This document shows, in pieces, positions 1 through 64,000 of a DNA stretch of 64,000 nucleotides (its first letter is position 1; each line of letters opens with the position of its first letter). The position numbers and the translations under genes are program-made. Origin of the DNA: Anaeromassilibacillus senegalensis (GTDB lineage Bacteria > Bacillota > Clostridia > Oscillospirales > Acutalibacteraceae); assembly GCF_001261775.1 (NCBI RefSeq), contig NZ_LN868537.1, positions 186,001 to 250,000 on the forward strand, given 5' to 3'. Under the pieces are notes generated by a model that saw only the letters and a program-made list of their open reading frames with translations, was not told where the DNA came from and ran no database searches.

Positions 1-2
1 TG

Positions 3-2360
3 TACACTCCGGAGATTGCAGACAAGAACGCCGCCTGGTGGAAGGACTTCCGCACGGGCATGGAAGAAGTCAATCCGGAGGTGTTCCTGGTCGGCGAGGT
101 TTGGGAGCAGAATACGGATCGCATGGTGCCGTTTGTGCAGGACGGCGCACTGGAGAGCACCTTTGATTTCAGCCTGGCGAGCGAGCTGCTGGAAACCGCA
201 AAAAATGAGACCAACGGCGGCTTTGTCTCCGAGCTCTGTGAAACCTTTGATAAATTTGGCTTTGCCTCCAACGGCAAATTCATCGACTGTACGTTCCTGA
301 CGAACCATGACCAGAACCGCACGATGAGCGTCATGGAAGGGAACAAGGACCACGCGAAAGTGGCGGCGTCTTTGTATCTGACGCTGCCGGGCAACCCCTT
401 TATCTATTACGGGGAAGAAGTCGGACTGGAAGGCATGAAGCCGGACCAGAATATCCGCGAACCCATGCCGTGGTATGAGAGCAACAAAGGCCCCGGCCTG
501 ACGGACTGGCTGGAAGGAAAGAATAAATACAGCCTGGGAGGTGAAACCTCCGTGGAGGCGCAGGAAGACGATCCGGCCTCCATCCTTTCCCACTACAAAG
601 AGCTGCTTCGTTGGCGGAAAGAAATTCCGGCGCTGGGCGACGGTGACGTGGCGGCGTACGACTTTGGCAATGAAAGCGTTGCATCCTATATTCGCATGAC
701 GAACAACAGCAGCGTTCTGGTGGCGACAAATCTGACGGATGAAGCCGTTACGGTAACGATGAAAGCGGACGATACCTACGGTTCGTTCAGTAAGCTTGTC
801 AAGCAATTGCAGGTGGATACCCGTTCAAAACTGGAGAACGGCAGCCTGACCATCGCACCGTATAGCACCGTAGTGCTTTCCGGCGATGTAAAGCCCTCCC
901 AGTACAGCGTGACCTATAGCAAAAATGTGGAGCTCACGGTCGATGGAGAAGCGCAGAGACTTGCCGACCTGATCGGCCGCTTTACCGCGGACGTAACGGA
1001 TGAAGAAGTGAAGCTGGCTTTTGCTCCGGCGGTTGAGGGCAGGGAGCTTGCCGCTGTTTCCGTCAACGGAACTGCTATGGAGGTGAAAGATCCGGACGTC
1101 TTTACGTATCCGGTGTCTCCGAATGAAGACCGGCACACGATGTTCGCCTTTACGGTTGTGAACAAACAGGTTTTGCGTGTGATGATTAAGGCCGCGGAAG
1201 AGGCGATGCGGAAGGTAGACGAAGAGACGATCCTGCCGGCGGTAAAGGAAGCGATGGAAAAAGCGCTTGTAAACGCGGCTGCAGTAGAAGAAAGCCTGAC
1301 GTCTACCCAGGAAGAGATCGACGAAGCATGGAGTACGCTCCTGAAGGCGCTGCACTGTATCGACTTTGTAAAGGGCGACAAGAGCCAGTTGAACTATCGG
1401 ATTGATGTTGCGGAGCAGATGGACCTGAACGACTATACAACTCTGTATGTAGAGGAATTCCGCATTGCCTTGATAGACGCTAAAAAAGTGGCGGCGGATG
1501 AAAACGCCATGGATGATGAGATTACCGAGGCGGCCGACAGGTTGGAACAGGCAATGCTGGCCCTGGTCCACCGTGCGGACATTTCCTATCTGGAATTTAT
1601 GATCTCCACGGCGAAGGGACTGGATCTGGACGCCTATCTGGACGACGGAAAAGCAGAGCTGGCGGAAGTGCTCGCGGCGGCGGAGCAGCTGGCGGACGAC
1701 CGGGACGCTGTTCAAAGCGATGTAAACGACGCTGTGGACGCTCTTGCGGAAGCACTGTTAAATTTGCGCAAGGCGGCAAATAAAGACGCGTTGAAAGGCA
1801 CCATCCGTACAGCGGAGTCAATCGACCTGAGCGGATACACGGCAAAGAGTGTTGCAAGGCTTCAGGAAGCGCTGGGGAATGCAAAAGCCGCGGAAGGCGA
1901 CAATACCCTTGGTGAAGAGGATCAGCCGTTTGTGGACGCTCGCACAGAGGAATTGCAGGAAGCGATCGACGGTTTGGAAAAGGAAAACAAGACGCACAAC
2001 AGTTCCGGCGGCGGCTCCGGCAAAAAATCCAGACCATCCGCGGATGCGGTTGCTGCGGTCACAGCGCCTGTGGCTCCTGAGATGAAAGCGCCGTCCGTTG
2101 TATCGGATACGACCTTACCGTTCGCAATCAAGCGCGGCAGTGCCTATTGCTTTAAAATGACGGTGAAGGATGGCGGCACCGCCGTCCTGAGCTTTACCGT
2201 TGGCAACGGCGCCGTATTAAAGACGCAGTTTGTTACCAGAATCGGAAACGATTTCTATTTCCGTGTATGGGCTGTTGGAGCGCCCGGACAGCAGACCGGT
2301 GTGTATACCACTCTGCCGGGCCAGGCGCCGCAGCTGCAATGCGTTGTAACAATCAGCTGA
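3..2360 (+). CDS. GH13 alpha-amylase family protein, surface-type, 5' end cut by window
   Basis: The reading frame is open from base 3, so the gene began before the window. The visible N-terminal part is the second half of a GH13 catalytic barrel: VFLVGEVWE carries the likely acid/base Glu and FLTNHDQNR is the conserved NHD motif with the transition-state-stabilising Asp. A beta-rich C-terminal domain follows to about residue 280 (counted from the Met at base 60). About 270 residues of helical, Ala/Glu/Asp-rich repeats (FIVAR-like, roughly 390-650) come next, then a Ser/Gly linker (SSGGGSG) and a last module of about 80 residues. This build suggests an extracellular starch- or maltodextrin-degrading enzyme. 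No LPXTG motif or C-terminal membrane anchor is seen. Substrate specificity cannot be read from the fragment. Confidence 0.88.
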   Translation, partial: YTPEIADKNAAWWKDFRTGMEEVNPEVFLVGEVWEQNTDRMVPFVQDGALESTFDFSLASELLETAKNETNGGFVSELCETFDKFGFASNGKFIDCTFLTNHDQNRTMSVMEGNKDHAKVAASLYLTLPGNPFIYYGEEVGLEGMKPDQNIREPMPWYESNKGPGLTDWLEGKNKYSLGGETSVEAQEDDPASILSHYKELLRWRKEIPALGDGDVAAYDFGNESVASYIRMTNNSSVLVATNLTDEAVTVTMKADDTYGSFSKLVKQLQVDTRSKLENGSLTIAPYSTVVLSGDVKPSQYSVTYSKNVELTVDGEAQRLADLIGRFTADVTDEEVKLAFAPAVEGRELAAVSVNGTAMEVKDPDVFTYPVSPNEDRHTMFAFTVVNKQVLRVMIKAAEEAMRKVDEETILPAVKEAMEKALVNAAAVEESLTSTQEEIDEAWSTLLKALHCIDFVKGDKSQLNYRIDVAEQMDLNDYTTLYVEEFRIALIDAKKVAADENAMDDEITEAADRLEQAMLALVHRADISYLEFMISTAKGLDLDAYLDDGKAELAEVLAAAEQLADDRDAVQSDVNDAVDALAEALLNLRKAANKDALKGTIRTAESIDLSGYTAKSVARLQEALGNAKAAEGDNTLGEEDQPFVDARTEELQEAIDGLEKENKTHNSSGGGSGKKSRPSADAVAAVTAPVAPEMKAPSVVSDTTLPFAIKRGSAYCFKMTVKDGGTAVLSFTVGNGAVLKTQFVTRIGNDFYFRVWAVGAPGQQTGVYTTLPGQAPQLQCVVTIS

Positions 2361-2437
2361 GACCTTAATTAAGAAACAGCATCTTTTTCCCATAACAAGT
2401 GTATTTCATATTCTCAATCAAACTCCTTATATCCCAA

Positions 2438-2476
2438 AACAGGGCCCGGAAGCATTTTCCGGGCCCTGTTTCTTTT
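2438..2476 (+). terminator. Rho-independent terminator of the GH13 gene
   Basis: A 14-bp perfect stem (2438-2451 with 2457-2470) has a 5-nt loop and is followed by a T-rich run. It lies 78 nt after the GH13 stop codon and separates that gene from the Crp/Fnr gene. Confidence 0.9.
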
Positions 2477-2539
2477 CCTGATTTAGTCTTTTTTATACGA
2501 TTGTGTTATACTAATAATTAAGAAGAGGAGGGGGATCCG

Positions 2540-3220
2540 ATGGACGCGTTGGATTTGCAGTTTTTATCACAGGCTTTTCCATTCTGGAAGAAGCTTTCCG
2601 AAACGGAGAGAAAATTTCTGGCGGCCAATACGCAAAAGGCGGTCTATGCAAAGGGGAAACAGGTGCATGGCGGCCAGGAAAAATGTACCGGTGTGCTGGC
2701 GGTCAAAGAGGGCCAGCTCCGCGCCTATCGAATGTCCGAAGAAGGCAAGGAAATCACGCTGTACCGCCTGTTAGACGGCGACGTATGTTTCCTGTCTGCC
2801 TCCTGCATTTTACGGAATATCTCCTTTACCGTATACGTGGAAGCAGAAACGGACGCCGTTTTATTTTTGACCAACGCAGCGGTTTTTGAACAAATGAGCA
2901 AAAAGAATCTGGCGGTGGAAACCTTTTTACAGGAGACGATCTCCTCCCGTTTTTCCGATGTCATGTGGGTGATGGAGCAGGTGGTCTTTATGAAATTTGA
3001 CCGCAGGCTCGCCATATTCCTGCTGGAGCAATCCGCGCTGGAGGCTTCCGATACCATTACGCTGACACATGAGCAGATCGCGCGGCATATGGGAAGTGCC
3101 AGGGAGGTGGTTACCCGCATGCTGAAGTATTTTCAAGGGGAAGGGTTGGTTTCCGTTTCCCGAAAAGGCATTACCCTATTAAACCGAAAAGAATTGACGG
3201 CGCGTTCTGCGGCGGATTAA
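2540..3220 (+). CDS. Crp/Fnr family transcriptional regulator
   Basis: The 226-aa protein has an N-terminal cyclic-nucleotide-binding-like effector domain (about 15-125) and a C-terminal winged helix with the Crp-type recognition region (LTHEQIARHMGSAREVVTR, near 175-193). AGGAGG sits 5-10 nt before the ATG. Three cysteines lie in the sensor domain (49, 83, 89), but they are not in the N-terminal arrangement of a classical FNR [4Fe-4S] site, so the signal is unknown. The gene converges on thioredoxin and their stop codons overlap. A -10 like TATACT lies at 2507-2512. A role in redox or anaerobic control is an inference from family and neighbour only. Confidence 0.9.
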   Translation: MDALDLQFLSQAFPFWKKLSETERKFLAANTQKAVYAKGKQVHGGQEKCTGVLAVKEGQLRAYRMSEEGKEITLYRLLDGDVCFLSASCILRNISFTVYVEAETDAVLFLTNAAVFEQMSKKNLAVETFLQETISSRFSDVMWVMEQVVFMKFDRRLAIFLLEQSALEASDTITLTHEQIARHMGSAREVVTRMLKYFQGEGLVSVSRKGITLLNRKELTARSAAD

Positions 3221-3531
3221 AGGGGAAGCATCTGCTTGATCTGGTGTTTGGCTTTCAAGCCGACGGATTGATCCACTACCTTACCGTCCTGCATGACGAT
3301 CAGTGTGGGAATACTGACAACGCCAAACAGGGAGGCCAGTTCCGGCTGTGCGTCTACATCGATTTTTGCCACTTTGGCGGAATCCTCAAGCTCTTCCGCC
3401 AGTTGATCGATCAGCGGGGCAAGCATCCGGCACGGGCCGCACCAGGGAGCCCAGAAGTCAAGCAGGACAGGTGTGGAAGCGTGCAGAACCTCTTGTGTAA
3501 AGTTTTCTTTTGTAATATGCATCACAGACAT
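3217..3531 (-). CDS. trxA: Thioredoxin
   Basis: The 104-aa protein has the usual single-domain thioredoxin length. The active site WCGPC has its cysteines at 31 and 34, and the cis-proline loop is VSIPTL. It reduces disulfides in cytoplasmic proteins with electrons from a thioredoxin reductase, which is not encoded in this window. GGAG lies 9 nt upstream of the ATG. The stop codon shares a TTAA palindrome with the stop of the convergent Crp/Fnr gene (4-nt overlap), leaving no room for a terminator between them. Confidence 0.95.
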   Translation of the reverse strand: MSVMHITKENFTQEVLHASTPVLLDFWAPWCGPCRMLAPLIDQLAEELEDSAKVAKIDVDAQPELASLFGVVSIPTLIVMQDGKVVDQSVGLKAKHQIKQMLPL

Positions 3532-3614
3532 GAGTATGATCTCCTTTATTGTTTGATTTGTTATCAGTATATGGAGAATTTGGAATTTGTTCTGTGATTA
3601 AATCACCGGAGATC

Positions 3615-3659
3615 AAAAACGCCGTGCGGAATGGAATATCCATTGCCGCACGGTGTTTT
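3615..3659 (-). terminator. Terminator of cbiL
   Basis: A 14-bp stem (3646-3659 pairing with 3616-3629, one G-T pair) is followed on the minus strand by a T run. It starts at the cbiL stop codon and separates cbiL from trxA. Confidence 0.85.
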
Positions 3660-4339
3660 CATTTTACAATCAGCAGGGTAAAATAGCCAGCCTGTTCGCC
3701 TGCGTCTTCTAAAGAAGTGAAGACCTGCTCGTCCTTCATGCCGCAGTTCTGTACCATCATGGTTCTGTCCCAAAGCCCTTTATCCCGCAGTACCTGTTTG
3801 ACCTGTGCGAATTGCTTTCCGCTTTTCATCAAAATTTTGGTGCCGGAGCATTCCAATTCCGATTCTGTGCATGGGTAAGAAGCCGGAAGAATGCGCAGGG
3901 GCTGGTCCGCTTCCGTCAGGCTGACACCGAGCACCGCCGCGGCGGCGCAGAAGGAGGGGACGCCGGGAACGACCTGAACAGAACCGCCGGCGTTTTGCAC
4001 GCGTTCCTGTAAGTACATGCAGGTAGAATAAATGGAGGGGTCCCCCAAGGTGAGCAGGGCGACGTCCTGCTTTCGTTCCAGAACCGCGAGGAGTTGTTCC
4101 GCAGCCCGGTCGTGGCTCTCCCGCAAAAGGACCGGATCCTTCGTCATCGGGAGATGCAGATCGAGGCAGTTTTTTTGAGAAAACTCCGGCACCGCCTGTA
4201 AAACGATTTGATATGCGACGCTTTCTGTTCCGCCGGGCGCGGCGGCAACCGGGCAGCTTTGAATCAGGCGCACTGCCTTCCTGGTTAACAGTTCCGGATC
4301 TCCGGGGCCAACACCGATACAATATAAAATTCCCGCCAT
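3659..4339 (-). CDS. cbiL: Precorrin-2 / cobalt-factor II C20-methyltransferase
   Basis: The 226-aa product belongs to the tetrapyrrole methylase (SAM-dependent) family. The N-terminal GVGPGDPELLT and the central LTLGDPSIYST motifs fit the CbiL/CobI branch, which adds the C20 methyl group in corrin-ring synthesis. The start at 4339 is chosen because GGGAGG lies 8-9 nt upstream; an in-frame ATG 9 nt earlier would sit against that site. No other cobalamin gene is present in the window, so it is either an orphan or separated from the rest of the pathway. The exact substrate (with or without cobalt) cannot be told from sequence; the early-cobalt pathway is likely in an anaerobe. Confidence 0.85.
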   Translation of the reverse strand: MAGILYCIGVGPGDPELLTRKAVRLIQSCPVAAAPGGTESVAYQIVLQAVPEFSQKNCLDLHLPMTKDPVLLRESHDRAAEQLLAVLERKQDVALLTLGDPSIYSTCMYLQERVQNAGGSVQVVPGVPSFCAAAAVLGVSLTEADQPLRILPASYPCTESELECSGTKILMKSGKQFAQVKQVLRDKGLWDRTMMVQNCGMKDEQVFTSLEDAGEQAGYFTLLIVK

Positions 4340-4405
4340 GAATTCCATCCTCCCTTTTATGTTGCAGGGTATCATGGTATCATGGCGGGAAACAAATTGC
4401 AAGGG

Positions 4406-5200
4406 TCAGTTGGCTTCGTCCAGCGCGACGCGCAGGGAAGAGATAAAAGCACCGACCGGCTCTATACATTCTCTGCCGTATTGTGCGACCAGTTTAACGA
4501 CGGCGCTGCCGACGATGACGCCATTACAGTAAGCGGCCATCTGTTTGGCTTGTTCCGGCCCGGAGATGCCGAACCCGACCGCGCAGGGAACCTTTGTGTG
4601 CTGCTTGATCGAACCGAAGAAGGCACTGAAATCCGTCTGGAAGCTGCTGCGTGTGCCGGTGACGCCAGTGGAGGAGACGCAGTACAAAAAGCCCGCTGCA
4701 TCTCCGGCGATCATGGCAATACGGTCGTGAGAGGTGGGAGCGACCAGACTGATGGAGTGAATGCCGTATTGGTCCGCTACACCTTGGATTTCACCCTTTT
4801 CCTCATATGGCATATCGGGAACGATCACGCCGTCCACACCGGATTCCGCGCACAGCTCGAAAAAGAGCTCCGTGCCGAATCCAAAGATGCTGTTCAGATA
4901 CAGCATCATCAGCAGGGGAACCTGCGTCTTCTCCCGCAACCGTTTGACCAGTGCGAAGACCTCCACCAGCTTTGTGCCGTTTTGCAGTGCACGCACACTG
5001 GCCTCCTGAATGACAGGTCCTTCCGCGATGGGATCGGAAAAGGGGATCCCCAATTCGATTAAATCCGCACCGGATGCCTCCAATTGTTCCACCAGCTTTT
5101 CCGTTGTATCGAGTCCCGCGTCTCCCGCTGTGATAAAGGGAATCAGTGCTTTGCGGCCCTGTTCCCGGAGCGTTGCAAATTTTGCATCAATCCTGTTCAT
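4406..5200 (-). CDS. trpA: Tryptophan synthase alpha subunit
   Basis: The 264-aa TIM barrel cleaves indole-3-glycerol phosphate to indole and glyceraldehyde 3-phosphate, and passes indole to TrpB. The catalytic Glu49 is in [11 protein letters not shown]. The second catalytic acid, Asp60 in E. coli, is Glu60 here (SDPIAEGP), so an acidic group is kept. The phosphate-binding GFGISG is present near the C-terminus. It is the last gene of the trp operon and overlaps the end of trpB by 14 nt. I see no strong terminator between trpA and cbiL, so read-through into cbiL is possible. Confidence 0.97.
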
Positions 5201-6380
5201 TGAGAAGTACCCCCCTGTATCTTGCTACCTGATAAACATCCTTATCGCCGCGGCCGGAAAGGCAGATGATCATCGTTTGATCTTTGCGCATGGTTGGCGC
5301 GATCTTCCGGGCCAGCGCGACCGCGTGGGCGGACTCGATGGCGGGGATGATGCCTTCCATCCGGGAAAGGTATTCAAAGGCACAGACAGCCTCTTCGTCC
5401 GTTACCGCGTAATATTCGCCGCGGCCTGTTTGAGCGAGCCGCGCGTGCTCCGGCCCGATGCCGGGATAGTCCAGCCCGGCGGAAAGGGAGTAGACCGGTG
5501 CGATCTGTCCTTCTTCATCCTGCAAAAAGATGGACTTCATGCCGTGGAAAATACCGGCGCGGCCTTTTGTGAGGGTTGCGGCGGTACGTGCTGTTTCTGC
5601 CCCTTCTCCAGCGGCCTCCGCACCCAGCAGGCGGACGGAAGCATCCGGAATGAAATCGTAGAACATACCCATGGCGTTGGAACCACCGCCCACACAGGCA
5701 CAAACGGCGTCTGGCAGTTTGCCCTCGCGTTCCATCAACTGGCGTTTGGCCTCCTCACCGATGATTTTCTGGAAGTCACGAACCATCTGCGGGTAGGGGT
5801 GCGGCCCCATAACGGAACCGATTAAGTAATACGTATTTTCAATATTTGTTGCCCAGTCGCGCATGGCTTCGTTGATCGCATCCTTTAAAGTCGCCGTGCC
5901 GCTGTGCACGGGGGTCACCTTGGCGCCCAGAAGCTGCATGCGGTATACGTTCAGGGACTGGCGCTCCACGTCCTCCGCGCCCATATAGACTTCGCATTCC
6001 ATGCCAAAGAGCGCGGCGGCCGTCGCCGTTGCCACGCCGTGCTGGCCCGCACCGGTCTCGGCAATAATGCGCTGTTTGCCCATGCGCTTTGCCAGCAGGA
6101 TCTGTCCCAGCACGTTGTTGATCTTGTGGGAACCGGTGTGGTTTAAATCCTCCCGCTTAATATAGATTTTTGCGCCGCCCAGATCATTGGTCATCTTTTC
6201 AGCAAAATATAGCATGGACGGACGTCCCGCGTAATCCCTGTAATAGGCGGCCAACTCCGCTTGAAATACCGGATCGTCCTTATATCTGGCGTAAGCTGCT
6301 TCAAGCTCATGAACGGCGTTCATGACGGTTTCCGGCACATACTGCCCGCCGTATTCGCCGTATCTCCCTGTTGTGTTCAT
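5187..6380 (-). CDS. trpB: Tryptophan synthase beta subunit
   Basis: The 397-aa PLP enzyme condenses indole with serine to make tryptophan. The PLP lysine is in HTGSHKINN (near 87), the phosphate-binding loop is [10 protein letters not shown], and GAEAAGEG fits the TrpB1 (TrpA-partnering) class. The length is typical. The ATG overlaps the trpF stop in an ATGA arrangement (6377-6380), which suggests translational coupling. Confidence 0.98.
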
Positions 6381-7021
6381 TGGTTCAGTCCCTTTCTGTA
6401 TTGGTAATCGATCTGCCGAACTTGCTCGACGACCGCTTTGATTTTTTCTTTATCCTTATAACCATTGGTTTCAATGCCGCCGGAGAGGTCCACGCCTTCG
6501 GGGTGGACCGTCTCGATCGCTTCTGTTAAGTTATCGATTGTCAATCCGCCTGCAAGAAAAAATGGCGTTTGAGGGCGTGTGGTTTGGATCATTGTCCAGT
6601 TTGCCGTTTTTCCCGTGCCGCCGTAGGCGGCGGGGGAAAAGCTGTCCAGCAGGAGCCGGTCAGCGGAAAGGTTATCCGCGCTTTGAAGGCTTTCCGCGTC
6701 CGTGACCCGGACCGCTTTCCAGACCGGCAGGTCTGTATGCTGCCGCAGGTCTGTAATATAAGCTTCATCCTCGTCTCCGTGCAATTGGAGCACGTCCAGC
6801 CGGACGGTTCGCGCGATGTGCAGCAGGTTTTCCAGCGGCTCGTTCACGAATACTCCAACGGTTTGAATGCCGCGCCGCAATTCCCGCGCAAGCGCGGCGG
6901 CCTGCTCTGCTGTGACCTGCCGTTTGCTTTTGGCAAATACAAACCCGATGTAGTCCGGAGGGAACGCATTGACATAGGAGATGTCCTCCGGGCGGCGGAT
7001 GCCGCAAAGTTTGAGCTTCAT
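6377..7021 (-). CDS. trpF: Phosphoribosylanthranilate isomerase
   Basis: The 214-aa TIM-barrel protein catalyses the Amadori rearrangement of N-(5-phosphoribosyl)anthranilate. The N-terminal [13 protein letters not shown] carries the general-base Cys, and [16 protein letters not shown] and GVDLSGGIE are the usual acid and phosphate-binding segments. It overlaps trpC by 4 nt (ATGA) and trpB by 4 nt. Confidence 0.96.
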
Positions 7022-7797
7022 ACGTCCGCCCTCAACTCTGTAAGAGAAGCGGCGATGTCACCGCTCCGCATGAGCGTTTCTCCAATCAGTACGGCGTTTG
7101 CGCCATACCGCCGGACTGCTTTCATATCGGCGTTGCTCCGAATGCCGCTTTCAGAAACGAGCGTCAGTTCCTCCGGTACCATCTGCGCCAGGCACTGCGT
7201 GACGGCAAGGTCGACGGTAAAGGTTTTTAAATTGCGATTGTTGATCCCGATGAGGTCGCTTTGCGCGGTCAAGGCTGAAGTAAGCTCCTCTTCGTTGTGG
7301 ACCTCCGTCAGGCAGTGTAATCCCAAACCATGGGCAATGCCGGCGAATTCCCGAAGCGTTTTTGTATCGAGCAGAGCGGCGATCAGCAGGATAGCATCCG
7401 CGCCCATTGCGCGCGCTTCATAAATTTGGTAGGGGTCAATGATAAAATCCTTGCGCAGAATGGGCAGGTTTACTTCCGTGCGAATGGCGCGCAGGTAATC
7501 GCTGCTGCCCTGGAAGTAGTGTTCCTCCGTCAAAACGGACAGAGCGTTTGCGCCGTTTGCCTCATAGGCTTTGGCGATTTCCACCGGATGGAAGTCTGCG
7601 CAGATCAACCCTTTGGATGGAGAAGCCTTTTTTACTTCTGCAATGACGGAGAGCCGCTCACCACGCAGAGCGGCAGGGAAATCACGGATGGGTTCCGTGC
7701 GTCCCAACGCCTGTGCTTTTATGTGTTCCAACGAAAGTGCCGCCTTTTCCCGCTCGAGCTGTAACCGGCGGTTTGCTACAATTTCATCTAAAATCAT
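7018..7797 (-). CDS. trpC: Indole-3-glycerol phosphate synthase
   Basis: The 259-aa TIM barrel closes the indole ring in tryptophan synthesis. EVKKASPSKG contains the catalytic lysine, ILRKDFIID carries the second conserved lysine, and LIGINNRNLKTF and LVSESGI are further family motifs. The start at 7797 has GAGGAA upstream and overlaps the trpGD stop by 4 nt (ATGA). The frame continues upstream but has no supported start there and would run inside trpGD. Confidence 0.97.
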   Translation of the reverse strand: MILDEIVANRRLQLEREKAALSLEHIKAQALGRTEPIRDFPAALRGERLSVIAEVKKASPSKGLICADFHPVEIAKAYEANGANALSVLTEEHYFQGSSDYLRAIRTEVNLPILRKDFIIDPYQIYEARAMGADAILLIAALLDTKTLREFAGIAHGLGLHCLTEVHNEEELTSALTAQSDLIGINNRNLKTFTVDLAVTQCLAQMVPEELTLVSESGIRSNADMKAVRRYGANAVLIGETLMRSGDIAASLTELRADV

Positions 7798-9446
7798 ATG
7801 TGTTCCTCTGCTTGCATGTTGTTGGTGAATTCTTTGAGGGCGTTTAACTTGGCGAGCGCCGCGCCGGAATCGATGGACTGCGCGGCCAATGTAATGCCTT
7901 GTTCGATGCTCTCCGCGACCTGTGCGGTATACAGCGCGCATCCGGCGTTGAGCAGCACAATGTCGCGGTGCGGGCCGGGCTCGCCGCTCAGGATGGAACG
8001 GGTGATGTCCGCGTTCTGCTGCGCGGTGCCGCCCACAACGGCGGATTTGTCCGCCAATGCAAAGCCGTAATCGCGTGGGTCCAATGCGTATTTGATCAGC
8101 TTGCCATCTTTGATTTCACAGACCTGTGTGGTGTCGGAAATCGTGATCTCGTCCAGCCCGTCGCTGCCGTGGACTACCATGGCGCCCTTGATGCCAAGGT
8201 TCATCAGCACCTTGGCCATGGGCTCCATCAGCTCTTCATCATAGACGCCGAGCAGAATGTATTCCGCCAATGCAGGATTGGAGAGCGGGCCCAAAATATT
8301 GAAGACGGAACGCACACCGATTTCACGGCGGGGCGCGGCGGCAAACCGCATGGAACCATGGAACGATTGCGCGAACAGGAAGGAGAGGCCACAGGTTTGC
8401 AGGCTGGTTGCCGCTTGCTGCGGGCTCATGGCGATCTTCACACCGAGGGCTTCCAGTACATCCGCCGCGCCGCTTTTGCTGGATACACTGCGGTTTCCGT
8501 GCTTGGCGACGTGCGCGCCGGCGCCGGCTGCCACAAAGGCGGAGGTGGTGGAGATATTAAACGTACTGGCCATGTCTCCGCCTGTGCCGACAATGTCGAT
8601 GGAAGCGGAGCAGCCCGGCATCGCTTCGGCCTTTTGGCGCATCACGCGCGCAAAGCCGGTAATCTCCGGAATGGTTTCCCCCTTCATGCGCAGAGCGGTA
8701 ACAAAGGAGGCGATTTGTGCGTCGGTTGCGCCGCCGGACATGATGCAGTCCATTGCTTCGATGGCTTCTTCCTCGGTCAGGTCAATGCCCTCAATGGCCT
8801 TAAAGATATAGGGCTTGAGGAGATTGCGCTGCGCCGGAGGAATCGAAGCCGCTGTGCGTCCGGTGATGGGCAGTCCCGCGATGCGGTCGCAGAAGTTTTC
8901 CAAAATTTTGGAACCGCATTCGGTCAGAATGGATTCCGGATGGAACTGTACGCCATACGTGGGATGTTCCCGGTGTGCCACCGCCATAACCTGGCCCTCT
9001 GCATCCTCCGCAATCACCTCCAGGCAGTCCGGCAGGCTTTCGCGTTCCGCGGTCAGGGAGTGGTAGCGGCCCACAACGGCCTTTTCCGGCAGGCCGGAAA
9101 ACAGCGGGTTTTTCACAGCGAGCGTAATCTCGCTGTCCTTTCCGTGCATCAATGTCTTGGCGTGAACGATTTTTCCGCCAAACGATTGTGCGATGGCCTG
9201 GTGGCCCAGGCATACACCCAGGATCGGAATTTTGCCGCTGAAGGCCTGAATGACCGGGACGGAAATCCCCGCCTTGTCCGGATATCCGGGTCCGGGAGAG
9301 ATCACGATGGCCTGCGGCGCGAGCGATTCAATTTCCTCCAGTGTGATTTCATCGTTGCGGCGGACCAGAATATCCTGATAGAATCTGCCAATATATTGAT
9401 ATAGATTATAGGTGAAAGAATCGTAGTTATCGATCAGTAAAATCAT
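7794..9446 (-). CDS. trpGD: Fused anthranilate synthase glutaminase / anthranilate phosphoribosyltransferase
   Basis: The 550-aa bifunctional protein joins two pathway enzymes. Residues 1 to about 190 are a class I glutamine amidotransferase with nucleophile Cys79 (GVCLGHQ) and the His/Glu pair in VQFHPES; it supplies ammonia to TrpE. Residues from about 205 to the end are anthranilate phosphoribosyltransferase, with the PRPP-binding VGTGGD and the KHGNRSVSSKSGAAD segment. The same fusion occurs in enterobacterial TrpD. It lies 21 nt after trpE and its stop overlaps the trpC start. Confidence 0.97.
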   Translation of the reverse strand: MILLIDNYDSFTYNLYQYIGRFYQDILVRRNDEITLEEIESLAPQAIVISPGPGYPDKAGISVPVIQAFSGKIPILGVCLGHQAIAQSFGGKIVHAKTLMHGKDSEITLAVKNPLFSGLPEKAVVGRYHSLTAERESLPDCLEVIAEDAEGQVMAVAHREHPTYGVQFHPESILTECGSKILENFCDRIAGLPITGRTAASIPPAQRNLLKPYIFKAIEGIDLTEEEAIEAMDCIMSGGATDAQIASFVTALRMKGETIPEITGFARVMRQKAEAMPGCSASIDIVGTGGDMASTFNISTTSAFVAAGAGAHVAKHGNRSVSSKSGAADVLEALGVKIAMSPQQAATSLQTCGLSFLFAQSFHGSMRFAAAPRREIGVRSVFNILGPLSNPALAEYILLGVYDEELMEPMAKVLMNLGIKGAMVVHGSDGLDEITISDTTQVCEIKDGKLIKYALDPRDYGFALADKSAVVGGTAQQNADITRSILSGEPGPHRDIVLLNAGCALYTAQVAESIEQGITLAAQSIDSGAALAKLNALKEFTNNMQAEEHI

Positions 9447-9467
9447 GGTGCTGTCCCTGCCCTTCCG

Positions 9468-10934
9468 TTATAAATTGCTGGCCTGCTCAATCGCGTTGAT
9501 GACCGCGCGGGCTTTGTTTTCGCTTTCTTCAAACTCGCGCTCCGGATCGGAATCGGCTACAATGCCGCCGCCCGCCTGTACATAGGCTTTGCCGTCTTTA
9601 AACAGAACGGTCCGGATGGCAATACAGGTATCAATGTTGCCGTCAAAGCCGAGATAACCGACGGTTCCGCCGTACAGGCCGCGCTTGTTGGGTTCCAGTT
9701 CATCGATGATTTCCATTGCGCGGACTTTCGGCGCGCCGGAAAGCGTTCCGGCGGGAAGGACGGAGAGCAGCGCGTCCAGTGCGGTTTTGTCGTCCCGCAG
9801 CATGCCTTTGACGTCGCTGACAATGTGCATAACCTGGGAGTACCGCTCCACTTTCATGAAGCTGGTGACCTCGACAGTGCCGAATTTGGAGACCTTTCCC
9901 ACGTCGTTGCGGCCCAGATCGACCAGCATGGTGTGTTCGGCGCGCTCCTTGGGGTCTTTGAGCAAATCGCGTTCCAGCTCTTTGTCCTGCGCCTCTGTCA
10001 GGCCGCGCTTGGCAGTGCCGGCGATCGGTTTGGTGGTGACGATGCCTTTGGTCACGTTGACCAGCATCTCCGGGGAAGCGCCCACAATGGCGTAATCCTT
10101 TAATTTGAAGTAATAGAGGTAGGGAGAGGGGTTGGCGGAACGCAGGCAGCGGTAGACGTCAAACGGGTCCGGCGGATTTTGCACCTCCAGCCGGCGGGAG
10201 AGCACCACCTGGAAGATATCGCCGTCCTTGATGTATTCCTGTGCCCTGCGGATGTTATCCATGTGCTGTTCTTTGGTGATGTTGGTTTCCACAACCGGTG
10301 CGGCGTGCTTTTGCGGATCGCGGGGAGGCGGGGTGAAGGCCTTCAGATATTGGCCCAGTGCAATCGCCTCTTCCTCACGGGCAGCGTACTGCTGCGCGGC
10401 GTCGCCCTCGCGGGAGATATTCTGGATGATGACGGTTTTATTGTACAGGTGATCGAACGCCACCAGCCGGTCGAACAAAAAGAGGTGGCAGTCCGGCAGG
10501 TTCAGGTCATCCTTGGGCGGATGCACCAGCTTCTTTTCCATATAGCGGACGGTATCGTAACCGAAATAGCCGACCAGGCCGCCCGTCAGCTTGGGACGGT
10601 TGGGAAAGCTGGGGGAGCGGTGGTGGTTCATGATCTCCGTCAGGTAATCAATGGGGTTTTCAATTCTTGTAAGCGTTTCCACGCCCCCTTCTGACAGAGA
10701 GGCGGAGCCGTTCTTAATCTTGATTTCTGCTTTCGGCTGAATGCCGATGAAGGAGTAGCGTCCCCACTGCGTGTTATCCACACTTTCCAGAATAAAGCAG
10801 TTTTCGCTCCGGTCTTTCAGAGCGTTAAAAATTTGAATGGGGGTAATTGAGTCAGAAAGCACTTCGTAGAATACCGGAACGACGTCGTATTCTTCCAGGA
10901 GCTCCTGAACCTCTGTCAAAGCGGGATACAGCAT
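9468..10934 (-). CDS. trpE: Anthranilate synthase component I
   Basis: The 488-aa chorismate-using enzyme makes anthranilate together with the TrpG domain. The tryptophan feedback site LES is at residues 49-51 (ILESVDNTQWG), followed by GRYSFIG. The chorismate-binding half carries PIAGTAKRG, LVDLGRNDVG and AGTLSGAPKVRAM. The start at 10934 is preferred because AAGGAG lies 7 nt upstream; the ATG two codons earlier is almost touching that site. It is the first gene of the trp operon behind a T-box leader. Confidence 0.97.
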   Translation of the reverse strand: MLYPALTEVQELLEEYDVVPVFYEVLSDSITPIQIFNALKDRSENCFILESVDNTQWGRYSFIGIQPKAEIKIKNGSASLSEGGVETLTRIENPIDYLTEIMNHHRSPSFPNRPKLTGGLVGYFGYDTVRYMEKKLVHPPKDDLNLPDCHLFLFDRLVAFDHLYNKTVIIQNISREGDAAQQYAAREEEAIALGQYLKAFTPPPRDPQKHAAPVVETNITKEQHMDNIRRAQEYIKDGDIFQVVLSRRLEVQNPPDPFDVYRCLRSANPSPYLYYFKLKDYAIVGASPEMLVNVTKGIVTTKPIAGTAKRGLTEAQDKELERDLLKDPKERAEHTMLVDLGRNDVGKVSKFGTVEVTSFMKVERYSQVMHIVSDVKGMLRDDKTALDALLSVLPAGTLSGAPKVRAMEIIDELEPNKRGLYGGTVGYLGFDGNIDTCIAIRTVLFKDGKAYVQAGGGIVADSDPEREFEESENKARAVINAIEQASNL

Positions 10935-10975
10935 AGTCATTCTCCTTTTCTGTATAATCCATTTTATAATTGCAA

Positions 10976-11013
10976 ACAAAAAGAGCCTACCGTCCGTATG
11001 GGACGATAGACTC
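10976..11013 (-). terminator. T-box attenuator terminator of the trp operon
   Basis: A 13-bp stem (11001-11013 with 10983-10995, two G-U pairs) has a 5-nt loop and is followed on the minus strand by TTTTTGTTT. It overlaps the 3' side of the T-box region, as expected for the terminator that competes with the antiterminator. Confidence 0.92.
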
Positions 11014-11282
11014 GTGGTGCCACCCAAATTCCGGAACCAAACAGGTTCCGCTTAATACAGGTACAGGGCAAAATTGCACAGGTACGCAGCAATTCTGCAT
11101 CAATACCCTTCCCCGTAACGTGGGGGTACGGCGATGGTTACTTGGAAGTCCCTTTCTCCACGCTCCTCACAAACCCATTCGCCTGTATCGGTTGGTCCGG
11201 CTTTCCACCAGCTGCCGGCTCTCTGTGCCACCGGGTTACAAGTTACTTACTTTTGCTCTTCGGATTTCTGTGTTTTAAATTT
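10976..11282 (-). promoter_or_regulatory. Tryptophan-specific T-box leader
   Basis: The minus strand carries the T-box core GGGTGGCACCACG (11013-11025 in plus coordinates). The AGAGAG and GCTGGTGGAA elements of the stem I apical region are at about 11200-11225. The sequence GCGAATGGGTT places a TGG (Trp) codon at 11175-11177 in the specifier-loop position. The bulge reads TGGC, which would pair with a GCCA tRNA 3' end; bacterial tRNA-Trp has discriminator G, so this agrees with the specifier. Uncharged tRNA-Trp would favour antitermination and read-through into trpE. Confidence 0.93.
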
Positions 11283-11288
11283 GTCGCT

Positions 11289-11318
11289 ATTATACGCCTG
11301 CTCTGCAAAAAATGTCAA
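11289..11318 (-). promoter_or_regulatory. trp operon promoter
   Basis: A consensus TTGACA (11313-11318) and consensus TATAAT (11289-11294) are separated by 18 nt on the minus strand. They lie just upstream of the T-box leader. This is a strong sigma-A promoter by sequence, so control is likely mainly by attenuation. Confidence 0.93.
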
Positions 11319-11365
11319 TAGGTTTTGATAAAAAATTTATCTGTTTACCGGAGTGAAGCAGCAAA

Positions 11366-11890
11366 TCAGCGTTTGATCACACGGATGTGCAGGTTCTCCA
11401 TCACGTCGAACGCCTTCTCCTGCATGGCTTTGTCGTTGCTGGCGACACAGCCCGCGTCCACAACGATATCTGCTTCCGGCTGCGCGGCCTTGGCAAGCAC
11501 AGCGTTGGAAATGACGCAGATGTTGCTGACCACACCGACCAGCTCAATGGAATCGTATGTCTTGGATTCCAGGAAATGCAGCAGGTCTGTGCTTCCGAAG
11601 GTGTTTTTTTCAAAATAAGGGCAGTACGCGAGCTGATACCGCAGACGGCCGTGCAGCTGCCAGCCCTCTGAACCGCACAGGCAGTGGGGGACGGGAAGCT
11701 TTTTCCCCTCCTGGGTTTCGCTGTAATCCTCACCGTGTGTGTCCATGGTATAAACCACGTCGTCTCCGCCGTCCAGATACTGCTGAACCTTGTCATGAAT
11801 CGCGTCTTCCAGGGCGGCGGCTTCCGGAAAGCCCAGCGCGCCGGTCACAAAATCATTCTGGTAGTCTACAACGATCAAAAGCTTTTTCAT
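11366..11890 (-). CDS. Cysteine hydrolase, nicotinamidase/isochorismatase family
   Basis: The 174-aa protein has the Asp-Lys-Cys triad layout of the family: VVDYQNDF (Asp9), FEKNTF (candidate Lys) and GVVSNICV (candidate nucleophile Cys). The DTH motif and the LPVPHC segment resemble the metal-binding and WPxHC parts of nicotinamidases, so hydrolysis of nicotinamide in NAD salvage is the best guess; another small amide is possible. GGAG lies 9-12 nt upstream. It follows nth by 16 nt and is probably cotranscribed with it. Confidence 0.85.
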   Translation of the reverse strand: MKKLLIVVDYQNDFVTGALGFPEAAALEDAIHDKVQQYLDGGDDVVYTMDTHGEDYSETQEGKKLPVPHCLCGSEGWQLHGRLRYQLAYCPYFEKNTFGSTDLLHFLESKTYDSIELVGVVSNICVISNAVLAKAAQPEADIVVDAGCVASNDKAMQEKAFDVMENLHIRVIKR

Positions 11891-11906
11891 TTCGCTGTTT
11901 CACTCC

Positions 11907-12557
11907 TTATCCTGCTTTGTTTTTGAAAGTTTCCTTGGCGTATTTACAGAAATCTGCCATGCAGCACTGTTCACACTTGGCGTTGCGCGCCTCGCACACG
12001 GCGCGGCCATGCAAGACCAGCCGGTGGCAGAAATTGTTAGCTTCGTCCATCGGCAGGACTTCCCGCAGCTGCTTTTCTACTTTAAACGGGTCTTTTCCTT
12101 CGCTCAATCCCAAACGCCCGCAGATGCGGATGCAGTGGGTGTCCGTTACCACGGCGGGTTTGTGGTAAATGTCGCCCACCACCAGGTTGGCGGTTTTGCG
12201 CCCCACGCCGGGAAGCTTGGTCAATTCTTCTACTGTGTCCGGCACGACGCCGTTGTATTCATCCCGCAGTTTTTGGGTCATGGCAAAGATGTCGCGCGCC
12301 TTGGTTTTGTATAACCCGCAGGAACGGATGATATTTTCTATATCTTCCACCGGACCTTCGCAGAAGGCGTCCAGCGTGGGAAAGCGCTCAAACAGAGCGG
12401 GCGTCACCAGATTGACGCGGGCATCGGTACACTGCGCGGAAAGGCGCGTAGCAATCAAAAGCTGCAATGGATTGGTATACGTCAGAGAACACAAAGCGTC
12501 CGCATATTCTTTTTTTAAAGCCTCCACCGCCAAAACGGCGCGCTGTTTTTTAGTCAT
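11907..12557 (-). CDS. nth: Endonuclease III (DNA glycosylase/AP lyase)
   Basis: The 216-aa base-excision repair enzyme removes oxidised pyrimidines. The helix-hairpin-helix LPGVGRKTAN includes the catalytic Lys, and VVTDTHCIR holds the catalytic Asp. The C-terminal C-x6-C-x2-C-x5-C spacing (CEARNAKCEQCCMADFC) is the [4Fe-4S] cluster loop. Its promoter region is shared with the divergent TraX-like gene. Confidence 0.97.
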   Translation of the reverse strand: MTKKQRAVLAVEALKKEYADALCSLTYTNPLQLLIATRLSAQCTDARVNLVTPALFERFPTLDAFCEGPVEDIENIIRSCGLYKTKARDIFAMTQKLRDEYNGVVPDTVEELTKLPGVGRKTANLVVGDIYHKPAVVTDTHCIRICGRLGLSEGKDPFKVEKQLREVLPMDEANNFCHRLVLHGRAVCEARNAKCEQCCMADFCKYAKETFKNKAG

Positions 12558-12623
12558 AAACGTTGAGCCATCTCCTTGTCCCGGCCTGTTTATCCATTTT
12601 CATCAGGATTCGACCGTAATTCT

Positions 12624-12652
12624 ATTTTATACGAAAATGAAGAAAAGCACAA
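12624..12652 (-). promoter_or_regulatory. Probable nth promoter
   Basis: On the minus strand TTGTGC (12647-12652) and TAAAAT (12624-12629) are 17 nt apart. It lies back to back with the promoter of the divergent gene. Confidence 0.5.
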
Positions 12653-12653
12653 G

Positions 12654-12682
12654 TTGACAAAGCTGGCAATTTTCCATATGAT
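12654..12682 (+). promoter_or_regulatory. Promoter of the TraX-like gene
   Basis: TTGACA (12654-12659) and TATGAT (12677-12682) are 17 nt apart, 36 nt before the start codon. Confidence 0.85.
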
Positions 12683-12718
12683 TGGAACCAAGTTAAAAGA
12701 AAAAGGAGGCGGTGACGG

Positions 12719-13369
12719 ATGACAGGATTTCAACTGAAGCTTCTGGCAATGCTTACGATGCTGATCGACCATGCCGGGATGATTTTATTCCCAGAACTGA
12801 CGTGGATGCGCGTGGTGGGAAGACTGGCGTTCCCGTTGTACTGTTTTTTGCTGGCAGAGGGCGCCATATATACGCACGACATAAAACGGTATCTGGGCCG
12901 CCTGCTGATGTTTGCCGTTCTCTCGGAAATTCCCTATGATTTGGCCTGTTCGAAAATGCTGTTTGACCCATGGGGACAGAACGTCTTTTATGTGTTGTTC
13001 TTCGGCCTTTTGGCGTGCGCCGCTGTACAGCGGTTCCGGGAAAAACCGGCGTTGGCTCTGTTGCTGGTCGGCGCCCTGACCCTTGCGGCGGAGCTGCTTT
13101 TCTTCGATTACGGCGGATTCGGTGTGGCGTTGGTTGTGGTGTTCTATCTCTGCAGGGCAAACCGGGTGGGCGGCGCGCTGGCCTTTACAGCATTAAACAC
13201 GGGGTTTTCTCTGCTGAATGGGATGGGCTTGCAGCTCGCGGCGCCCGCCGCCGCCATTCCGATGCTGCTTTACAACGGGAAAAAGGGGAGAGCGGTCAAT
13301 AAATGGATCTTTTATGGCTTCTATCCGGTACATCTGCTCTTGCTATTTTTCTTGCGGGCAGCCGCCTGA
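12719..13369 (+). CDS. TraX family integral membrane protein
   Basis: The 216-aa protein is almost wholly hydrophobic, with about seven to eight predicted membrane segments. The N-terminal LKLLAMLTMLIDHAGMILFP with a conserved DH and the later GRLAFPLYCFLLAEG match the TraX family. The plasmid F member acetylates pilin, but chromosomal Firmicutes copies have no established role, so function is open; an acyltransferase is plausible. AAGGAGG is positioned 9 nt before the ATG. Confidence 0.85.
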   Translation: MTGFQLKLLAMLTMLIDHAGMILFPELTWMRVVGRLAFPLYCFLLAEGAIYTHDIKRYLGRLLMFAVLSEIPYDLACSKMLFDPWGQNVFYVLFFGLLACAAVQRFREKPALALLLVGALTLAAELLFFDYGGFGVALVVVFYLCRANRVGGALAFTALNTGFSLLNGMGLQLAAPAAAIPMLLYNGKKGRAVNKWIFYGFYPVHLLLLFFLRAAA

Positions 13370-13448
13370 CCAAAGGCCGCTTCGTGCTAAAAATTTGCGG
13401 AGAACTTGTCCGTTTCCCGTGCAAAACGGAGATGCCGGATGGAAGGTG

Positions 13449-13477
13449 TTGCCTTTTAGCAGGAGAAAGGATATAAT
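13449..13477 (+). promoter_or_regulatory. Probable glyA promoter
   Basis: TTGCCT (13449-13454) and TATAAT (13472-13477) are separated by 17 nt. The same hexamers and spacing recur upstream of the SRP RNA. About 100 nt of leader without a recognisable riboswitch lies between here and glyA. Confidence 0.7.
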
Positions 13478-13584
13478 AAAACCAATACAGGCGGAGCCGC
13501 GGAGGCGCACGGAGGCACCGGAATGTCCGTATGGCGCAGGTTGACGGCTGGCGGCCAATTTAAACCAAGGAGAGGAACGAGCAA

Positions 13585-14838
13585 ATGTATAATGAGATGA
13601 TGGATACAATTGGCTTTGTATCTCAGGCGGATCCCGAAGTCGGCGCGGCGATGCAGGACGAACTCAAGCGCCAGCAGCGCAATCTGGAAATGATTGCATC
13701 TGAAAACATGGTTTCCCCGGCGGTTCTGGCGGCGATGGGCAGTGTGCTCACCAATAAGTATGCGGAAGGCTATCCGGCAAAGCGTTACTATGGCGGCTGC
13801 GAATATGTGGACGTTGTGGAGAACATTGCACGGGAGCGCGCCTGCAAACTGTTCGGCGCAGATCATGCGAATGTGCAGCCGCATGCGGGCGCACAGGCCA
13901 ACCTGGCGGTTTACTTTGCGTTGATTAAGCCCGGCGACACCGTCATGGGCATGAATCTGGCAGAAGGCGGCCATCTGACCCACGGTTCCCCGGTCAATCT
14001 TTCCGGCAGCTACTATAATTTTGTTTCCTACGGCGTCAGCCCGGAGACCGGCCGCATCGACTATGACAAGCTCTACGAGCAGGCCATGCAGGTCAAGCCG
14101 AAGCTGATTGTTGCGGGTGCGAGCGCGTACCCGAGAGTCATCGATTTTACGAAGTTCCGTGAAATCTGCGACGCCTGCGGAGCCCTCTTCATGGTGGATA
14201 TGGCGCACATTGCCGGCCTCGTGGCGGGCGGAGACCATCCGAACCCGGTGCCCTATGCGGATGTTGTGACCACCACCACGCATAAGACGCTGCGCGGCCC
14301 GCGCGGCGGCATGATCCTCTGCAAGGAGGAGTATGCCAAGGCGATCGATAAGGCAATTTTCCCGGGCACACAGGGCGGCCCGCTGATGCATATCATCGCC
14401 GGCAAAGCGGTTTGCTTCGGTGAGGCGCTGAAGCCGGAATTTAAAGAATATTCCCACAATATTGTAGCGAACGCGGCGGCTCTGGCTGACGGCCTGCTGA
14501 AGCGCGGCGTAAAGCTTGTCAGCGGCGGTACGGATAACCACCTGATGCTGGTGGACCTGAGCGGACAGGAGTTGACCGGCAAAGAGCTGGAGCATCGCCT
14601 GGATGACGTGTACATCACCGCGAACAAGAACACGGTTCCGAACGAGCAGCGCAGCCCGTTCACAACCAGCGGCCTGCGTCTTGGCACTGCGGCGATTACC
14701 ACCCGCGGCCTGAACGCCGCCGATATGGACACCATTGCGGAGTGCATCAATCTGACGATCAACGACTTCGACGCCAGCAAGGAAAAAATCCGCGCGATGG
14801 TCAACGGCATCTGTGAGCGCTATCCGCTCTACGCGTAA
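13585..14838 (+). CDS. glyA: Serine hydroxymethyltransferase
   Basis: The 417-aa PLP enzyme interconverts serine and glycine with transfer of a one-carbon unit to tetrahydrofolate. The N-terminal NLEMIASEN, the [11 protein letters not shown] motif and the PLP-lysine segment [16 protein letters not shown] are all present. Length is typical. AGGAGAGG lies about 10 nt upstream. It is followed by its own terminator and looks monocistronic. Confidence 0.98.
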
Positions 14839-14869
14839 TGTATATAAAACGGAATCATTGATGGAATCA

Positions 14870-14906
14870 AGCCGCACTGCGCATGAAAATGTTCAGTGCG
14901 GCTTTC
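14870..14906 (+). terminator. Terminator between glyA and rarA
   Basis: A 10-bp stem AGCCGCACTG/CAGTGCGGCT (14870-14879, 14894-14903) has a 14-nt loop and a short T run. The run is weak, so partial read-through into rarA is possible. Confidence 0.7.
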
Positions 14907-14923
14907 TGTAAGGAGGAGAAGTT

Positions 14924-16195
14924 ATGCGTCCTTTGGCGGACCGGATACGCCCGCAGGCTTTGGAAGACATCGTGGGCCAGCGCCATCTGCTGGAAGAGGG
15001 AAAGCCTCTGCGGCGGATTATTGAGTCGGGAGAAATCCCGAATATGGTCTTTTACGGGCCTTCCGGCATTGGAAAGACCACATTGGCGTCCATTATTGCC
15101 AGGCAGACCAATAAAAAGCTGTGCAAGCTGAACGGGACGACCGCCTCCACAGCGGATATCCGCGATGTGGTCGCCGGGTTGGGGACGCTGGACGCGCTCA
15201 ACGGTGTGCTGCTTTATCTGGATGAGATCCAATATTTTAATAAGAAACAGCAGCAGACGCTGCTGGAATTCATTGAGAACGGTCAGATTACGCTGATTGC
15301 CTCCACAACGGAGAACCCGTATTTTTATGTATATAACGCAATTTTGAGCCGTTCCACTGTTTTTGAATTCAAACCGGTGGGGCAGGAAGAGGTGCGCCGC
15401 GCGGTGGAGCGCGCCTTCCACCTGCTGGAGGAAGAGCAGCACTGCACCGTTGAGGCAGAGGAGGGTGTGGTGGCGCATATCGCCTCGGCCTGCGGCGGCG
15501 ATGTGCGTAAGGCGATGAACGCGGCGGAGCTGTGCATGCTTTCCGCACAGGTGGAGGGGCCGGTGCGCCGTATTTCCCTGGAAAGCGCGCAGGAGCTGAC
15601 CCAGCGCAGCGCGATGAAGTACGATAAAGAAGGCGACGAGCATTACGACATCGTCTCCGCGTATCAGAAGTCCATGCGCGGGTCCGATCCAAACGCGGCG
15701 CTGCATTATCTGGCCCGCTTGCTGGAGGCAGGGGATTTGCCCTCTGCCTGCCGCCGGCTGATGGTATGTGCCTGCGAGGACGTGGGATTGGCCTACCCGA
15801 TGATTATCCCCATCGTCAAAGCCGCGGTGGACGCCGCCCTGCAGGTGGGTCTGCCGGAGGCGCGGATTCCGTTGGCGGACGCCGTAATACTGGTTTGCAA
15901 CGCGCCGAAGTCCAATACCGCTTATGCCGCGATCGACGCGGCGATCGCGGACGTGCGCGCTGGCCGGGCCGGGCCGATTCCGCGTCAGCTCCAGAACAAG
16001 CACTACGACGGAGCAGACAACCCAAACAAAGGACAGTTTTATCAGTATCCGCACGAGTTTCCGGGCCGATGGGTCAGGCAGCAGTATTTGCCGGATACCC
16101 TCAAGGATGCGCAGTATTATGTCTACGGGGAAAACAAAACGGAGCAAGCCTATAAAGCCTACTGGGATGCAGTCAAGGGAAGTGGGAATTCTTGA
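14924..16195 (+). CDS. rarA: Replication-associated recombination protein A (AAA+ ATPase)
   Basis: The 423-aa protein is related to clamp-loader ATPases and acts at stalled replication forks. The Walker A motif is GPSGIGKTT (about 43-51), Walker B is LLYLDEIQYF, and sensor 1 is IASTTENP. The C-terminal MgsA tetramerisation region ends with HYDGADNPNKGQ and PNKGQFYQYPHEF. AGGAGG precedes the ATG. Length fits the family. Confidence 0.96.
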   Translation: MRPLADRIRPQALEDIVGQRHLLEEGKPLRRIIESGEIPNMVFYGPSGIGKTTLASIIARQTNKKLCKLNGTTASTADIRDVVAGLGTLDALNGVLLYLDEIQYFNKKQQQTLLEFIENGQITLIASTTENPYFYVYNAILSRSTVFEFKPVGQEEVRRAVERAFHLLEEEQHCTVEAEEGVVAHIASACGGDVRKAMNAAELCMLSAQVEGPVRRISLESAQELTQRSAMKYDKEGDEHYDIVSAYQKSMRGSDPNAALHYLARLLEAGDLPSACRRLMVCACEDVGLAYPMIIPIVKAAVDAALQVGLPEARIPLADAVILVCNAPKSNTAYAAIDAAIADVRAGRAGPIPRQLQNKHYDGADNPNKGQFYQYPHEFPGRWVRQQYLPDTLKDAQYYVYGENKTEQAYKAYWDAVKGSGNS

Positions 16196-16270
16196 CAGAA
16201 ATATGGAAAGAAAAGGCAGGTTGTATAAGAATCTGCTAAAATAATTTACGAGAAAACGAAAAAATTCTCC

Positions 16271-16299
16271 TTGTAAGTGCTTGCCCGGCGTGGTAACAT
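16271..16299 (+). promoter_or_regulatory. Possible promoter of the flavin reductase-rubredoxin gene
   Basis: TTGTAA (16271-16276) and TAACAT (16294-16299) are 17 nt apart. The match is moderate. A TTGACA at 16192 has no -10 box at a workable distance. Confidence 0.4.
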
Positions 16300-16361
16300 T
16301 AAAAGTAATTAGGCGAGGAATGTCGAAGAAATTCCAAACCTGCTTGGAGGTGCGTGGAGCT

Positions 16362-17018
16362 ATGAAAGATGAAACCCTTTTCAATTTATCGTACGGAATG
16401 TATGCAATCGGCGTAAAGAACGGCCAAAAGGTCTCTGCGTGTATTGTCAACACGGTATTCCAAGTGACCAATACACCGAATGTGATCGCGCTCAGCATGA
16501 ATCACGACAATTACAGCCATGAATGTATTGTGAAAGAGGGAATCTTCACGGTTTCCGTGCTCTCGGAAGACACCTCCGGGGCGGTGATCGGCGCTCTGGG
16601 CTTTAACTCCGGCCGCGATACGGACAAGCTGAAGAATGTCCACCATAAAATTTTGGTGGAGGGACTTCCGGTGGTCAAAGAGAATATCTGCTGCTGGCTT
16701 CTGTGCAAGGTGATCAACAGTGTGGAAACGCCGACGCACACCATTTTCTTGGCGGAAGTGGTCGCGGGGAGCGATACCTCTAAAGGAAAGCCGATGACGT
16801 ACGACTATTACCACAAGGTAATCAAAGGGACGGCTCCGAAGAATGCGCCGACCTATCGGGCGACGGAAGCGGCAAACGACAAGAACGATGGCGAAAGTTT
16901 TATCTGCACAATTTGCAAATATGTATACGACGATCCCGATCTATCCTTTGAAGAATTGCCGGATGATTGGGTTTGTCCCATTTGCGGCGCTCCCAAAAGC
17001 GCTTTTAAACGGCAGTAA
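16362..17018 (+). CDS. Flavin reductase-rubredoxin fusion (high-molecular-weight rubredoxin type)
   Basis: The 218-aa protein has an N-terminal FMN-binding flavin-reductase-like domain (about 1-150) and a C-terminal rubredoxin domain with two iron-binding pairs (CTICKY and CPICGAP). The same layout is known for the Moorella Hrb protein, which passes electrons from NADH to an A-type flavoprotein in NO or O2 reduction. That partner is not in the window. The start at 16362 is chosen because the domain begins there and GGAG lies 5-6 nt upstream; the frame extends 27 codons further without similarity. Confidence 0.9.
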
Positions 17019-17029
17019 TGGAATAGAAA

Positions 17030-17075
17030 AGCTCACTCCGAAGCGGCCCGGCCGCTTCGGGCGGGCTTTTTTTTT
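17030..17075 (+). terminator. Terminator after the rubredoxin fusion gene
   Basis: A GC-rich stem (CCGAAGCGGC at 17038-17047 with GCCGCTTCGG at 17051-17060) has outer pairing arms of AAGCxC/GxGCTT type. It ends in a run of nine T. Confidence 0.9.
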
Positions 17076-17139
17076 GGGTAGCGACGGCCTGTGACGGGCT
17101 GTATCTATAAAACATAACGGAATGAGGAGAGTAGGTATC

Positions 17140-18453
17140 ATGTCAAGCAAAATTATCCAAGTCAACGAAAGGCCTCCCCTGCGGCAGGCGATCCCGCTTA
17201 GTATCCAGCATATGTTTGCCATGTTCGGCGCATCGGTGCTGGTCCCGTCTGTCTTCGGCATTGATCCCGCGATTGTACTGTTCATGAACGGCGTCGGTAC
17301 GCTGTTGTTTATCCTGATTACAAAGGGCAGAGCGCCGGCGTATCTGGGTTCCAGTTTTGCCTTCCTTGCGGCGGGCGGCGTGGTTATTTCCAAGTACGGA
17401 TTTGAGTATGCGCAGGGCGGCTTTGTGGCGGTCGGTATCTGCGGATGTATTCTGGCGCTGATCGTCTATAAATTTGGAACCAAATGGATCGACTGTGTGC
17501 TGCCTGCGGCGGCAATGGGACCGGTGGTCGCGTTGATCGGCCTGGAACTGGCTTCCACGGCGGCAAACAACGCGGGGCTGCTGGCGGAGACGGTCGACAT
17601 GAAGAATGTGATCGTATTCCTGGTAACCCTCTGCGTGGCGGTTTTCGGCTCCGTGCTGTTCCGCAAGTTTTTCTCGGTGATCCCGATTTTGATTGCGATC
17701 ATTGCGGGCTATGTCACCGCGTGCATCGTGGGCATCGTGGATTTCACGCCGGTGGCGGAGGCTTCGTTCTTCTCCCTTCCGCATTTTCAGATGGCAAAGT
17801 TCGACATCAACGCAATTCTTACCATGCTGCCGGTTTTGTTGGTAATTACCTCAGAACATATCGGCCACCAGATTGTCACCAGCAAGGTGATCGACCGCGA
17901 TCTTTTGAAGGACCCCGGCCTGCATCGTTCGCTGTTTGCGGATAACTTCTCTACCGCAATTTCCGGTCTGATTGGTTCTGTGCCGACCACGACTTATGGC
18001 GAAAACATCGGCGTCATGGCGATGACCAAGGTGTACAGCGTTTGGGTGATCGGCGGCGCGGCGGCATTTTCCATTGTCTGTGCGTTTATCGGTAAACTTT
18101 CCGCATTGATCAGCAGTATTCCGGGCCCGGTGATCGGCGGTATTTCCTTCCTGCTGTACGGTATGATCGGCGCGTCCGGCCTGCGTATCCTGGTGGATGC
18201 AAAGGTGGATTACGGCAAGGCGCGCAACCAGGCGCTGACCGCGGTTGTGTTCGTAGTTGGCCTGTCCGGCATCGCGCTGAACCTCGGCGGCGTAGAGCTC
18301 AAGGGCATGGTGCTGGCCTGTGTGGTCGGTATGGTGATGGGGTTGCTGTTCTATATTTTTGACAAGTTCCATCTGACAAACGATCAGGACGACGAACTTG
18401 AAATAACCGCCGCGGAGGCGGGAAAAGCGTTTGTGGAAGAGCCCAATAAATAA
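17140..18453 (+). CDS. uraA: Uracil permease, NCS2 family
   Basis: The 437-aa membrane transporter imports uracil by proton symport. SIQHMFAMFGA is the N-terminal family motif, LGSSFAF the substrate-binding strand, and TSEHIGHQ plus VPTTTYGEN hold the conserved Glu residues of the core domain. About 12-14 membrane segments are visible. The ATG at 17140 has GAGGAGA 9 nt upstream and is preferred over an ATG 18 nt earlier that overlaps that site. No PyrR-type attenuator is recognisable in the 100-nt leader. Confidence 0.93.
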   Translation: MSSKIIQVNERPPLRQAIPLSIQHMFAMFGASVLVPSVFGIDPAIVLFMNGVGTLLFILITKGRAPAYLGSSFAFLAAGGVVISKYGFEYAQGGFVAVGICGCILALIVYKFGTKWIDCVLPAAAMGPVVALIGLELASTAANNAGLLAETVDMKNVIVFLVTLCVAVFGSVLFRKFFSVIPILIAIIAGYVTACIVGIVDFTPVAEASFFSLPHFQMAKFDINAILTMLPVLLVITSEHIGHQIVTSKVIDRDLLKDPGLHRSLFADNFSTAISGLIGSVPTTTYGENIGVMAMTKVYSVWVIGGAAAFSIVCAFIGKLSALISSIPGPVIGGISFLLYGMIGASGLRILVDAKVDYGKARNQALTAVVFVVGLSGIALNLGGVELKGMVLACVVGMVMGLLFYIFDKFHLTNDQDDELEITAAEAGKAFVEEPNK

Positions 18454-18471
18454 TGCTTTAAATTTTATAGG

Positions 18472-18514
18472 AGAGGTCCAGACTGCTGACAGGAGCGGCC
18501 TGGACCTCTTTTTA
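18472..18514 (+). terminator. Terminator of uraA
   Basis: A 10-bp stem AGAGGTCCAG/CTGGACCTCT (18472-18481, 18500-18509) is followed by TTTTTA. Confidence 0.9.
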
Positions 18515-18592
18515 CGTAAAATATTTGATATTTTCGCCCGGTAGAGGTAAAATGTTACAGTATGTTATAGAAATAGAAAAGGATTTGGTTGC

Positions 18593-20341
18593 ATGCTGAA
18601 ATTGGCGCGCTTTCTGAAAAAGTACCGATTACAGGTAATACTGGGACCCATTTTTAAATTGACGGAAGCCATATTTGAACTGATTGTCCCCCTCGTCACT
18701 GCACATATCATTGATAACGGCGTCCGCACCGGCGATGTGCAGTATGTCTGGCGTATGGGCGGCGTAATGCTTCTGCTCGGCGTTGTGGGACTGGGCTGCG
18801 CGCTGGTCTGCCAGAAAATGGCGTCCATTGCGTCGCAGGGGTTTGGAACAGTGCTGCGCGACGAGCTGTATCACCACATCAACACGTTTTCCCATACGGA
18901 AATTGATCGGTTTGGAACGCCGTCCCTGATTACCCGCATCACCAACGATGTCAACCAGTTGCAATACGCGGTCGCCATGCTGATTCGTCTGGTAATCCGC
19001 GCGCCTTTTCTGGCGCTGGGCGCGGTCATCATGGCGATGACCATTGACTTGCAGCTCAGTTTGGTGTTCCTGGTGGCGACTCCATTGATCGCGTTGGTGC
19101 TCTATGTGATTATGAGCCGTTCGGTTCCGTATTTCAAAGTCATGCAAAAGAAGCTGGATAAAATATCCCTGATCTCCCGGGAAGGGTTGAGCGGCGCCCG
19201 CGTGATCCGGGCATTTTCCAAACAGGAGAGCGAGGAAGAACGTTTTCAGCTGGCGGCAAACGAGCAGACGGATACGGCGATCCGTGTGGCGAAGCTTTCC
19301 GCGCTGCTCAATCCGCTTACCTACCTGATCATGAATTTTGCAGTTATTGCCATCGTATGGTTTGGTGGCAGCCGTGTCAGCGCAGGCGGTATGACGCAGG
19401 GCGAGGTGATTGCATTTGTCAATTATATGTCGCAGATTTTGCTGGCTTTGATTGTGGTGGCAAATCTGGTGGTCACGTTTACAAAGGCGGCGGCCTCTGC
19501 AGCCCGCGTCAACGAAGTATTGGATACGCAGCCTTCTGTGGTGGAAGGCTGCGGCGCGTCGGATCCGGTAAAGCGGTCTCCGAAAATCGCATTTGAACAG
19601 GTGAGTTTCTCTTACACCGGACATGCGGGAGAAAATCAGGAGAAATGCGCAGTAAAGGATTTAACCTTTACAATAGAAGAGGGACAAACCATTGGTATTA
19701 TTGGCGGCACCGGTTCCGGAAAATCGACATTAATCGGCTTGATTCCTCGTTTTTATGATGCAACGCAGGGACAAGTCCGGGTAGATGGCATAAATGTAAA
19801 GGAATATACCTTTGCACAGCTGCGCGGCAAAATCGGTATGGTTCCGCAGCATGCAGAGCTGTTTTCCGGTACGATCGAGAGCAATCTCCGGTGGGGAAAT
19901 GAAAAGGCGGCGCCGGAGGACCTGGACCGTGCACTGCGGATTGCACAGGCGAAGGAATTTGTCGACCGTTTGCCGGAGAGGCTGCAAAGCAAGGTCAGCC
20001 AGGGCGGAAAAAACTTCTCCGGCGGGCAGAAACAGCGTTTAACCATTGCACGCGCCCTGACGGGAAATCCGGAAATTCTGATATTGGACGACAGTGCCAG
20101 CGCACTGGATTTTGCAACGGACGCGGCGTTGCGGCGTGCTTTGAAGACCGAGACAAAGGGAATGACCGTTTTAATGGTATCTCAGCGCGCCAGTACCGTA
20201 AAAGCCGCGGATCAGATCATTGTCATGGACGACGGCAGGCTTGCGGGCATTGGCACGCATCAGCAGCTGATGGAACAATGTGAGGTATACAGGGAAATCT
20301 GCCTGTCCCAGTTGAGTAAAGAGGAGGCGGAGCGCGCATGA
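18593..20341 (+). CDS. ABC exporter half-transporter with degenerate nucleotide site
   Basis: The 582-aa protein has an N-terminal six-helix exporter domain (about 15-310) and a C-terminal nucleotide-binding domain. Walker A is GGTGSGKST and the signature is FSGGQ. In Walker B the catalytic Glu is replaced by Asp (ILILDDSASALD), and the H-loop His is replaced by Gln (MVSQRAST). This pattern marks the non-hydrolysing side of heterodimeric exporters such as TM287/288 and BmrCD. It overlaps the next gene by 4 nt (ATGA), which encodes the partner. The substrate is unknown; multidrug or lipid-like export is usual for the family. Confidence 0.93.
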   Translation: MLKLARFLKKYRLQVILGPIFKLTEAIFELIVPLVTAHIIDNGVRTGDVQYVWRMGGVMLLLGVVGLGCALVCQKMASIASQGFGTVLRDELYHHINTFSHTEIDRFGTPSLITRITNDVNQLQYAVAMLIRLVIRAPFLALGAVIMAMTIDLQLSLVFLVATPLIALVLYVIMSRSVPYFKVMQKKLDKISLISREGLSGARVIRAFSKQESEEERFQLAANEQTDTAIRVAKLSALLNPLTYLIMNFAVIAIVWFGGSRVSAGGMTQGEVIAFVNYMSQILLALIVVANLVVTFTKAAASAARVNEVLDTQPSVVEGCGASDPVKRSPKIAFEQVSFSYTGHAGENQEKCAVKDLTFTIEEGQTIGIIGGTGSGKSTLIGLIPRFYDATQGQVRVDGINVKEYTFAQLRGKIGMVPQHAELFSGTIESNLRWGNEKAAPEDLDRALRIAQAKEFVDRLPERLQSKVSQGGKNFSGGQKQRLTIARALTGNPEILILDDSASALDFATDAALRRALKTETKGMTVLMVSQRASTVKAADQIIVMDDGRLAGIGTHQQLMEQCEVYREICLSQLSKEEAERA

Positions 20342-22083
20342 AACTGTCGGTTTTAAAGCGTCTTTTAAAATATGCGAAGCCGCATGCGGCCTTTTTAATG
20401 CTGGCTTTGGTCAGTGCGATCATCAGTGTTTCCCTTACCCTGTATGGGCCGATCCTGGTGGGGCGTGCAATTGACAATATCGTCGGTCCCGGGGATGTGG
20501 ATCACCGCGCGATGATTCCGATTTTGATCACTTTGGCGGCGACGATTGTCATCAGCGCTGCGTTTCAGTGGCTGCTGGCCTACTGTACCAACCGTGTCAG
20601 CTATAAAACGGTGCGTGATCTGCGCGTCCAGACCTACGAAAAAATCAATACTCTGCCGTTAAAGTACATTGACGGGCATCCGCACGGCGATTTGATCAGC
20701 CGCATTGTCAATGATGTGGACCAGGTTTCAGATGGCTTGCTGCAGGGCATTACACAGCTGTTCACCGGCGTCGTCACCATTTTGGGTACCTTAATCTTCA
20801 TGCTGACCATCAATCCGGTGATTACAGCGGTGGTGGTGCTGATTACGCCGCTTTCCCTCTTTGTGGCGGCGTTTATTGCCAAGCTGACCCACAAACAGTT
20901 TGTGGAGCAGCAGGCGACGCAGGGCGAGCTTTCCGGCTATGTGGAGGAGTTGATTGGCGGGCAGAAGGTCGTGAAAACCTTTCACTATGAAGAGCGGGCG
21001 GAGCGGAATTTTAAAGAGATTAACCAACGGCTGTACCGCTGCGGCGTCAAGGCGCAGTTCTATTCCTCTTTGAGCAATCCAAGTACGCGGTTTGTGAATG
21101 GCGTTGTCACGGCGGCAGTGGCGACCATTGGCTCCGTTTGTGCAATCACAGGTTGGCCGAGTCCCATCACAATCGGTCAGATTTCCAGCTTTTTAACGTA
21201 TGCAAACCAGTACACCAAGCCGTTTAACGAGGTGACCGGCGTTTTGACGCAGATTCAAACGGCATTTGCTTCCGCGGAGCGTCTGTTTGCTGTTCTGGAT
21301 GAGGAATCTGAAATTCCGGATGCCCCGGATGCGCTGGTTATGGAGCACTGTGAGGGCAATGTCGACGTACAACATCTGTCCTTTTCCTATGATCCCAGCC
21401 GAAAGCTGATCGAAAATATGAATATCCAGGCACGCAGAGGCGACCGCATTGCCATTGTCGGTCCGACCGGCTGCGGAAAGACTACCATTATCAACCTGTT
21501 GATGCGGTTTTACGACGCCAATCAGGGAAGCATTCTGGTTGACGGGCACAATGTCCGGGACATCACCCGCGGCAGCCTGCGGGGGCTGTATGGAATGGTT
21601 TTGCAGGAAAGCTGGCTGTTTTCCGGAACGGTGCGCGATAATATCGCGTATGGCAGGGAGGATGCCTCCATGGAAGAGGTGATTGCAGCGGCAAAGAAAG
21701 CGCACGCGCATTCCTTCATCATGCGGCTGCCGAACGGATACGAGACGGTCCTCTCGGAGGATGGCGGCAATCTATCGCAGGGCCAGAGGCAGCTTCTTTG
21801 TATCGCACGCGTGATGCTGGTGGACCCGCCGATGTTGATTCTGGATGAGGCGACCAGCAGCATCGATACCCGCACGGAAGTGAAAATCCAGCAGGCATTT
21901 ACGGAGATGATGAAAGGCCGCACGAGCTTTATTGTGGCGCACCGTCTGTCCACGATCAAAGAGGCGGATCTGATCCTGGTGATGAACCAGGGCAGTATCA
22001 TCGAGCAGGGAACGCACGAAGAGCTGTTGCAAAAAGGCGAATTTTATGCAAATCTTTACAACAGCCAGTTCGCAGCAAGCTGA
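20338..22083 (+). CDS. ABC exporter half-transporter, catalytic partner
   Basis: The 581-aa half-transporter has six membrane helices and a nucleotide-binding domain with Walker A GPTGCGKTT, Walker B LILDEATSS with the catalytic Glu intact, and H-loop IVAHRLST. Its signature is LSQGQ rather than LSGGQ; this signature would face the degenerate Walker site of the partner. Together the two genes encode one asymmetric exporter with a single fully active ATP site. Confidence 0.94.
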   Translation: MKLSVLKRLLKYAKPHAAFLMLALVSAIISVSLTLYGPILVGRAIDNIVGPGDVDHRAMIPILITLAATIVISAAFQWLLAYCTNRVSYKTVRDLRVQTYEKINTLPLKYIDGHPHGDLISRIVNDVDQVSDGLLQGITQLFTGVVTILGTLIFMLTINPVITAVVVLITPLSLFVAAFIAKLTHKQFVEQQATQGELSGYVEELIGGQKVVKTFHYEERAERNFKEINQRLYRCGVKAQFYSSLSNPSTRFVNGVVTAAVATIGSVCAITGWPSPITIGQISSFLTYANQYTKPFNEVTGVLTQIQTAFASAERLFAVLDEESEIPDAPDALVMEHCEGNVDVQHLSFSYDPSRKLIENMNIQARRGDRIAIVGPTGCGKTTIINLLMRFYDANQGSILVDGHNVRDITRGSLRGLYGMVLQESWLFSGTVRDNIAYGREDASMEEVIAAAKKAHAHSFIMRLPNGYETVLSEDGGNLSQGQRQLLCIARVMLVDPPMLILDEATSSIDTRTEVKIQQAFTEMMKGRTSFIVAHRLSTIKEADLILVMNQGSIIEQGTHEELLQKGEFYANLYNSQFAAS

Positions 22084-22118
22084 GGTTTCAGGTAATATAA
22101 AGAAAATATTGTGGAAAA

Positions 22119-22147
22119 TTGCATTTTTTGCGGTTATGCGTTATAAT
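22119..22147 (+). promoter_or_regulatory. Transketolase promoter
   Basis: TTGCAT (22119-22124) and TATAAT (22142-22147) are 17 nt apart, 36 nt after the ABC gene stop. Transketolase therefore has its own promoter. Confidence 0.75.
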
Positions 22148-22187
22148 ATCTCCGGTTGTTTCTCATATCTTTTCAAGGGAGGACATT

Positions 22188-23033
22188 ATGAATAAAACGG
22201 AACAAAAAGACCTGCAAATTGCGGCCTGCAAAATCAGAATGGGCGCTATTGAAGGGGTTTATCATGCAAAATCCGGTCATCCGGGCGGTTCCCTTTCCGC
22301 GGCGGACCTGTTTGCGTACCTGTACTTTAAAGAGCTGCATGTAGACCCTGCGAATCCTACGGACGAAAACCGCGACCGCTTTGTACTCTCCAAGGGCCAT
22401 TGCTGCCCGGGGCTGTATGCCGCGCTTGCACTGAAGGGGTATTTCCCGATGGATGAGCTGAAGAAACTGCGCCATATCGGCGCAATGCTGCAGGGACATC
22501 CGAATATGCTGGATACTCCCGGTATTGATATGAGCACGGGTTCTCTTGGCCAAGGCGTTTCTACCGCATGCGGCATGGCGATGGCTGCCAAGCTGGACGA
22601 TAAGAACTACCGGGTCTATTCCGTGCTGGGCGACGGCGAGATTGAAGAGGGTCAGGTTTGGGAAGCGGCAATGTTTGCTTCTCATAATAAGCTGGACAAC
22701 CTCTGCCTGATTGTCGATAACAATGATCTGCAGATCGACGGCAAGCTGGAAGAGGTTTGCAGCCCATATCCGATCGATGAGAAGTTCCGTGCGTTTGGTT
22801 TTGACGTGACCGTAATCGATGGCCACGATTTTGACGCGATAGAAGCGGCGTTTGATCACGCGAAGAGCGTGACCGGCAAACCCAGTGTGATTATCGCAAA
22901 GACCATTAAGGGGAAAGATGTTTCCTTTATGGAAAACCAGGTGGGCTGGCACGGCGTTGCCCCCAATCAGGAACAGTATGAGACTGCGATGCAGGACCTG
23001 CAGAAGGTGCTTGCTGAATTGGAGGCGAAATAA
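22188..23033 (+). CDS. Transketolase, N-terminal subunit
   Basis: The 281-aa half contains the thiamine diphosphate pyrophosphate-binding domain: GHPGGSLS near the N-terminus and the GDGEIEEGQVWEA motif with the metal-binding Asp. The start at 22188 has GGGAGG 6-7 nt upstream. The gene ends directly before the ATG of the C-terminal half. Together they move two-carbon units in the pentose phosphate pathway. Split transketolases are common in anaerobic Firmicutes and archaea. Confidence 0.96.
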   Translation: MNKTEQKDLQIAACKIRMGAIEGVYHAKSGHPGGSLSAADLFAYLYFKELHVDPANPTDENRDRFVLSKGHCCPGLYAALALKGYFPMDELKKLRHIGAMLQGHPNMLDTPGIDMSTGSLGQGVSTACGMAMAAKLDDKNYRVYSVLGDGEIEEGQVWEAAMFASHNKLDNLCLIVDNNDLQIDGKLEEVCSPYPIDEKFRAFGFDVTVIDGHDFDAIEAAFDHAKSVTGKPSVIIAKTIKGKDVSFMENQVGWHGVAPNQEQYETAMQDLQKVLAELEAK

Positions 23034-23978
23034 ATGGCAGAGAAGATCAAGAAGGCAACAAGAGAAGGCTACGGTGAAGCGCTGGTGGAGCTGGCGGAAG
23101 AGTATCCGAATCTGGTAGTGCTGGACGCGGACCTCGCTGCCGCAACAAAGTCCGGCGTCTTTAAAAAGGCGCATCCGGAACGTTTTATCAACTGCGGTAT
23201 TGCGGAAAGCAATATGATGGGTGTCGCAGCCGGCTTGGCCGCCTGCGGAAAGATTCCGTTTGCGAGCTCCTTTGCGATGTTTGCAACCGGCCGTGCCTAT
23301 GAGCAGGTGCGCAATTCCATCGGTTATCCGCATTTGAACGTCAAGATCGGCGGTTCCCACGCCGGCATCTCCGTCGGCGAAGACGGCGCGACGCACCAAT
23401 GCTGTGAGGACATCGCGCTGATGCGCACCATTCCCGGCATGGTGGTTTTGAATCCTGCCGATTACTATGAGATGAAAGCGGCTGTAAAAGCGGCGGTTAC
23501 ATATCAGGGGCCGATGTATATCCGTTTGGGGCGTTTGGCCATTGAAACGGTTAACAACAACGACGATTATAAATTTGAGCTTGGCAAAGGCGTTACGCTG
23601 CGCGACGGCAAGGATATTACCATTGTGGCGACCGGCCTGATGGTAGGCGAATCATTGAAAGCGGCGGAGCTGCTGGCGGCAGAGGGCATTGACGCGCGTG
23701 TAATCAATATCCATACCATTAAGCCGATTGATGAGGAATTGTTGATCAAAGCGGCAAAGGAGACCGGCAGAATTGTCACCGCAGAGGAACACAGTGTCAT
23801 CGGCGGCCTGGGAGATGCAGTGTGCAGTGTGCTCAGCCAGCATTGTCCGACTCCTGTCACCAAGATCGGTGTCAACGACTGCTACGGTCATTCCGGCCCG
23901 GCAGTGGACTTGTTGGAGGAGTTTGGCCTTTGTGCTTCCAATATTGCAAAGGTTACAAAAGAAGCATTACAGAAATAA
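23034..23978 (+). CDS. Transketolase, C-terminal subunit
   Basis: The 314-aa half carries the pyrimidine-binding domain with the Glu that activates thiamine diphosphate (CGIAESNMMG) and the C-terminal transketolase domain (TAEEHSVIGGLG). It starts on the base after the stop of the N-terminal subunit, so translation is very likely coupled. Confidence 0.96.
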   Translation: MAEKIKKATREGYGEALVELAEEYPNLVVLDADLAAATKSGVFKKAHPERFINCGIAESNMMGVAAGLAACGKIPFASSFAMFATGRAYEQVRNSIGYPHLNVKIGGSHAGISVGEDGATHQCCEDIALMRTIPGMVVLNPADYYEMKAAVKAAVTYQGPMYIRLGRLAIETVNNNDDYKFELGKGVTLRDGKDITIVATGLMVGESLKAAELLAAEGIDARVINIHTIKPIDEELLIKAAKETGRIVTAEEHSVIGGLGDAVCSVLSQHCPTPVTKIGVNDCYGHSGPAVDLLEEFGLCASNIAKVTKEALQK

Positions 23979-23980
23979 AA

Positions 23981-24026
23981 AACAAGGGCCTTCCCGCCGC
24001 AGACGCAGTGGGAAGGCCCTTGTTCC
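23981..24026 (+). terminator. Terminator of the transketolase operon
   Basis: A perfect 15-bp stem (23981-23995 with 24010-24024) has a 14-nt loop and an A-rich 5' flank. The following T tract is short. Confidence 0.8.
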
Positions 24027-24063
24027 ATGCTTTATAATACTTTTTGATAGAAGTTTGATTTTA

Positions 24064-24102
24064 TAGAAGAGAAGCGCCGCAGGATCGTCCATGCGGCGCT
24101 TC
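24064..24102 (-). terminator. Terminator after the small membrane protein gene
   Basis: A 10-bp stem GAAGCGCCGC/GCGGCGCTTC (24071-24080, 24093-24102) is followed on the minus strand by CTCTTCTAT. It closes the ppx-ppk-pfk run. Confidence 0.7.
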
Positions 24103-24110
24103 TTTCATAC

Positions 24111-24359
24111 TCAGAAGGGGATACAGTCGCTCTCATCAACACTGTATACGTCTTCCAAATCGTGTTCATATTTTTCAATGTATAAGGCGGAAGCCTTCTT
24201 GATGGTGGGAAGGGACTTCTGTACCGTGTTCATACAGCGCAGCCATTTCCAGATTACCCAGCCGCTGACGGCTGTGATTACCGCCGCCAGCACAACGGTA
24301 ACGGCTCCGGCAATTCCCAGCCATTTTTTCAGGCATCTTCCTTTGTCAAAGTCAAACAT
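24111..24359 (-). CDS. Small single-pass membrane protein of unknown function
   Basis: The 82-aa product has a short charged N-terminus (MFDFDKGRCLKKW), one hydrophobic membrane segment at about 14-38 and an acidic C-terminal tail. I do not recognise a family. GAGAGG lies 7-8 nt upstream of the ATG. It begins 31 nt after the pfk stop and is followed by a terminator, so it is probably the last gene of that transcript. The ribosome-binding site and operon position support it as real. Confidence 0.6.
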   Translation of the reverse strand: MFDFDKGRCLKKWLGIAGAVTVVLAAVITAVSGWVIWKWLRCMNTVQKSLPTIKKASALYIEKYEHDLEDVYSVDESDCIPF

Positions 24360-24390
24360 GGTTGTTACCTCTCGCTTTCTTACATATGGA

Positions 24391-25467
24391 TCAGTCGCCG
24401 AAAGATATCCCGATGTCGCGCCCGGTCTGGATTACATCGCAGTCCTTGGGGACGACCTTCAGCTTGCCGGCGACCTCCGCGAGCGGTACCGGCACAATGG
24501 CGCCGTTTTGCAGGCCCACCATGTTACCATACTGCTTGTTGGCAATCAGCTTTGCCGCCGCCGCGCCGAACCGGGTGGAGAGCACGCGGTCATATGGGCA
24601 GGGACTGCCGCCGCGCTGGAAATGCCCGGGAACCGTCACGCGGATTTCCTGCCCGGTTTTCTCGCCGATTTCCTGCGCCAGCCGGTAGGAAATAGACGGA
24701 AACTTCATATTGGCGCGGGCTGTTTTCAGCTCTTTCTTGGTCATTTTGGCCTCTTCCTGGGAGATGACGCCTTCCGCTACCGCCAAGATGGAAAAGCGCT
24801 TGCCGGCCTCATTGCGCTGCTTGATGGTTTTCACGACGCTTTCAATGTCGTAGGGGATTTCCGGCAGGAGAATGACGTCCGCACCGCCGGCAATGCCCGC
24901 GTACAGGGTAAGCCAGCCGACCTTGTGCCCCATGATTTCCACAATGAAAACGCGTCCGTGGGAGGTTGCGGTGGTGTGGATGCAGTCCAGGACGTTGGCG
25001 GCGATTGACATGGCGCTGTGGAATCCAAACGTCATATCGGTCCCCCAGACATCGTTGTCGATGGTCTTAGGCAGGGAGACGACATTCAGGCCTTCCTCAC
25101 TGAGCAGATTGGCGGTTTTGTGTGTCCCGTTGCCGCCCAGCACCACCAAACAGTCCAGCTTCATCTTCTTATAGTTTTCCTTCATGTTTTTGACCTTGTC
25201 GACGCTGTTTTCGTCAATCACACGCATCAACTTGAACGGTTGGCGGGAGGTGCCGAGAATCGTGCCGCCAAGGGTGAGGATACCGGAAAAGTCCTCAGAT
25301 TTCATGCGCTTATAGTTGCCCTCGATCAAGCCGCGGTACCCGTCGTTGATTCCATAAATTTCAACGTCGTTGTCAAATTCCACATACAATGCCTTGGCTA
25401 CGCCGCGGATTGCAGCGTTCAGGCCCTGACAGTCGCCGCCGCTCGTTAAGATTCCGATTCGTTTCAT
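24391..25467 (-). CDS. pfkA: 6-phosphofructokinase
   Basis: The 358-aa enzyme phosphorylates fructose 6-phosphate. ILTSGGDCQGLN is the N-terminal nucleotide loop and PKTIDND the catalytic motif. The phosphoryl-donor loop reads GGNGT where E. coli PfkA has GGDGS: Gly is kept at the position that is Asp in pyrophosphate-dependent enzymes, while PKTIDND carries the Lys seen in the pyrophosphate and group III enzymes. ATP is the more likely donor, but this is an inference. ATG 25467 is chosen; a GTG three codons earlier is possible and the ribosome-binding site (AAGAAAAGAG) is weak. Confidence 0.93.
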   Translation of the reverse strand: MKRIGILTSGGDCQGLNAAIRGVAKALYVEFDNDVEIYGINDGYRGLIEGNYKRMKSEDFSGILTLGGTILGTSRQPFKLMRVIDENSVDKVKNMKENYKKMKLDCLVVLGGNGTHKTANLLSEEGLNVVSLPKTIDNDVWGTDMTFGFHSAMSIAANVLDCIHTTATSHGRVFIVEIMGHKVGWLTLYAGIAGGADVILLPEIPYDIESVVKTIKQRNEAGKRFSILAVAEGVISQEEAKMTKKELKTARANMKFPSISYRLAQEIGEKTGQEIRVTVPGHFQRGGSPCPYDRVLSTRFGAAAAKLIANKQYGNMVGLQNGAIVPVPLAEVAGKLKVVPKDCDVIQTGRDIGISFGD

Positions 25468-25556
25468 AATCCACACTCTTTTCTTCTTTTATTTTCTCCG
25501 AAGCTTCTTTGTCGCGCATTCGTCCGGCTAGGGCTCCGGTAAAGAATCCATTGTTG

Positions 25557-27698
25557 TTATTCTGCACTGCTGCGGATGGGTTTATAGGGCTTGGAGGCGT
25601 CTTGTACGGGAATTTCCATGTCCTTTACTGCTTTCTGTGCCATTAAGGAGAATTCTACATGGGAGTTGTGGGAAACCTTTCCACGGCGGTCAATGTGCTC
25701 GTAGGAGGTGTCCGGCTGCAGTACGCGCGCGTTCATGTTGTCGCTCAGCATGGTGTCGAGAATGCCGAATGCACGCTCCTTGAGGTCCTCGTCCTCGATG
25801 GGGAAGACCAGTTCCACGCGGCGGTCCAGATTGCGGGGCATCCAGTCCGCGCTGCCCATATAGATTTTCGGGTTGCCCGCGTTTTCAAATTGGAAGATGC
25901 GGCTGTGTTCCAACAGCTGACCCACGATGCTGATGACCGTGATGTTTTCGCTGATGCCCGGCAGCCCGGGTACCAGGCAGCAAATGCCGCGTACAATCAG
26001 TTGAATAGGCACGTTGGCCTGTGAGGCCCGGTACAACAGTTGGATGATCTCCGCATCCACAAGGGAGTTGACCTTGGCGACGATCCCGCAGGGAAGACCG
26101 GCCAGGGAATTGCTGATCTCCTTTTCGATCATGCGGACAAAAAAGCTGCGCAGCCCGTGCGGCGCAACTGCAAATTTGTTGTAATCCGGCGGGAGAGAGT
26201 ATCCGGTCAGCACATTGAACAGGGAGGATGCGTCCCGTCCATAGGGTTCCTTGCAGGTAAATACGCCGACGTCCGTATAAATTTTTGCGGTGGAGTCGTT
26301 GTAATTGCCGGTGCCCATGTGCAGGTAACGCCGGATGCCGTCTGAATCGCGCCGCACCACCAGCAGAATTTTGCAGTGTGTTTTTAATCCCGCAAGGCCG
26401 TAGATGACATGGCAGCCGGCTTCTTCCAGCTTTTTGGCCCACAGGATATTGTTTTCCTCATCAAAGCGGGCTTTCAGCTCGACCAGTACGGTCACCTGTT
26501 TGCCGTTTTCCGCCGCGCGGATCAGCGCCGCGATGATGGGAGAATGCCCGCTGACACGGTACAGGGTCTGCTTAATTGCCAGTACGTTTTCATCCTCCGC
26601 GGCCCGGCGCACAAAGTCGACCACGCATTCAAAGCTTTCATAGGGGTGGTGGACCATCCGATCCTTTTCCCGGATGGACTGGAAAATATCGTCGCTGCCC
26701 CAGAAGGCGGCGGGCGGGTAAACCGGCTTGATCGGTTGAAAGCAAAGCGCCTCGCAACCGGAAAGGTTTGCAAATTTAGAGAGGAATGTGAGATCCAGCG
26801 GACCCGTCACCTCGTAAATACAGCTCTTATCGATATCGAGCATCTCAATCAGGAATTCCTTTGTCTCCCGATCGCTCCGCTGCAACAGTTCCAAGCGGAC
26901 CGGTTTGCCCCTTTTGCGCCGCTTAATGGACTTGACGATCTCGCTCATGAGATCTTCAGCCTCTTCGTCGATCTCCAGGTCGGAATTGCGCGTCATGCGG
27001 AATGGGCAGGTCGCCTGAATGTCGTTGAGCTCAAACAGCGCCTCCAGTTTGTAAGTAATGACGTCCTCCAACAGGACGAAGGTGCGGCCCTCCTTACTGG
27101 GAACTTCCAGAAAACGGGAGAGAATGCCGGGAACCTGTACTACGGCGAAATAGGATTCTTCCTTTTTATCGCTCTTTAAACGAACCGCGATGTTCAGGCT
27201 TTTGTTTGCCAGAAGCGGAAACGGGCGGCTGCGGTCCACCGCCAGCGGCGTCAGGACGGGAAACAGAACCTTGTCAAAATAGCCGGAGATAAAGGCGATC
27301 TGCTCGTCATTCATGTCGTCCGGCGTGACAAAGTGAATATTGTTCTTCTTTAAAGCGGGGACAATAGAGCGGTGCAGGCAGGAGTATTGCCGCTCCACAA
27401 ACCCGTAGATTTTTTCATTCAACAGGGGAAGAAGCTTGGCGGGCGTCAGGCCGGAATCGTCCGCCTGGCCGTAACCGGATTCCACCTGCTCCCGGACGCC
27501 GGCGACACGGACCATAAAGAACTCATCCAGGTTGGAGGCGGTGATTGACAAAAAGCGGATGCGCTCCATCACGGGGTTTTCTTTTTCGAAGGCTTCTTCC
27601 AGCACACGGGCGTTGAAGTCCACCCAGCTCAGTTCGCGGTTGATGTAGGGGAACCGCTGTTTCTCGGTTCGTTCGTTTTTTTCGTTCATAGGAACCAC
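25557..27698 (-). CDS. ppk1: Polyphosphate kinase 1
   Basis: The 713-aa enzyme makes inorganic polyphosphate reversibly from ATP. The N-terminal domain starts with FPYINRELSWVDFN, and NLDEFFMVRVAG follows. The autophosphorylated His is in RYLHMGTGNYN, and the C-terminal MGSADWMPRNLDRR is the conserved phospholipase-D-like end. The GTG at 27698 has AAGGA 4-5 nt upstream; an ATG three codons later is also possible. It lies 29 nt after ppx and upstream of pfk. Confidence 0.97.
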   Translation of the reverse strand: MVPMNEKNERTEKQRFPYINRELSWVDFNARVLEEAFEKENPVMERIRFLSITASNLDEFFMVRVAGVREQVESGYGQADDSGLTPAKLLPLLNEKIYGFVERQYSCLHRSIVPALKKNNIHFVTPDDMNDEQIAFISGYFDKVLFPVLTPLAVDRSRPFPLLANKSLNIAVRLKSDKKEESYFAVVQVPGILSRFLEVPSKEGRTFVLLEDVITYKLEALFELNDIQATCPFRMTRNSDLEIDEEAEDLMSEIVKSIKRRKRGKPVRLELLQRSDRETKEFLIEMLDIDKSCIYEVTGPLDLTFLSKFANLSGCEALCFQPIKPVYPPAAFWGSDDIFQSIREKDRMVHHPYESFECVVDFVRRAAEDENVLAIKQTLYRVSGHSPIIAALIRAAENGKQVTVLVELKARFDEENNILWAKKLEEAGCHVIYGLAGLKTHCKILLVVRRDSDGIRRYLHMGTGNYNDSTAKIYTDVGVFTCKEPYGRDASSLFNVLTGYSLPPDYNKFAVAPHGLRSFFVRMIEKEISNSLAGLPCGIVAKVNSLVDAEIIQLLYRASQANVPIQLIVRGICCLVPGLPGISENITVISIVGQLLEHSRIFQFENAGNPKIYMGSADWMPRNLDRRVELVFPIEDEDLKERAFGILDTMLSDNMNARVLQPDTSYEHIDRRGKVSHNSHVEFSLMAQKAVKDMEIPVQDASKPYKPIRSSAE

Positions 27699-27727
27699 GC
27701 AGTCCTTTCTTCATTTGGCGCCGTCGG

Positions 27728-29281
27728 TTACAGCATCTTGGATTTAATAGTTAATTCGGGGTTGATGCCGAATACTTCTTTGAAGAAGGGCGCAGTTTGT
27801 TCAAACGCCCACTTTTCCAGATAGAGGTTTTGGTCGCTTTCCCCGGTGATGATCAGGCGTTCCCGTTCCAGACGGACTTTGATATCGTCCAGCTTTTGCA
27901 TCTGGGACTTATCCAGCGCGTTTGCCAGCCGGAAGATCGCCACCAACTTGGAAACAACCAGGCGGTTGGCTTCGCTCAACCCGACAAAAGCAATATCATC
28001 AAAATTGGGAACGTCATATTCGTTGTACCGGGCGACATAAGCGATGATATGCATTTCCTCGTCCGTCATGCCGTAAAGGTCGATGTTCTTTAACAGGTCA
28101 AACGAGCTGGAAAGATGGTCCTTGGCGTTGACGTAATGCCCGCAGTCGTGCATGATCGCAGCCAGCTCCAGCAGGAGCCGTTTGCGTTTGTCAAGGCCGT
28201 GGGTGCCTTTCATCTTGTCAAAGAGCTTACAGGCAAATTTACGGATGTTTTCCGTATGTTTTTCGTTCGCATTGTAAGTCCGGGACATGGCCTGTGCGCA
28301 GGAGATCGCGTTGACACGCACATGTTCAAAATATTCGCCGCTGCTTTTGGGAATCAGCATCTGCTTCATCAGGGCAAACCAGAGGTCCACCTTCGGCGCG
28401 ATGACCGTATTGGACTTGACGCACTGGATCAGGCGCACGTAAATGGCCAAAGCGGAATAGAGCAGCTCTGCGCTTTCTTCCTCAATGCCGAAGCGGTCAC
28501 TGATCTTTTCCCGCGAGAGCGAGCGGACTTCTTTAAACAGATTTTTGATCTGTTTGGCCTCAATGATATAGCGGTCGTTTTCCGGTTCCACACCGCAGAT
28601 TTTTGCGATCAGTTCAATCTCGTTGCCGGTCAGAACCAGGCTTTGCAGGCCGCCCTCCACCTGTGGCAGCGGGATGCGGCCCATGATGGATTCCAGATAT
28701 TCTTCCACGACCACGTAAAAGTCTTCTGTTTCCTCCTGTATATTTCCAAGCATGTCGTGCAGCTTTAAGGCGCCCATCGGCACATTCTGGGAGAAGATCA
28801 TATTTTTTCCGTCGAAGACAGACAGCCCGATGGTGCCCGCGCCAATATAGGAGATGAGCGCATTGCCGATCTTCTTTTGCTCCATGGTTTGCAGGGAGGA
28901 GAGGATTTCAGAATAGATCAGCGTTTTTTCCTGGTCGTCCTCCAACACCTCCACCGTCATATCGTTCTGAATTTTTAGCTGGTCTACAACGTAGGCGCGA
29001 TTTTTTGCCTCACGCAGAGCAGTGGTGGCTACGACCTTGTACTGGTCGGTACCGTACTCCGCCATAATCTCACTGTAGCCCTGTAAAATGCCGGAAAGCT
29101 CGCGCAGGCTTTCAAAACGAATTTTTCCCTCGGTAAAGACCTCATGCCCCAGGCACAAGGGATATTGCAGACGGTCCAAGCTGACGATTTCTCCTTTGCG
29201 GAGCTGGCAAATCCGCATTTTCAGCAGATTGGAGCCGATGTCGATGACGGCAGCAATTTTCCCGCCTTTCTTCTTGTTCAT
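27728..29281 (-). CDS. ppx: Exopolyphosphatase (Ppx/GppA) with C-terminal HD domain
   Basis: The 517-aa protein has an N-terminal actin-like ASKHA fold: phosphate-1 loop AAVIDIGSNLLK, then YIGAGTIGLSVF for phosphate-2. The C-terminal part (from about 330) contains an HD-type region (AAIMHDCGHYVN). Ppx/GppA enzymes cut terminal phosphate from polyphosphate or pppGpp; which one cannot be told here, but the next gene is ppk1. The ATG at 29281 follows GGACGG by 7 nt. An ATG 13 codons upstream has no ribosome-binding site. Confidence 0.92.
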   Translation of the reverse strand: MNKKKGGKIAAVIDIGSNLLKMRICQLRKGEIVSLDRLQYPLCLGHEVFTEGKIRFESLRELSGILQGYSEIMAEYGTDQYKVVATTALREAKNRAYVVDQLKIQNDMTVEVLEDDQEKTLIYSEILSSLQTMEQKKIGNALISYIGAGTIGLSVFDGKNMIFSQNVPMGALKLHDMLGNIQEETEDFYVVVEEYLESIMGRIPLPQVEGGLQSLVLTGNEIELIAKICGVEPENDRYIIEAKQIKNLFKEVRSLSREKISDRFGIEEESAELLYSALAIYVRLIQCVKSNTVIAPKVDLWFALMKQMLIPKSSGEYFEHVRVNAISCAQAMSRTYNANEKHTENIRKFACKLFDKMKGTHGLDKRKRLLLELAAIMHDCGHYVNAKDHLSSSFDLLKNIDLYGMTDEEMHIIAYVARYNEYDVPNFDDIAFVGLSEANRLVVSKLVAIFRLANALDKSQMQKLDDIKVRLERERLIITGESDQNLYLEKWAFEQTAPFFKEVFGINPELTIKSKML

Positions 29282-29349
29282 TTGTACACCGTCCGTTCCT
29301 GTTGTAGTTTGTTGAACCATAAAAGCGTTTTCACGTTGTTTTATAGTTA

Positions 29350-29378
29350 ATTATACCAAATATTTGCACGTTCAGCAA
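29350..29378 (-). promoter_or_regulatory. Promoter of the ppx-ppk1-pfk run
   Basis: On the minus strand TTGCTG (29373-29378) and TATAAT (29350-29355) are 17 nt apart, about 70 nt upstream of the ppx start. Confidence 0.7.
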
Positions 29379-29451
29379 TATTGCAAAGAGACTTTTTCAT
29401 AGGATGTGAGTTTAAAATCAAGTTAATCCTGTTTTTGACAATAAAATATGA

Positions 29452-29630
29452 TATAATAACCTCACGCCGTGACCGGAAGCGGAGCTTCAACGGCTGGAAA
29501 AACATTGTACCGTTGTGGCGGAGGCTGCGCCTCTTAATGGTATAATAACCTCATGCTGTGACCGGAAGCGGAGCTTCTAACGGCTGGTAAAACATTGTAC
29601 CGTTGTGATGAAGGTTCAGCCTCTTCATGG
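29452..29630 (+). repeat. Two-copy 89/90-nt tandem repeat in the ppx-pepV intergenic region
   Basis: Unit 1 (29452-29540, 89 nt) and unit 2 (29541-29630, 90 nt) are near-identical direct repeats. Both begin TATAATAACCTCA and share GTGACCGGAAGCGGAGCTTC and ACATTGTACCGTTGTG. A third partial start (TATCATG) follows at 29631. Each unit holds a GAAGCggaGCTTC hairpin and a second stem, GTACCGTT pairing with AATGGTAT (unit 1) or the slightly shorter form in unit 2. The central part of that second hairpin differs between units but stays complementary. Function is unknown. Confidence 0.85.
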
Positions 29631-29670
29631 TATCATGTAACAGAAACGATCGGAAAGGAAGCGAATCAAC

Positions 29671-31047
29671 TTGCGTTTTGGTGATAAAATATTAAAATAT
29701 CAGGAGCAGATTTTTCAGGATATGGCCCGGCTTATTGCAATTCCGTCCGTCCGCGGTGAGGCGGAGGATGGAAAGCCCTTTGGAAAATACCCTGCGGAAG
29801 CGCTTGATTGCATCCTGAAAATGGCGGAAAAGCTGGGGCTTCCCACAAAGAATGTCGGCAATTATGCGGGCCACGCGGAATACGGTTCCGGGGAAGAGGT
29901 TGCCGCCGTGCTGACGCATGTGGATGTGGTGCCCGCCGGCGACGGCTGGGAGACAGACCCCTTTACAATGGTGAAGCAGGGAAACGCGCTCTATGGGCGC
30001 GGTGTAGCGGACGACAAGGGCGCGGCGGTGGTTTCTCTTTATTGCCTCAAGGTCTTGCAGGAGGAGAACGTGCAGGCCAAGCGGCGCATTCGCACCATTT
30101 TTGGCGCCGGGGAGGAAACCGGCAGCGAAGATCTGGAGCGTTATTTTGAGAAAGAACCGATGCCTGTCATGGGCTTTACACCGGATTCCGAGTACGGCGT
30201 ATGCAACCGGGAAAAAGGGATTTTGCGCATGAATTTTTCCGCGCCGAATGATTCTACTGTTCTGCGGGAATTTACGGCGGGCACTGTGGTCAACGCCGTT
30301 CCGGCGGGCGCGTTTGCGGACCTTGCCTGTACCAAAGAAGAGGTGGAGAAACTCCGTCAGGCGATGGCGGCTGTGGAAGGGCGCTTTACGATTGAGGAAA
30401 CGGAAGAAGGGGCGCATCTTTCCTCTGCGGGAACCGCTTCCCATGCGATGCAGCCGGAAGAAGGCTTCAACGCGGCGTCCCACCTGATTGTTCTTTTGTT
30501 TGAGGTGTTCTCAGAGGACCAGATGGGGACGCTGATGTGCTTCCTGCGGCGCCATATCGGTACGGAACTGGACGGTGCGTCTCTGGGGCTGAAGCAGCAG
30601 GACGACGAGTCCGGCCCGCTTACGCTGAATTTGGGACTGGTGCATGTGGGCGCTTCCCTGTGTACGGCGTCGATCGATATTCGTTATCCTGTGACGGCGG
30701 ATGGGGAAAAGATCATCGCCGCGATTCAGAGCAAGGCGCGGGAAGAGGATGTGTTCTCAGAAGAGGGCGGACATATGAAGCCGTTGTTCCTGCCGGCGAA
30801 CAGCCCGTTTATCACACTGCTGCAAAACGCCTATGAGGAATTTATGGGCGAGCCCGCCAATCTGTACGCGACCGGTGGCGGAACCTATGCGCGTGAGCTG
30901 AAAGGCCGTGGTGTAGCGTTCGGGCCGTTTTTCCAGGATGAACCGGACCGCAGGCTGCACAATACAGGGGAGCATATTGACATCGACCAGTTCATGCTTC
31001 ATGCGCAGATATGCTTGGAGGCCATGTACCATATGGCGGTGGATTGA
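29671..31047 (+). CDS. pepV: M20 family dipeptidase (PepV-like)
   Basis: The 458-aa metallopeptidase splits dipeptides. Zinc ligands are visible in LTHVDVVPAG, GRGVADDKG, FGAGEETGSED and PDSEYGV. The lid/dimerisation domain lies in the middle third. The gene opens with TTG; AAAGGAA is about 10 nt upstream and no in-frame ATG lies nearby. It is followed 20 nt later by the HD-domain gene, probably in one transcript. Confidence 0.93.
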   Translation: MRFGDKILKYQEQIFQDMARLIAIPSVRGEAEDGKPFGKYPAEALDCILKMAEKLGLPTKNVGNYAGHAEYGSGEEVAAVLTHVDVVPAGDGWETDPFTMVKQGNALYGRGVADDKGAAVVSLYCLKVLQEENVQAKRRIRTIFGAGEETGSEDLERYFEKEPMPVMGFTPDSEYGVCNREKGILRMNFSAPNDSTVLREFTAGTVVNAVPAGAFADLACTKEEVEKLRQAMAAVEGRFTIEETEEGAHLSSAGTASHAMQPEEGFNAASHLIVLLFEVFSEDQMGTLMCFLRRHIGTELDGASLGLKQQDDESGPLTLNLGLVHVGASLCTASIDIRYPVTADGEKIIAAIQSKAREEDVFSEEGGHMKPLFLPANSPFITLLQNAYEEFMGEPANLYATGGGTYARELKGRGVAFGPFFQDEPDRRLHNTGEHIDIDQFMLHAQICLEAMYHMAVD

Positions 31048-31067
31048 GTTTTTTACAGGAGGTATGT

Positions 31068-31742
31068 ATGGAGCCTTGTCGAATGGTTTCTTTCCAGGAA
31101 GTCTGGAAGAGTGAAGAGGTCAACGCATATATTAAAAACGGCAATGAGAATCTGGGCGTCATCGGCTTTACGGAGCACGGCTTTGCCCATGCGAAGCGCA
31201 GCGCGGACACGGCGCGGGACATTTTACAATGTTTGGGCTATGATGAACGCACCTGTGAGCTGGCGGCGATCGCCGGGTACATGCACGACATTGGCAACGT
31301 GGTCAACCGTGTGGATCATGCGCAGAGCGGCGCGCTGATGGCGTTTCAAATTTTGAACCGGATGAAGATGGACCCGGCGGAGCTCGCGCTGGTCGTGGCT
31401 GCCATCGGCAACCATGACGAGGGGACAGCGGCCGCGGTTAACCCGATTGCGGCGGCATTGATTTTGTCCGACAAAAGCGACGTGCGGCGTTCCCGTGTGA
31501 GGGATAAAGGAACCGTGGATGCGGATATACACGACCGCGTCAATTATGCGGTCGTGCATTCCTCCATCGATATCGATACGGCCAACCGGACTGCGGCGTT
31601 GAACATCAAAATTGATACGGAAATTTGTCCTGTGATGGAATACTTTGAAATCTTTTTGACCCGTATGGTGCTTTGCCGGAAGGCGGCACAATATCTGGGC
31701 TTGCTGTTTGAGCTGATTATTAACGACACAAGGCTGCTGTAA
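31068..31742 (+). CDS. HD domain phosphohydrolase
   Basis: The 224-aa protein has the metal-binding HD arrangement: EHGFAHAKR (His), GYMHDIGNV (His-Asp) and AAIGNHDEG. HD proteins hydrolyse phosphate bonds in nucleotides or second messengers; the substrate is not evident. The start at 31068 has AGGAGG 5-6 nt upstream. It follows pepV closely and ends at a strong terminator. Confidence 0.88.
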   Translation: MEPCRMVSFQEVWKSEEVNAYIKNGNENLGVIGFTEHGFAHAKRSADTARDILQCLGYDERTCELAAIAGYMHDIGNVVNRVDHAQSGALMAFQILNRMKMDPAELALVVAAIGNHDEGTAAAVNPIAAALILSDKSDVRRSRVRDKGTVDADIHDRVNYAVVHSSIDIDTANRTAALNIKIDTEICPVMEYFEIFLTRMVLCRKAAQYLGLLFELIINDTRLL

Positions 31743-31762
31743 TAGAACCTGATTTAACATAA

Positions 31763-31803
31763 AAAGAACGCGTGCTTTACAGAAAAGCACGCGTTCTTTT
31801 TAT
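31763..31803 (+). terminator. Terminator of the pepV-HD gene pair
   Basis: A perfect 16-bp stem (31763-31778 with 31784-31799) has a 5-nt loop and ends in T residues. It is A/T-flanked on both sides and could also stop transcription from the minus strand. Confidence 0.93.
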
Positions 31804-31851
31804 GTACTTTTGTCTCATACACTGAGAATAGCGGCGATTCAGGAAGAAGGG

Positions 31852-32112
31852 TCAATCCTGCGCAAGCGTTGCCAGTTTTTTCAGGCAATTGCTGCAAATG
31901 TTTAAGCCCTTGTAAGTGGTAATCTCATTCATGCTGTTGCAAAAAATGCAGGCAGGCTGGTACTTTTTGAGGATGATCACGGAATCCTCCACAAAGATTT
32001 CCAGCGGGTCTTTTTCCTGAATATTTAAAGTGCTGCGCAGCTCTTTTGGTAACACAATGCGGCCTAATTCGTCAACTTTTCTTACAATGCCGGTTGATTT
32101 CAAGTAAAACAT
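31852..32112 (-). CDS. AbrB/SpoVT-type regulator with C-terminal cysteine pairs
   Basis: The 86-aa protein begins with a swapped-hairpin AbrB DNA-binding domain very close to Bacillus AbrB (KSTGIVRKVDELGRIVLPKE). The C-terminal half differs: it has two CxxC pairs (CIFC and CSNC, 17 residues apart) suggesting a small zinc-binding module in place of the AbrB multimerisation domain. The start at 32112 is set by homology; AAAGGTG overlaps it closely. It probably acts as a transition-state or sporulation-linked regulator, which fits the divergent spmA gene. Confidence 0.9.
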   Translation of the reverse strand: MFYLKSTGIVRKVDELGRIVLPKELRSTLNIQEKDPLEIFVEDSVIILKKYQPACIFCNSMNEITTYKGLNICSNCLKKLATLAQD

Positions 32113-32156
32113 CACCTTTCTTATGAATGTTGTCGCTTTTGTCACTTTCTGTTGTC

Positions 32157-32185
32157 ATCATAGCATTTTTTACCATTTATGTCAA
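32157..32185 (-). promoter_or_regulatory. Promoter of the AbrB-like gene
   Basis: On the minus strand TTGACA (32180-32185) and TATGAT (32157-32162) are 17 nt apart. Three spaced GACAA motifs follow in the leader (32120-32158). A TATAAT on the plus strand (32186-32191) abuts the -35 box, so the divergent spmA promoter probably overlaps. Confidence 0.85.
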
Positions 32186-32268
32186 TATAATGAAGGTGAA
32201 AAATATACTAAATGTTATTGCTAATGAATACTAATAGGATAATGAAGTTGACGAACGAGGTGGAGAAT

Positions 32269-32850
32269 TTGCTCAATAAAGTGTGGGCGGGAATGATCCT
32301 GATCAGCATTTTCTGCGCCCTGGCAACCGGGCGCATGCCACAGTTGTCCGACGCGGTTTTAGCAGGTGCGGGAAACGCAGCGGAGCTGGTTTTGGGCATG
32401 CTCGGCATGATGTGCGCGTGGACAGGGTTAATGAAAATCGCCGATGCGGGCGGTTTGACCTCCCTGTTGGCACGGGTATTGGCCCCGGTATTGCGCAGGC
32501 TGTTCCCCGCATACCCGCCGGAAAGCCCCGCGGCAAAGGCGGTCTGCATGAATATCACGGCGAATTTACTGGGGCTCGGCAACGCCGCCACACCGATGGG
32601 AATTGCGGCAATGAAGGAGATGCAGAAAAATAATACCGATGTGAAAACTGCGAACAACTCCATGGTGATGTTTGTCGTACTGAATACCGCTTCCCTGCAG
32701 CTGATCCCGACCTTTATGGGGACGCTCCGGGCCAACTACGGCGCGGCGGCGCCGTTTGATATTCTGCCTGCCGTTTGGATCACATCCATACTCTCTTTGG
32801 CGGTTGGACTGTTGGCGGCGAAGCTGCTGGAGGGCCGAAAAGTTGGATAA
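32269..32850 (+). CDS. spmA: Spore maturation protein A
   Basis: The 193-aa membrane protein carries the nucleoside-recognition/Gate domain. GLMKIADAGGL and NLLGLGNAATPMGI are the SpmA hallmarks. In Bacillus SpmA and SpmB are needed for spore core dehydration. I prefer the TTG at 32269 because GAGGTGG is 5-6 nt upstream and the product then opens MLNKVWAGM, as is usual in the family. ATG codons at 32212 and 32242 are alternatives. It overlaps spmB by 8 nt. Confidence 0.92.
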   Translation: MLNKVWAGMILISIFCALATGRMPQLSDAVLAGAGNAAELVLGMLGMMCAWTGLMKIADAGGLTSLLARVLAPVLRRLFPAYPPESPAAKAVCMNITANLLGLGNAATPMGIAAMKEMQKNNTDVKTANNSMVMFVVLNTASLQLIPTFMGTLRANYGAAAPFDILPAVWITSILSLAVGLLAAKLLEGRKVG

Positions 32851-33367
32851 GCTGGGCATTTACGCCGTACCCATCATGATTTTGCTCATCCTTCTGTTCG
32901 GTATGATCCGACGTGTGCCGGTGTTCGATGCGTTTGTGGAGGGGGCAAAGGAGGGGCTGGCTTCCAGTTTTTCCATTCTTCCTACACTGGTCGGTCTGAT
33001 CATGGCAGTTACCATGCTGAAGGCCTCCGGCGCGCTGGACATGATCGCTTCCTTTTTGGCTCCTGTGGCGCAGCTGCTGGGGCTGCCAGCGAACGTTATG
33101 CCGCTTGCTTTAATCAAACCCATCTCCGGAAGCGGCGCGACGGCCTTATTGACGCAGATCTTTGAAAGCAGCGGGCCGGACAGCTTTGCGGGCCGTGTGG
33201 CGTCCGTCATGGCGGGATCTACGGAAACGACCTTCTACTGTATCGCGGTCTATTACGGAGCGGTGGGAATCAAAAAGACGCGCCATACCATTCCGGCGGC
33301 GTTGACGGCCGATTTTGCGGCTTTTGTCATCGCGGCATTGTCGGTACGGTATTTCTTTGGCGGTTAA
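32843..33367 (+). CDS. spmB: Spore maturation protein B
   Basis: The 174-aa membrane protein is the partner of SpmA. VPVFDAFVEGAKEG, PLALIKPISGSGA and GSTETTFY are conserved segments. The TTG at 32843 has GGAGGG 8 nt upstream inside the end of spmA, so it is translationally coupled. It is followed 23 nt later by feoB on the same strand. Confidence 0.94.
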   Translation: MDKLGIYAVPIMILLILLFGMIRRVPVFDAFVEGAKEGLASSFSILPTLVGLIMAVTMLKASGALDMIASFLAPVAQLLGLPANVMPLALIKPISGSGATALLTQIFESSGPDSFAGRVASVMAGSTETTFYCIAVYYGAVGIKKTRHTIPAALTADFAAFVIAALSVRYFFGG

Positions 33368-33390
33368 AAAGAATTGGGAGAGGAAAGAGG

Positions 33391-35247
<1,857 letters not shown>

Positions 35248-35259
35248 GGGGGAAAGGCA

Positions 35260-35460
35260 ATGACGGATCTTTTCATTGGACTGTTGGCGGTGGGATGTTT
35301 GGCAGCGCCGTTTTTATTCCGTAAAAGGTGTGGTGGGTGCATTGGGTGTCCGCATCCATGCGCATGGCAAAAGAAAAGGCGGCCGGGTGGGATCCATGAT
35401 CCCCCCGGCCGCTTTGCCGCAGTTTGCGCGTATTTTAATCGGTGCTTTTTCTGTATTTAA
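35260..35460 (+). CDS. Small FeoB-associated Cys-rich membrane protein
   Basis: The 66-aa product has one N-terminal membrane segment (about 4-20) followed by RKRCGGCIGCPHPC, the cysteine motif of FeoB-associated proteins. AGGGGGAAAGG precedes the ATG. The residues after about 40 are read through a large GC-rich hairpin, and the last 26 nt overlap the convergent acetyltransferase, so the tail may not be conserved. It probably helps iron transport; the mechanism is not established. Confidence 0.72.
   Translation: MTDLFIGLLAVGCLAAPFLFRKRCGGCIGCPHPCAWQKKRRPGGIHDPPGRFAAVCAYFNRCFFCI
35371..35419 (-). terminator. Terminator of the polysaccharide cluster
   Basis: A long GC-rich inverted repeat (GCGGCCGG... 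CCGGCCGC with a GGGATC/GATCCC inner part, about 35381-35414) is followed on the minus strand by CCTTTTCTTTT. It lies inside the 3' part of the small FeoB-associated gene and downstream of the acetyltransferase. Confidence 0.75.
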
Positions 35461-35977
35461 CAACCCGTGCTGGATTGCCGGCTACCACGGCATAGGGCGG
35501 CACGTCTTTGGTCACGACCGAACAGGCACCCACGACGGCGCCCTGCCCAATGGTGACGCCCGGCAGGATGGTGACTCTGCCGCCAATCCAGACATCGTCC
35601 CCAATTGTAACAGGTTTTTCCTCACTCATTCCCTGCAGGCGCATGGGATGCTCCGTATCGGAAAAATTGTGATTTTCCGTGTAAATGACGCACCATGGAC
35701 CCATCATCACGTCATTGCCGATGATGGTTTTGCCGTAGATATTGGCTTCCACGCCGACACCGGAATGATCACCGATTTCCAGGCGGGTGGAGATATTGGC
35801 CTTGCGCTCTACATTGACGCCTTTCCCGCATTTGGCAACAAAGCGCTTTACCAGAAAACCGCGGATGTGTTTGCCGCCCAGCTTAATCGGTGCAAAGGAA
35901 TTCGGCAGATAGCGGGCAAAATATTGGTATAAAAACCAGCAGATGGCCTTCTGTATCCATTTTAAAATCTTTTTCAC
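35435..35977 (-). CDS. Hexapeptide-repeat O-acetyltransferase
   Basis: The 180-aa protein has the left-handed beta-helix repeats of the maltose/WbbJ acetyltransferase group, with IGDDVWIGGRVTILPGVTIG and GAVVGACSVVTKDVPP near the C-terminus and a candidate catalytic His in YTENHNF. As the last gene of the polysaccharide cluster it probably acetylates a sugar of the repeat unit or exported polymer. The acceptor is unknown. Confidence 0.9.
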   Translation of the reverse strand: MKKILKWIQKAICWFLYQYFARYLPNSFAPIKLGGKHIRGFLVKRFVAKCGKGVNVERKANISTRLEIGDHSGVGVEANIYGKTIIGNDVMMGPWCVIYTENHNFSDTEHPMRLQGMSEEKPVTIGDDVWIGGRVTILPGVTIGQGAVVGACSVVTKDVPPYAVVAGNPARVVKYRKSTD

Positions 35978-35990
35978 GCAGGTTCCTCCG

Positions 35991-37301
35991 TTACAGCTGC
36001 CAGTTCAGGATGGGCCGCCTTCCGATGCTGCGATAAATGACCGGCTCCTTTTCCATTTGCTCCAGCGCATAGCAGTTGCGTCCGTCGATGATGATGGGGC
36101 GCTTCATGTATTTGGCAAAGCTGGAAACATCCAGACTTTTTACCTGCGGCCACTCGGTGAAGATGAAACACAAATCGGCTCCATCCAGCGTCTGCTCAAT
36201 GGTGTCGCAATACAGAATGTTGCCGGGCTCCTGTTTTTGGAAGTTTTCAACGCCTACGGGGTCCCAGGCTTTCACGGTTGCGCCGTCCTCCAGCATGATG
36301 GGAATATTGACAAGCGACGGGGCCTCGCGCAGATCATCCGTGCCCGGTTTGAAGGTCAAGCCCAGAACCGCGATGGTCAAGCCCTCCAAGCTGTCAAAAT
36401 ATTTACGCGCAATTTTAATCGGTTTCAATTTTTGATTTTCGTTGACTTCAATCGCGGCCTTGATGGTCTTGATTTCATAATCATGAAAATTGGCAAGCCA
36501 GTGCAAGGCCTTGGTGTCCTTTGGGAAGCAGCTGCCGCCGTAGCCGATGCCCGCGTTCAGAAATTTGTTTCCGATGCGGCTGTCGTAGCCCATTCCTTTG
36601 GCAACATCATCAATGTCGGCGCCGATCAACTCACAGAGCAGGGCGATCTCGTTGATGTAAGAGATTTTTAATGCGAGAAAATCATTGGAGGCATACTTGA
36701 TCATCTCCGCGCTTTTGCGGTTGGTGACCAGGATGGGTGCGTCAAAATCCCTGTATACTTCCCGCATGATTTCCCCGGTTTTTTCATCCTCAACGCCGAT
36801 GACAATACGGGATGCATGCAGCGTGTCCCGCACGGCGGTTCCCTGCGCGAGAAATTCCGGGTTGGATGCGACCGTCATGTGGACGCCCGCACGGCAATTG
36901 GCGTTCAGCAGCGCTTCCACCTTGTCGTTGGTTCCAATGGGAACGGTCGATTTGACCACCACGACGCAATCTCTTGCGGCACTCTCTGCAATTTGCTGGG
37001 CAACGCCGAAGACGTATGTCAGGTTGGCACTTCCGTCCTTCTTTTCCGGTGTACCCACACCGATCATGATCACGTCGCAGTCCGCATAGGCGGATGCATA
37101 ATCCGTGGTATAAGTCAGACGGTTGCTGTTTTTCTGCATCAGTTCGGACAGGCCGTCTTCATAAATGGGGGACACGCCGCTCTGCATCAGACGAATTTTT
37201 TCTTCATCCACGTCCACACAAGTGACGACATGACCATGCTCCGCCAGGCAAACACCGGTTACAAGGCCGACATAACCGGTTCCGGCCACTGCAATTTTCA
37301 T
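35991..37301 (-). CDS. ugd: UDP-glucose 6-dehydrogenase
   Basis: The 436-aa enzyme oxidises UDP-glucose to UDP-glucuronate with NAD. The N-terminal Rossmann motif is AGTGYVG, the catalytic Cys is in YGGSCFPKD, and the C-terminal UDP-binding domain starts near VLGLTFKPGTDDLREAPS. The start at 37301 is set by AGAGGTGG 6 nt upstream. Its presence in the cluster suggests the polymer contains glucuronic acid or a sugar derived from it. Confidence 0.97.
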   Translation of the reverse strand: MKIAVAGTGYVGLVTGVCLAEHGHVVTCVDVDEEKIRLMQSGVSPIYEDGLSELMQKNSNRLTYTTDYASAYADCDVIMIGVGTPEKKDGSANLTYVFGVAQQIAESAARDCVVVVKSTVPIGTNDKVEALLNANCRAGVHMTVASNPEFLAQGTAVRDTLHASRIVIGVEDEKTGEIMREVYRDFDAPILVTNRKSAEMIKYASNDFLALKISYINEIALLCELIGADIDDVAKGMGYDSRIGNKFLNAGIGYGGSCFPKDTKALHWLANFHDYEIKTIKAAIEVNENQKLKPIKIARKYFDSLEGLTIAVLGLTFKPGTDDLREAPSLVNIPIMLEDGATVKAWDPVGVENFQKQEPGNILYCDTIEQTLDGADLCFIFTEWPQVKSLDVSSFAKYMKRPIIIDGRNCYALEQMEKEPVIYRSIGRRPILNWQL

Positions 37302-37320
37302 AAAGTTCCACCTCTGATTT

Positions 37321-38499
37321 TCAATCTTCTCCCAGGGCATGATGCCACTGTGCCTGTGAACATGCGTTGGTATAGGTCCTGCCGGCAAGAAGCTGTTTCT
37401 TTTGCCTCAGCGCTTCCGGGTTGGAGCAAACCTCTTTGAGCATGCGGCAGATGTCCTCCGCATTGTTTTCGCAGACCCATCCCGCTTCATCATCCAGAAT
37501 CATTTCCTTGACCGATGTGGTCTGCGTCGCCAGAATCGGCACGCCCAGGCATTTGGATTCGCTGAATACAATGGGAGCGGCTTCGTGGTAGGAGGTGAGA
37601 AAAAACAGGTCCGCGTTTTTTATGTAACGATAAGGATTTTTCTTTGTACCATAAAAGAATACCTGCTCTGAGATTTCCAGCTGCCTGCACATTTCCTGCA
37701 GGGGAATGCGCTGCATCCCGTCCCCAATAATGTGATAAAGAATCGGAATGCCGCTTTTCAGACAATTCTGTACAGCCAACAGTGCGCGTTCAATCCCCTT
37801 TTCTTCGCTCAGGCGTGCCACAGTCACAAGGTTGATCCGATCCTTTGGATAGGGAATAGGGTCCTGGCTGCCCATCTGGACAATCTTATCATACTCGTTA
37901 AAGTTGTTGACCACATAGGTTCGGTCTTTGAGACCGGGGTTCGCCTGAATAAAGCGTTCCCGGCATCCGCTGGAACAGGAAAGAACCTTATCGAACTTTT
38001 GATAGAGCTTGCGGATGGCGGGTGTGTTGCTGCCGCAGTTCAAAAAGTCGGAATGGACGACGGTGATTTTTTCCTTTGCGTCGACCCGTTTCAGGACGAT
38101 TTCATTTGTGCCGCCATAAAGAAGCTTGGGCGCTTCACTTTGCATGTAAGAAATAGCGGCGTCGTATCCGCTGAGCTTCGGCTGAAAATGCGCCAAAATG
38201 CGCAGGGGAACAGAGTTTCCAAACCAGCGGCACAGAACAGCGAAGAAAGAGCGCCAAAAGAACAGCAGCTTGTTTTCGTGCAGGACTTCTTTTTGACTCA
38301 TGCCAAGGACGCGCAGCAGGGGAGGGCTGTGCAGCACGGCGATGTTTTTGGGAAGCTGCTCCTTGTACTCCCCTTCCGGGTACATAAGAAGAAGCGTAAT
38401 ATCATATTCGTTCTCGATGTTGTGCAGCAGATTCAGCAGGCTGCGCTGGATGCCGCCGCTGTGCAGGTTGTTGTTAACAAAGAGCAGTTTTTTCTTCAC
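37321..38499 (-). CDS. GT4-type glycosyltransferase
   Basis: The 392-aa GT-B fold enzyme has the N-terminal NNNLHSGGIQRSLLNLL segment and the C-terminal nucleotide-sugar region with VARLSEEKGIERAL and FFLTSYHEAAPIVFSE (an E-x7-E-like element). It is retaining by family. The GTG start at 38499 has GGGAGG upstream and overlaps the previous stop by 4 nt (GTGA). Donor and acceptor are unknown. Confidence 0.92.
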   Translation of the reverse strand: MKKKLLFVNNNLHSGGIQRSLLNLLHNIENEYDITLLLMYPEGEYKEQLPKNIAVLHSPPLLRVLGMSQKEVLHENKLLFFWRSFFAVLCRWFGNSVPLRILAHFQPKLSGYDAAISYMQSEAPKLLYGGTNEIVLKRVDAKEKITVVHSDFLNCGSNTPAIRKLYQKFDKVLSCSSGCRERFIQANPGLKDRTYVVNNFNEYDKIVQMGSQDPIPYPKDRINLVTVARLSEEKGIERALLAVQNCLKSGIPILYHIIGDGMQRIPLQEMCRQLEISEQVFFYGTKKNPYRYIKNADLFFLTSYHEAAPIVFSESKCLGVPILATQTTSVKEMILDDEAGWVCENNAEDICRMLKEVCSNPEALRQKKQLLAGRTYTNACSQAQWHHALGED

Positions 38500-39302
38500 A
38501 GCGATTCGCCTCCCGGATTTTTTCCAAGGTATTCCCGTATCCCCTGCTTCATAAATTGATATGCTTTTTTCAGCGGGATTTCCTCGCTGAGGAAGTCCGG
38601 ATGACGCAGCAGAAGCTGTAAACACAGCGGTTTGGCAAGTATGGGAGAGAGGTGTGCGAACAGAGCGCCCTTATCCCGGAAGAATTTTTCCGAATAACCG
38701 TCAAACCAGGTGGATTCCTCATGTGTGACCTCGCCGATGAAAAGGGGGCTTGCATAGACGCGCAGCCCCTTTTTGCGGCATTCGTTGAGAAAAATGACAT
38801 CCTCACCGGACCCATACCGTGCACCTCCACCGAATAACAAGCTGAAACAGACGTTGGCCCGGCGGGCGCGTGTCGTCCGTACCGCAATGCGGTAGGTGCC
38901 ATAGCGAAGAGAATTGTGCCACTGTACCTTGGAGAATTTCGGAATGATATAATCCTTTCTTCCCTCGTTTTTGCAGTCCAGATTGAAAACGATAAGGTCA
39001 GCTTCCGGATGGCGGGCGAATTCTTCTAAAATCAGTTCCGCGTAGTGGTCGCGGTAACGCACGTCGTCGTCCGCGAAGAGGCAGATTTCCGCATTGGCGC
39101 GCATCCAGGCGTTATTGCGGTTCAAGCCGACGCCGCGCTCCTGGAAGGAGCAATAGCAGATGGAATGGCCGTTGTAGTCGAAGCGTTCCACTTCGTTTCG
39201 GCCGCACTGGTTTCCGACGATGGCGTCCGACTGGATATTCATGCGCTCCAACAGACTGTGATCGGTTTGCTGCATGGTTGCAATCAGGACTTGCAGCCGC
39301 AT
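38496..39302 (-). CDS. GT2-type glycosyltransferase
   Basis: The 268-aa GT-A fold protein has the DxD-type motif FADDDVRY (near 77) that binds the metal-nucleotide sugar. The N-terminal strand is less typical than in the other GT2 enzymes of the cluster. It overlaps the GT4 gene by 4 nt. Specificity is unknown. Confidence 0.87.
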   Translation of the reverse strand: MRLQVLIATMQQTDHSLLERMNIQSDAIVGNQCGRNEVERFDYNGHSICYCSFQERGVGLNRNNAWMRANAEICLFADDDVRYRDHYAELILEEFARHPEADLIVFNLDCKNEGRKDYIIPKFSKVQWHNSLRYGTYRIAVRTTRARRANVCFSLLFGGGARYGSGEDVIFLNECRKKGLRVYASPLFIGEVTHEESTWFDGYSEKFFRDKGALFAHLSPILAKPLCLQLLLRHPDFLSEEIPLKKAYQFMKQGIREYLGKNPGGESL

Positions 39303-39317
39303 AGTTAATCCCCCATT

Positions 39318-40136
39318 TTATTTGATTCCCCGGCGCAGTTTGTGAAAGGTCAGTGCGACCGGCCGGATACACGTTTTGCAGCGGTTGGGGAGGGTATTCA
39401 TTCCCCAGGCGTCCAGTTTTTTCAATATGTAACCCGAAAGCCGAAAATTGCATTTGTATTTGTCCAGCAGGCTCAGACTGCGGCTGGTCAGGCCGGAGGA
39501 GGTTTGTACATAGTAGTAAAAGACGTCGGTGACCAGCAGGGCCGTTTGTGCCCGGGTATAGGCTTCCAGTGAAAAAACGGCGTCTTCCGCCGTTTTCATA
39601 TTGTTGACAAAGGACAGGTCTGCGATCATTTCTCGTTTGTAAAGGGTGGCCCACACGGAATTAAAGCGGATTGCAGAGAGAAAATAGGGATAAATATGCT
39701 TTTGAAAATCCGGCTTTGCCACCAATGCGTCTTCCTTAAAGTAGTCGATGGGAGGTTCTACACGTCCGTCAGCATAGACCAGGCGGTAGGAAAAGCGGAC
39801 AATGTCGGCCTGGCTTTCCTCCTGCCTGCGGACCACCGTTTCCACACAGTCGAGGTCCAGGTAGTCGTCGCTGTCTACGAACAAAATGAAGTCTCCCGTC
39901 GCACGGCGCAGACCGGTATTCCGCGCCTCCGCGACGCCGCCGTTTTTCTTGGTGACAACGGTGATGCGGTCCCCGTATTGCTCCAAAATGGAGAGAGTCT
40001 GGTCGGTCGACCCATCATTCACCACGAGTATTTCCAAAGCGGGATACGTCTGTCCGACGAGGCTGTCCATGCATTTGGTGATATATGCTGCACAGTTATA
40101 AGCGGGGACAATGATTGAAACTTTCTTCATGTCCAT
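39318..40136 (-). CDS. GT2-type glycosyltransferase
   Basis: The 272-aa enzyme starts KKVSIIVPAYNCAAYI and has VNDGSTDQT and FVDSDDYLD, the nucleotide and DxD motifs of GT2. The ATG at 40136 has GGGAGG 5 nt upstream and shares one base with the stop of the preceding phosphoesterase gene (TGATG). Confidence 0.94.
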   Translation of the reverse strand: MDMKKVSIIVPAYNCAAYITKCMDSLVGQTYPALEILVVNDGSTDQTLSILEQYGDRITVVTKKNGGVAEARNTGLRRATGDFILFVDSDDYLDLDCVETVVRRQEESQADIVRFSYRLVYADGRVEPPIDYFKEDALVAKPDFQKHIYPYFLSAIRFNSVWATLYKREMIADLSFVNNMKTAEDAVFSLEAYTRAQTALLVTDVFYYYVQTSSGLTSRSLSLLDKYKCNFRLSGYILKKLDAWGMNTLPNRCKTCIRPVALTFHKLRRGIK

Positions 40137-41032
40137 CACGGCCTCCCGTCTTTCCAAGCCAAATTCAGGCGGATCACCACCACTTCTGGGGTGTTAAAGA
40201 CACGGGGAAGATTGTCTTCCACGCCGACGCCGCTGCTGACCATGATTTGCCGGTCGGACAACTTATAAAGGCCTTTGACGTATTTGACTTCGCCGCCCAT
40301 ATGGGTTTCCAAAATCTTATCCTGAATACCGGGCAGGTTTACATGCCCGCCGTGCGTATGTCCGGACAGGATCAGGTTGCACGGCAGTTCTTCCAGAAGA
40401 TCGGCCTGATTGGCACGGTGGAACAGCCCGATGGTAAATGTGTTCGGGTCAAGTTTTAAAGCCAGCTGGTTGACCTTTTCCATCATATGGTCGGTGTAGT
40501 GATCATCGCCGTCCGGATAGGGAAGATCTCGAATTCCAACGATATTGATCATTTCCCCGTCCTTTTCCAAGGGAACGATTTCGTCGTTCAGCACGTTGAC
40601 GCCCAAACTTCTGGCCAGATCTCCGACAGCGATGGTTCCGTCGTCCTCGTTCTGGCTCCAGATTTCATGGTTGCCGTAGGCGTAATAGACGGGCGCGATT
40701 TCCACAAGGCCCTTCAGTAAGGCCTCCGTGTTGTGGAAATCGGTCGTATCCATACTGACCAGATCGCCCGCAATAAAAATGTAAGAGGGATTGGCCGCTT
40801 TCACGTTTTCAATGACCTTTTGGTAATTTCCGCTGTTGTGAAAATCGGTTATTAATGCGATTATGGTGTCGTCAAACGCTTGCGGAAGCCCGCGGAAGGT
40901 CAGAACCTGCCGGTTGGTGACAACGCGGCTGTTATCCCAGAACACATAGCCGGTCAACGCGGAAAGCAGCAGTACAAGGATTACAAGGAAGAGTAACAAG
41001 GTCTTTGCGATTTTTTTAATGACGTTTCCCAT
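40136..41032 (-). CDS. Membrane-anchored metallophosphoesterase
   Basis: The 298-aa protein has one N-terminal membrane helix (about 8-30) followed by a calcineurin-like phosphoesterase domain: ITDFHNSGN, AGDLVS, YGNHEIW and LSGHTHGGH supply the metal ligands. The catalytic domain would lie outside the membrane. It starts 1 nt after the stop of the Wzz-like gene and overlaps the next glycosyltransferase, so it is part of the polysaccharide operon. Its substrate is unknown; a lipid-linked intermediate, undecaprenyl pyrophosphate or a polymer phosphate group are possible. Confidence 0.9.
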   Translation of the reverse strand: MGNVIKKIAKTLLLFLVILVLLLSALTGYVFWDNSRVVTNRQVLTFRGLPQAFDDTIIALITDFHNSGNYQKVIENVKAANPSYIFIAGDLVSMDTTDFHNTEALLKGLVEIAPVYYAYGNHEIWSQNEDDGTIAVGDLARSLGVNVLNDEIVPLEKDGEMINIVGIRDLPYPDGDDHYTDHMMEKVNQLALKLDPNTFTIGLFHRANQADLLEELPCNLILSGHTHGGHVNLPGIQDKILETHMGGEVKYVKGLYKLSDRQIMVSSGVGVEDNLPRVFNTPEVVVIRLNLAWKDGRP

Positions 41033-41033
41033 C

Positions 41034-42506
41034 TTATCTGTCTTCTGCTCCTTCCAAGGGGATTGCAGGGGCGGCGGGATCCGGTTCCTGCGGTTCTGTC
41101 TCTGCAAGGGAAGCTTCCTCGCCCGATTCGGCGGCTCGCAACGCCTTTTCCTGTTCCTCTCTTCTGAGCTTACGGAAGATTTCATACGAGAGGGCAAATA
41201 CGGTGCTGCCGCCAAGCCCCAACATGAAGCTGAGTACGGCATAAAGCAGGAATCCGACATTGGCAACCACCTGTACGCCGGTCAGCTGCGTTACATGGCG
41301 GCTGGCCAAATAGGTGTTATAATCCGACATGGTTTTATCCGCGATTTCGTTCAGCTCCTGCAGTTTGTTCTGTACATACGCAATGCGTTCCGTCACGCTT
41401 TTCAACAGTTTTCCGGTGTCGACGCCAGACGGCTCCGCGCTGAAGATACGGATGACTTCTTCGCAGTGTGCAGCGTCAATTTTATTGTTGCTGGCGCCGA
41501 TGGCATATTCTACATACGTGTCCATCAGGTCGTCATAGGTGGTGTCGTTAATCGTATCGCCGTACTCCAACTGGTCTTTGCTCACCGGCAGGTCATCGTC
41601 GTTGCGGCTGTCGTCGGCCTGGTTGTAGGCGTTCGGCAGGTCCCGGTTGGCGTCTGCAAATTTTTGAATTACCTGCAAGGTGCTTTCCGCCTGTGTGGCG
41701 TTGGTATTGGATTGCATCGTGTAGTTGTTTTTATTGTGCTGGTACTTCTTCAAAAGAACCTCCCGGTTCTTGGTAATCTGCCCCTCATAAATCTCAGAAT
41801 AGATCAGGGGCATGTCAAACGTTGCCAGCTCGTTATATTTTTTGTGCAGGTCGGAAAAATTGTATCCGGTGGATGGGGAACGGTAATTCTGGCTGTTGTC
41901 GGACAAGCGGTTCAGGTTATTCATCACATCGTGGATATTGTTGTCCAACAGGTCTGCGATTTCAATGTAATCGTAGTTTTCATTTTCAATCGAGTAGTTG
42001 TTTTCCGTGATATATGCCTGATTGATATAGGTCTTGTTATAGTAAAGGATGTAGTTGTTGATCAGTGCGTCCAGAATATCGTAGAGTTCCCCCTGCGGAG
42101 CGCCGCGCCGGTCGTTGTAGGTGATGATGAACTGGTTGGGATAGTAGGTATATTCTTCGCCGTCCTTGGTTTTTGCGGCCTGCAGCTCTTCGATATAATT
42201 GGGGGTGATAGATTTGATGGCTAGGCTGGAACGGATTTTATCCACGCTTTCGTTCAGAGAAAGGTCTTCCAACGTCTGTAAAATCAGGGTAGGGGAGGTG
42301 ATTTCGTTGATGTCGAAGGTGGATCCGTCCGGATTTAACCCTTCAGAGATAGAGGCGTCTTCAAACTGGATGATGATGTTGGCCGAATAGCTCTGCTTTT
42401 GCTGTACATAGAGATAGGAGAGGAGCACACAGCCGATAATGGAAAAGAGGATAAAAAATTTCCACTTAAAAATATAGTGAAAGATTTCTTTCATCGATAC
42501 AATCAT
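41034..42506 (-). CDS. Wzz-like chain-length/polysaccharide co-polymerase protein, copy 2
   Basis: The 490-aa protein has a membrane helix at about 15-34, a long extracytoplasmic region rich in Asn/Tyr and helices, a second helix at about 425-450 and a cytoplasmic tail rich in Glu/Ala/Pro. This is the Wzz/KpsE-type topology. No Walker motif or Tyr-rich tail is present, so it is not a BY-kinase fusion. After helix 1 it carries GLNPDGSTFDINE, which matches GYNPDGSKFNVYE in the neighbouring gene. GGGAGG precedes the ATG, which overlaps the previous stop (ATGA). Confidence 0.85.
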   Translation of the reverse strand: MIVSMKEIFHYIFKWKFFILFSIIGCVLLSYLYVQQKQSYSANIIIQFEDASISEGLNPDGSTFDINEITSPTLILQTLEDLSLNESVDKIRSSLAIKSITPNYIEELQAAKTKDGEEYTYYPNQFIITYNDRRGAPQGELYDILDALINNYILYYNKTYINQAYITENNYSIENENYDYIEIADLLDNNIHDVMNNLNRLSDNSQNYRSPSTGYNFSDLHKKYNELATFDMPLIYSEIYEGQITKNREVLLKKYQHNKNNYTMQSNTNATQAESTLQVIQKFADANRDLPNAYNQADDSRNDDDLPVSKDQLEYGDTINDTTYDDLMDTYVEYAIGASNNKIDAAHCEEVIRIFSAEPSGVDTGKLLKSVTERIAYVQNKLQELNEIADKTMSDYNTYLASRHVTQLTGVQVVANVGFLLYAVLSFMLGLGGSTVFALSYEIFRKLRREEQEKALRAAESGEEASLAETEPQEPDPAAPAIPLEGAEDR

Positions 42507-43918
42507 GATTTTTCCTCCCCCTTCGTTACATGTGCGTATCTCCGTCTTTTCTGCCGCCTGGCTTTTTTGGGAGACGTTTCAGAAGGATGAGAAAAGAGCG
42601 GTTCGTGCTTGATCCACTCATATCCCTTGATCAGGTGCGGCAGGGCAATGGCAGAGAAAACTGCCGCCATACAGCCTAGAATAAAACCCATCATCCCATA
42701 GCGGATCAGATTACGCACGGAAAGCGCGGAGGACAGCGGGTCTTCCGGAATAGAAAAGGAAAGGTAATCATGCGTTTTGTCGGAAAGGTATTCGTCGCAG
42801 GTGGTTTTTGCGAGCGCGGCGATTTCCGTCAGTTGCTTGTTAATGCTTTCCGTCATCTCCTGTGCGGTGCGCATTTCCGGAGAAGAGGAGGTCACGGTGG
42901 ACTGTGAATAGACGGAAGTCAGGAAATTGTAATGCTCCATGCTGGCGCGAATCGATTCCGTTTCAACGCCCTTGGTCTGTGCGCGCTGCGCCAGGTAATC
43001 GATGCCGGTCTTTGTTTTGTTCATGTAAAGATTTTGGTTCTTATCGATTGTCGGGATGAACAGGGAACCGGTAAGCTCCGCATCGTACTGGTCGATTGCG
43101 CCAAGAATGATATTTTTGGAGGAACTCGCCTTGTTGAACAGCAGTTCCTGCGAGTTGTGCAGATAATCGATTTTATTCAGATAGGTGAATTTATCCTTGC
43201 TTACGCCGGAAGTGGTGATGTATGCTTCCAGCTTGGGAAGCTCCACGTTGCGCAAGTTGTTGAGCATATCCATCAGACTGACAAAGGTCTGTTTGGTTTC
43301 TGCAGAACGGAAGGTACTGTTTTCCCCTTTGTAAGTGCTCAGCAGGGCCAGCATGGAGGAGATGCGGTCCCCATAGATGGAAACAATCTCCGAATAATCG
43401 TATTTGGACAGATCGAGGTCGCTTACGTCTAAAACCGTATTTTTTTCCGTGTATCGATCGTTGAAGTATTCGGTGTAGACTTCCGCCAGAGTAGAGAGCA
43501 GCTGGACCGTGTGGTTCTCAGCAAATTTATCTTTCTGCGAATACCAAATGGTGAACTCCATCGGAATATAGACGGAGGAACGGGAGTTCGTGACGGCGGA
43601 ATAAACGCGGCTGTAGCTTTGTTTGGCGGATTTTGCCTCAATGGTGATACGGGTTTTTACAAACTCGGTGGTCAGGTCCTCCACGTCCATACGGCTCAGC
43701 ATTTCATCTATGATTTTATCTGACTTCATCTCGTAGACATTGAATTTGCTGCCGTCGGGGTTATATCCCTTTTCCGATCCTGTATAGCTCAAAGCGAGGG
43801 TCATACCCTGCCGGTTGTAGCTGGCCAAAAAGGTGTAGGAACCTCCCAGCAAAGGAATGATGATGGAAAAGCAGAGTACGATGATGAAATTCCTTTTGTT
43901 AAACAGCTTTGCAATCAA
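42503..43918 (-). CDS. Wzz-like chain-length/polysaccharide co-polymerase protein, copy 1
   Basis: The 471-aa protein has a membrane helix near residues 11-33, a long extracytoplasmic domain and a second helix near 405-430, followed by a basic tail (KKARRQKRRR). The overall layout and the GYNPDGSKF motif link it to the adjacent Wzz-like protein, but most of the sequence has diverged. The TTG at 43918 is chosen because AAAGGAG lies 11 nt upstream inside the end of wzy; the gene overlaps wzy by 20 nt. It lacks kinase motifs. Confidence 0.83.
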   Translation of the reverse strand: MIAKLFNKRNFIIVLCFSIIIPLLGGSYTFLASYNRQGMTLALSYTGSEKGYNPDGSKFNVYEMKSDKIIDEMLSRMDVEDLTTEFVKTRITIEAKSAKQSYSRVYSAVTNSRSSVYIPMEFTIWYSQKDKFAENHTVQLLSTLAEVYTEYFNDRYTEKNTVLDVSDLDLSKYDYSEIVSIYGDRISSMLALLSTYKGENSTFRSAETKQTFVSLMDMLNNLRNVELPKLEAYITTSGVSKDKFTYLNKIDYLHNSQELLFNKASSSKNIILGAIDQYDAELTGSLFIPTIDKNQNLYMNKTKTGIDYLAQRAQTKGVETESIRASMEHYNFLTSVYSQSTVTSSSPEMRTAQEMTESINKQLTEIAALAKTTCDEYLSDKTHDYLSFSIPEDPLSSALSVRNLIRYGMMGFILGCMAAVFSAIALPHLIKGYEWIKHEPLFSHPSETSPKKARRQKRRRYAHVTKGEEKS

Positions 43919-45167
43919 TCGGCAGTTCGCTCCTTTCTGTGGAATCAACCGGGGCGGAAGTCGTTTTTGGGCCCTGCGCCGTCAGGGGCCGGAAGTTCAT
44001 GGCGCACATCATAAATACATTCAAATATTGTTTGTGGGTGTAGAAACTGAGGGACAGGGAAAATGCAAATATGGCGACGATCGCACAGGAAAACAACGGA
44101 TTGTTCTTAATGTTGCGAAAGAAGCTGGAAGCCATCAGGGAGGTATACAGCAGCAGGCCGATCAGTCCCTGATCGAACAGCGCCTGAATCCACTGATTGT
44201 GCGCATAGGTATTGAGAAATCCGTTCTCGGTCATAATTTCAATGGTGGCGCACACGCCAAACCCATGCACCAGCGCCTGTGCGTCGGAGAAGACATAGTT
44301 GATGAGGAAGCCCCAGATGTCAAATCGGCCGCTGCCTTTATCCTCCTGGATCTGTTCCAGGCTGTATCGTTCCTTGAGCATGTCGGGCAGCAACGGCAGC
44401 ACGACAAACACGATTACAAAAGCGACAATCAGGAGTGCGATCAGGATTTTCAGCTTGGTCTTCGGGTTTTTTACCACCAGCATGATATAGGCAAGCATGG
44501 AAATTACGATTGCCGCCAATCCGCCGCGGGAACCGGTCCGCAGGATGGCATAAAACGTCAGCGCCAAATAAACTGGGGCGATGAACCGCAGCTTTGTTTT
44601 TTGGACGAGCTGCTCCATTGCAAACAGGACGGGGAAGATAAAATAGATACAGAAAAAGTTGGGGTCTTCCTCTGAACCCATTACGATGATCGTGGTGCGG
44701 TCGCCGTAGATGGTCTGGTTGCTGGAAAAGCAGAGCGCCATACAGACGATGCCGACCAGCAGCCAGGTATAGGCGACCAGCTGGCGTTCCTTCTGGTTAT
44801 AGATCCGGCACGTCGCCATGATGGTGACCACCAGCGCCAGCGCAATGTCCTTCACAACGGTCATGCTCTCCGAGCCACGGAAAAAGAGCAGCGTGCTGGC
44901 CAGGAAGAGCAGATGCAACGTATAAAATAAATGCACACTGTTGAAGCGCATTTCGTTATTTTTAGCAACAAACAAACGGAGAAACAAAATACCCGCGACG
45001 GGGAGCGTTGCGGCTTTCAGGACGGACATGCCGGGAATCAGCGTGATAAAAGTGAGCGGCATACAAAAATAATAAAAACAGATCAGCCAGGCGTCTACGC
45101 CAATGCGTTCCTCCGTCGCTGATTTATTCCGCATACGGTCGCGGAACCGTGTCAGGCGATTTTCCAA
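43899..45167 (-). CDS. Wzy-type O-antigen/capsule polymerase or ligase
   Basis: The 422-aa polytopic membrane protein has about 11-12 hydrophobic segments. The Wzy_C/O-antigen ligase features are RTGSRGG and HNQWIQALFDQGLIG in the periplasmic-side loops. It would polymerise lipid-linked repeat units outside the membrane. The TTG at 45167 is preferred because AGAGGGTGG lies 6 nt upstream; the frame is open to 45230, where a TTG has no ribosome-binding site. Confidence 0.88.
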   Translation of the reverse strand: MENRLTRFRDRMRNKSATEERIGVDAWLICFYYFCMPLTFITLIPGMSVLKAATLPVAGILFLRLFVAKNNEMRFNSVHLFYTLHLLFLASTLLFFRGSESMTVVKDIALALVVTIMATCRIYNQKERQLVAYTWLLVGIVCMALCFSSNQTIYGDRTTIIVMGSEEDPNFFCIYFIFPVLFAMEQLVQKTKLRFIAPVYLALTFYAILRTGSRGGLAAIVISMLAYIMLVVKNPKTKLKILIALLIVAFVIVFVVLPLLPDMLKERYSLEQIQEDKGSGRFDIWGFLINYVFSDAQALVHGFGVCATIEIMTENGFLNTYAHNQWIQALFDQGLIGLLLYTSLMASSFFRNIKNNPLFSCAIVAIFAFSLSLSFYTHKQYLNVFMMCAMNFRPLTAQGPKTTSAPVDSTERSELPIDCKAV

Positions 45168-45198
45168 CCAGTCACCACCCTCTTTCTCTGCGTTGGTT

Positions 45199-46731
45199 TT
45201 ATGACGCGGGCGTTCCCTTATATTTTCCAATCATCTTTTTTCCAAGATTGAGCAGATAACGAAACGGTTCGGTCCGGCAGAATAGAGCTACGTTCAGGCA
45301 AAGCGGCAGAATGGCGGCTACAACGCCTTTCAGGATAAAGTCCACGTATACCTGTCCGGTAGAAATGAAGCCGCAGAGCCAGAAAGCGGCGGCGGATTCC
45401 ACAAATGCCAGAACCAGATAGGCGCCCAGCCAGAGGAAAACCCTTTTGCAGCTTTTTACAAGAAAAGACTTATAAAACAAGATGATTTTTAAAATGTATT
45501 GGATGAGATAGGTGCTGGTTGTGCCGATCAAAATGCCGAGCATGCCTATTCGCATTCCCAAAACAAAGGATACCACCAGATTAATAGTGGAGCCAATAAT
45601 GGAAATATATTTGTCCTTCTGAAACAGGCCGGATGCCGAAAGCATATTCCAGACCGGAATACGCATGGTCATCAGGAAAAAGTTGAGCACACAGACTGAG
45701 ACAATGTCCAGGCCAAGAACCAGATTTTCTCCAAACATCAGCGCCACAAACGGGTTGATCAGGCAGATCAGACAGGCGCTGCAAAAGGCGGATATAAAGA
45801 ACATCGCGAACAGCAGCCGATGCAGTACCGTATCGATGTATTCCTTGGACTCCGTGGCCAGCAGGTTCCCGATGCTTCCGCTCATTGCGGCGGAGAGCTG
45901 GTTCATCACATTGGTCAACGTGTTAATGATAATCGTATAGTTGGAATACATGCCGACTTGAATGGTTCCCACCAGGGCGGAAATCAGAATATTATCCGTG
46001 GAACTGGTGATCGTCCAGGACAGTTTGCCAATAAACAGATCGCGCACATTGCGAAAAATGCTCTTGCGGCGTTCCGGAGACAGAGCATCGGTCGTGTTCC
46101 TGATGTAGGGATACAGCTGGTTGACGCGGAACGAGACCGCAAGATTGTTCAGGATGCCGACGACAATCAAAAAGACCAGATAGTAGATCAATTCCCGGGT
46201 GAGAATCAGGACGACAATGCCGCCAATGACGGTCAGGACGCGGAAAAGCAGGTCGATGATGGTGATGACATACTGCTTTTGATCGGCGGAGAGAAGGGAA
46301 CGTTTGTATGAAAAGAAATAGGACGAAACCGTCTGTGCAAGGAACAGCAGGAATACAGCCGTAATGTAGCCCTGGCTGTAGTGGACCCCTTTTACAATGT
46401 AGGGAAGGAAGGGAATCATCAACAGACCGATCGCGGTGATCACAGCGGCGATAAAGCGGTAGATCCCTTTATAGAAATGCATCAGACGGCAAATTTCCTT
46501 TTGATCTCCCTGGGCGAGCGGCGCGTACATGTGATAGATGATTACAGAACCGACGCCCATTTCCGCCAGGGAAAGCAGCGCCAGCACATTGACCAGCAGG
46601 CCGTTGAGGCCAACACCGTCGATCCCAATGGAGTCGAGCATGACGCGGCGGGAAACCAGGCTGAGGATACAGATGACCACCTGCTGGATAAAGCCCCAAA
46701 GGGAATTTTTAATGGTGGCTTTTGCTCTCAA
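45199..46731 (-). CDS. Wzx-type oligosaccharide flippase
   Basis: The 510-aa protein has about 14 membrane segments spread evenly through the sequence, as in MATE/MOP-superfamily polysaccharide transporters. SLWGFIQQVVICILSLVSRRVM opens the first helix. It would flip the undecaprenyl-linked repeat unit. The TTG at 46731 with GGAGG 7 nt upstream is preferred; an ATG 39 nt earlier lies inside the preceding gene and has no such site. Confidence 0.9.
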   Translation of the reverse strand: MRAKATIKNSLWGFIQQVVICILSLVSRRVMLDSIGIDGVGLNGLLVNVLALLSLAEMGVGSVIIYHMYAPLAQGDQKEICRLMHFYKGIYRFIAAVITAIGLLMIPFLPYIVKGVHYSQGYITAVFLLFLAQTVSSYFFSYKRSLLSADQKQYVITIIDLLFRVLTVIGGIVVLILTRELIYYLVFLIVVGILNNLAVSFRVNQLYPYIRNTTDALSPERRKSIFRNVRDLFIGKLSWTITSSTDNILISALVGTIQVGMYSNYTIIINTLTNVMNQLSAAMSGSIGNLLATESKEYIDTVLHRLLFAMFFISAFCSACLICLINPFVALMFGENLVLGLDIVSVCVLNFFLMTMRIPVWNMLSASGLFQKDKYISIIGSTINLVVSFVLGMRIGMLGILIGTTSTYLIQYILKIILFYKSFLVKSCKRVFLWLGAYLVLAFVESAAAFWLCGFISTGQVYVDFILKGVVAAILPLCLNVALFCRTEPFRYLLNLGKKMIGKYKGTPAS

Positions 46732-46748
46732 ATCACTTCCTCCGTTCG

Positions 46749-47759
46749 TCAGTCGTTCCGGTGCTTCCATGTAAAATAGGCCATCCGCAGGTAGAGCAAT
46801 CCATACTGTTTTTTACACATATACCGGTAGACGGCGGGATTCTCTCCAAAATCGCGGCAGGGCAAATCGCTTAAAAACGTTTCCGTGATCTCTTTCATTC
46901 TATCATACCGCTGGCGGTGCGTGCGTTTTACATTCGGATTAAACAGAAACCAGATGCTTTGAAAGGTCTTGTAGTAAAAATCTCCCAGCAATTTGTTGCG
47001 TACTTCCACGTTTTCCGGGTTCCATCCCAAAACCAGAGGGATGATCCGGTTGGAGGAGACACGGATGATATCGAAATAATCGTAAGTAACCTTTTTCCAA
47101 AGCCGTGCATGGTCATTGGCATAATAGCGATATAGGATATTCGGGATAAAGTAGACCGATTTCACAACGTTTACAAACTCGACGAGAAAGACCTCGTCTT
47201 CATTCCGGCGCAGGGAGGGAAACTGAACATTATTTTCCCGTATGGTACGCGTCTGAAACAGCTTAAAACACGCGGATTGCAGAATTCCCTGCTCGCCAAA
47301 CATAAACATGTGGGGATAAAAATTCCGCCGGACCTGTTCCCCTGTCAAAAGCAGGTGGTCGGCCTTGGGAATGGCACGCTTGTTTTTATTCTGATCGTCT
47401 ACCTCAAAGCCGCCGACCACCAGATCGGCGTTGGTGGTTTCCATCGCCTCGACCAGCAGAGCGACGGCCTGCGGATACAGGTAATCGTCGACGTCAAAAA
47501 AATGCAGGTATTCTCCGGTTGCCAATTCGATTCCCAAATTGCGCGCCGGCCCGGGACCCTGATTTTTGGTATGCGCAACGCGGATCCGGGGATCGGATTC
47601 CGCCATGCGGTCGCACAGGGAGGCGCTGTGATCGGTAGAACCGTCGTCAATCAGCAGAATTTCAATCTCCGGATACGTTTGTTCCCGTAAGCATTGAACA
47701 CCGCTTTCGATAAATTGTTCCATATTGTAGACAGGTACGACAATGCTGACTTTTTTCAT
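46749..47759 (-). CDS. GT2-type glycosyltransferase
   Basis: The 336-aa enzyme begins MKKVSIVVPVYNMEQFIE and has IDDGSTDHS and FFDVDDYLY (DxD). GGGAGG is 7 nt upstream and the ATG overlaps the stop of the previous gene (ATGA). The C-terminal third is rich in aromatic and basic residues. The sugar donor is unknown. Confidence 0.94.
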   Translation of the reverse strand: MKKVSIVVPVYNMEQFIESGVQCLREQTYPEIEILLIDDGSTDHSASLCDRMAESDPRIRVAHTKNQGPGPARNLGIELATGEYLHFFDVDDYLYPQAVALLVEAMETTNADLVVGGFEVDDQNKNKRAIPKADHLLLTGEQVRRNFYPHMFMFGEQGILQSACFKLFQTRTIRENNVQFPSLRRNEDEVFLVEFVNVVKSVYFIPNILYRYYANDHARLWKKVTYDYFDIIRVSSNRIIPLVLGWNPENVEVRNKLLGDFYYKTFQSIWFLFNPNVKRTHRQRYDRMKEITETFLSDLPCRDFGENPAVYRYMCKKQYGLLYLRMAYFTWKHRND

Positions 47760-48877
47760 CTGCCGCCCTCCCGATGGAACGCTTTTTTACAACGGTTGAT
47801 TCGATTCATTATACCCCCGTACAATTTCAATGTCCATGGTTTTTTATGGATGAATGACAGGAAAGAAAATCTACGCTTTTGGGCGCATTTTAACAGTAAC
47901 TGCCGTTCTAACCAATAAAGGTTCAGGTCCAGATGGGACATGGCGTCTGAATAGGGATGGGAATCCAGAAAATCCAGGAATTCCTGTTTGCGCTGCTTCC
48001 TGTTTTTGGGATTATCTTTGTGGAACAGATCGAGACGCATGTAGTCCAGTACAATGCCGACGACACGATAGCGGTAGAAGGCATCCATAATGTCTTCACG
48101 TCCCGGATAAAACGCCTTGATATGCGTCAGATTGTGCTGCATAAGGGAATTCATTACCGGGATGTAGTCGGGGTTGTACCGGTTGCAGACGGAACCCTCG
48201 TTGGTGCGGTAATAGTACATGACCTTTGGCCGGTAACATGCTGAGCGGCAGTAATGGAAAACCAGCGTGTTAAAAATCACATCCTGGGATTTTTTCTGTC
48301 GGTCAGGGAAGAGCAGGTTGTGCTCCGCCAAAAACGCACGCCGGTAGGTTTTAGCCCAAACAGAAGTGCACAGCACCCGACGGATTCGTTCGTCCTCCGG
48401 CTGACAGGGAGCGCCAGAAACACAGGAAATACAGTAGGAATCGATGGTTTCGGACGTGAGTTCAATGATTTCCTCACTGGACGGCGGCACCTGTTGTGGA
48501 CGGTCCTTCCAGTAGCCGGCGTAATCAAAGAATACCACGTCATGCGGATCATCTCGAAGGGCCAACGCCGTGTCGGCAAACCATTCCGGCAGCAGGTCGT
48601 CGCCATCGACGAAGTAAATCCATTGCCCTCTTGATTCACGTATGATTGTGTTGCGGACTTCACAGATCCCCTGGTTTTCAGGGAAGTGAATCACACGGCC
48701 GCGCCCGTCTTTTTCCGCATATGCGTCGCACAGAGCGGCGGAGCCGTCGCTGGAACAATCGTCCACGAGCAGGATTTCTATTTCCTCAGATTGCTGCGCC
48801 AGGATGCTGTCCAGGCAGGCGGGCAGGTAAGTTTTTACATTATAAATGGCAACGCCGATACTGATGATTGGCTGCAT
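47756..48877 (-). CDS. GT2-type glycosyltransferase
   Basis: The 373-aa enzyme starts MQPIISIGVAIYNVKTYL and carries VDDCSSDGS and FVDGDDLLP. It has an extended C-terminal region of about 170 residues beyond the GT-A core. AAGGAG lies 6-8 nt before the ATG. It is separated by 84 nt and a hairpin from the upstream glycerophosphotransferase-like gene. Confidence 0.93.
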   Translation of the reverse strand: MQPIISIGVAIYNVKTYLPACLDSILAQQSEEIEILLVDDCSSDGSAALCDAYAEKDGRGRVIHFPENQGICEVRNTIIRESRGQWIYFVDGDDLLPEWFADTALALRDDPHDVVFFDYAGYWKDRPQQVPPSSEEIIELTSETIDSYCISCVSGAPCQPEDERIRRVLCTSVWAKTYRRAFLAEHNLLFPDRQKKSQDVIFNTLVFHYCRSACYRPKVMYYYRTNEGSVCNRYNPDYIPVMNSLMQHNLTHIKAFYPGREDIMDAFYRYRVVGIVLDYMRLDLFHKDNPKNRKQRKQEFLDFLDSHPYSDAMSHLDLNLYWLERQLLLKCAQKRRFSFLSFIHKKPWTLKLYGGIMNRINRCKKAFHREGGR

Positions 48878-48907
48878 GAAAATTCTCCTTTACGAACTTT
48901 TACGAGC

Positions 48908-48963
48908 AAAAGCCCGGCCGCGGAGAGCCGGTGATTTCCGGTTTCCCTGCGGAGGGGCTTTTT
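48908..48963 (-). terminator. Possible internal attenuator hairpin in the polysaccharide operon
   Basis: AAAAGCCC (48908-48915) and GGGCTTTT (48955-48962) pair around inner GC-rich stems (GCGG/CCGC and CCGG/CCGG). On the minus strand it ends GGGCTTTTGC, a short T run, so termination would be partial. Confidence 0.45.
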
Positions 48964-50134
48964 AAAGAAGCGCGCGAATTGCGGCAACAGTACGCGCGCA
49001 GTTATCTGTGCTGCGATCAGCAAAAAACGCCTGGATTCGCTCCCGATAAGGGGAGGAAACCTGCATTCCATTTTCCAGGCGGTCCTGAATGAAATTGAGC
49101 ACTTCGTTTTTATGGGTACAAACCGGGCCAAAGGCGTCTTCGCGGTACTGGAAATATCCGCGCCGGTATTGGGTTGCAAAAAACTTTTCTTCATCAAATT
49201 GATAAAAAACCAGAGGCTTTTCCATGTATGCAAAATCGAAAAAGACGCTGGAATAGTCGGTGATCAGCAGCTTGGACTCCATGAGCAGCTCCTGCACGTC
49301 GTTCTTTGCAAGGTCCGCAATTTTTACCCGGGGATGGTTCCCGGAAAAAAGAGGAGTGAAGCGCTGAAATTCCTGGTGCAGGTACAGGACCGCTTCATAG
49401 TCGTATTGTTCCAACAAGGCATGAAAGCGGGGATGGTCCAAAAGTCCGCTGAGCGCCCGGTAATACTCACTTTCACGAAACACTTCCATGTCACTGCAAT
49501 GGTTTAGATAGGCGCGCCAGGTAGGCATTAAGAGAATCTGCCGTTTTTCTGTATGTTCTTTTAACAGCCGGTCGTAGCGGCACAAACCGAGCAGTTGCAC
49601 AACGCCCTGCGGATAGCCGTAGCGGCTGGAAATATCCTCATATTCCGGCTTTGCACCGCAGACGAATAAGTCGAGATGCACCTTTGGATAATAGAGCGCC
49701 GGTATATCATTCAAAATAATGCCGTGCTGCAAAAAGATTTTCTTGCCTTGGATCAGGCCATATCGATCCAACTGGGTAAAAAGATAAATATTGGGAGCGT
49801 ATCCCATAACATGGGTGCTGATTTTCGCTTTTGCGCAGGCGAGTGCCAGATAATGCCTGAAACTCCCATGCTGGATGGTGCGTCCCAAACGGCATACCCG
49901 CTGGTAGTCGGGAGAATGCCGGTCGATGACGTAGGCGGCGTTAATTTCCGGATGCTGCTGTGTGAGATGGCGGAAAAGATGGTAGGCGTTGTCGCGGGCA
50001 TCGACGCCGCGTTCCGCGAGAATCCACAAATCTTTATATGCGGGGGTAAAACGTGCAAATAAACCGACAAACCATGCGAAAAAGTAGCATAGCATGCATC
50101 CTGCATATACGGCGTACCGTCTTAATTTTCCCAT
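48962..50134 (-). CDS. CDP-glycerol glycerophosphotransferase family protein (TagB/TagF-like)
   Basis: The 390-aa protein has an N-terminal hydrophobic anchor (about 8-30) and a GT-B Glyphos_transf domain. FLQHGIILNDIP contains the catalytic-type His, and LLITDYSSVFFDFAYMEKP is the conserved donor-site motif. Family members add glycerol phosphate to teichoic acid linkage units or polyol phosphates to polysaccharides. The start at 50134 overlaps the upstream gene by 24 nt and has GGGAGC 12 nt upstream. No tagD-like cytidylyltransferase is in the window. Confidence 0.88.
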   Translation of the reverse strand: MGKLRRYAVYAGCMLCYFFAWFVGLFARFTPAYKDLWILAERGVDARDNAYHLFRHLTQQHPEINAAYVIDRHSPDYQRVCRLGRTIQHGSFRHYLALACAKAKISTHVMGYAPNIYLFTQLDRYGLIQGKKIFLQHGIILNDIPALYYPKVHLDLFVCGAKPEYEDISSRYGYPQGVVQLLGLCRYDRLLKEHTEKRQILLMPTWRAYLNHCSDMEVFRESEYYRALSGLLDHPRFHALLEQYDYEAVLYLHQEFQRFTPLFSGNHPRVKIADLAKNDVQELLMESKLLITDYSSVFFDFAYMEKPLVFYQFDEEKFFATQYRRGYFQYREDAFGPVCTHKNEVLNFIQDRLENGMQVSSPYRERIQAFFADRSTDNCARTVAAIRALL

Positions 50135-50156
50135 TCTTTGTACTCTGCTCCCAATG

Positions 50157-51545
50157 TTATTTTGTTGGAGGGGATTTTGAAGCCTCTGCTGAGGCGTAAT
50201 TCGGCTCCTGACGAACACCCTGTGAGCTTTCTTTCAGAAACATGACTTTAACGGTCATGAGTATCAACTTGATGTCCTGCGCAATGGAATAATTTTTGAT
50301 GTACAGCAGATCATACAGCGTTTTATCCTCTGTTTTGGTATCATAACGTCCATAAACCTGCGCCATGCCGGTCAAACCGGCCTTAACCAGGAACCGTTTT
50401 TCGTAGTTCTCAATGGTTTCCTTATATTCCGTTACAAATTCCGGCCGTTCCGGGCGGGGGCCAACAATGGACATGTCCCCCATAAGGATGTTTACCAGCT
50501 GCGGCAGCTCGTCAAGGCGCGTGCTGCGCAGAATTTTTCCGACTCTTGTAATACGGGGATCGTTTTCTGTAGAGAGCATGACGCCGGACAGCTTTTCCGC
50601 GTCGTTGATCATGGTGCGGAACTTATAGATTTTAAAAACCTTTTCGTGCAGCGTCACACGCTCCTGCGTATAGAGGATGGGACCTTTGGAATCAAAATGA
50701 ATGGCGATTGCGCAGAGCAACATGATGGGGGAAGCTATCACCAAACCAATAAAGGAAAAGAATATATCAACCGCACGTTTGGTGAAAATGGTAAATCGGG
50801 ACGGCTGAAAGCCTCTTAAATGCAGAAGAGGCGTGTCTTCAAAATTGACGATGTCGTATTGGTTCATAATGTTATAAAGCGTTGGTAAAATATAAATTTC
50901 CTTGTTCAGCTCAATGGCTTTGGAAATGATTTGGTTGCGCGCCTTGGCTTCAATGTCGTTGGAAACAAAAACACTGTCAAACGCCTGCAATCTGTTTTGC
51001 AGCAGGTCATCCAAAAAAGCCTCGTCGTTTGTATCGATCAGCTCGTACCACGCGTCGTTGCTGATGGATACATAGGCGTACTTGATTTTGCGGGCCAGCT
51101 TGCTGTCCACATCCTTGGACTCCACAACCAGAAGCTTGGGGGGAACAACAAATTTATTGATGATATAGACCGAAAGCATTTTTTCGGACAGAATTAAGAC
51201 GAACGCAAGTGCAAAAGACAATAAAAAACGCCACCAATTCGCTGCAAGAAGAGTGATGTCGAAAACCATAGTCACTAAAACAGCGGCAAAGGAGGCTAAA
51301 GTCAGACAAATGATAATGGAGATTCCCAATTCATAGGTTCTTCGTATGATACGGCTGTAAATTTCGAAAATATGGAACAATGTAAGCAGTGTAACAGTGA
51401 ATGTGACAGGAAAGATCAAATGGATGCCCTGAAAGATTTCCCAGCGAAACTGAAACGGGATAAAAAGCGAACTGAATACAAGGAATAAGTCAAAGCACAT
51501 GACCATCATATCAATGAAGAAGTTTTTGTACGTTTTGATGTTCAT
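50157..51545 (-). CDS. Initiating sugar-phosphate transferase (polyprenyl glycosyl-1-phosphate transferase)
   Basis: The 462-aa protein has about five N-terminal membrane helices, a central CoA-binding-like domain, then another helix (about 265-290) and the bacterial sugar transferase domain: YKFRTM, TRLDELPQL and SIVGPRPERPEF are the family motifs. It would transfer a hexose-1-phosphate to undecaprenyl phosphate, the first step of repeat-unit assembly. It is the first gene of the cluster, with GAGGGGAT 7 nt before the ATG. Confidence 0.95.
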   Translation of the reverse strand: MNIKTYKNFFIDMMVMCFDLFLVFSSLFIPFQFRWEIFQGIHLIFPVTFTVTLLTLFHIFEIYSRIIRRTYELGISIIICLTLASFAAVLVTMVFDITLLAANWWRFLLSFALAFVLILSEKMLSVYIINKFVVPPKLLVVESKDVDSKLARKIKYAYVSISNDAWYELIDTNDEAFLDDLLQNRLQAFDSVFVSNDIEAKARNQIISKAIELNKEIYILPTLYNIMNQYDIVNFEDTPLLHLRGFQPSRFTIFTKRAVDIFFSFIGLVIASPIMLLCAIAIHFDSKGPILYTQERVTLHEKVFKIYKFRTMINDAEKLSGVMLSTENDPRITRVGKILRSTRLDELPQLVNILMGDMSIVGPRPERPEFVTEYKETIENYEKRFLVKAGLTGMAQVYGRYDTKTEDKTLYDLLYIKNYSIAQDIKLILMTVKVMFLKESSQGVRQEPNYASAEASKSPPTK

Positions 51546-51924
51546 ACGGCAGATCCCCTCAATTTAGACAAAATTTTACTTCGAACCATTGCACCAATAC
51601 CTTCCCTAAAAACAAATACAATAATCCTTTTTATAAATTCTAACATTTTTACGACAAAAATCAAGGTAATAAAACGAAGCTTTGTATAATTCGATGTTTT
51701 TGTTTTATATTTTCTTTTTAAGTGCTATGATTTGGTCAATCTGTTGGAATGCATAAGTTGTTATAAAAATTAAAATCCATGGATTACAAACATTGGTTAT
51801 TTATGGGCATTGTTTTTTGTGAATTCAACTGAAAAGCAAAGTGTTTTGATGGGATTATTAAGTTAAAGCTTTACTGTGCGACTATACAAATGGGTTAAAG
51901 CAAATGAACACGCTACCGCCTATA
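51546..51924 (-). promoter_or_regulatory. AT-rich leader/promoter region of the polysaccharide cluster
   Basis: This 379-nt stretch is markedly AT-rich compared with its neighbours and has no supported gene. On the minus strand TTGTCG (51652-51657) and TATAAA (51630-51635) are 16 nt apart and are the best promoter candidate. No riboswitch or known attenuator is recognisable. Confidence 0.45.
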
Positions 51925-51950
51925 TTATAAATTTATGATATAGGCGGTAG
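51913..51950 (-). repeat. Inverted repeat at the 3' end of kptA
   Basis: CTACCGCCTATAT (51913-51925) pairs perfectly with ATATAGGCGGTAG (51938-51950). The arms span the last codons and stop of kptA. No T run follows on the minus strand, so it is not a classical terminator; it may protect the transcript end. Confidence 0.7.
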
Positions 51951-52473
51951 AGATTTGTTTGCAAAGCCACACGCCGTTTTGGGATAAATAAAAAGGGATT
52001 CCATTGTGTTCCATCGCAGCCGCGTCGATATGTAGCACGACGGGACTTCCGTGACGGGAGCCAACCTGCCTTGCGGTTTCCGGGTCGGAGGACAGATGCA
52101 CAAACTGACGGGATTGACGCGTGATGCCCTGTGACCGGATACTGTCTAAAAAGCGGTCCGCCGTCCCATGATAAAGTATAGCGGGCGGTTTAGCGGAGCG
52201 AAGCTCTACATCAACAGGCAGAGAATGACCTTGGTTGGCACGTATTTTACGGTGGTCCTCATTAAAGCTGTAGCGTTGCTTATTGTTTTCCTGTACGATG
52301 CGCTCAAGAGTTTCACGGTCGAGAGACTTTCCCGCGCGACAGCAGCCTTTCAATAAAGCGTCGACTTCTACCCATCCGTGTGCATCTATCTGTACATAAG
52401 CGGCCTGTGGGTTGTGACGCAGGACAAGACTGAGAAACCGGCCGAGCTCTGCATCCTTTTTGGATTGTTCCAT
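51925..52473 (-). CDS. kptA: RNA 2'-phosphotransferase (KptA/Tpt1)
   Basis: The 182-aa protein transfers an internal RNA 2'-phosphate to NAD, as eukaryotic Tpt1 does after tRNA splicing. RFLSLVLRHNP, YSFNEDHRKIRANQGHS and LYHGT are the conserved motifs, including the Arg-His-x-x-Arg catalytic set. Bacteria lack the tRNA splicing route that makes this substrate, so its cellular target here is unknown; RNA or protein damage reversal or NAD-dependent ADP-ribosyl chemistry is possible. AAAGGAG lies upstream of the ATG. Confidence 0.94.
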   Translation of the reverse strand: MEQSKKDAELGRFLSLVLRHNPQAAYVQIDAHGWVEVDALLKGCCRAGKSLDRETLERIVQENNKQRYSFNEDHRKIRANQGHSLPVDVELRSAKPPAILYHGTADRFLDSIRSQGITRQSRQFVHLSSDPETARQVGSRHGSPVVLHIDAAAMEHNGIPFYLSQNGVWLCKQISTAYIINL

Positions 52474-52514
52474 AGGTATGCTCCTTTTGATAAAATCATG
52501 AAGAAAAGAAATCG

Positions 52515-52554
52515 TATGAAAAAGAGAACAGCCGGAATTTCAGTCCGGCTGTTC
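52515..52554 (-). terminator. Terminator of the YhfC-like gene
   Basis: An 11-bp perfect stem GAACAGCCGGA/TCCGGCTGTTC (52526-52536, 52544-52554) has a 7-nt loop and is followed on the minus strand by TCTCTTTTTC. It lies 3 nt after the gene's stop. Confidence 0.88.
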
Positions 52555-52557
52555 ATG

Positions 52558-53358
52558 TTATGTCAGGGGACGGTCGATTGACGAAAAACTGCGGCGGGCA
52601 TGCAACAGATAAAGCAATGAAAAAACACCGCCCAAACACAGAAACAGTTCACCGGCCCATATACTGACGTATTGTGTCAGCAATACGCTGACGAAATTAA
52701 ACAGGGTATGCGCCAAAACAGCTAATACATAATATAGAAAAGAACGGCGGCGGTTGACGCCTTGAAAAATCAGCATAGTGGCAAACATGTGGAACAGCAC
52801 GGCAAATACGCGTTCCAAAACAGCCAGATATATGGTAGAAGCCTGCGCCGACATAAGTGCGGTGGTAATTTGTTCAGCCGCCTGCGGGGAAGTTTCTGTC
52901 AAAATGGAGAAGGTGCCGGTATTGATCATCACCGCATAAATCAGGGAATTGAGATGTGTAAAGCCCACCAGCAGGATAGCCTCGCAGAAGCCGTGTCCCA
53001 GGCCGAAGGAGATTGCATCTGTGTAAGCACGGTGTTTTCTGCAGAAGAAGCGGACGCCAACCAGCCGGGCGGATTCCTCAAACAGACCCGCGGTAAAGGA
53101 CAGAACCAGAAGGTAGACGATGAGCTGCGAGGCGGCAAACGTCTGGAACCACTGTTGAGCGGAAAGCGCATTGATCATTGGAATGCGGAGAACGATTTGG
53201 GAAATAAAAAATGCGAGCGCGCCGACCACCACGGGGACAAGGGAAATCTTTTTACGGACGCCGAGAAAGACCAGCAACAACAACGGGCAGACCAGTGTGA
53301 AAAAAACGCCGATACCAAATGCGACAATGACAGAGGGTGCAATGGTCATAAAGTCCAA
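52558..53358 (-). CDS. YhfC family intramembrane protease-like protein
   Basis: The 266-aa protein has about seven to eight membrane segments. FEESARLVG carries an EExxR-like motif, and GHGFCEA and the C-terminal LAHTLFNF supply conserved His/Glu/Asn residues, as in the glutamic-type (CPBP-related) intramembrane protease group. Substrate unknown. An ATG four codons into the frame is an alternative start. It ends at its own terminator, so kptA is probably transcribed separately. Confidence 0.82.
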   Translation of the reverse strand: MDFMTIAPSVIVAFGIGVFFTLVCPLLLLVFLGVRKKISLVPVVVGALAFFISQIVLRIPMINALSAQQWFQTFAASQLIVYLLVLSFTAGLFEESARLVGVRFFCRKHRAYTDAISFGLGHGFCEAILLVGFTHLNSLIYAVMINTGTFSILTETSPQAAEQITTALMSAQASTIYLAVLERVFAVLFHMFATMLIFQGVNRRRSFLYYVLAVLAHTLFNFVSVLLTQYVSIWAGELFLCLGGVFSLLYLLHARRSFSSIDRPLT

Positions 53359-53486
53359 CCCCTTTCCATATTCAGCACCATCATAGGATGAATTTTATGG
53401 AATGTCAAGAAAAAAGCACGGAAAAGCAGAAGGAAACTGTGGAAATTCAAGTGAATGAACTTTTATAAAACGATTGCAGTTGACTC

Positions 53487-53515
53487 TTGCCTTTTTACAT
53501 AAAATAAGCTATAAT
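53487..53515 (+). promoter_or_regulatory. SRP RNA promoter
   Basis: TTGCCT (53487-53492) and TATAAT (53510-53515) are 17 nt apart, the same hexamers and spacing as upstream of glyA. Transcription would start near 53522. Confidence 0.75.
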
Positions 53516-53558
53516 AGCAAAAGTCAGGTGATTTATGCCTTACAGCATAGCTCGCTGA

Positions 53559-53750
53559 GAAAGCAAGGCAGCAATGCGTGTAACAGGATATGCAGGCGGG
53601 CGGGCTCTGTACGACGGGGCGCCGTGAACCATGTCAGGCGGGGAACCGAGCAGCATTAAGCGGAGTTGCCCGGTGCGATGCAGGTGGTCTGTTCGTCTGC
53701 ATATCCTGTTACACGATACCGTCGCAAGGCGGCTGTCCTTGCTTTCCGTT
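53559..53750 (+). ncRNA. ffs: Signal recognition particle RNA
   Basis: The Ffh-binding helix 8 is clear: GTGAACCATGTCAGG, then GGAACCGAGCAGCATTAAG. Around it lies an 18-bp perfect stem (53578-53595 with 53697-53714) and an outer stem of about 14 bp (53559-53572 with 53732-53746). The position immediately before dnaX is where Firmicutes carry this gene. I cannot find the usual Alu-domain sequence at the 5' end, so ends are approximate and transcription probably starts nearer 53522. A short hairpin with a T-rich tail (53724-53753) may be the 3' terminator. Confidence 0.9.
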
Positions 53751-53770
53751 TGTTTGAGGAGGTGCACGGT

Positions 53771-55384
53771 ATGTATAAAGTATTGTACCGGAAGTGGCGC
53801 CCGCAGGTTTTTGCCGATGTAGTGGGGCAGCCGCAGGTAACCACCACGCTCAAAAACGAGCTTACGGCGGGCCGGATTGCGCACGCGTACCTGTTTACCG
53901 GTTCCAGAGGGACGGGTAAAACAACATGTGCCAAAATCCTGGCAAAAGCGGTCAACTGTCTGAACCTGAAGGATGGTGATCCGTGCGGAGAATGTGAGAT
54001 ATGCCGCGGAATCGAAAACGGTTCCGTAATGGATATCGTAGAGATTGATGCCGCCAGCAACAATGGCGTCGACAATATCCGTTCTCTGCGGGAAGAGGCG
54101 AACTTCACGCCTGCCGCCGCCAAATACCGGGTCTACATTATTGATGAGGTCCACATGCTTTCCACAGGCGCTTTTAATGCGCTGTTGAAGACGTTGGAAG
54201 AGCCGCCGGAGCATGTGGTTTTTATCCTTGCCACCACGGAGGTCCACAAACTGCCCGCAACGATTCTGTCACGGTGCCAGCGGTTTGATTTCCGGCGGAT
54301 TCCTCCGCAGGAAATTGCAGCGCGTCTTTCCTATGTTGCGGAACAGGAGGGGGCTGTGTTGGACGAGCAGGCAGGCTTACTGCTGGCCCGTCTGGCGGAT
54401 GGTGCATTGCGCGACGCACTTTCCCTGCTGGATCAATGTCTGGGACGCAGCAAAACGGTTTCACTGGACGTTGTGCAGGAAACGGTCGGTCTTGTGGGGC
54501 GCGACCATTTGTTTGCGTTGTCCTCCGCTGTACAGGAACACGATTCAGCTGCCGCATTGGAAATGGTCGATCAGATGCATCGGTCTTCCAAGGATATGGC
54601 GCGGCTTTGTGAAGAGCTGTCTGCCCATTTTCGAGGGTTGATGCTGATTAAAACCATGAAAAATGCGCGCGGAATTCTTGCTGTGCCGGATGATGAGTTT
54701 GAAAAGATGACAAAACAGGCGCTATCCACACCTTTGCCGGTAATACTGCACTGCTTAGATGGAATGCAGGCCGCTTTGGAAAAGATGTACCGCGGCGGGG
54801 ACCGGCGGATTGAAATGGAGATGGCGTTGATTAAGCTTTGTTCCCCTGAGCTGGACGACACCGCTGATGCGCTTGTGCGCCGGATTGAGGCGCTGGAGCG
54901 CGGGGTAACCAGGGTTCCGGCGGCGAAGCAAAAACCAGAAGTACAGGAAACGCCGGTTGCAATGGAATTGCCGGAGGAGCCGGTTCGGGAAGAAGTTTCT
55001 GCCGCGGCGGACACGCTGCCCGCACCAAAGGTGGAAGAAAAGTCGCAGCAGCTCAAGCAGGAGGCAAAACGCCTTGCAGAGTGGCCGGAGATTTTGCATA
55101 TACTCAAAGAGTATTCCGCAGCAATTTCCGCCGCGTTTACCGGGTCTTCCGCTTATGTCAGCGGGGATTATGTTTTAATTGACGCGCCGAAGGAGATGGC
55201 TTTTGAACTGCTTCGGAAATCGGCGCAGCGGGATAAGATGCGGGAAGCGATTCAGCAGGTGACCGGAAGGGTGTACAAGCTTGGCCCGTACCGCTCAAAA
55301 AAAGCGGAAGAGCAGCAGGCGGACCCACTTCTACAATTGGCCGGTGCCGCAGAGGATGCGGGGATTCCGGTGACAAAAGTGTAA
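53771..55384 (+). CDS. dnaX: DNA polymerase III subunit gamma/tau
   Basis: The 537-aa clamp-loader ATPase opens MYKVLYRKWRPQVFADVVGQ. Walker A is GSRGTGKTTCAK (about 46-57), the zinc cysteines are in DPCGECEIC, Walker B is YIIDEVHML, and LEEPPEHVVFILATTE follows. The Glu/Pro/Ala-rich linker after about 400 leads to a tau-like C-terminal part. The start at 53771 has GAGGAGGTG upstream and matches family proteins; the longer frame runs into the SRP RNA. Confidence 0.97.
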   Translation: MYKVLYRKWRPQVFADVVGQPQVTTTLKNELTAGRIAHAYLFTGSRGTGKTTCAKILAKAVNCLNLKDGDPCGECEICRGIENGSVMDIVEIDAASNNGVDNIRSLREEANFTPAAAKYRVYIIDEVHMLSTGAFNALLKTLEEPPEHVVFILATTEVHKLPATILSRCQRFDFRRIPPQEIAARLSYVAEQEGAVLDEQAGLLLARLADGALRDALSLLDQCLGRSKTVSLDVVQETVGLVGRDHLFALSSAVQEHDSAAALEMVDQMHRSSKDMARLCEELSAHFRGLMLIKTMKNARGILAVPDDEFEKMTKQALSTPLPVILHCLDGMQAALEKMYRGGDRRIEMEMALIKLCSPELDDTADALVRRIEALERGVTRVPAAKQKPEVQETPVAMELPEEPVREEVSAAADTLPAPKVEEKSQQLKQEAKRLAEWPEILHILKEYSAAISAAFTGSSAYVSGDYVLIDAPKEMAFELLRKSAQRDKMREAIQQVTGRVYKLGPYRSKKAEEQQADPLLQLAGAAEDAGIPVTKV

Positions 55385-55458
55385 AATACCAACAATATAG
55401 TATGGTTGAATAAAATCGCCCGAAAGGGCGCCTAAAATTTTGAAAAGGGGTTTTTATC

Positions 55459-55809
55459 ATGAAAGCAAGATTACCACAGGGTTACGGCGGGGGAAATTCT
55501 GCAAATATCCAACAGCTTGCCCGTCAGGCACAGAAAATCCAGGAGGAGATGGACGCGGCCAGCGCGGAGCTGGATAAAAAGTTATATACGGCGACAGCCG
55601 GCGGCGACGCAGTAAAAGCGACCGTCAGCGGCAGCCTGGAAGTACAGTCCATTGAGATCAAACCGGAAGTTGTGGATCCGGAAGATGTAGAGATGCTTGC
55701 GGATTTGGTCCGTGGCGCGGTAAACGAAGCACTGCGTGCTGCTTCTGAGGAAAAGGCCGATAAGATGGAGAAAATCTCCGGCGGCTTTAATATGCCGGGA
55801 ATCCTGTAA
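55459..55809 (+). CDS. YbaB/EbfC family nucleoid-associated protein
   Basis: The 116-aa DNA-binding protein has the helix-strand-helix YbaB fold: [18 protein letters not shown] at the start and [19 protein letters not shown] in the central sheet. The position between dnaX and recR is conserved in many bacteria. It stops 1 nt before the recR start. AAAAGGGG lies upstream of the ATG. Confidence 0.95.
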
Positions 55810-55810
55810 A

Positions 55811-56413
55811 ATGCCTTCTTATAATGTAGCCCCGTTGTCGCGTCTGATCGAACAATTCGAGCGGCTGCCCGGAATCGGTCATAAGAGCGCGCAGAGGCTG
55901 GCTTATTATGTGCTGGGCCTTTCCAAGGAGGGCGCAGCTAATTTTGCCAACGCGATCCTGGAAGCGCATGAAAAGATTCATTACTGTAAAGTGTGCTGCA
56001 ATCTGACGGATCAGGAGCTTTGTCCGGTCTGCCGGGATAAGGACCGTGATCCTTCCATTATTTGTGTGGTGGAGGACCCGCGTGATGTCATTGCACTGGA
56101 ACGGACGCATGAGTTCAATGCGACCTATCACGTGCTGCACGGCGCAATCTCCCCGCTGAATGGTGTTGGGCCGGAGCAGCTTTGCATCAAAGAGCTTCTG
56201 GCGCGCATCGGAAACAGCGAGGTACAGGAGGTCATTATGGCGACCAATCCCACTGTGGAGGGCGAAGCGACGGCAATGTATATTTCTCGTTTGCTGAAGC
56301 CGCTGGGCGTAAAAGTGACACGGCTTGCCTATGGGATTCCTGTGGGCGGCGACCTGGAGTATGCAGACGAAGTGACGCTTTCCCGTGCGATCGAGGGGCG
56401 CAGTGAAATTTAA
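55811..56413 (+). CDS. recR: Recombination protein RecR
   Basis: The 200-aa protein loads RecA with RecFO. It has the helix-hairpin-helix [16 protein letters not shown], a C4 zinc finger (CKVCCN... CPVC) and a Toprim domain starting [14 protein letters not shown]. Length is typical. It is coupled to ybaB and closed by a strong terminator. Confidence 0.97.
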
Positions 56414-56424
56414 AATTACACAAA

Positions 56425-56460
56425 AACAGAGCCGCCTTTTTAGACGGCTCTGTTTTTTTA
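56425..56460 (+). terminator. Terminator of dnaX-ybaB-recR
   Basis: A stem ACAGAGCCG/CGGCTCTGT (56426-56434, 56445-56453) is followed by seven T residues. Confidence 0.93.
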
Positions 56461-56553
56461 TAAGATGAAATTTCAGGGAGCAAAAGGTGGCGGAAAATTT
56501 CACAAGCAATCCTGCGAAGAATGCGTCTTTGTGCGCCCTCTGCGATAAAATGA

Positions 56554-57066
56554 CTATTCTCTGTCAGGTATTGATCGTTTTTTGGAAAGCGGATAGAATT
56601 CTTTGAACAAAGCGAGATAATATGCGAGATTTTCGATTTTCGGATCGTGGAATTCAAATGTCGTGCCGTTGCATTTTTCGTATTTCACACCGTCTATTTC
56701 ATAGTCCTTCCGAAATTTACATGAATCTCCTTTGCAATGTTTGCATGTCCCGTAATCGCCGGTAAAGGCGTTTTGAATATGTGCAGGTGAAGCGCTTATA
56801 TAGGCGGCATGCTTTGTAACATGGTTAAAAAACAATCTGAGGACAATGGAATCGTCTTTTATATAAATGCGTGCTACAACATTTTTGGATTTCACATTTG
56901 CCTTTCTAAAAATAAGCATATATTTTCCCCAACAGTATCCGCTTCCAATCTCACCGCCATAGGTATAGCCCATTTCTTCAAGCGCTTTGGTGAATTCTAT
57001 GATAAAGATTTTATCTTTCTCCTGAATAAAATGAAACGGTTCTTCGGCTATATGTGTTTCTATCAT
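56554..57066 (-). CDS. Cysteine-cluster protein of unknown function
   Basis: The 170-aa cytoplasmic protein is not one I recognise. GGAGG lies 9 nt before the ATG, which supports expression. Residues 1-85 look alpha/beta (FTKALEEMGYTYGGEIG, KYMLIFRKA). A compact C-x2-C-x4-C cluster (CKHCKGDSC, near 112) followed by a further Cys (KYEKCNGTTFEF) could bind zinc or an iron centre. It stands alone between two terminator-bounded blocks. A regulatory or small-ligand-binding role is possible; nothing in the sequence decides. Confidence 0.7.
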   Translation of the reverse strand: MIETHIAEEPFHFIQEKDKIFIIEFTKALEEMGYTYGGEIGSGYCWGKYMLIFRKANVKSKNVVARIYIKDDSIVLRLFFNHVTKHAAYISASPAHIQNAFTGDYGTCKHCKGDSCKFRKDYEIDGVKYEKCNGTTFEFHDPKIENLAYYLALFKEFYPLSKKRSIPDRE

Positions 57067-57235
57067 GCTATTTGTCCTCCGGCTTTATTTTTTTAAACCT
57101 TGTGTTGACACGTTTGCATTTATCCTTTTCTGTACGGAGAATACAAACTGCCCGCAGTATTGTCAAATGTCTCATATCACAAAATGTCATCAGAAGCTGC
57201 GCAAAAGCTTCATTGACACTGAACCACTTTGCCTT

Positions 57236-58066
57236 TTATGTATGCGGTAATTGCAGGAACATTCCGGTAGAGAGATACTGTATTTGTTCACCCATTTGTT
57301 CTTTTAAAATCTGGTAGACTTCCAGTCCCGTGCAATGGCAGGTATAGTAAACGGTGGGCGTTTCCTTTAATGTTTTGGCGAGTTCTTTGATCATGGAAAG
57401 CTTAGCACACCTTCCCGTGCGGGGACTTGTCAAGTGAAATCCGCCGATCACATAATCCGGACAGCCGCCAAACAGGCGTTTGTATTCTCTCAGGATATTA
57501 AGAATTCCGCAATGTGCGCAGCCAGCCAAAAGGACGCGGCAATTTCCCTCCGTCAGGGCCAGATTCTGTTCGTGGATAAAGGGGTCTGGATGGTACGTGT
57601 TTTCGTTCCGTATATACAGGTTTTGGTTACTGTCTGGCCGGGAATGCGGCCCGTGAACGTGAGAAAACAGTTTCAGGTTTTCATCAATCCGCAGATGCTC
57701 GTGTACGGGAATCAAACGAAGGCGGCCTTTCAGAGAAGAATCCAGACCAATAAACGAATAGCCGGCAGGTGTTTTGGAATAATGTGCACCTAAAGCTTCT
57801 TCCTGAAGATAGACTGGCGCGGTGTGGTTCAGTTCCAGAAATGTGGCCAGCCCGCCTCCATGGTCGTAGTGTCCATGGGAGAGGACGGCCAGATCGATTG
57901 AGGAAAGGTCAATTCCCATTGCAGCGGCGTTTTTCGCAAACAGGGCGCTTGCACCGGTGTCAAACAGAATTTTGTGACGGCCTGTTTCAATATAGAGGCT
58001 CAGGCCGTGCTCCCCCTGTAAACCTGCAAGATGGGAAGTGTTTTCCACAAGCGTTTGCACATGCAT
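57236..58066 (-). CDS. MBL-fold metallohydrolase (MJ0296/dihydropterin-type)
   Basis: The 276-aa protein has the metallo-beta-lactamase motif LSHGHYDHGGG (His-x-His-x-Asp-His), GCAHCGI and a C-terminal CHCTG segment. These fit the branch that includes archaeal 7,8-dihydropterin-6-yl-methyl... phosphate synthase-like proteins, but the bacterial substrate is unknown. AAGGAG is 7 nt upstream of the ATG. It follows the ABC permease by 30 nt and may belong to the same transcript. Confidence 0.88.
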   Translation of the reverse strand: MHVQTLVENTSHLAGLQGEHGLSLYIETGRHKILFDTGASALFAKNAAAMGIDLSSIDLAVLSHGHYDHGGGLATFLELNHTAPVYLQEEALGAHYSKTPAGYSFIGLDSSLKGRLRLIPVHEHLRIDENLKLFSHVHGPHSRPDSNQNLYIRNENTYHPDPFIHEQNLALTEGNCRVLLAGCAHCGILNILREYKRLFGGCPDYVIGGFHLTSPRTGRCAKLSMIKELAKTLKETPTVYYTCHCTGLEVYQILKEQMGEQIQYLSTGMFLQLPHT

Positions 58067-58096
58067 GTTGCTTCTCCTTATCCATAAAAGTGGCGG

Positions 58097-58723
58097 TCAA
58101 AACTCTTTGTTTATATAGATGCGCTGGGAGATCATGCACGACGGGATCAGCAGCAGGGATGCCAGAACCGGGGAAAATGCCATTAAGCTGACGACAGTTT
58201 CCTGTCCGACGGAAATTTGGAAACCCATGTTTTGTGCAAGAATCCCCAGGCCGATTGGGATAAAAACAAGCAGAATCAAAAATAGCCTTGCTTTTTCCGC
58301 TCCAAACCGGTAAATCAAAGGAATCATGACTGCGTTTAGCAACAGGGAGGACCCCATTGCAACAAGGATGCACAGGGTGATTTCAAATGTCCAAGGCTGT
58401 TTTTGAATCAGCAGAACCACCAAGCTGATCAAGCAGGAGGTAAGAGCGCCCAACAGCGAAAAGAGGAATGCGGTGATATATTTGGCGTTTACGATTCGCT
58501 TTCTGGAAACGGGTGTGGAAACAGCAAAGGGATCCCAGCGCGCCATATCATCGTAAGAAAAAGTGCTGATAATTAAAATCGAAAAAAAGAACGGAATCAT
58601 GGAAGCAGTGGCGGAAACACCGGCGGTGATGCTGAAAAATAGTGCCGCAACCATCAGAAATGCGAAATAAGGACCCATGCCCTTCTTTAAGAGAAGGAAT
58701 TCCTTTAAAATGAAGCCTTTCAT
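58097..58723 (-). CDS. ABC-2 type permease
   Basis: The 208-aa protein has about six membrane segments and the cytoplasmic loop WDPFAVSTPVSRKRIVNAKY typical of ABC-2 permeases working with YtrB/BcrA-like ATPases. It overlaps the ATPase gene by 4 nt (ATGA). Confidence 0.88.
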   Translation of the reverse strand: MKGFILKEFLLLKKGMGPYFAFLMVAALFFSITAGVSATASMIPFFFSILIISTFSYDDMARWDPFAVSTPVSRKRIVNAKYITAFLFSLLGALTSCLISLVVLLIQKQPWTFEITLCILVAMGSSLLLNAVMIPLIYRFGAEKARLFLILLVFIPIGLGILAQNMGFQISVGQETVVSLMAFSPVLASLLLIPSCMISQRIYINKEF

Positions 58724-59592
58724 TTGTTTTCTCCCTTCACATAAAATACCATAATGTCCTCCAAGCTGGGGTTGTTGATCACATAATTCGGATAACGGCG
58801 GCGCGCTGCCTTTTTATCTTTGACCAGCGCTTCGCATCCAAAACTGCCTTTACGGATTTTGACAATCAATGCCGGATCGATTGTATCCAGCTCCTGGCTG
58901 CCGCATTTTAAAATACCATACTGCCCCATAATATCGTCCTTGACGCCGCTGAATACAACCTTGCCCTCGTGCAGAAATGTGATGTAGTCGGCGATCTTTT
59001 CCAGGTCGCTGGTAATATGGGAGGACATCAGGATGGTGTGGCTTTCGTCCTGGATGAAGTCAAAAAAGATGGAAAGGATTTCATCGCGGACGACCGGGTC
59101 CAGACCACTGGTAGCCTCATCCAGGATCAACAGTTTGGGATGATGGGAAAGGGCTACGGCGATGGAAAGCTTCATCTTCATACCGCGGGAAAAATCTTTG
59201 CATTTTTTGTCCTTGGGGAGCTGGAAGGCGTGCAAGTAGCGCTGAAATGCGGCGTCATCCCAATTGCTGTAAATTCCCCGCATGATTTTGGTTATATCCA
59301 TAGCGGAAAAGCTATCGTGAAAATGGTTTTCGTCGAATACAACGCCGATTTGTTCTTTGATTAAATCGGCGTTTTTCTCTGGATCAAGTCCCAGAAGCCG
59401 CATACTGCCTTCCTCCTTTTTTATGAGATTCAGGAGCAGTTTCAGCGTCGTGGTTTTACCCGCGCCGTTTTCACCGATCAGTCCCATTACGCTTCCAGTG
59501 GGGACCTGCAGGTTCAGGTGGTCCAGCGTAAAGCCGCTGCTGTACCGCTTTGTCAGATTTTTTGTATCAATGCAGTATGTTTCGTTAGGCAT
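58720..59592 (-). CDS. ABC transporter ATP-binding protein
   Basis: The 290-aa ATPase has Walker A GENGAGKTT, signature FSRGMKMKLS and Walker B LLILDEATSGLDP. The C-terminal extension of about 80 residues is common in BcrA/YtrB types. The start at 59592 has GGAGATGA 5-6 nt upstream and lies 1 nt after the GntR stop. The substrate is unknown; the arrangement resembles the Bacillus ytr locus, which responds to cell-envelope antibiotics. Confidence 0.93.
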   Translation of the reverse strand: MPNETYCIDTKNLTKRYSSGFTLDHLNLQVPTGSVMGLIGENGAGKTTTLKLLLNLIKKEEGSMRLLGLDPEKNADLIKEQIGVVFDENHFHDSFSAMDITKIMRGIYSNWDDAAFQRYLHAFQLPKDKKCKDFSRGMKMKLSIAVALSHHPKLLILDEATSGLDPVVRDEILSIFFDFIQDESHTILMSSHITSDLEKIADYITFLHEGKVVFSGVKDDIMGQYGILKCGSQELDTIDPALIVKIRKGSFGCEALVKDKKAARRRYPNYVINNPSLEDIMVFYVKGENK

Positions 59593-59593
59593 A

Positions 59594-59974
59594 TCAATCA
59601 TCTCCATATAGTATTGAAAGTGTTTCCTGTAATTCTTCCAAGGGGATTCCATAGACTTTGGCGGTTTCCACCGCCTTGGACAGCGATTCTTCCACAGCGC
59701 GCAGCTGTTGTTCTTTGAATAGTTCCGCGTTTTTAGCGGCAACAAAGCTTCCCTTGCCAACGATGGAAGTGATAAACCCTTCGTGCTCTAATTCCTCATA
59801 AGCGCGTTTGGTGGTAATGACGCTGATGCGCAATTCCTTGGCCAAAAACCGCATGGAGGGGAGAGCCTCTCCATCCTGTAGTGTTCCATTTAAAATCATG
59901 TTTTTGATTTGTGTGACGATCTGTTCATAGATTGGGATTCCGTCGGTATTACTAATGAATAATTCCAACTGCAT
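59594..59974 (-). CDS. GntR family regulator, YtrA type
   Basis: The 126-aa protein has an N-terminal GntR winged helix (IYEQIVTQIKNMILNGTL... LPSMRFLAKELRIS) and only a short helical C-terminal dimer region, as in YtrA. It probably represses its own operon through the inverted repeat just upstream. The ATG at 59974 has GGAGG only 1-2 nt away; a TTG two codons later (59968) has better spacing and may be the real start. Confidence 0.93.
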   Translation of the reverse strand: MQLELFISNTDGIPIYEQIVTQIKNMILNGTLQDGEALPSMRFLAKELRISVITTKRAYEELEHEGFITSIVGKGSFVAAKNAELFKEQQLRAVEESLSKAVETAKVYGIPLEELQETLSILYGDD

Positions 59975-59994
59975 TCCTCCCCCTCAATCTGTTA

Positions 59995-60021
59995 TATTGT
60001 ATATGTAATGTATATACAATA
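59995..60021 (-). promoter_or_regulatory. Operator-like inverted repeat upstream of the GntR gene
   Basis: TATTGTATAT (59995-60004) and ATATACAATA (60012-60021) form a perfect 10-bp inverted repeat with a 7-nt spacer. TTGACA for the minus strand lies at 60039-60044, so the repeat covers the -10 region. It fits autoregulation by the YtrA-type repressor. Confidence 0.8.
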
Positions 60022-60094
60022 TAATATTTATTTACATTTGTCAATAGGAAAATGTTAGAAGAAGAATCTTTTCAGACAGGAATCGATAAAATAC

Positions 60095-60123
60095 TTTCCA
60101 AACGGATGGTTTTGGGTTATAAT
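60095..60123 (+). promoter_or_regulatory. pyrE promoter
   Basis: TTTCCA (60095-60100) and TATAAT (60118-60123) are 17 nt apart, 42 nt before the pyrE start. Confidence 0.65.
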
Positions 60124-60164
60124 TTTAGCAATATTTCTATCGAAGATGAGAAGGAGAATGCAAT

Positions 60165-60746
60165 ATGATCACACAGGAAAGAGTTATGGAAATCCTCAAG
60201 GAAGCGGGCGTTTTGCTGGAGGGGCATTTTCGCCTGACTTCCGGCCGGCACAGCAATAAGTATCTGCAGTGTGCAAAAATTTTCCGCAATACGAAGTACA
60301 GTGAAGAGCTTTGCGCCGCGTTGGCGGAACAGTATCAGAACGATGGTGTGCAGGTTGTCATCGGTCCGGCGATGGGCGCGGTTCAGATGGCGTATGAGGT
60401 AAGCCGTCCTCTCAAATGTGAAAATTTCTTTGCCGAGCGGGATGAAGAGGGTAAGATGACCCTGCGCCGCGGCTTTGTGGTGACACCCGGCATGAAGGTG
60501 CTGATTGTAGAGGACGTTGTGACAACCGGCGGTTCTGTTCGTGAAGTCATTGATCTGGTAAAGGCTGCTGGCGGCGACGTTGTCGGCGTTGGATCGATCG
60601 TAGACCGCACCGGCGGTAAAATCGATTTTGGCGTGCCGTTTAAATCCGTCATCTCCGTGGATGTGGAATCCTGGGAAGCAGACGAGTGCCCGCTTTGTAA
60701 AGCCGGCATGGGTGAGCCGGTAAAGCCGGGCAGCCGCAAGGTCTAA
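60165..60746 (+). CDS. pyrE: Orotate phosphoribosyltransferase
   Basis: The 193-aa enzyme makes orotidine 5'-phosphate from orotate and PRPP. TSGRHSNKYLQ is the N-terminal motif and VLIVEDVVTTGGSVRE the PRPP-binding loop. It stands apart from other pyrimidine genes. The C-terminal CPLCKAG cysteine pair is a feature of this clostridial type. It is followed 37 nt later by radC. Confidence 0.97.
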   Translation: MITQERVMEILKEAGVLLEGHFRLTSGRHSNKYLQCAKIFRNTKYSEELCAALAEQYQNDGVQVVIGPAMGAVQMAYEVSRPLKCENFFAERDEEGKMTLRRGFVVTPGMKVLIVEDVVTTGGSVREVIDLVKAAGGDVVGVGSIVDRTGGKIDFGVPFKSVISVDVESWEADECPLCKAGMGEPVKPGSRKV

Positions 60747-60783
60747 ACCGGGACGGCAGCTGCTGGCAAAAGGAGGCGGGGCA

Positions 60784-61599
60784 GTGGTGAAAAAGTCCGC
60801 CGGTAAATCGAATGAAATGCCAAAAGATCTATATGAAGCAAAGCGGCGGAAGAAGGAAGCCGATGAACTCCACAAGATGCATCGAGAACGCATGCGTAAA
60901 AAGTGTCTAAAATATGGTCTTGATGCATTTGAACCGCATGAAAAAGTAGAGTACTTACTCTATGCAGTCCAGGCGCGCCACAATACAAACCCGTTGGCGC
61001 ATGAACTAATCCAGCGGTTTGGGTCCTTTTCCGGTGTGCTGGATGCACCATATGAAGAACTGGTAAAAGTAAAAGGCATTGGGAAAGTCACGGCAGCTTA
61101 TATCAAAATGATTCCGGAGATAGCGCGTTGCTACGAAAAAGATCGGCAGTCCGGCCGTAAACGGCTGTGCGATTACCAAGAGATGGGAGAGTATCTGTCG
61201 AAACAGTTCATTGGTTTATCCCATGAGGTGGTGGTTTTGCTTCTGCTGGACAGTGCCAACCGGATTCTTTTTTGTGATGTCATCAATGAGGGAAACGCGA
61301 CGACCTCCAACATCTATGTGCAAAAGGTGGTTTCCCTCGCAACGAGAAATAAAGCGGTCTATGCGGTGCTTTCCCACAACCATCCGAGCGGTGTTGCCCT
61401 TCCCAGCCGGCAGGATTTAAGCGTAACATCCCGCGTTTTTGAAGCGCTCCGCACCGTGGATATTTTGCTGATCGATCATATCATTGTGGCAGGGGACGAT
61501 TTTACATCGATTCGGGAGAGTGAATTGCTGCCGGAAGTATTTTCCGATTCCAGTTTGCCGATGCGGGAAATGCGGGCAGCAGACGACTTTGATGATTAA
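60784..61599 (+). CDS. radC: RadC-like JAB/MPN domain protein
   Basis: The 271-aa protein has a basic N-terminus, a helix-hairpin-helix region (VKVKGIGKVTAAYIKM, about 96-111) and a JAMM metal-binding motif (HNHPSGVALPSRQDL). The original DNA-repair role of RadC is disputed; the metal-protease-like fold suggests a hydrolase with unknown substrate. It starts with GTG (two in tandem) behind AAGGAGG. Confidence 0.92.
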   Translation: MVKKSAGKSNEMPKDLYEAKRRKKEADELHKMHRERMRKKCLKYGLDAFEPHEKVEYLLYAVQARHNTNPLAHELIQRFGSFSGVLDAPYEELVKVKGIGKVTAAYIKMIPEIARCYEKDRQSGRKRLCDYQEMGEYLSKQFIGLSHEVVVLLLLDSANRILFCDVINEGNATTSNIYVQKVVSLATRNKAVYAVLSHNHPSGVALPSRQDLSVTSRVFEALRTVDILLIDHIIVAGDDFTSIRESELLPEVFSDSSLPMREMRAADDFDD

Positions 61600-61612
61600 G
61601 ATTTAAAACAAA

Positions 61613-61664
61613 AAACAGGCTTCGGTAATTCCGTGTGGATGTACCGGAGCCTGTTTCTTTTACG
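61613..61664 (+). terminator. Terminator of pyrE-radC
   Basis: A 15-bp stem (61613-61627 with 61642-61656 after minor G-T pairing) has a 14-nt loop and is followed by TTCTTTT-like sequence. Confidence 0.85.
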
Positions 61665-61933
61665 GTTTTCCTATTAAAAGTAAAGAATAGTTGCATAAGC
61701 AGGTTTAATTTAATCCGGCCGCTGTTTTAAGTGAACAAAAAATACTGAGTTACTAAGAATTTATAATATACAGTATTTTAACTGATGATATAAGTGCTGA
61801 TTTGCAGATATTTATAGTGAGAGAACAGATCGATTTCGTTTGTTTTTCATGTACCGTGGCTTTCCTCTCAACAAAAGATGGCGGTCGTTCGTCGAATATT
61901 TCTAGAGGGATCAAAGGAATGGTCTGTAGTCTA
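61665..61933. other. Gene-free AT-rich interval
   Basis: No supported gene is present. The only structure I see is a 9-bp inverted repeat AAAATACTG/CAGTATTTT (61739-61747, 61771-61779) with a 23-nt loop. Confidence 0.5.
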
Positions 61934-61962
61934 TTGACCGAATGAAAAATTTGTATTACAAT
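61934..61962 (+). promoter_or_regulatory. Promoter of the second Crp/Fnr gene
   Basis: TTGACC (61934-61939) and TACAAT (61957-61962) are 17 nt apart, about 40 nt before the start codon. Confidence 0.75.
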
Positions 61963-62003
61963 AAATCAAACAAATATGTTGCTTTTACAACGGGGGTTCA
62001 ATA

Positions 62004-62681
62004 ATGAAAACGTATTTACCCATTATATTGCATTCGCAGCTGTTCAGCGGCGTTGTGCAAAGCGAAGCGGAACGAATGCTGCAATGCCTGGCTGCGCGCA
62101 CGGAAGAATATGAACGGAACCAGCCGCTTCTCCGTTTAGGCGAAGCGGTGGATGCGGTGGGAATGGTTCTTACGGGGAGCGTACACGTGGTACAGGAAGA
62201 TTTCTGGGGCAACCGCAACATATTGATGAAGGTTCTGCCTGGGGAACTCTTTGCGGAGACATATGCCTGTGTTCCAGGTGCGGTCTCCAATGTGCGTGTT
62301 TTTGCGGCAGAGCCGGCGACCGTTTTATATTTGGATGTACATCGCGTGCTGCATGTTTGCGCATCAACATGTGAATTTCATGCGCGGCTGGTGCGTAATT
62401 TATTGTCTGTCCTCGCGGCCAAGAATCTGGCGATGAACGAAAAAATGATGCATATGTCAAAACGGACCACGCGGGACAAGCTATTATCCTATTTGTCTGC
62501 GGAGTCTCTGCGCAGGGGCAGCGCCTCGTTTGAAATTCCCTATAACCGGCAGCAGCTTGCCGATTATCTATCAGTGGACCGCAGTGCAATGTCCAATGAA
62601 TTGGGCAAACTGCGTGACGAAGGCGTTTTGCAGTTCGATCGAAATCGGTTCCGGTTGCTTCAGGAAATCGATCGAATCTAG
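62004..62681 (+). CDS. Crp/Fnr family transcriptional regulator
   Basis: The 225-aa protein has an N-terminal cyclic-nucleotide-binding-like domain (LRLGEAVDAVGMVLTGSVHV) and a C-terminal winged helix (YNRQQLADYLSVDRSAMSNEL). The RELG segment typical of cAMP binding is replaced by GELFAETYAC, so cAMP is an unlikely ligand. The ribosome-binding site (GGGGGTT) is weak. It shares little with the first Crp/Fnr protein of the window outside the fold. Confidence 0.92.
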   Translation: MKTYLPIILHSQLFSGVVQSEAERMLQCLAARTEEYERNQPLLRLGEAVDAVGMVLTGSVHVVQEDFWGNRNILMKVLPGELFAETYACVPGAVSNVRVFAAEPATVLYLDVHRVLHVCASTCEFHARLVRNLLSVLAAKNLAMNEKMMHMSKRTTRDKLLSYLSAESLRRGSASFEIPYNRQQLADYLSVDRSAMSNELGKLRDEGVLQFDRNRFRLLQEIDRI

Positions 62682-62750
62682 CAAAATACTCTGTTGTGTG
62701 GGCGAACGTTTCACGGTTTTGTAGAAATGTCCGGATATAGAACAGAAGCA

Positions 62751-62779
62751 TTGACAAACAATTTATAAAGAAGTAAAAT
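62751..62779 (+). promoter_or_regulatory. uvrB promoter
   Basis: TTGACA (62751-62756) and TAAAAT (62774-62779) are 17 nt apart. Confidence 0.85.
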
Positions 62780-62789
62780 AGTTGAAGAA

Positions 62790-62801
62790 AAACATTTGTT
62801 C
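62790..62801 (+). promoter_or_regulatory. Candidate LexA (SOS) box
   Basis: AAACATTTGTTC differs by one base from the GAAC-N4-GTTC core of the Gram-positive LexA/DinR site. It lies about 11 nt after the uvrB -10 box, where bound LexA would block transcription. Confidence 0.65.
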
Positions 62802-62871
62802 TTGATTGCAAAAGGCATATATGGACAACGATACCATTTGTGTCTGGAATAAAAAATGGGGAAAATACTAT

Positions 62872-64000
62872 ATGAGTGAGCAAGGATTATTTAGACTGGC
62901 GTCGCCATATCAGCCCACCGGGGATCAGCCGCAGGCCATTGCAAAGCTGGTGGACGGCGTTCATCAAGGGTGCCGGGAACAGACGCTTTTGGGTGTAACA
63001 GGCTCCGGTAAGACGTTTACCATGGCCAATATCATTGCGCAGACACAGCGTCCAACGCTGGTCCTGGCGCACAATAAGACGCTCGCGGCGCAGCTTTGCA
63101 ATGAGTTCCGCGAGTTCTTTCCGGATTCCGCCGTGGAATACTTTGTCTCCTATTACGATTACTATCAGCCGGAAGCGTACATTGCGACGACGGATACGTA
63201 TATTGAAAAAGACTCCGCTATCAACGACGAGATCGATAAGTTGCGGCATTCGGCAACTTCCGCGCTGTCTGAGCGCCGCGATGTTATCATTGTAGCGAGC
63301 GTATCCTGTATCTACAGCTTGGGCGATCCGATTGATTACCGGACCATGGTCATATCCCTGCGGCCCGGTATGCAGAAGAGCCGCGACGAATTGCTGCGCA
63401 AGTTAGTGGAAATTCAGTACGAGCGCAACGACATCAATTTTATACGAAACAAGTTCCGTGTGCGCGGCGATGTTGTGGAGATTTTTCCTGCGCAGTCGAA
63501 CGATACCGTCATACGGGTAGAATTTTTCGGCGATGAAATCGATCGGATCAGTGAGATCAACTCTTTGACCGGCGAGTTTAAAGCAGAACTGCGCCATGTG
63601 GCGATTTATCCGGCGTCTCATTACATTGTGCCGCGGGAAAAAATGCAGCATGCGATCCGCGATTTGGAGCAGGAAATGGAGGAGCGCGTCCGTTTCTTTG
63701 AAGAAAATGGCAAGTTGATCGAGGCGCAGCGCATCCGGGAGCGCACCCAATACGATATGGAAATGTTAGGCGAAATCGGATTCTGTAAAGGAATTGAAAA
63801 CTATTCCCGTGTCCTTTCCGGCCGCGAGCCAGGCAGCCAGCCCTGTACGCTGCTGGACTACTTTCCTGACGATTTCCTTCTGTTTGTGGACGAGTCCCAT
63901 GTAACGCTGCCGCAGGTGCGCTCCATGTATGCGGGCGATCATGCGCGAAAGCAAACGCTGATCGACTTTGGATTCCGTCTGCCGTCTGCCTATGACAACC
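62872..64000 (+). CDS. uvrB: UvrABC system protein B, 5' part (3' end cut by window)
   Basis: The frame is open from the ATG at 62872 to the window end (376 codons). [14 protein letters not shown] opens the protein, Walker A is [10 protein letters not shown], the DNA-gripping beta-hairpin is [10 protein letters not shown], and SCIYSLGDP follows. UvrB verifies damage in nucleotide excision repair. The upstream promoter carries a candidate LexA box. The helicase C-terminal half lies beyond the window. Confidence 0.97.

Follow-up and report, generated by a model that had tools for sequence, protein, structure and literature searches.

The closest described systems are the Gram-positive PCP-2b/BY-kinase/PHP systems (CapAB, CpsBCD, Wzd-Wze-Wzb), in which a co-polymerase with two transmembrane segments (TM) stands beside the initiating transferase and the Wzy polymerase of a Wzx/Wzy pathway. 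According to PMC12220298, kinase autophosphorylation and dephosphorylation of the PCP-2 co-polymerase set Wzy-dependent chain length. The locus analysed here, from Anaeromassilibacillus senegalensis, lies in the window, i.e. the whole stretch of 64,000 nucleotides under analysis, and resembles these systems in pathway and layout. It differs from them by a kinase-free module that would consist of two paired co-polymerases, W1 (g07) and W2 (g08), and an outward-facing metallophosphoesterase, MPE (g09). In the loci scanned, no kinase or PHP phosphatase was found with this module, and the predicted outward-facing phosphoesterase is present instead; the two paired co-polymerases are large, most W1 and W2 without a tail measuring 420-530 aa, against a single one of ~230-260 aa in PCP-2b systems. 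PCP-1 proteins (Wzz, WzzE, FepE) and the co-polymerase portion of Wzc (PCP-2a) have the fold that is predicted for W2. In contrast to these, the module comprises two different adjoining paralogues (77/80 loci) coupled to MPE, and the window proteins have no Pfam Wzz match. A full-text literature search yielded no description of the W1/W2/MPE module among the matches listed. We estimate at about 0.72 the probability that the cluster is a Wzx/Wzy-dependent one for a surface polysaccharide and that W1, W2 and MPE form a kinase-free assembly module within it.

The cluster consists of 14 consecutive ORFs of the window's ORF list, all on the (-) strand and running from 51545 to 35435. All 14 are matched in a genome of the same genus (G127) with protein identities of 91-99%, so we consider them to be genes. 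Several of the program-listed ORF starts appear too long, and probable starts are given gene by gene:

g01, 50157..51545, (-): initiating polyprenyl-phosphate sugar-phosphotransferase (PF02397, 227.6 bits; TIGR03025, 341.3 bits, cut-off 295.55)
g02, 48962..50218, (-): member of the Glyphos_transf (teichoic-type transferase) family (PF04464, 116.6 bits, cut-off 22.1); the listed GTG start overlaps g01 and an ATG near 50134 is the likely start
g03, 47756..48877, (-): GT2 glycosyltransferase (PF00535, 104.8 bits)
g04, 46749..47759, (-): GT2 glycosyltransferase (PF00535, 123.7 bits)
g05, 45199..46770, (-): putative Wzx-like flippase (MatE, 22.4 bits, E 1e-4, under the cut-off of 24.9; no NCBIfam match)
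g06, 43899..45230, (-): Wzy-like polymerase (PF04932, Wzy_C, 56.7 bits)
g07, 42503..43948, (-): W1, co-polymerase-like protein; start maybe near 43918, the G127 homologue being listed at 471 aa
g08, 41034..42506, (-): W2, by predicted fold a kinase-less polysaccharide co-polymerase, with a short acidic cytoplasmic tail
g09, 40136..41032, (-): MPE, putative membrane-anchored calcineurin-like phosphoesterase (PF00149, 46.3 bits, cut-off 21.5); listed ORF start 41266, ATG at 41032 likelier
g10, 39318..40157, (-): GT2 glycosyltransferase (PF00535, 128.7 bits)
g11, 38496..39302, (-): GT2-like glycosyltransferase (PF00535, 28.8 bits, barely over the cut-off of 23.3)
g12, 37321..38625, (-): GT4 glycosyltransferase (PF00534, 104.6 bits); likely start near 38499
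g13, 35991..37388, (-): UDP-glucose 6-dehydrogenase, TuaD-like (TIGR03026, 444.5 bits, over cut-off; TuaD equivalog, 518.6 of 700 bits); likely start near 37301
g14, 35435..35977, (-): hexapeptide (WcaF-like) acetyltransferase (PF00132, 52.7 bits; WcaF family model, 99.7 of 192 bits)

The initiating transferase (g01) and the Wzy polymerase (g06) that characterize Wzx/Wzy clusters are both present, and g05-like genes occur in 49/80 module loci (defined below). A reading of the same DNA made earlier from the sequence alone (the sequence-only reading) had described a one-strand Wzx/Wzy-type cluster, and the 14 (-) strand genes between 35435 and 51545 are of the kinds that it named. Its five glycosyltransferases were recovered as four GT2 (g03, g04, g10 and g11) and one GT4 (g12), and the UDP-glucuronate supply that it proposed is well supported at gene level by g13. 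One of the 14, MPE (g09, 40136-41032), was overlooked by it. The surface polymer is probably uronate-containing and possibly acetylated.

The module loci are the best 80 of 163 confirmed W1 relatives in Clostridia, retrieved by W1 alone; among them are MAG fragments, near-copies and several contigs that also occur in the genome-search set. With calling thresholds of >30 bits for W1 and W2 and >40 bits for MPE, W2 was found within 300 bp of W1 in 77/80 loci, and MPE was present in 70/80 and within 400 bp in 67/80. The loci missing W2 (L081, L091, L137) stop at contig ends. Among the 10/80 in which MPE was not seen, six are truncated by, or close to, the end of their contig (L081, L091, L099, L100, L108, L137). 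A contig end is also nearby in L083 and L087, whose near-copy L088 has MPE 5.1 kb upstream, and in L085 and L090 contig ends do not account for the absence of MPE near W1/W2. Neither was MPE seen near W1/W2 in L071 and L073, both beyond the 80. It lies 1.3-5 kb off in L080, L088, L156 and L070, and in L027, L074 and L075 a W2-like gene was seen and neither W1 nor MPE. Judged by gene neighbourhoods, W1, W2 and MPE come as a recurring unit in many Clostridia.

The g09 protein carries the GNHE and GHTHGG motifs of a calcineurin-like metal site and a hydrophobic segment at its N-terminus. It is similar to the membrane-anchored metallophosphoesterases of the YaeI/LpxG type, with which MPE shares the calcineurin fold and the GNH(E) and GHxH motifs; in contrast to them, MPE scores well under both equivalog cut-offs and is tied to polysaccharide clusters. 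The MPE profile matches just twice in the own genome (3.5 Mb), g09 being one of the two. GNNE replaces GNHE in 27/86 MPEs (a count made without L021, L022, L081, L125, L138, L141 and L156, and with cut rows and a few MPEs away from W1/W2 included), so some may lack enzyme activity. A PDB sequence search with MPE returned only Mre11/SbcD-type nucleases, which are uninformative on substrate.

The glycerol- or polyol-phosphate decoration that the presence of g02 had suggested is weakened by our results. Under a teichoic-like interpretation, g02 would add glycerol- or ribitol-phosphate and MPE would trim such substituents as a phosphodiesterase. This is unlikely, even though g02 belongs to PF04464 and g02-like genes occur in 41/80 module loci, with MPE in 70/80. 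PF04464 is single-copy in the genome (g02), the separate PF04464 primase and polymerase of wall teichoic acid synthesis are not found, and scores fall far under the TarB/TarF/TarL equivalog cut-offs (60 of 550 bits only for g02 with the TarF model). TagD is the CDP-glycerol synthase of wall teichoic acid synthesis. The TagD-type model TIGR01518 found nothing at E<=1e-3 in the own genome, which is 99.9% complete, and matched in 12/14 control genomes. The own genome has two IspD-type genes, a strong one at 213 bits and a weak one at 34.6 bits (cut-off 27). Finally, a g02-like gene was unseen in 39/80 loci, many of them cut by contig ends.

The Wzd/Wze/Wzb kinase-phosphatase set had also been noted as absent. 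The cluster indeed has no such set of its own: no TIGR01007 kinase match was obtained in it and no PF19567 (CpsB/CapC) among its proteins. The absence is however not that of a usual part simply missing, because g07, g08 and g09 form a different, recurring co-polymerase module without kinase-probe matches. Probes for the kinase, the PHP phosphatase (one-sequence probes in both cases) and canonical Wzd matched in 0/80 module loci, and their sole match over all 108 scanned sequences was the control from a second cluster of the window's genome (cluster 2). As a control of the probes, six kinase loci of module-bearing relatives were recovered with kinase in 6/6, Wzd in 6/6 and PHP in 4/6, and with W1/W2/MPE in 0/6. 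At the loci scanned, neither BY-kinase nor PHP phosphatase nor canonical Wzd is thus found together with the module.

The absence of a kinase from the organism's whole genome was rejected. Its single over-cut-off kinase, located on a different contig (C12:85253-85861), neighbours a PF02706 Wzz, a PF19567 CpsB/CapC and a PF02397 transferase, and the complete Wzz/BY-kinase/CpsB set, at ~C12:84.5-87.4 kb, lies in cluster 2. The kinase/phosphatase pair that the sequence-only reading proposed to search for elsewhere in the genome therefore exists; it does not clearly belong to the present cluster, because cluster 2 has an initiating transferase and a Wzd of its own. That complete set, together with over-cut-off kinases located elsewhere in 16/22 of the module genomes searched, where help in trans is possible, would agree with a standard PCP-2b-type system served in trans by the kinase and phosphatase of a second polysaccharide cluster. 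We regard this as quite improbable: besides the separate transferase and Wzd of cluster 2, three genomes of 95-99% completeness (G115, 95%; G158, 98%; G423, 99%) hold the full trio without an over-cut-off kinase, as do the less complete G193 (87%) and G263 (77%), no over-cut-off kinase on a module contig comes closer than ~100 kb (G421), and W1, W2 and MPE were in none of the six kinase loci.

Neither g07 nor g08 has a Pfam or NCBIfam match. The AF2 model of W2 (pLDDT 80.8; alignments of the structure jobs comprised 60 of 75 W2 rows or 54 of 80 W1 rows, plus the window) gave 13 Foldseek matches at E<=0.001, every one a polysaccharide co-polymerase entry. With VIA, W2 residues 3-446 align with Wzc 17-453 at Z 14.9, and the comparison with 7nib_E yields Z 14.5 and an rmsd of 4.4 A over 169 residues. 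The top 17 rows of the VIA list are titled Wzc or KpsM(T)-KpsE and the next row, unrelated, has Z 9.5. The tool cautions that chance alone can give mostly helical models a Z of ~14; the argument for W2 therefore relies on which entries head the list and on the end-to-end coverage. PF02706 Wzz is matched at E<=0.01 by 19/60 W2 proteins and is matched by 1/54 W1 proteins, the relatives' matches inspected falling under the Pfam cut-off. The W1 model (pLDDT 86.5) has long helices at both ends, and Foldseek ranks two Wzc chains first for it, at E 3e-4 (TM 0.19, a weak match) and at E 1.7e-3. PDB sequence searches gave nothing useful with W1 and, with W2, found the GGDEF tail carried by relatives and no co-polymerase among the matches listed. 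The PCP architecture (two TM, alpha/beta base, long extracytoplasmic helices) is thus recognised in the g08 model and more weakly in g07. The models support W2 as having a co-polymerase fold without kinase domain, like the co-polymerase part of Wzc, and the homology between g07 and g08 supports W1 as a paralogue of W2. That W1 and W2 would be another two-TM coiled-coil pair of the same pathway (e.g. a scaffold or an export component) rather than chain-length proteins, in line with the lack of family matches for both window proteins and the weak fold evidence for W1, is very improbable given the end-to-end alignment of W2 with the co-polymerase part of Wzc and the Wzz matches of its relatives.

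Opposite tail charge (W1 basic, W2 acidic) was considered as a pairing rule and dropped, as it was not seen in 8 of 15 pairs; it is clear in the window, L077, L083, L087 and L088, and weak in L078 and L090.

A degenerate GGDEF tail was found in 46/60 W2 proteins and is lacking on the window's W2. The tailed proteins form one clade of 71 in a tree built by a quick method with long-branch warnings and without the copies L021, L022, L077, L081, L125, L138, L141, L156 and the frame-broken row L079; the tail-less proteins do not group together as a single clade in it. As described in PMC7112168, PelD of the Gram-positive pel operon is, like tailed W2, a membrane protein of polysaccharide assembly that carries a degenerate GGDEF domain on its cytoplasmic side. 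The same paper reports that streptococcal PelD has no GGDEF domain, a feature shared by the window's W2, and that PelD binds c-di-GMP via an intact RxxD I-site. By contrast, RxxD was found in 0/71 W2 tails, as was the catalytic motif (the 71 tails being 75 minus the rows of 4 loci on twice-seen contigs, a few rows maybe misaligned at the motif), so that c-di-GMP binding through the tail I-site in the manner of PelD is unsupported by motif. The two systems also differ in that Pel is synthase-dependent, whereas the W1/W2/MPE cluster is Wzx/Wzy. In G250, G343 and G263 (87, 84 and 77% complete), the sole other GGDEF match is on the module's strand, at a distance of ~7.5 kb; in G210 and G165 a similar cyclase is located on another contig, and the 14 GGDEF matches of the window's genome are all far from the cluster. 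In the larger sister group, the GGDEF tail of W2 probably supplies the signal input given by a kinase elsewhere.

In the kinase-free module that we favour, W1 and W2 may assemble into a mixed co-polymerase around Wzy and set chain length. More speculatively, MPE, held outside by its N-terminal anchor, could cleave a phosphate bond on the outer side of the membrane beside the polymerase, which might serve undecaprenyl-pyrophosphate recycling or the release of finished chains. A broader proposal, which we put forward tentatively and hold to be less probable than not, is that of a second Gram-positive Wzx/Wzy mode: a W1-W2 hetero-co-polymerase would work with a dedicated outward-facing phosphoesterase whose target is either the undecaprenyl carrier or the completed chain, and the chain-length protein of most members would be under direct second-messenger control via a fused GGDEF or EAL pseudo-enzyme tail. 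The clusters of some species would encode their own diguanylate cyclase and EAL phosphodiesterase, and the window would represent a tail-less branch. If true, the module would be a recurring kinase-free alternative in Clostridia that accounts for clusters seemingly devoid of regulation and provides a testable parts list for surface-polysaccharide control.

The window's ORF listing contains a real polysaccharide cluster of 14 ORFs in an unbroken series (genes g01 to g14), and a genome of the same genus (G127) carries all 14 genes at 91-99% identity. The cluster and other features of the window are:

51545-35435, minus strand: the 14-gene cluster
51925-52473: KptA/Tpt1 RNA 2'-phosphotransferase gene, immediately upstream of the cluster
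10996-11269, minus strand: T-box leader, matched by Rfam
53598-53696, plus strand: small SRP RNA, matched by Rfam

Family scans of the cluster recovered an initiating transferase, a PF04464 transferase, five glycosyltransferases, Wzy_C, a UDP-glucose dehydrogenase and a hexapeptide acetyltransferase, and a flippase-like gene gave a weak MatE-type match. These scans bore out the gene kinds named by the sequence-only reading, which had overlooked one gene, g09, a PF00149 phosphoesterase. The chain-length proteins of that reading, g07 and g08, matched no Pfam or NCBIfam family. The interest of the cluster lies in these three genes, hereafter W1 (g07), W2 (g08) and MPE (g09), which form a kinase-free co-polymerase module.

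The AlphaFold2 model of W2, built from 60 alignment rows (mean pLDDT 80.8), has a co-polymerase layout and lacks a kinase domain. All 13 Foldseek matches at E<=0.001 were Wzc (the co-polymerase with a kinase domain), WzzE or another polysaccharide co-polymerase, and the match spans residues 3-446, i.e. all except a short tail. Rows 1-17 of the VIA structure comparison were Wzc or KpsM(T)-KpsE entries, with scores to be read knowing that mostly helical models may reach similar Z by chance; the case rests on how the top rows agree and on the coverage. A polysaccharide co-polymerase (PCP) fold is thus well supported for W2 by modelling. For W1 (pLDDT 86.5), the two best Foldseek matches were Wzc and weak, TM-scores being low in the searches with both proteins.

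Searching W2 in 150 genomes of the family gave matches in 8, and a profile run against 394 genomes of the order gave matches in 21. Around these matches, genes resembling W1, W2 and MPE were grouped inside otherwise dissimilar clusters. A scan was made with the W1 alignment only, so that loci were not chosen on W2 or MPE, over a contig collection in which 84,980 species are represented by a single genome each. It yielded 186 pattern matches, of which 163 were confirmed; locus counts below cover the best 80 of these 163. W2 adjoins W1 in 77 of the 80 loci, the remaining 3 being contig ends, and MPE was found in 70/80, at 400 bp or less in 67/80. Chance adjacency of MPE is very unlikely because the window's genome has just 2 MPE-profile matches in 3.5 Mb, g09 among them. 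That the module is a unit is well supported. Its order is MPE-W1-W2 in 51 of the 61 loci with a GGDEF-tailed W2, and mostly W1-W2-MPE in tail-less loci, the window included. Its distribution is patchy: the W1 profile matched 8 of 398 genomes sampled across the phylum, and these 8 include the window's genome, one other genome of its genus, and two that match only at E about 1e-3. Named W1 loci include Oscillospiraceae, Lachnospiraceae, [Clostridium] citroniae, Ruminiclostridium hungatei, Monoglobus and Christensenella.

The absence of a kinase-phosphatase set, as first read, stood for the window's cluster; elsewhere in the genome such a set is present. In the window's genome (99.9% complete), TIGR01007 detected one over-cut-off kinase, adjoining a 231-aa PF02706 Wzz, a PF19567 CpsB/CapC phosphatase and a PF02397 transferase. 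Judged by these families, this is the standard set of a second polysaccharide cluster (cluster 2), where the genome-wide check that the earlier reading proposed thus located both kinase and phosphatase:

Contig C12, 84502-87361 (locus L017, 14502-17361): Wzd/BY-kinase/CpsB-CapC/initiating-transferase set

The sequences of the cluster-2 kinase, phosphatase and Wzd, used as probes, matched none of the 80 module loci and, over all 108 sequences scanned, matched the cluster-2 control only. As a probe control, six kinase loci from relatives that carry the module were scanned: the probes recovered the kinase in 6/6, Wzd in 6/6 and the phosphatase in 4/6, and no W1, W2 or MPE was found there. Genome-wide, an over-cut-off kinase was present in 16 of the 22 genomes searched. 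Among the 6 lacking it, G115, G158 and G423 (95, 98 and 99% complete) and G193 and G263 (87 and 77%) carry the full trio, and G120 a W2-like gene only. A review (PMC12220298) ascribes the control of chain length in Gram-positive Wzy systems to PCP-2b phosphorylation; GGDEF does not occur in its text.

The case for the polyol-phosphate decoration proposed through g02 is weakened. The gene is a true PF04464 member, single-copy in the genome, where a profile search found no TagD; IspD-type genes are one strong and one weak, and none of three LCP ligase candidates lies inside the cluster. Since g02-like genes occur in 41/80 module loci, g02 belongs to a wider cluster type.

Lysines precede the N-terminal hydrophobic segment of g09, so that by the positive-inside rule its phosphoesterase domain probably faces outward. 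GNNE replaces GNHE in 27 of 86 MPE proteins, which suggests a subgroup with altered catalysis; any substrate of MPE would be hypothetical. Two MPE open frames reach ~570 aa (L095:13075-14781 and L097:13033-14742), and in the latter Pfam places a GT2 domain before that of the phosphoesterase.

Pfam GGDEF was matched in 46 of 60 W2 proteins. In a 91-row tree all rows with a GGDEF tail fall into a single clade (71 rows, SH-aLRT 100); the window's W2 is placed among those without a tail. Because 0/71 tails keep GG(D/E)EF or RxxD, they are pseudo-enzymes that lack the known c-di-GMP site. Two other W2 proteins have EAL tails, which look degenerate:

L072, 3679-5994: W2 fused to degenerate EAL in place of GGDEF
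L073, 10032-12245: the same fusion

In five related genomes (G193, G250, G343, G263 and G151; near-module cyclase loci L164, L165, L166, L167 and L169), a diguanylate cyclase with intact GGDEF is encoded on the module's strand, ~7-10 kb away from it; Pfam, run on four, gave a weak Cache match in three. It is the only other GGDEF match in G250, G343 and G263 (87, 84 and 77% complete). A similar cyclase is on a separate contig in G210 and G165. Clusters L060-L066 encode an EAL protein, whose catalytic residues are conserved in the three copies that were aligned (L060, L062 and L066). Of the 14 GGDEF matches in the window's genome, none lies close to the cluster. Among the matches listed, open-licence papers only and hence not proof of novelty, no paper describing such a module was found by title and abstract start. 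The nearest analogue of the W2 tail is PelD (PMC7112168). The module is tied to cyclic-dinucleotide signalling by location, which is not proof, and we hypothesise a signalling role for the GGDEF tails.
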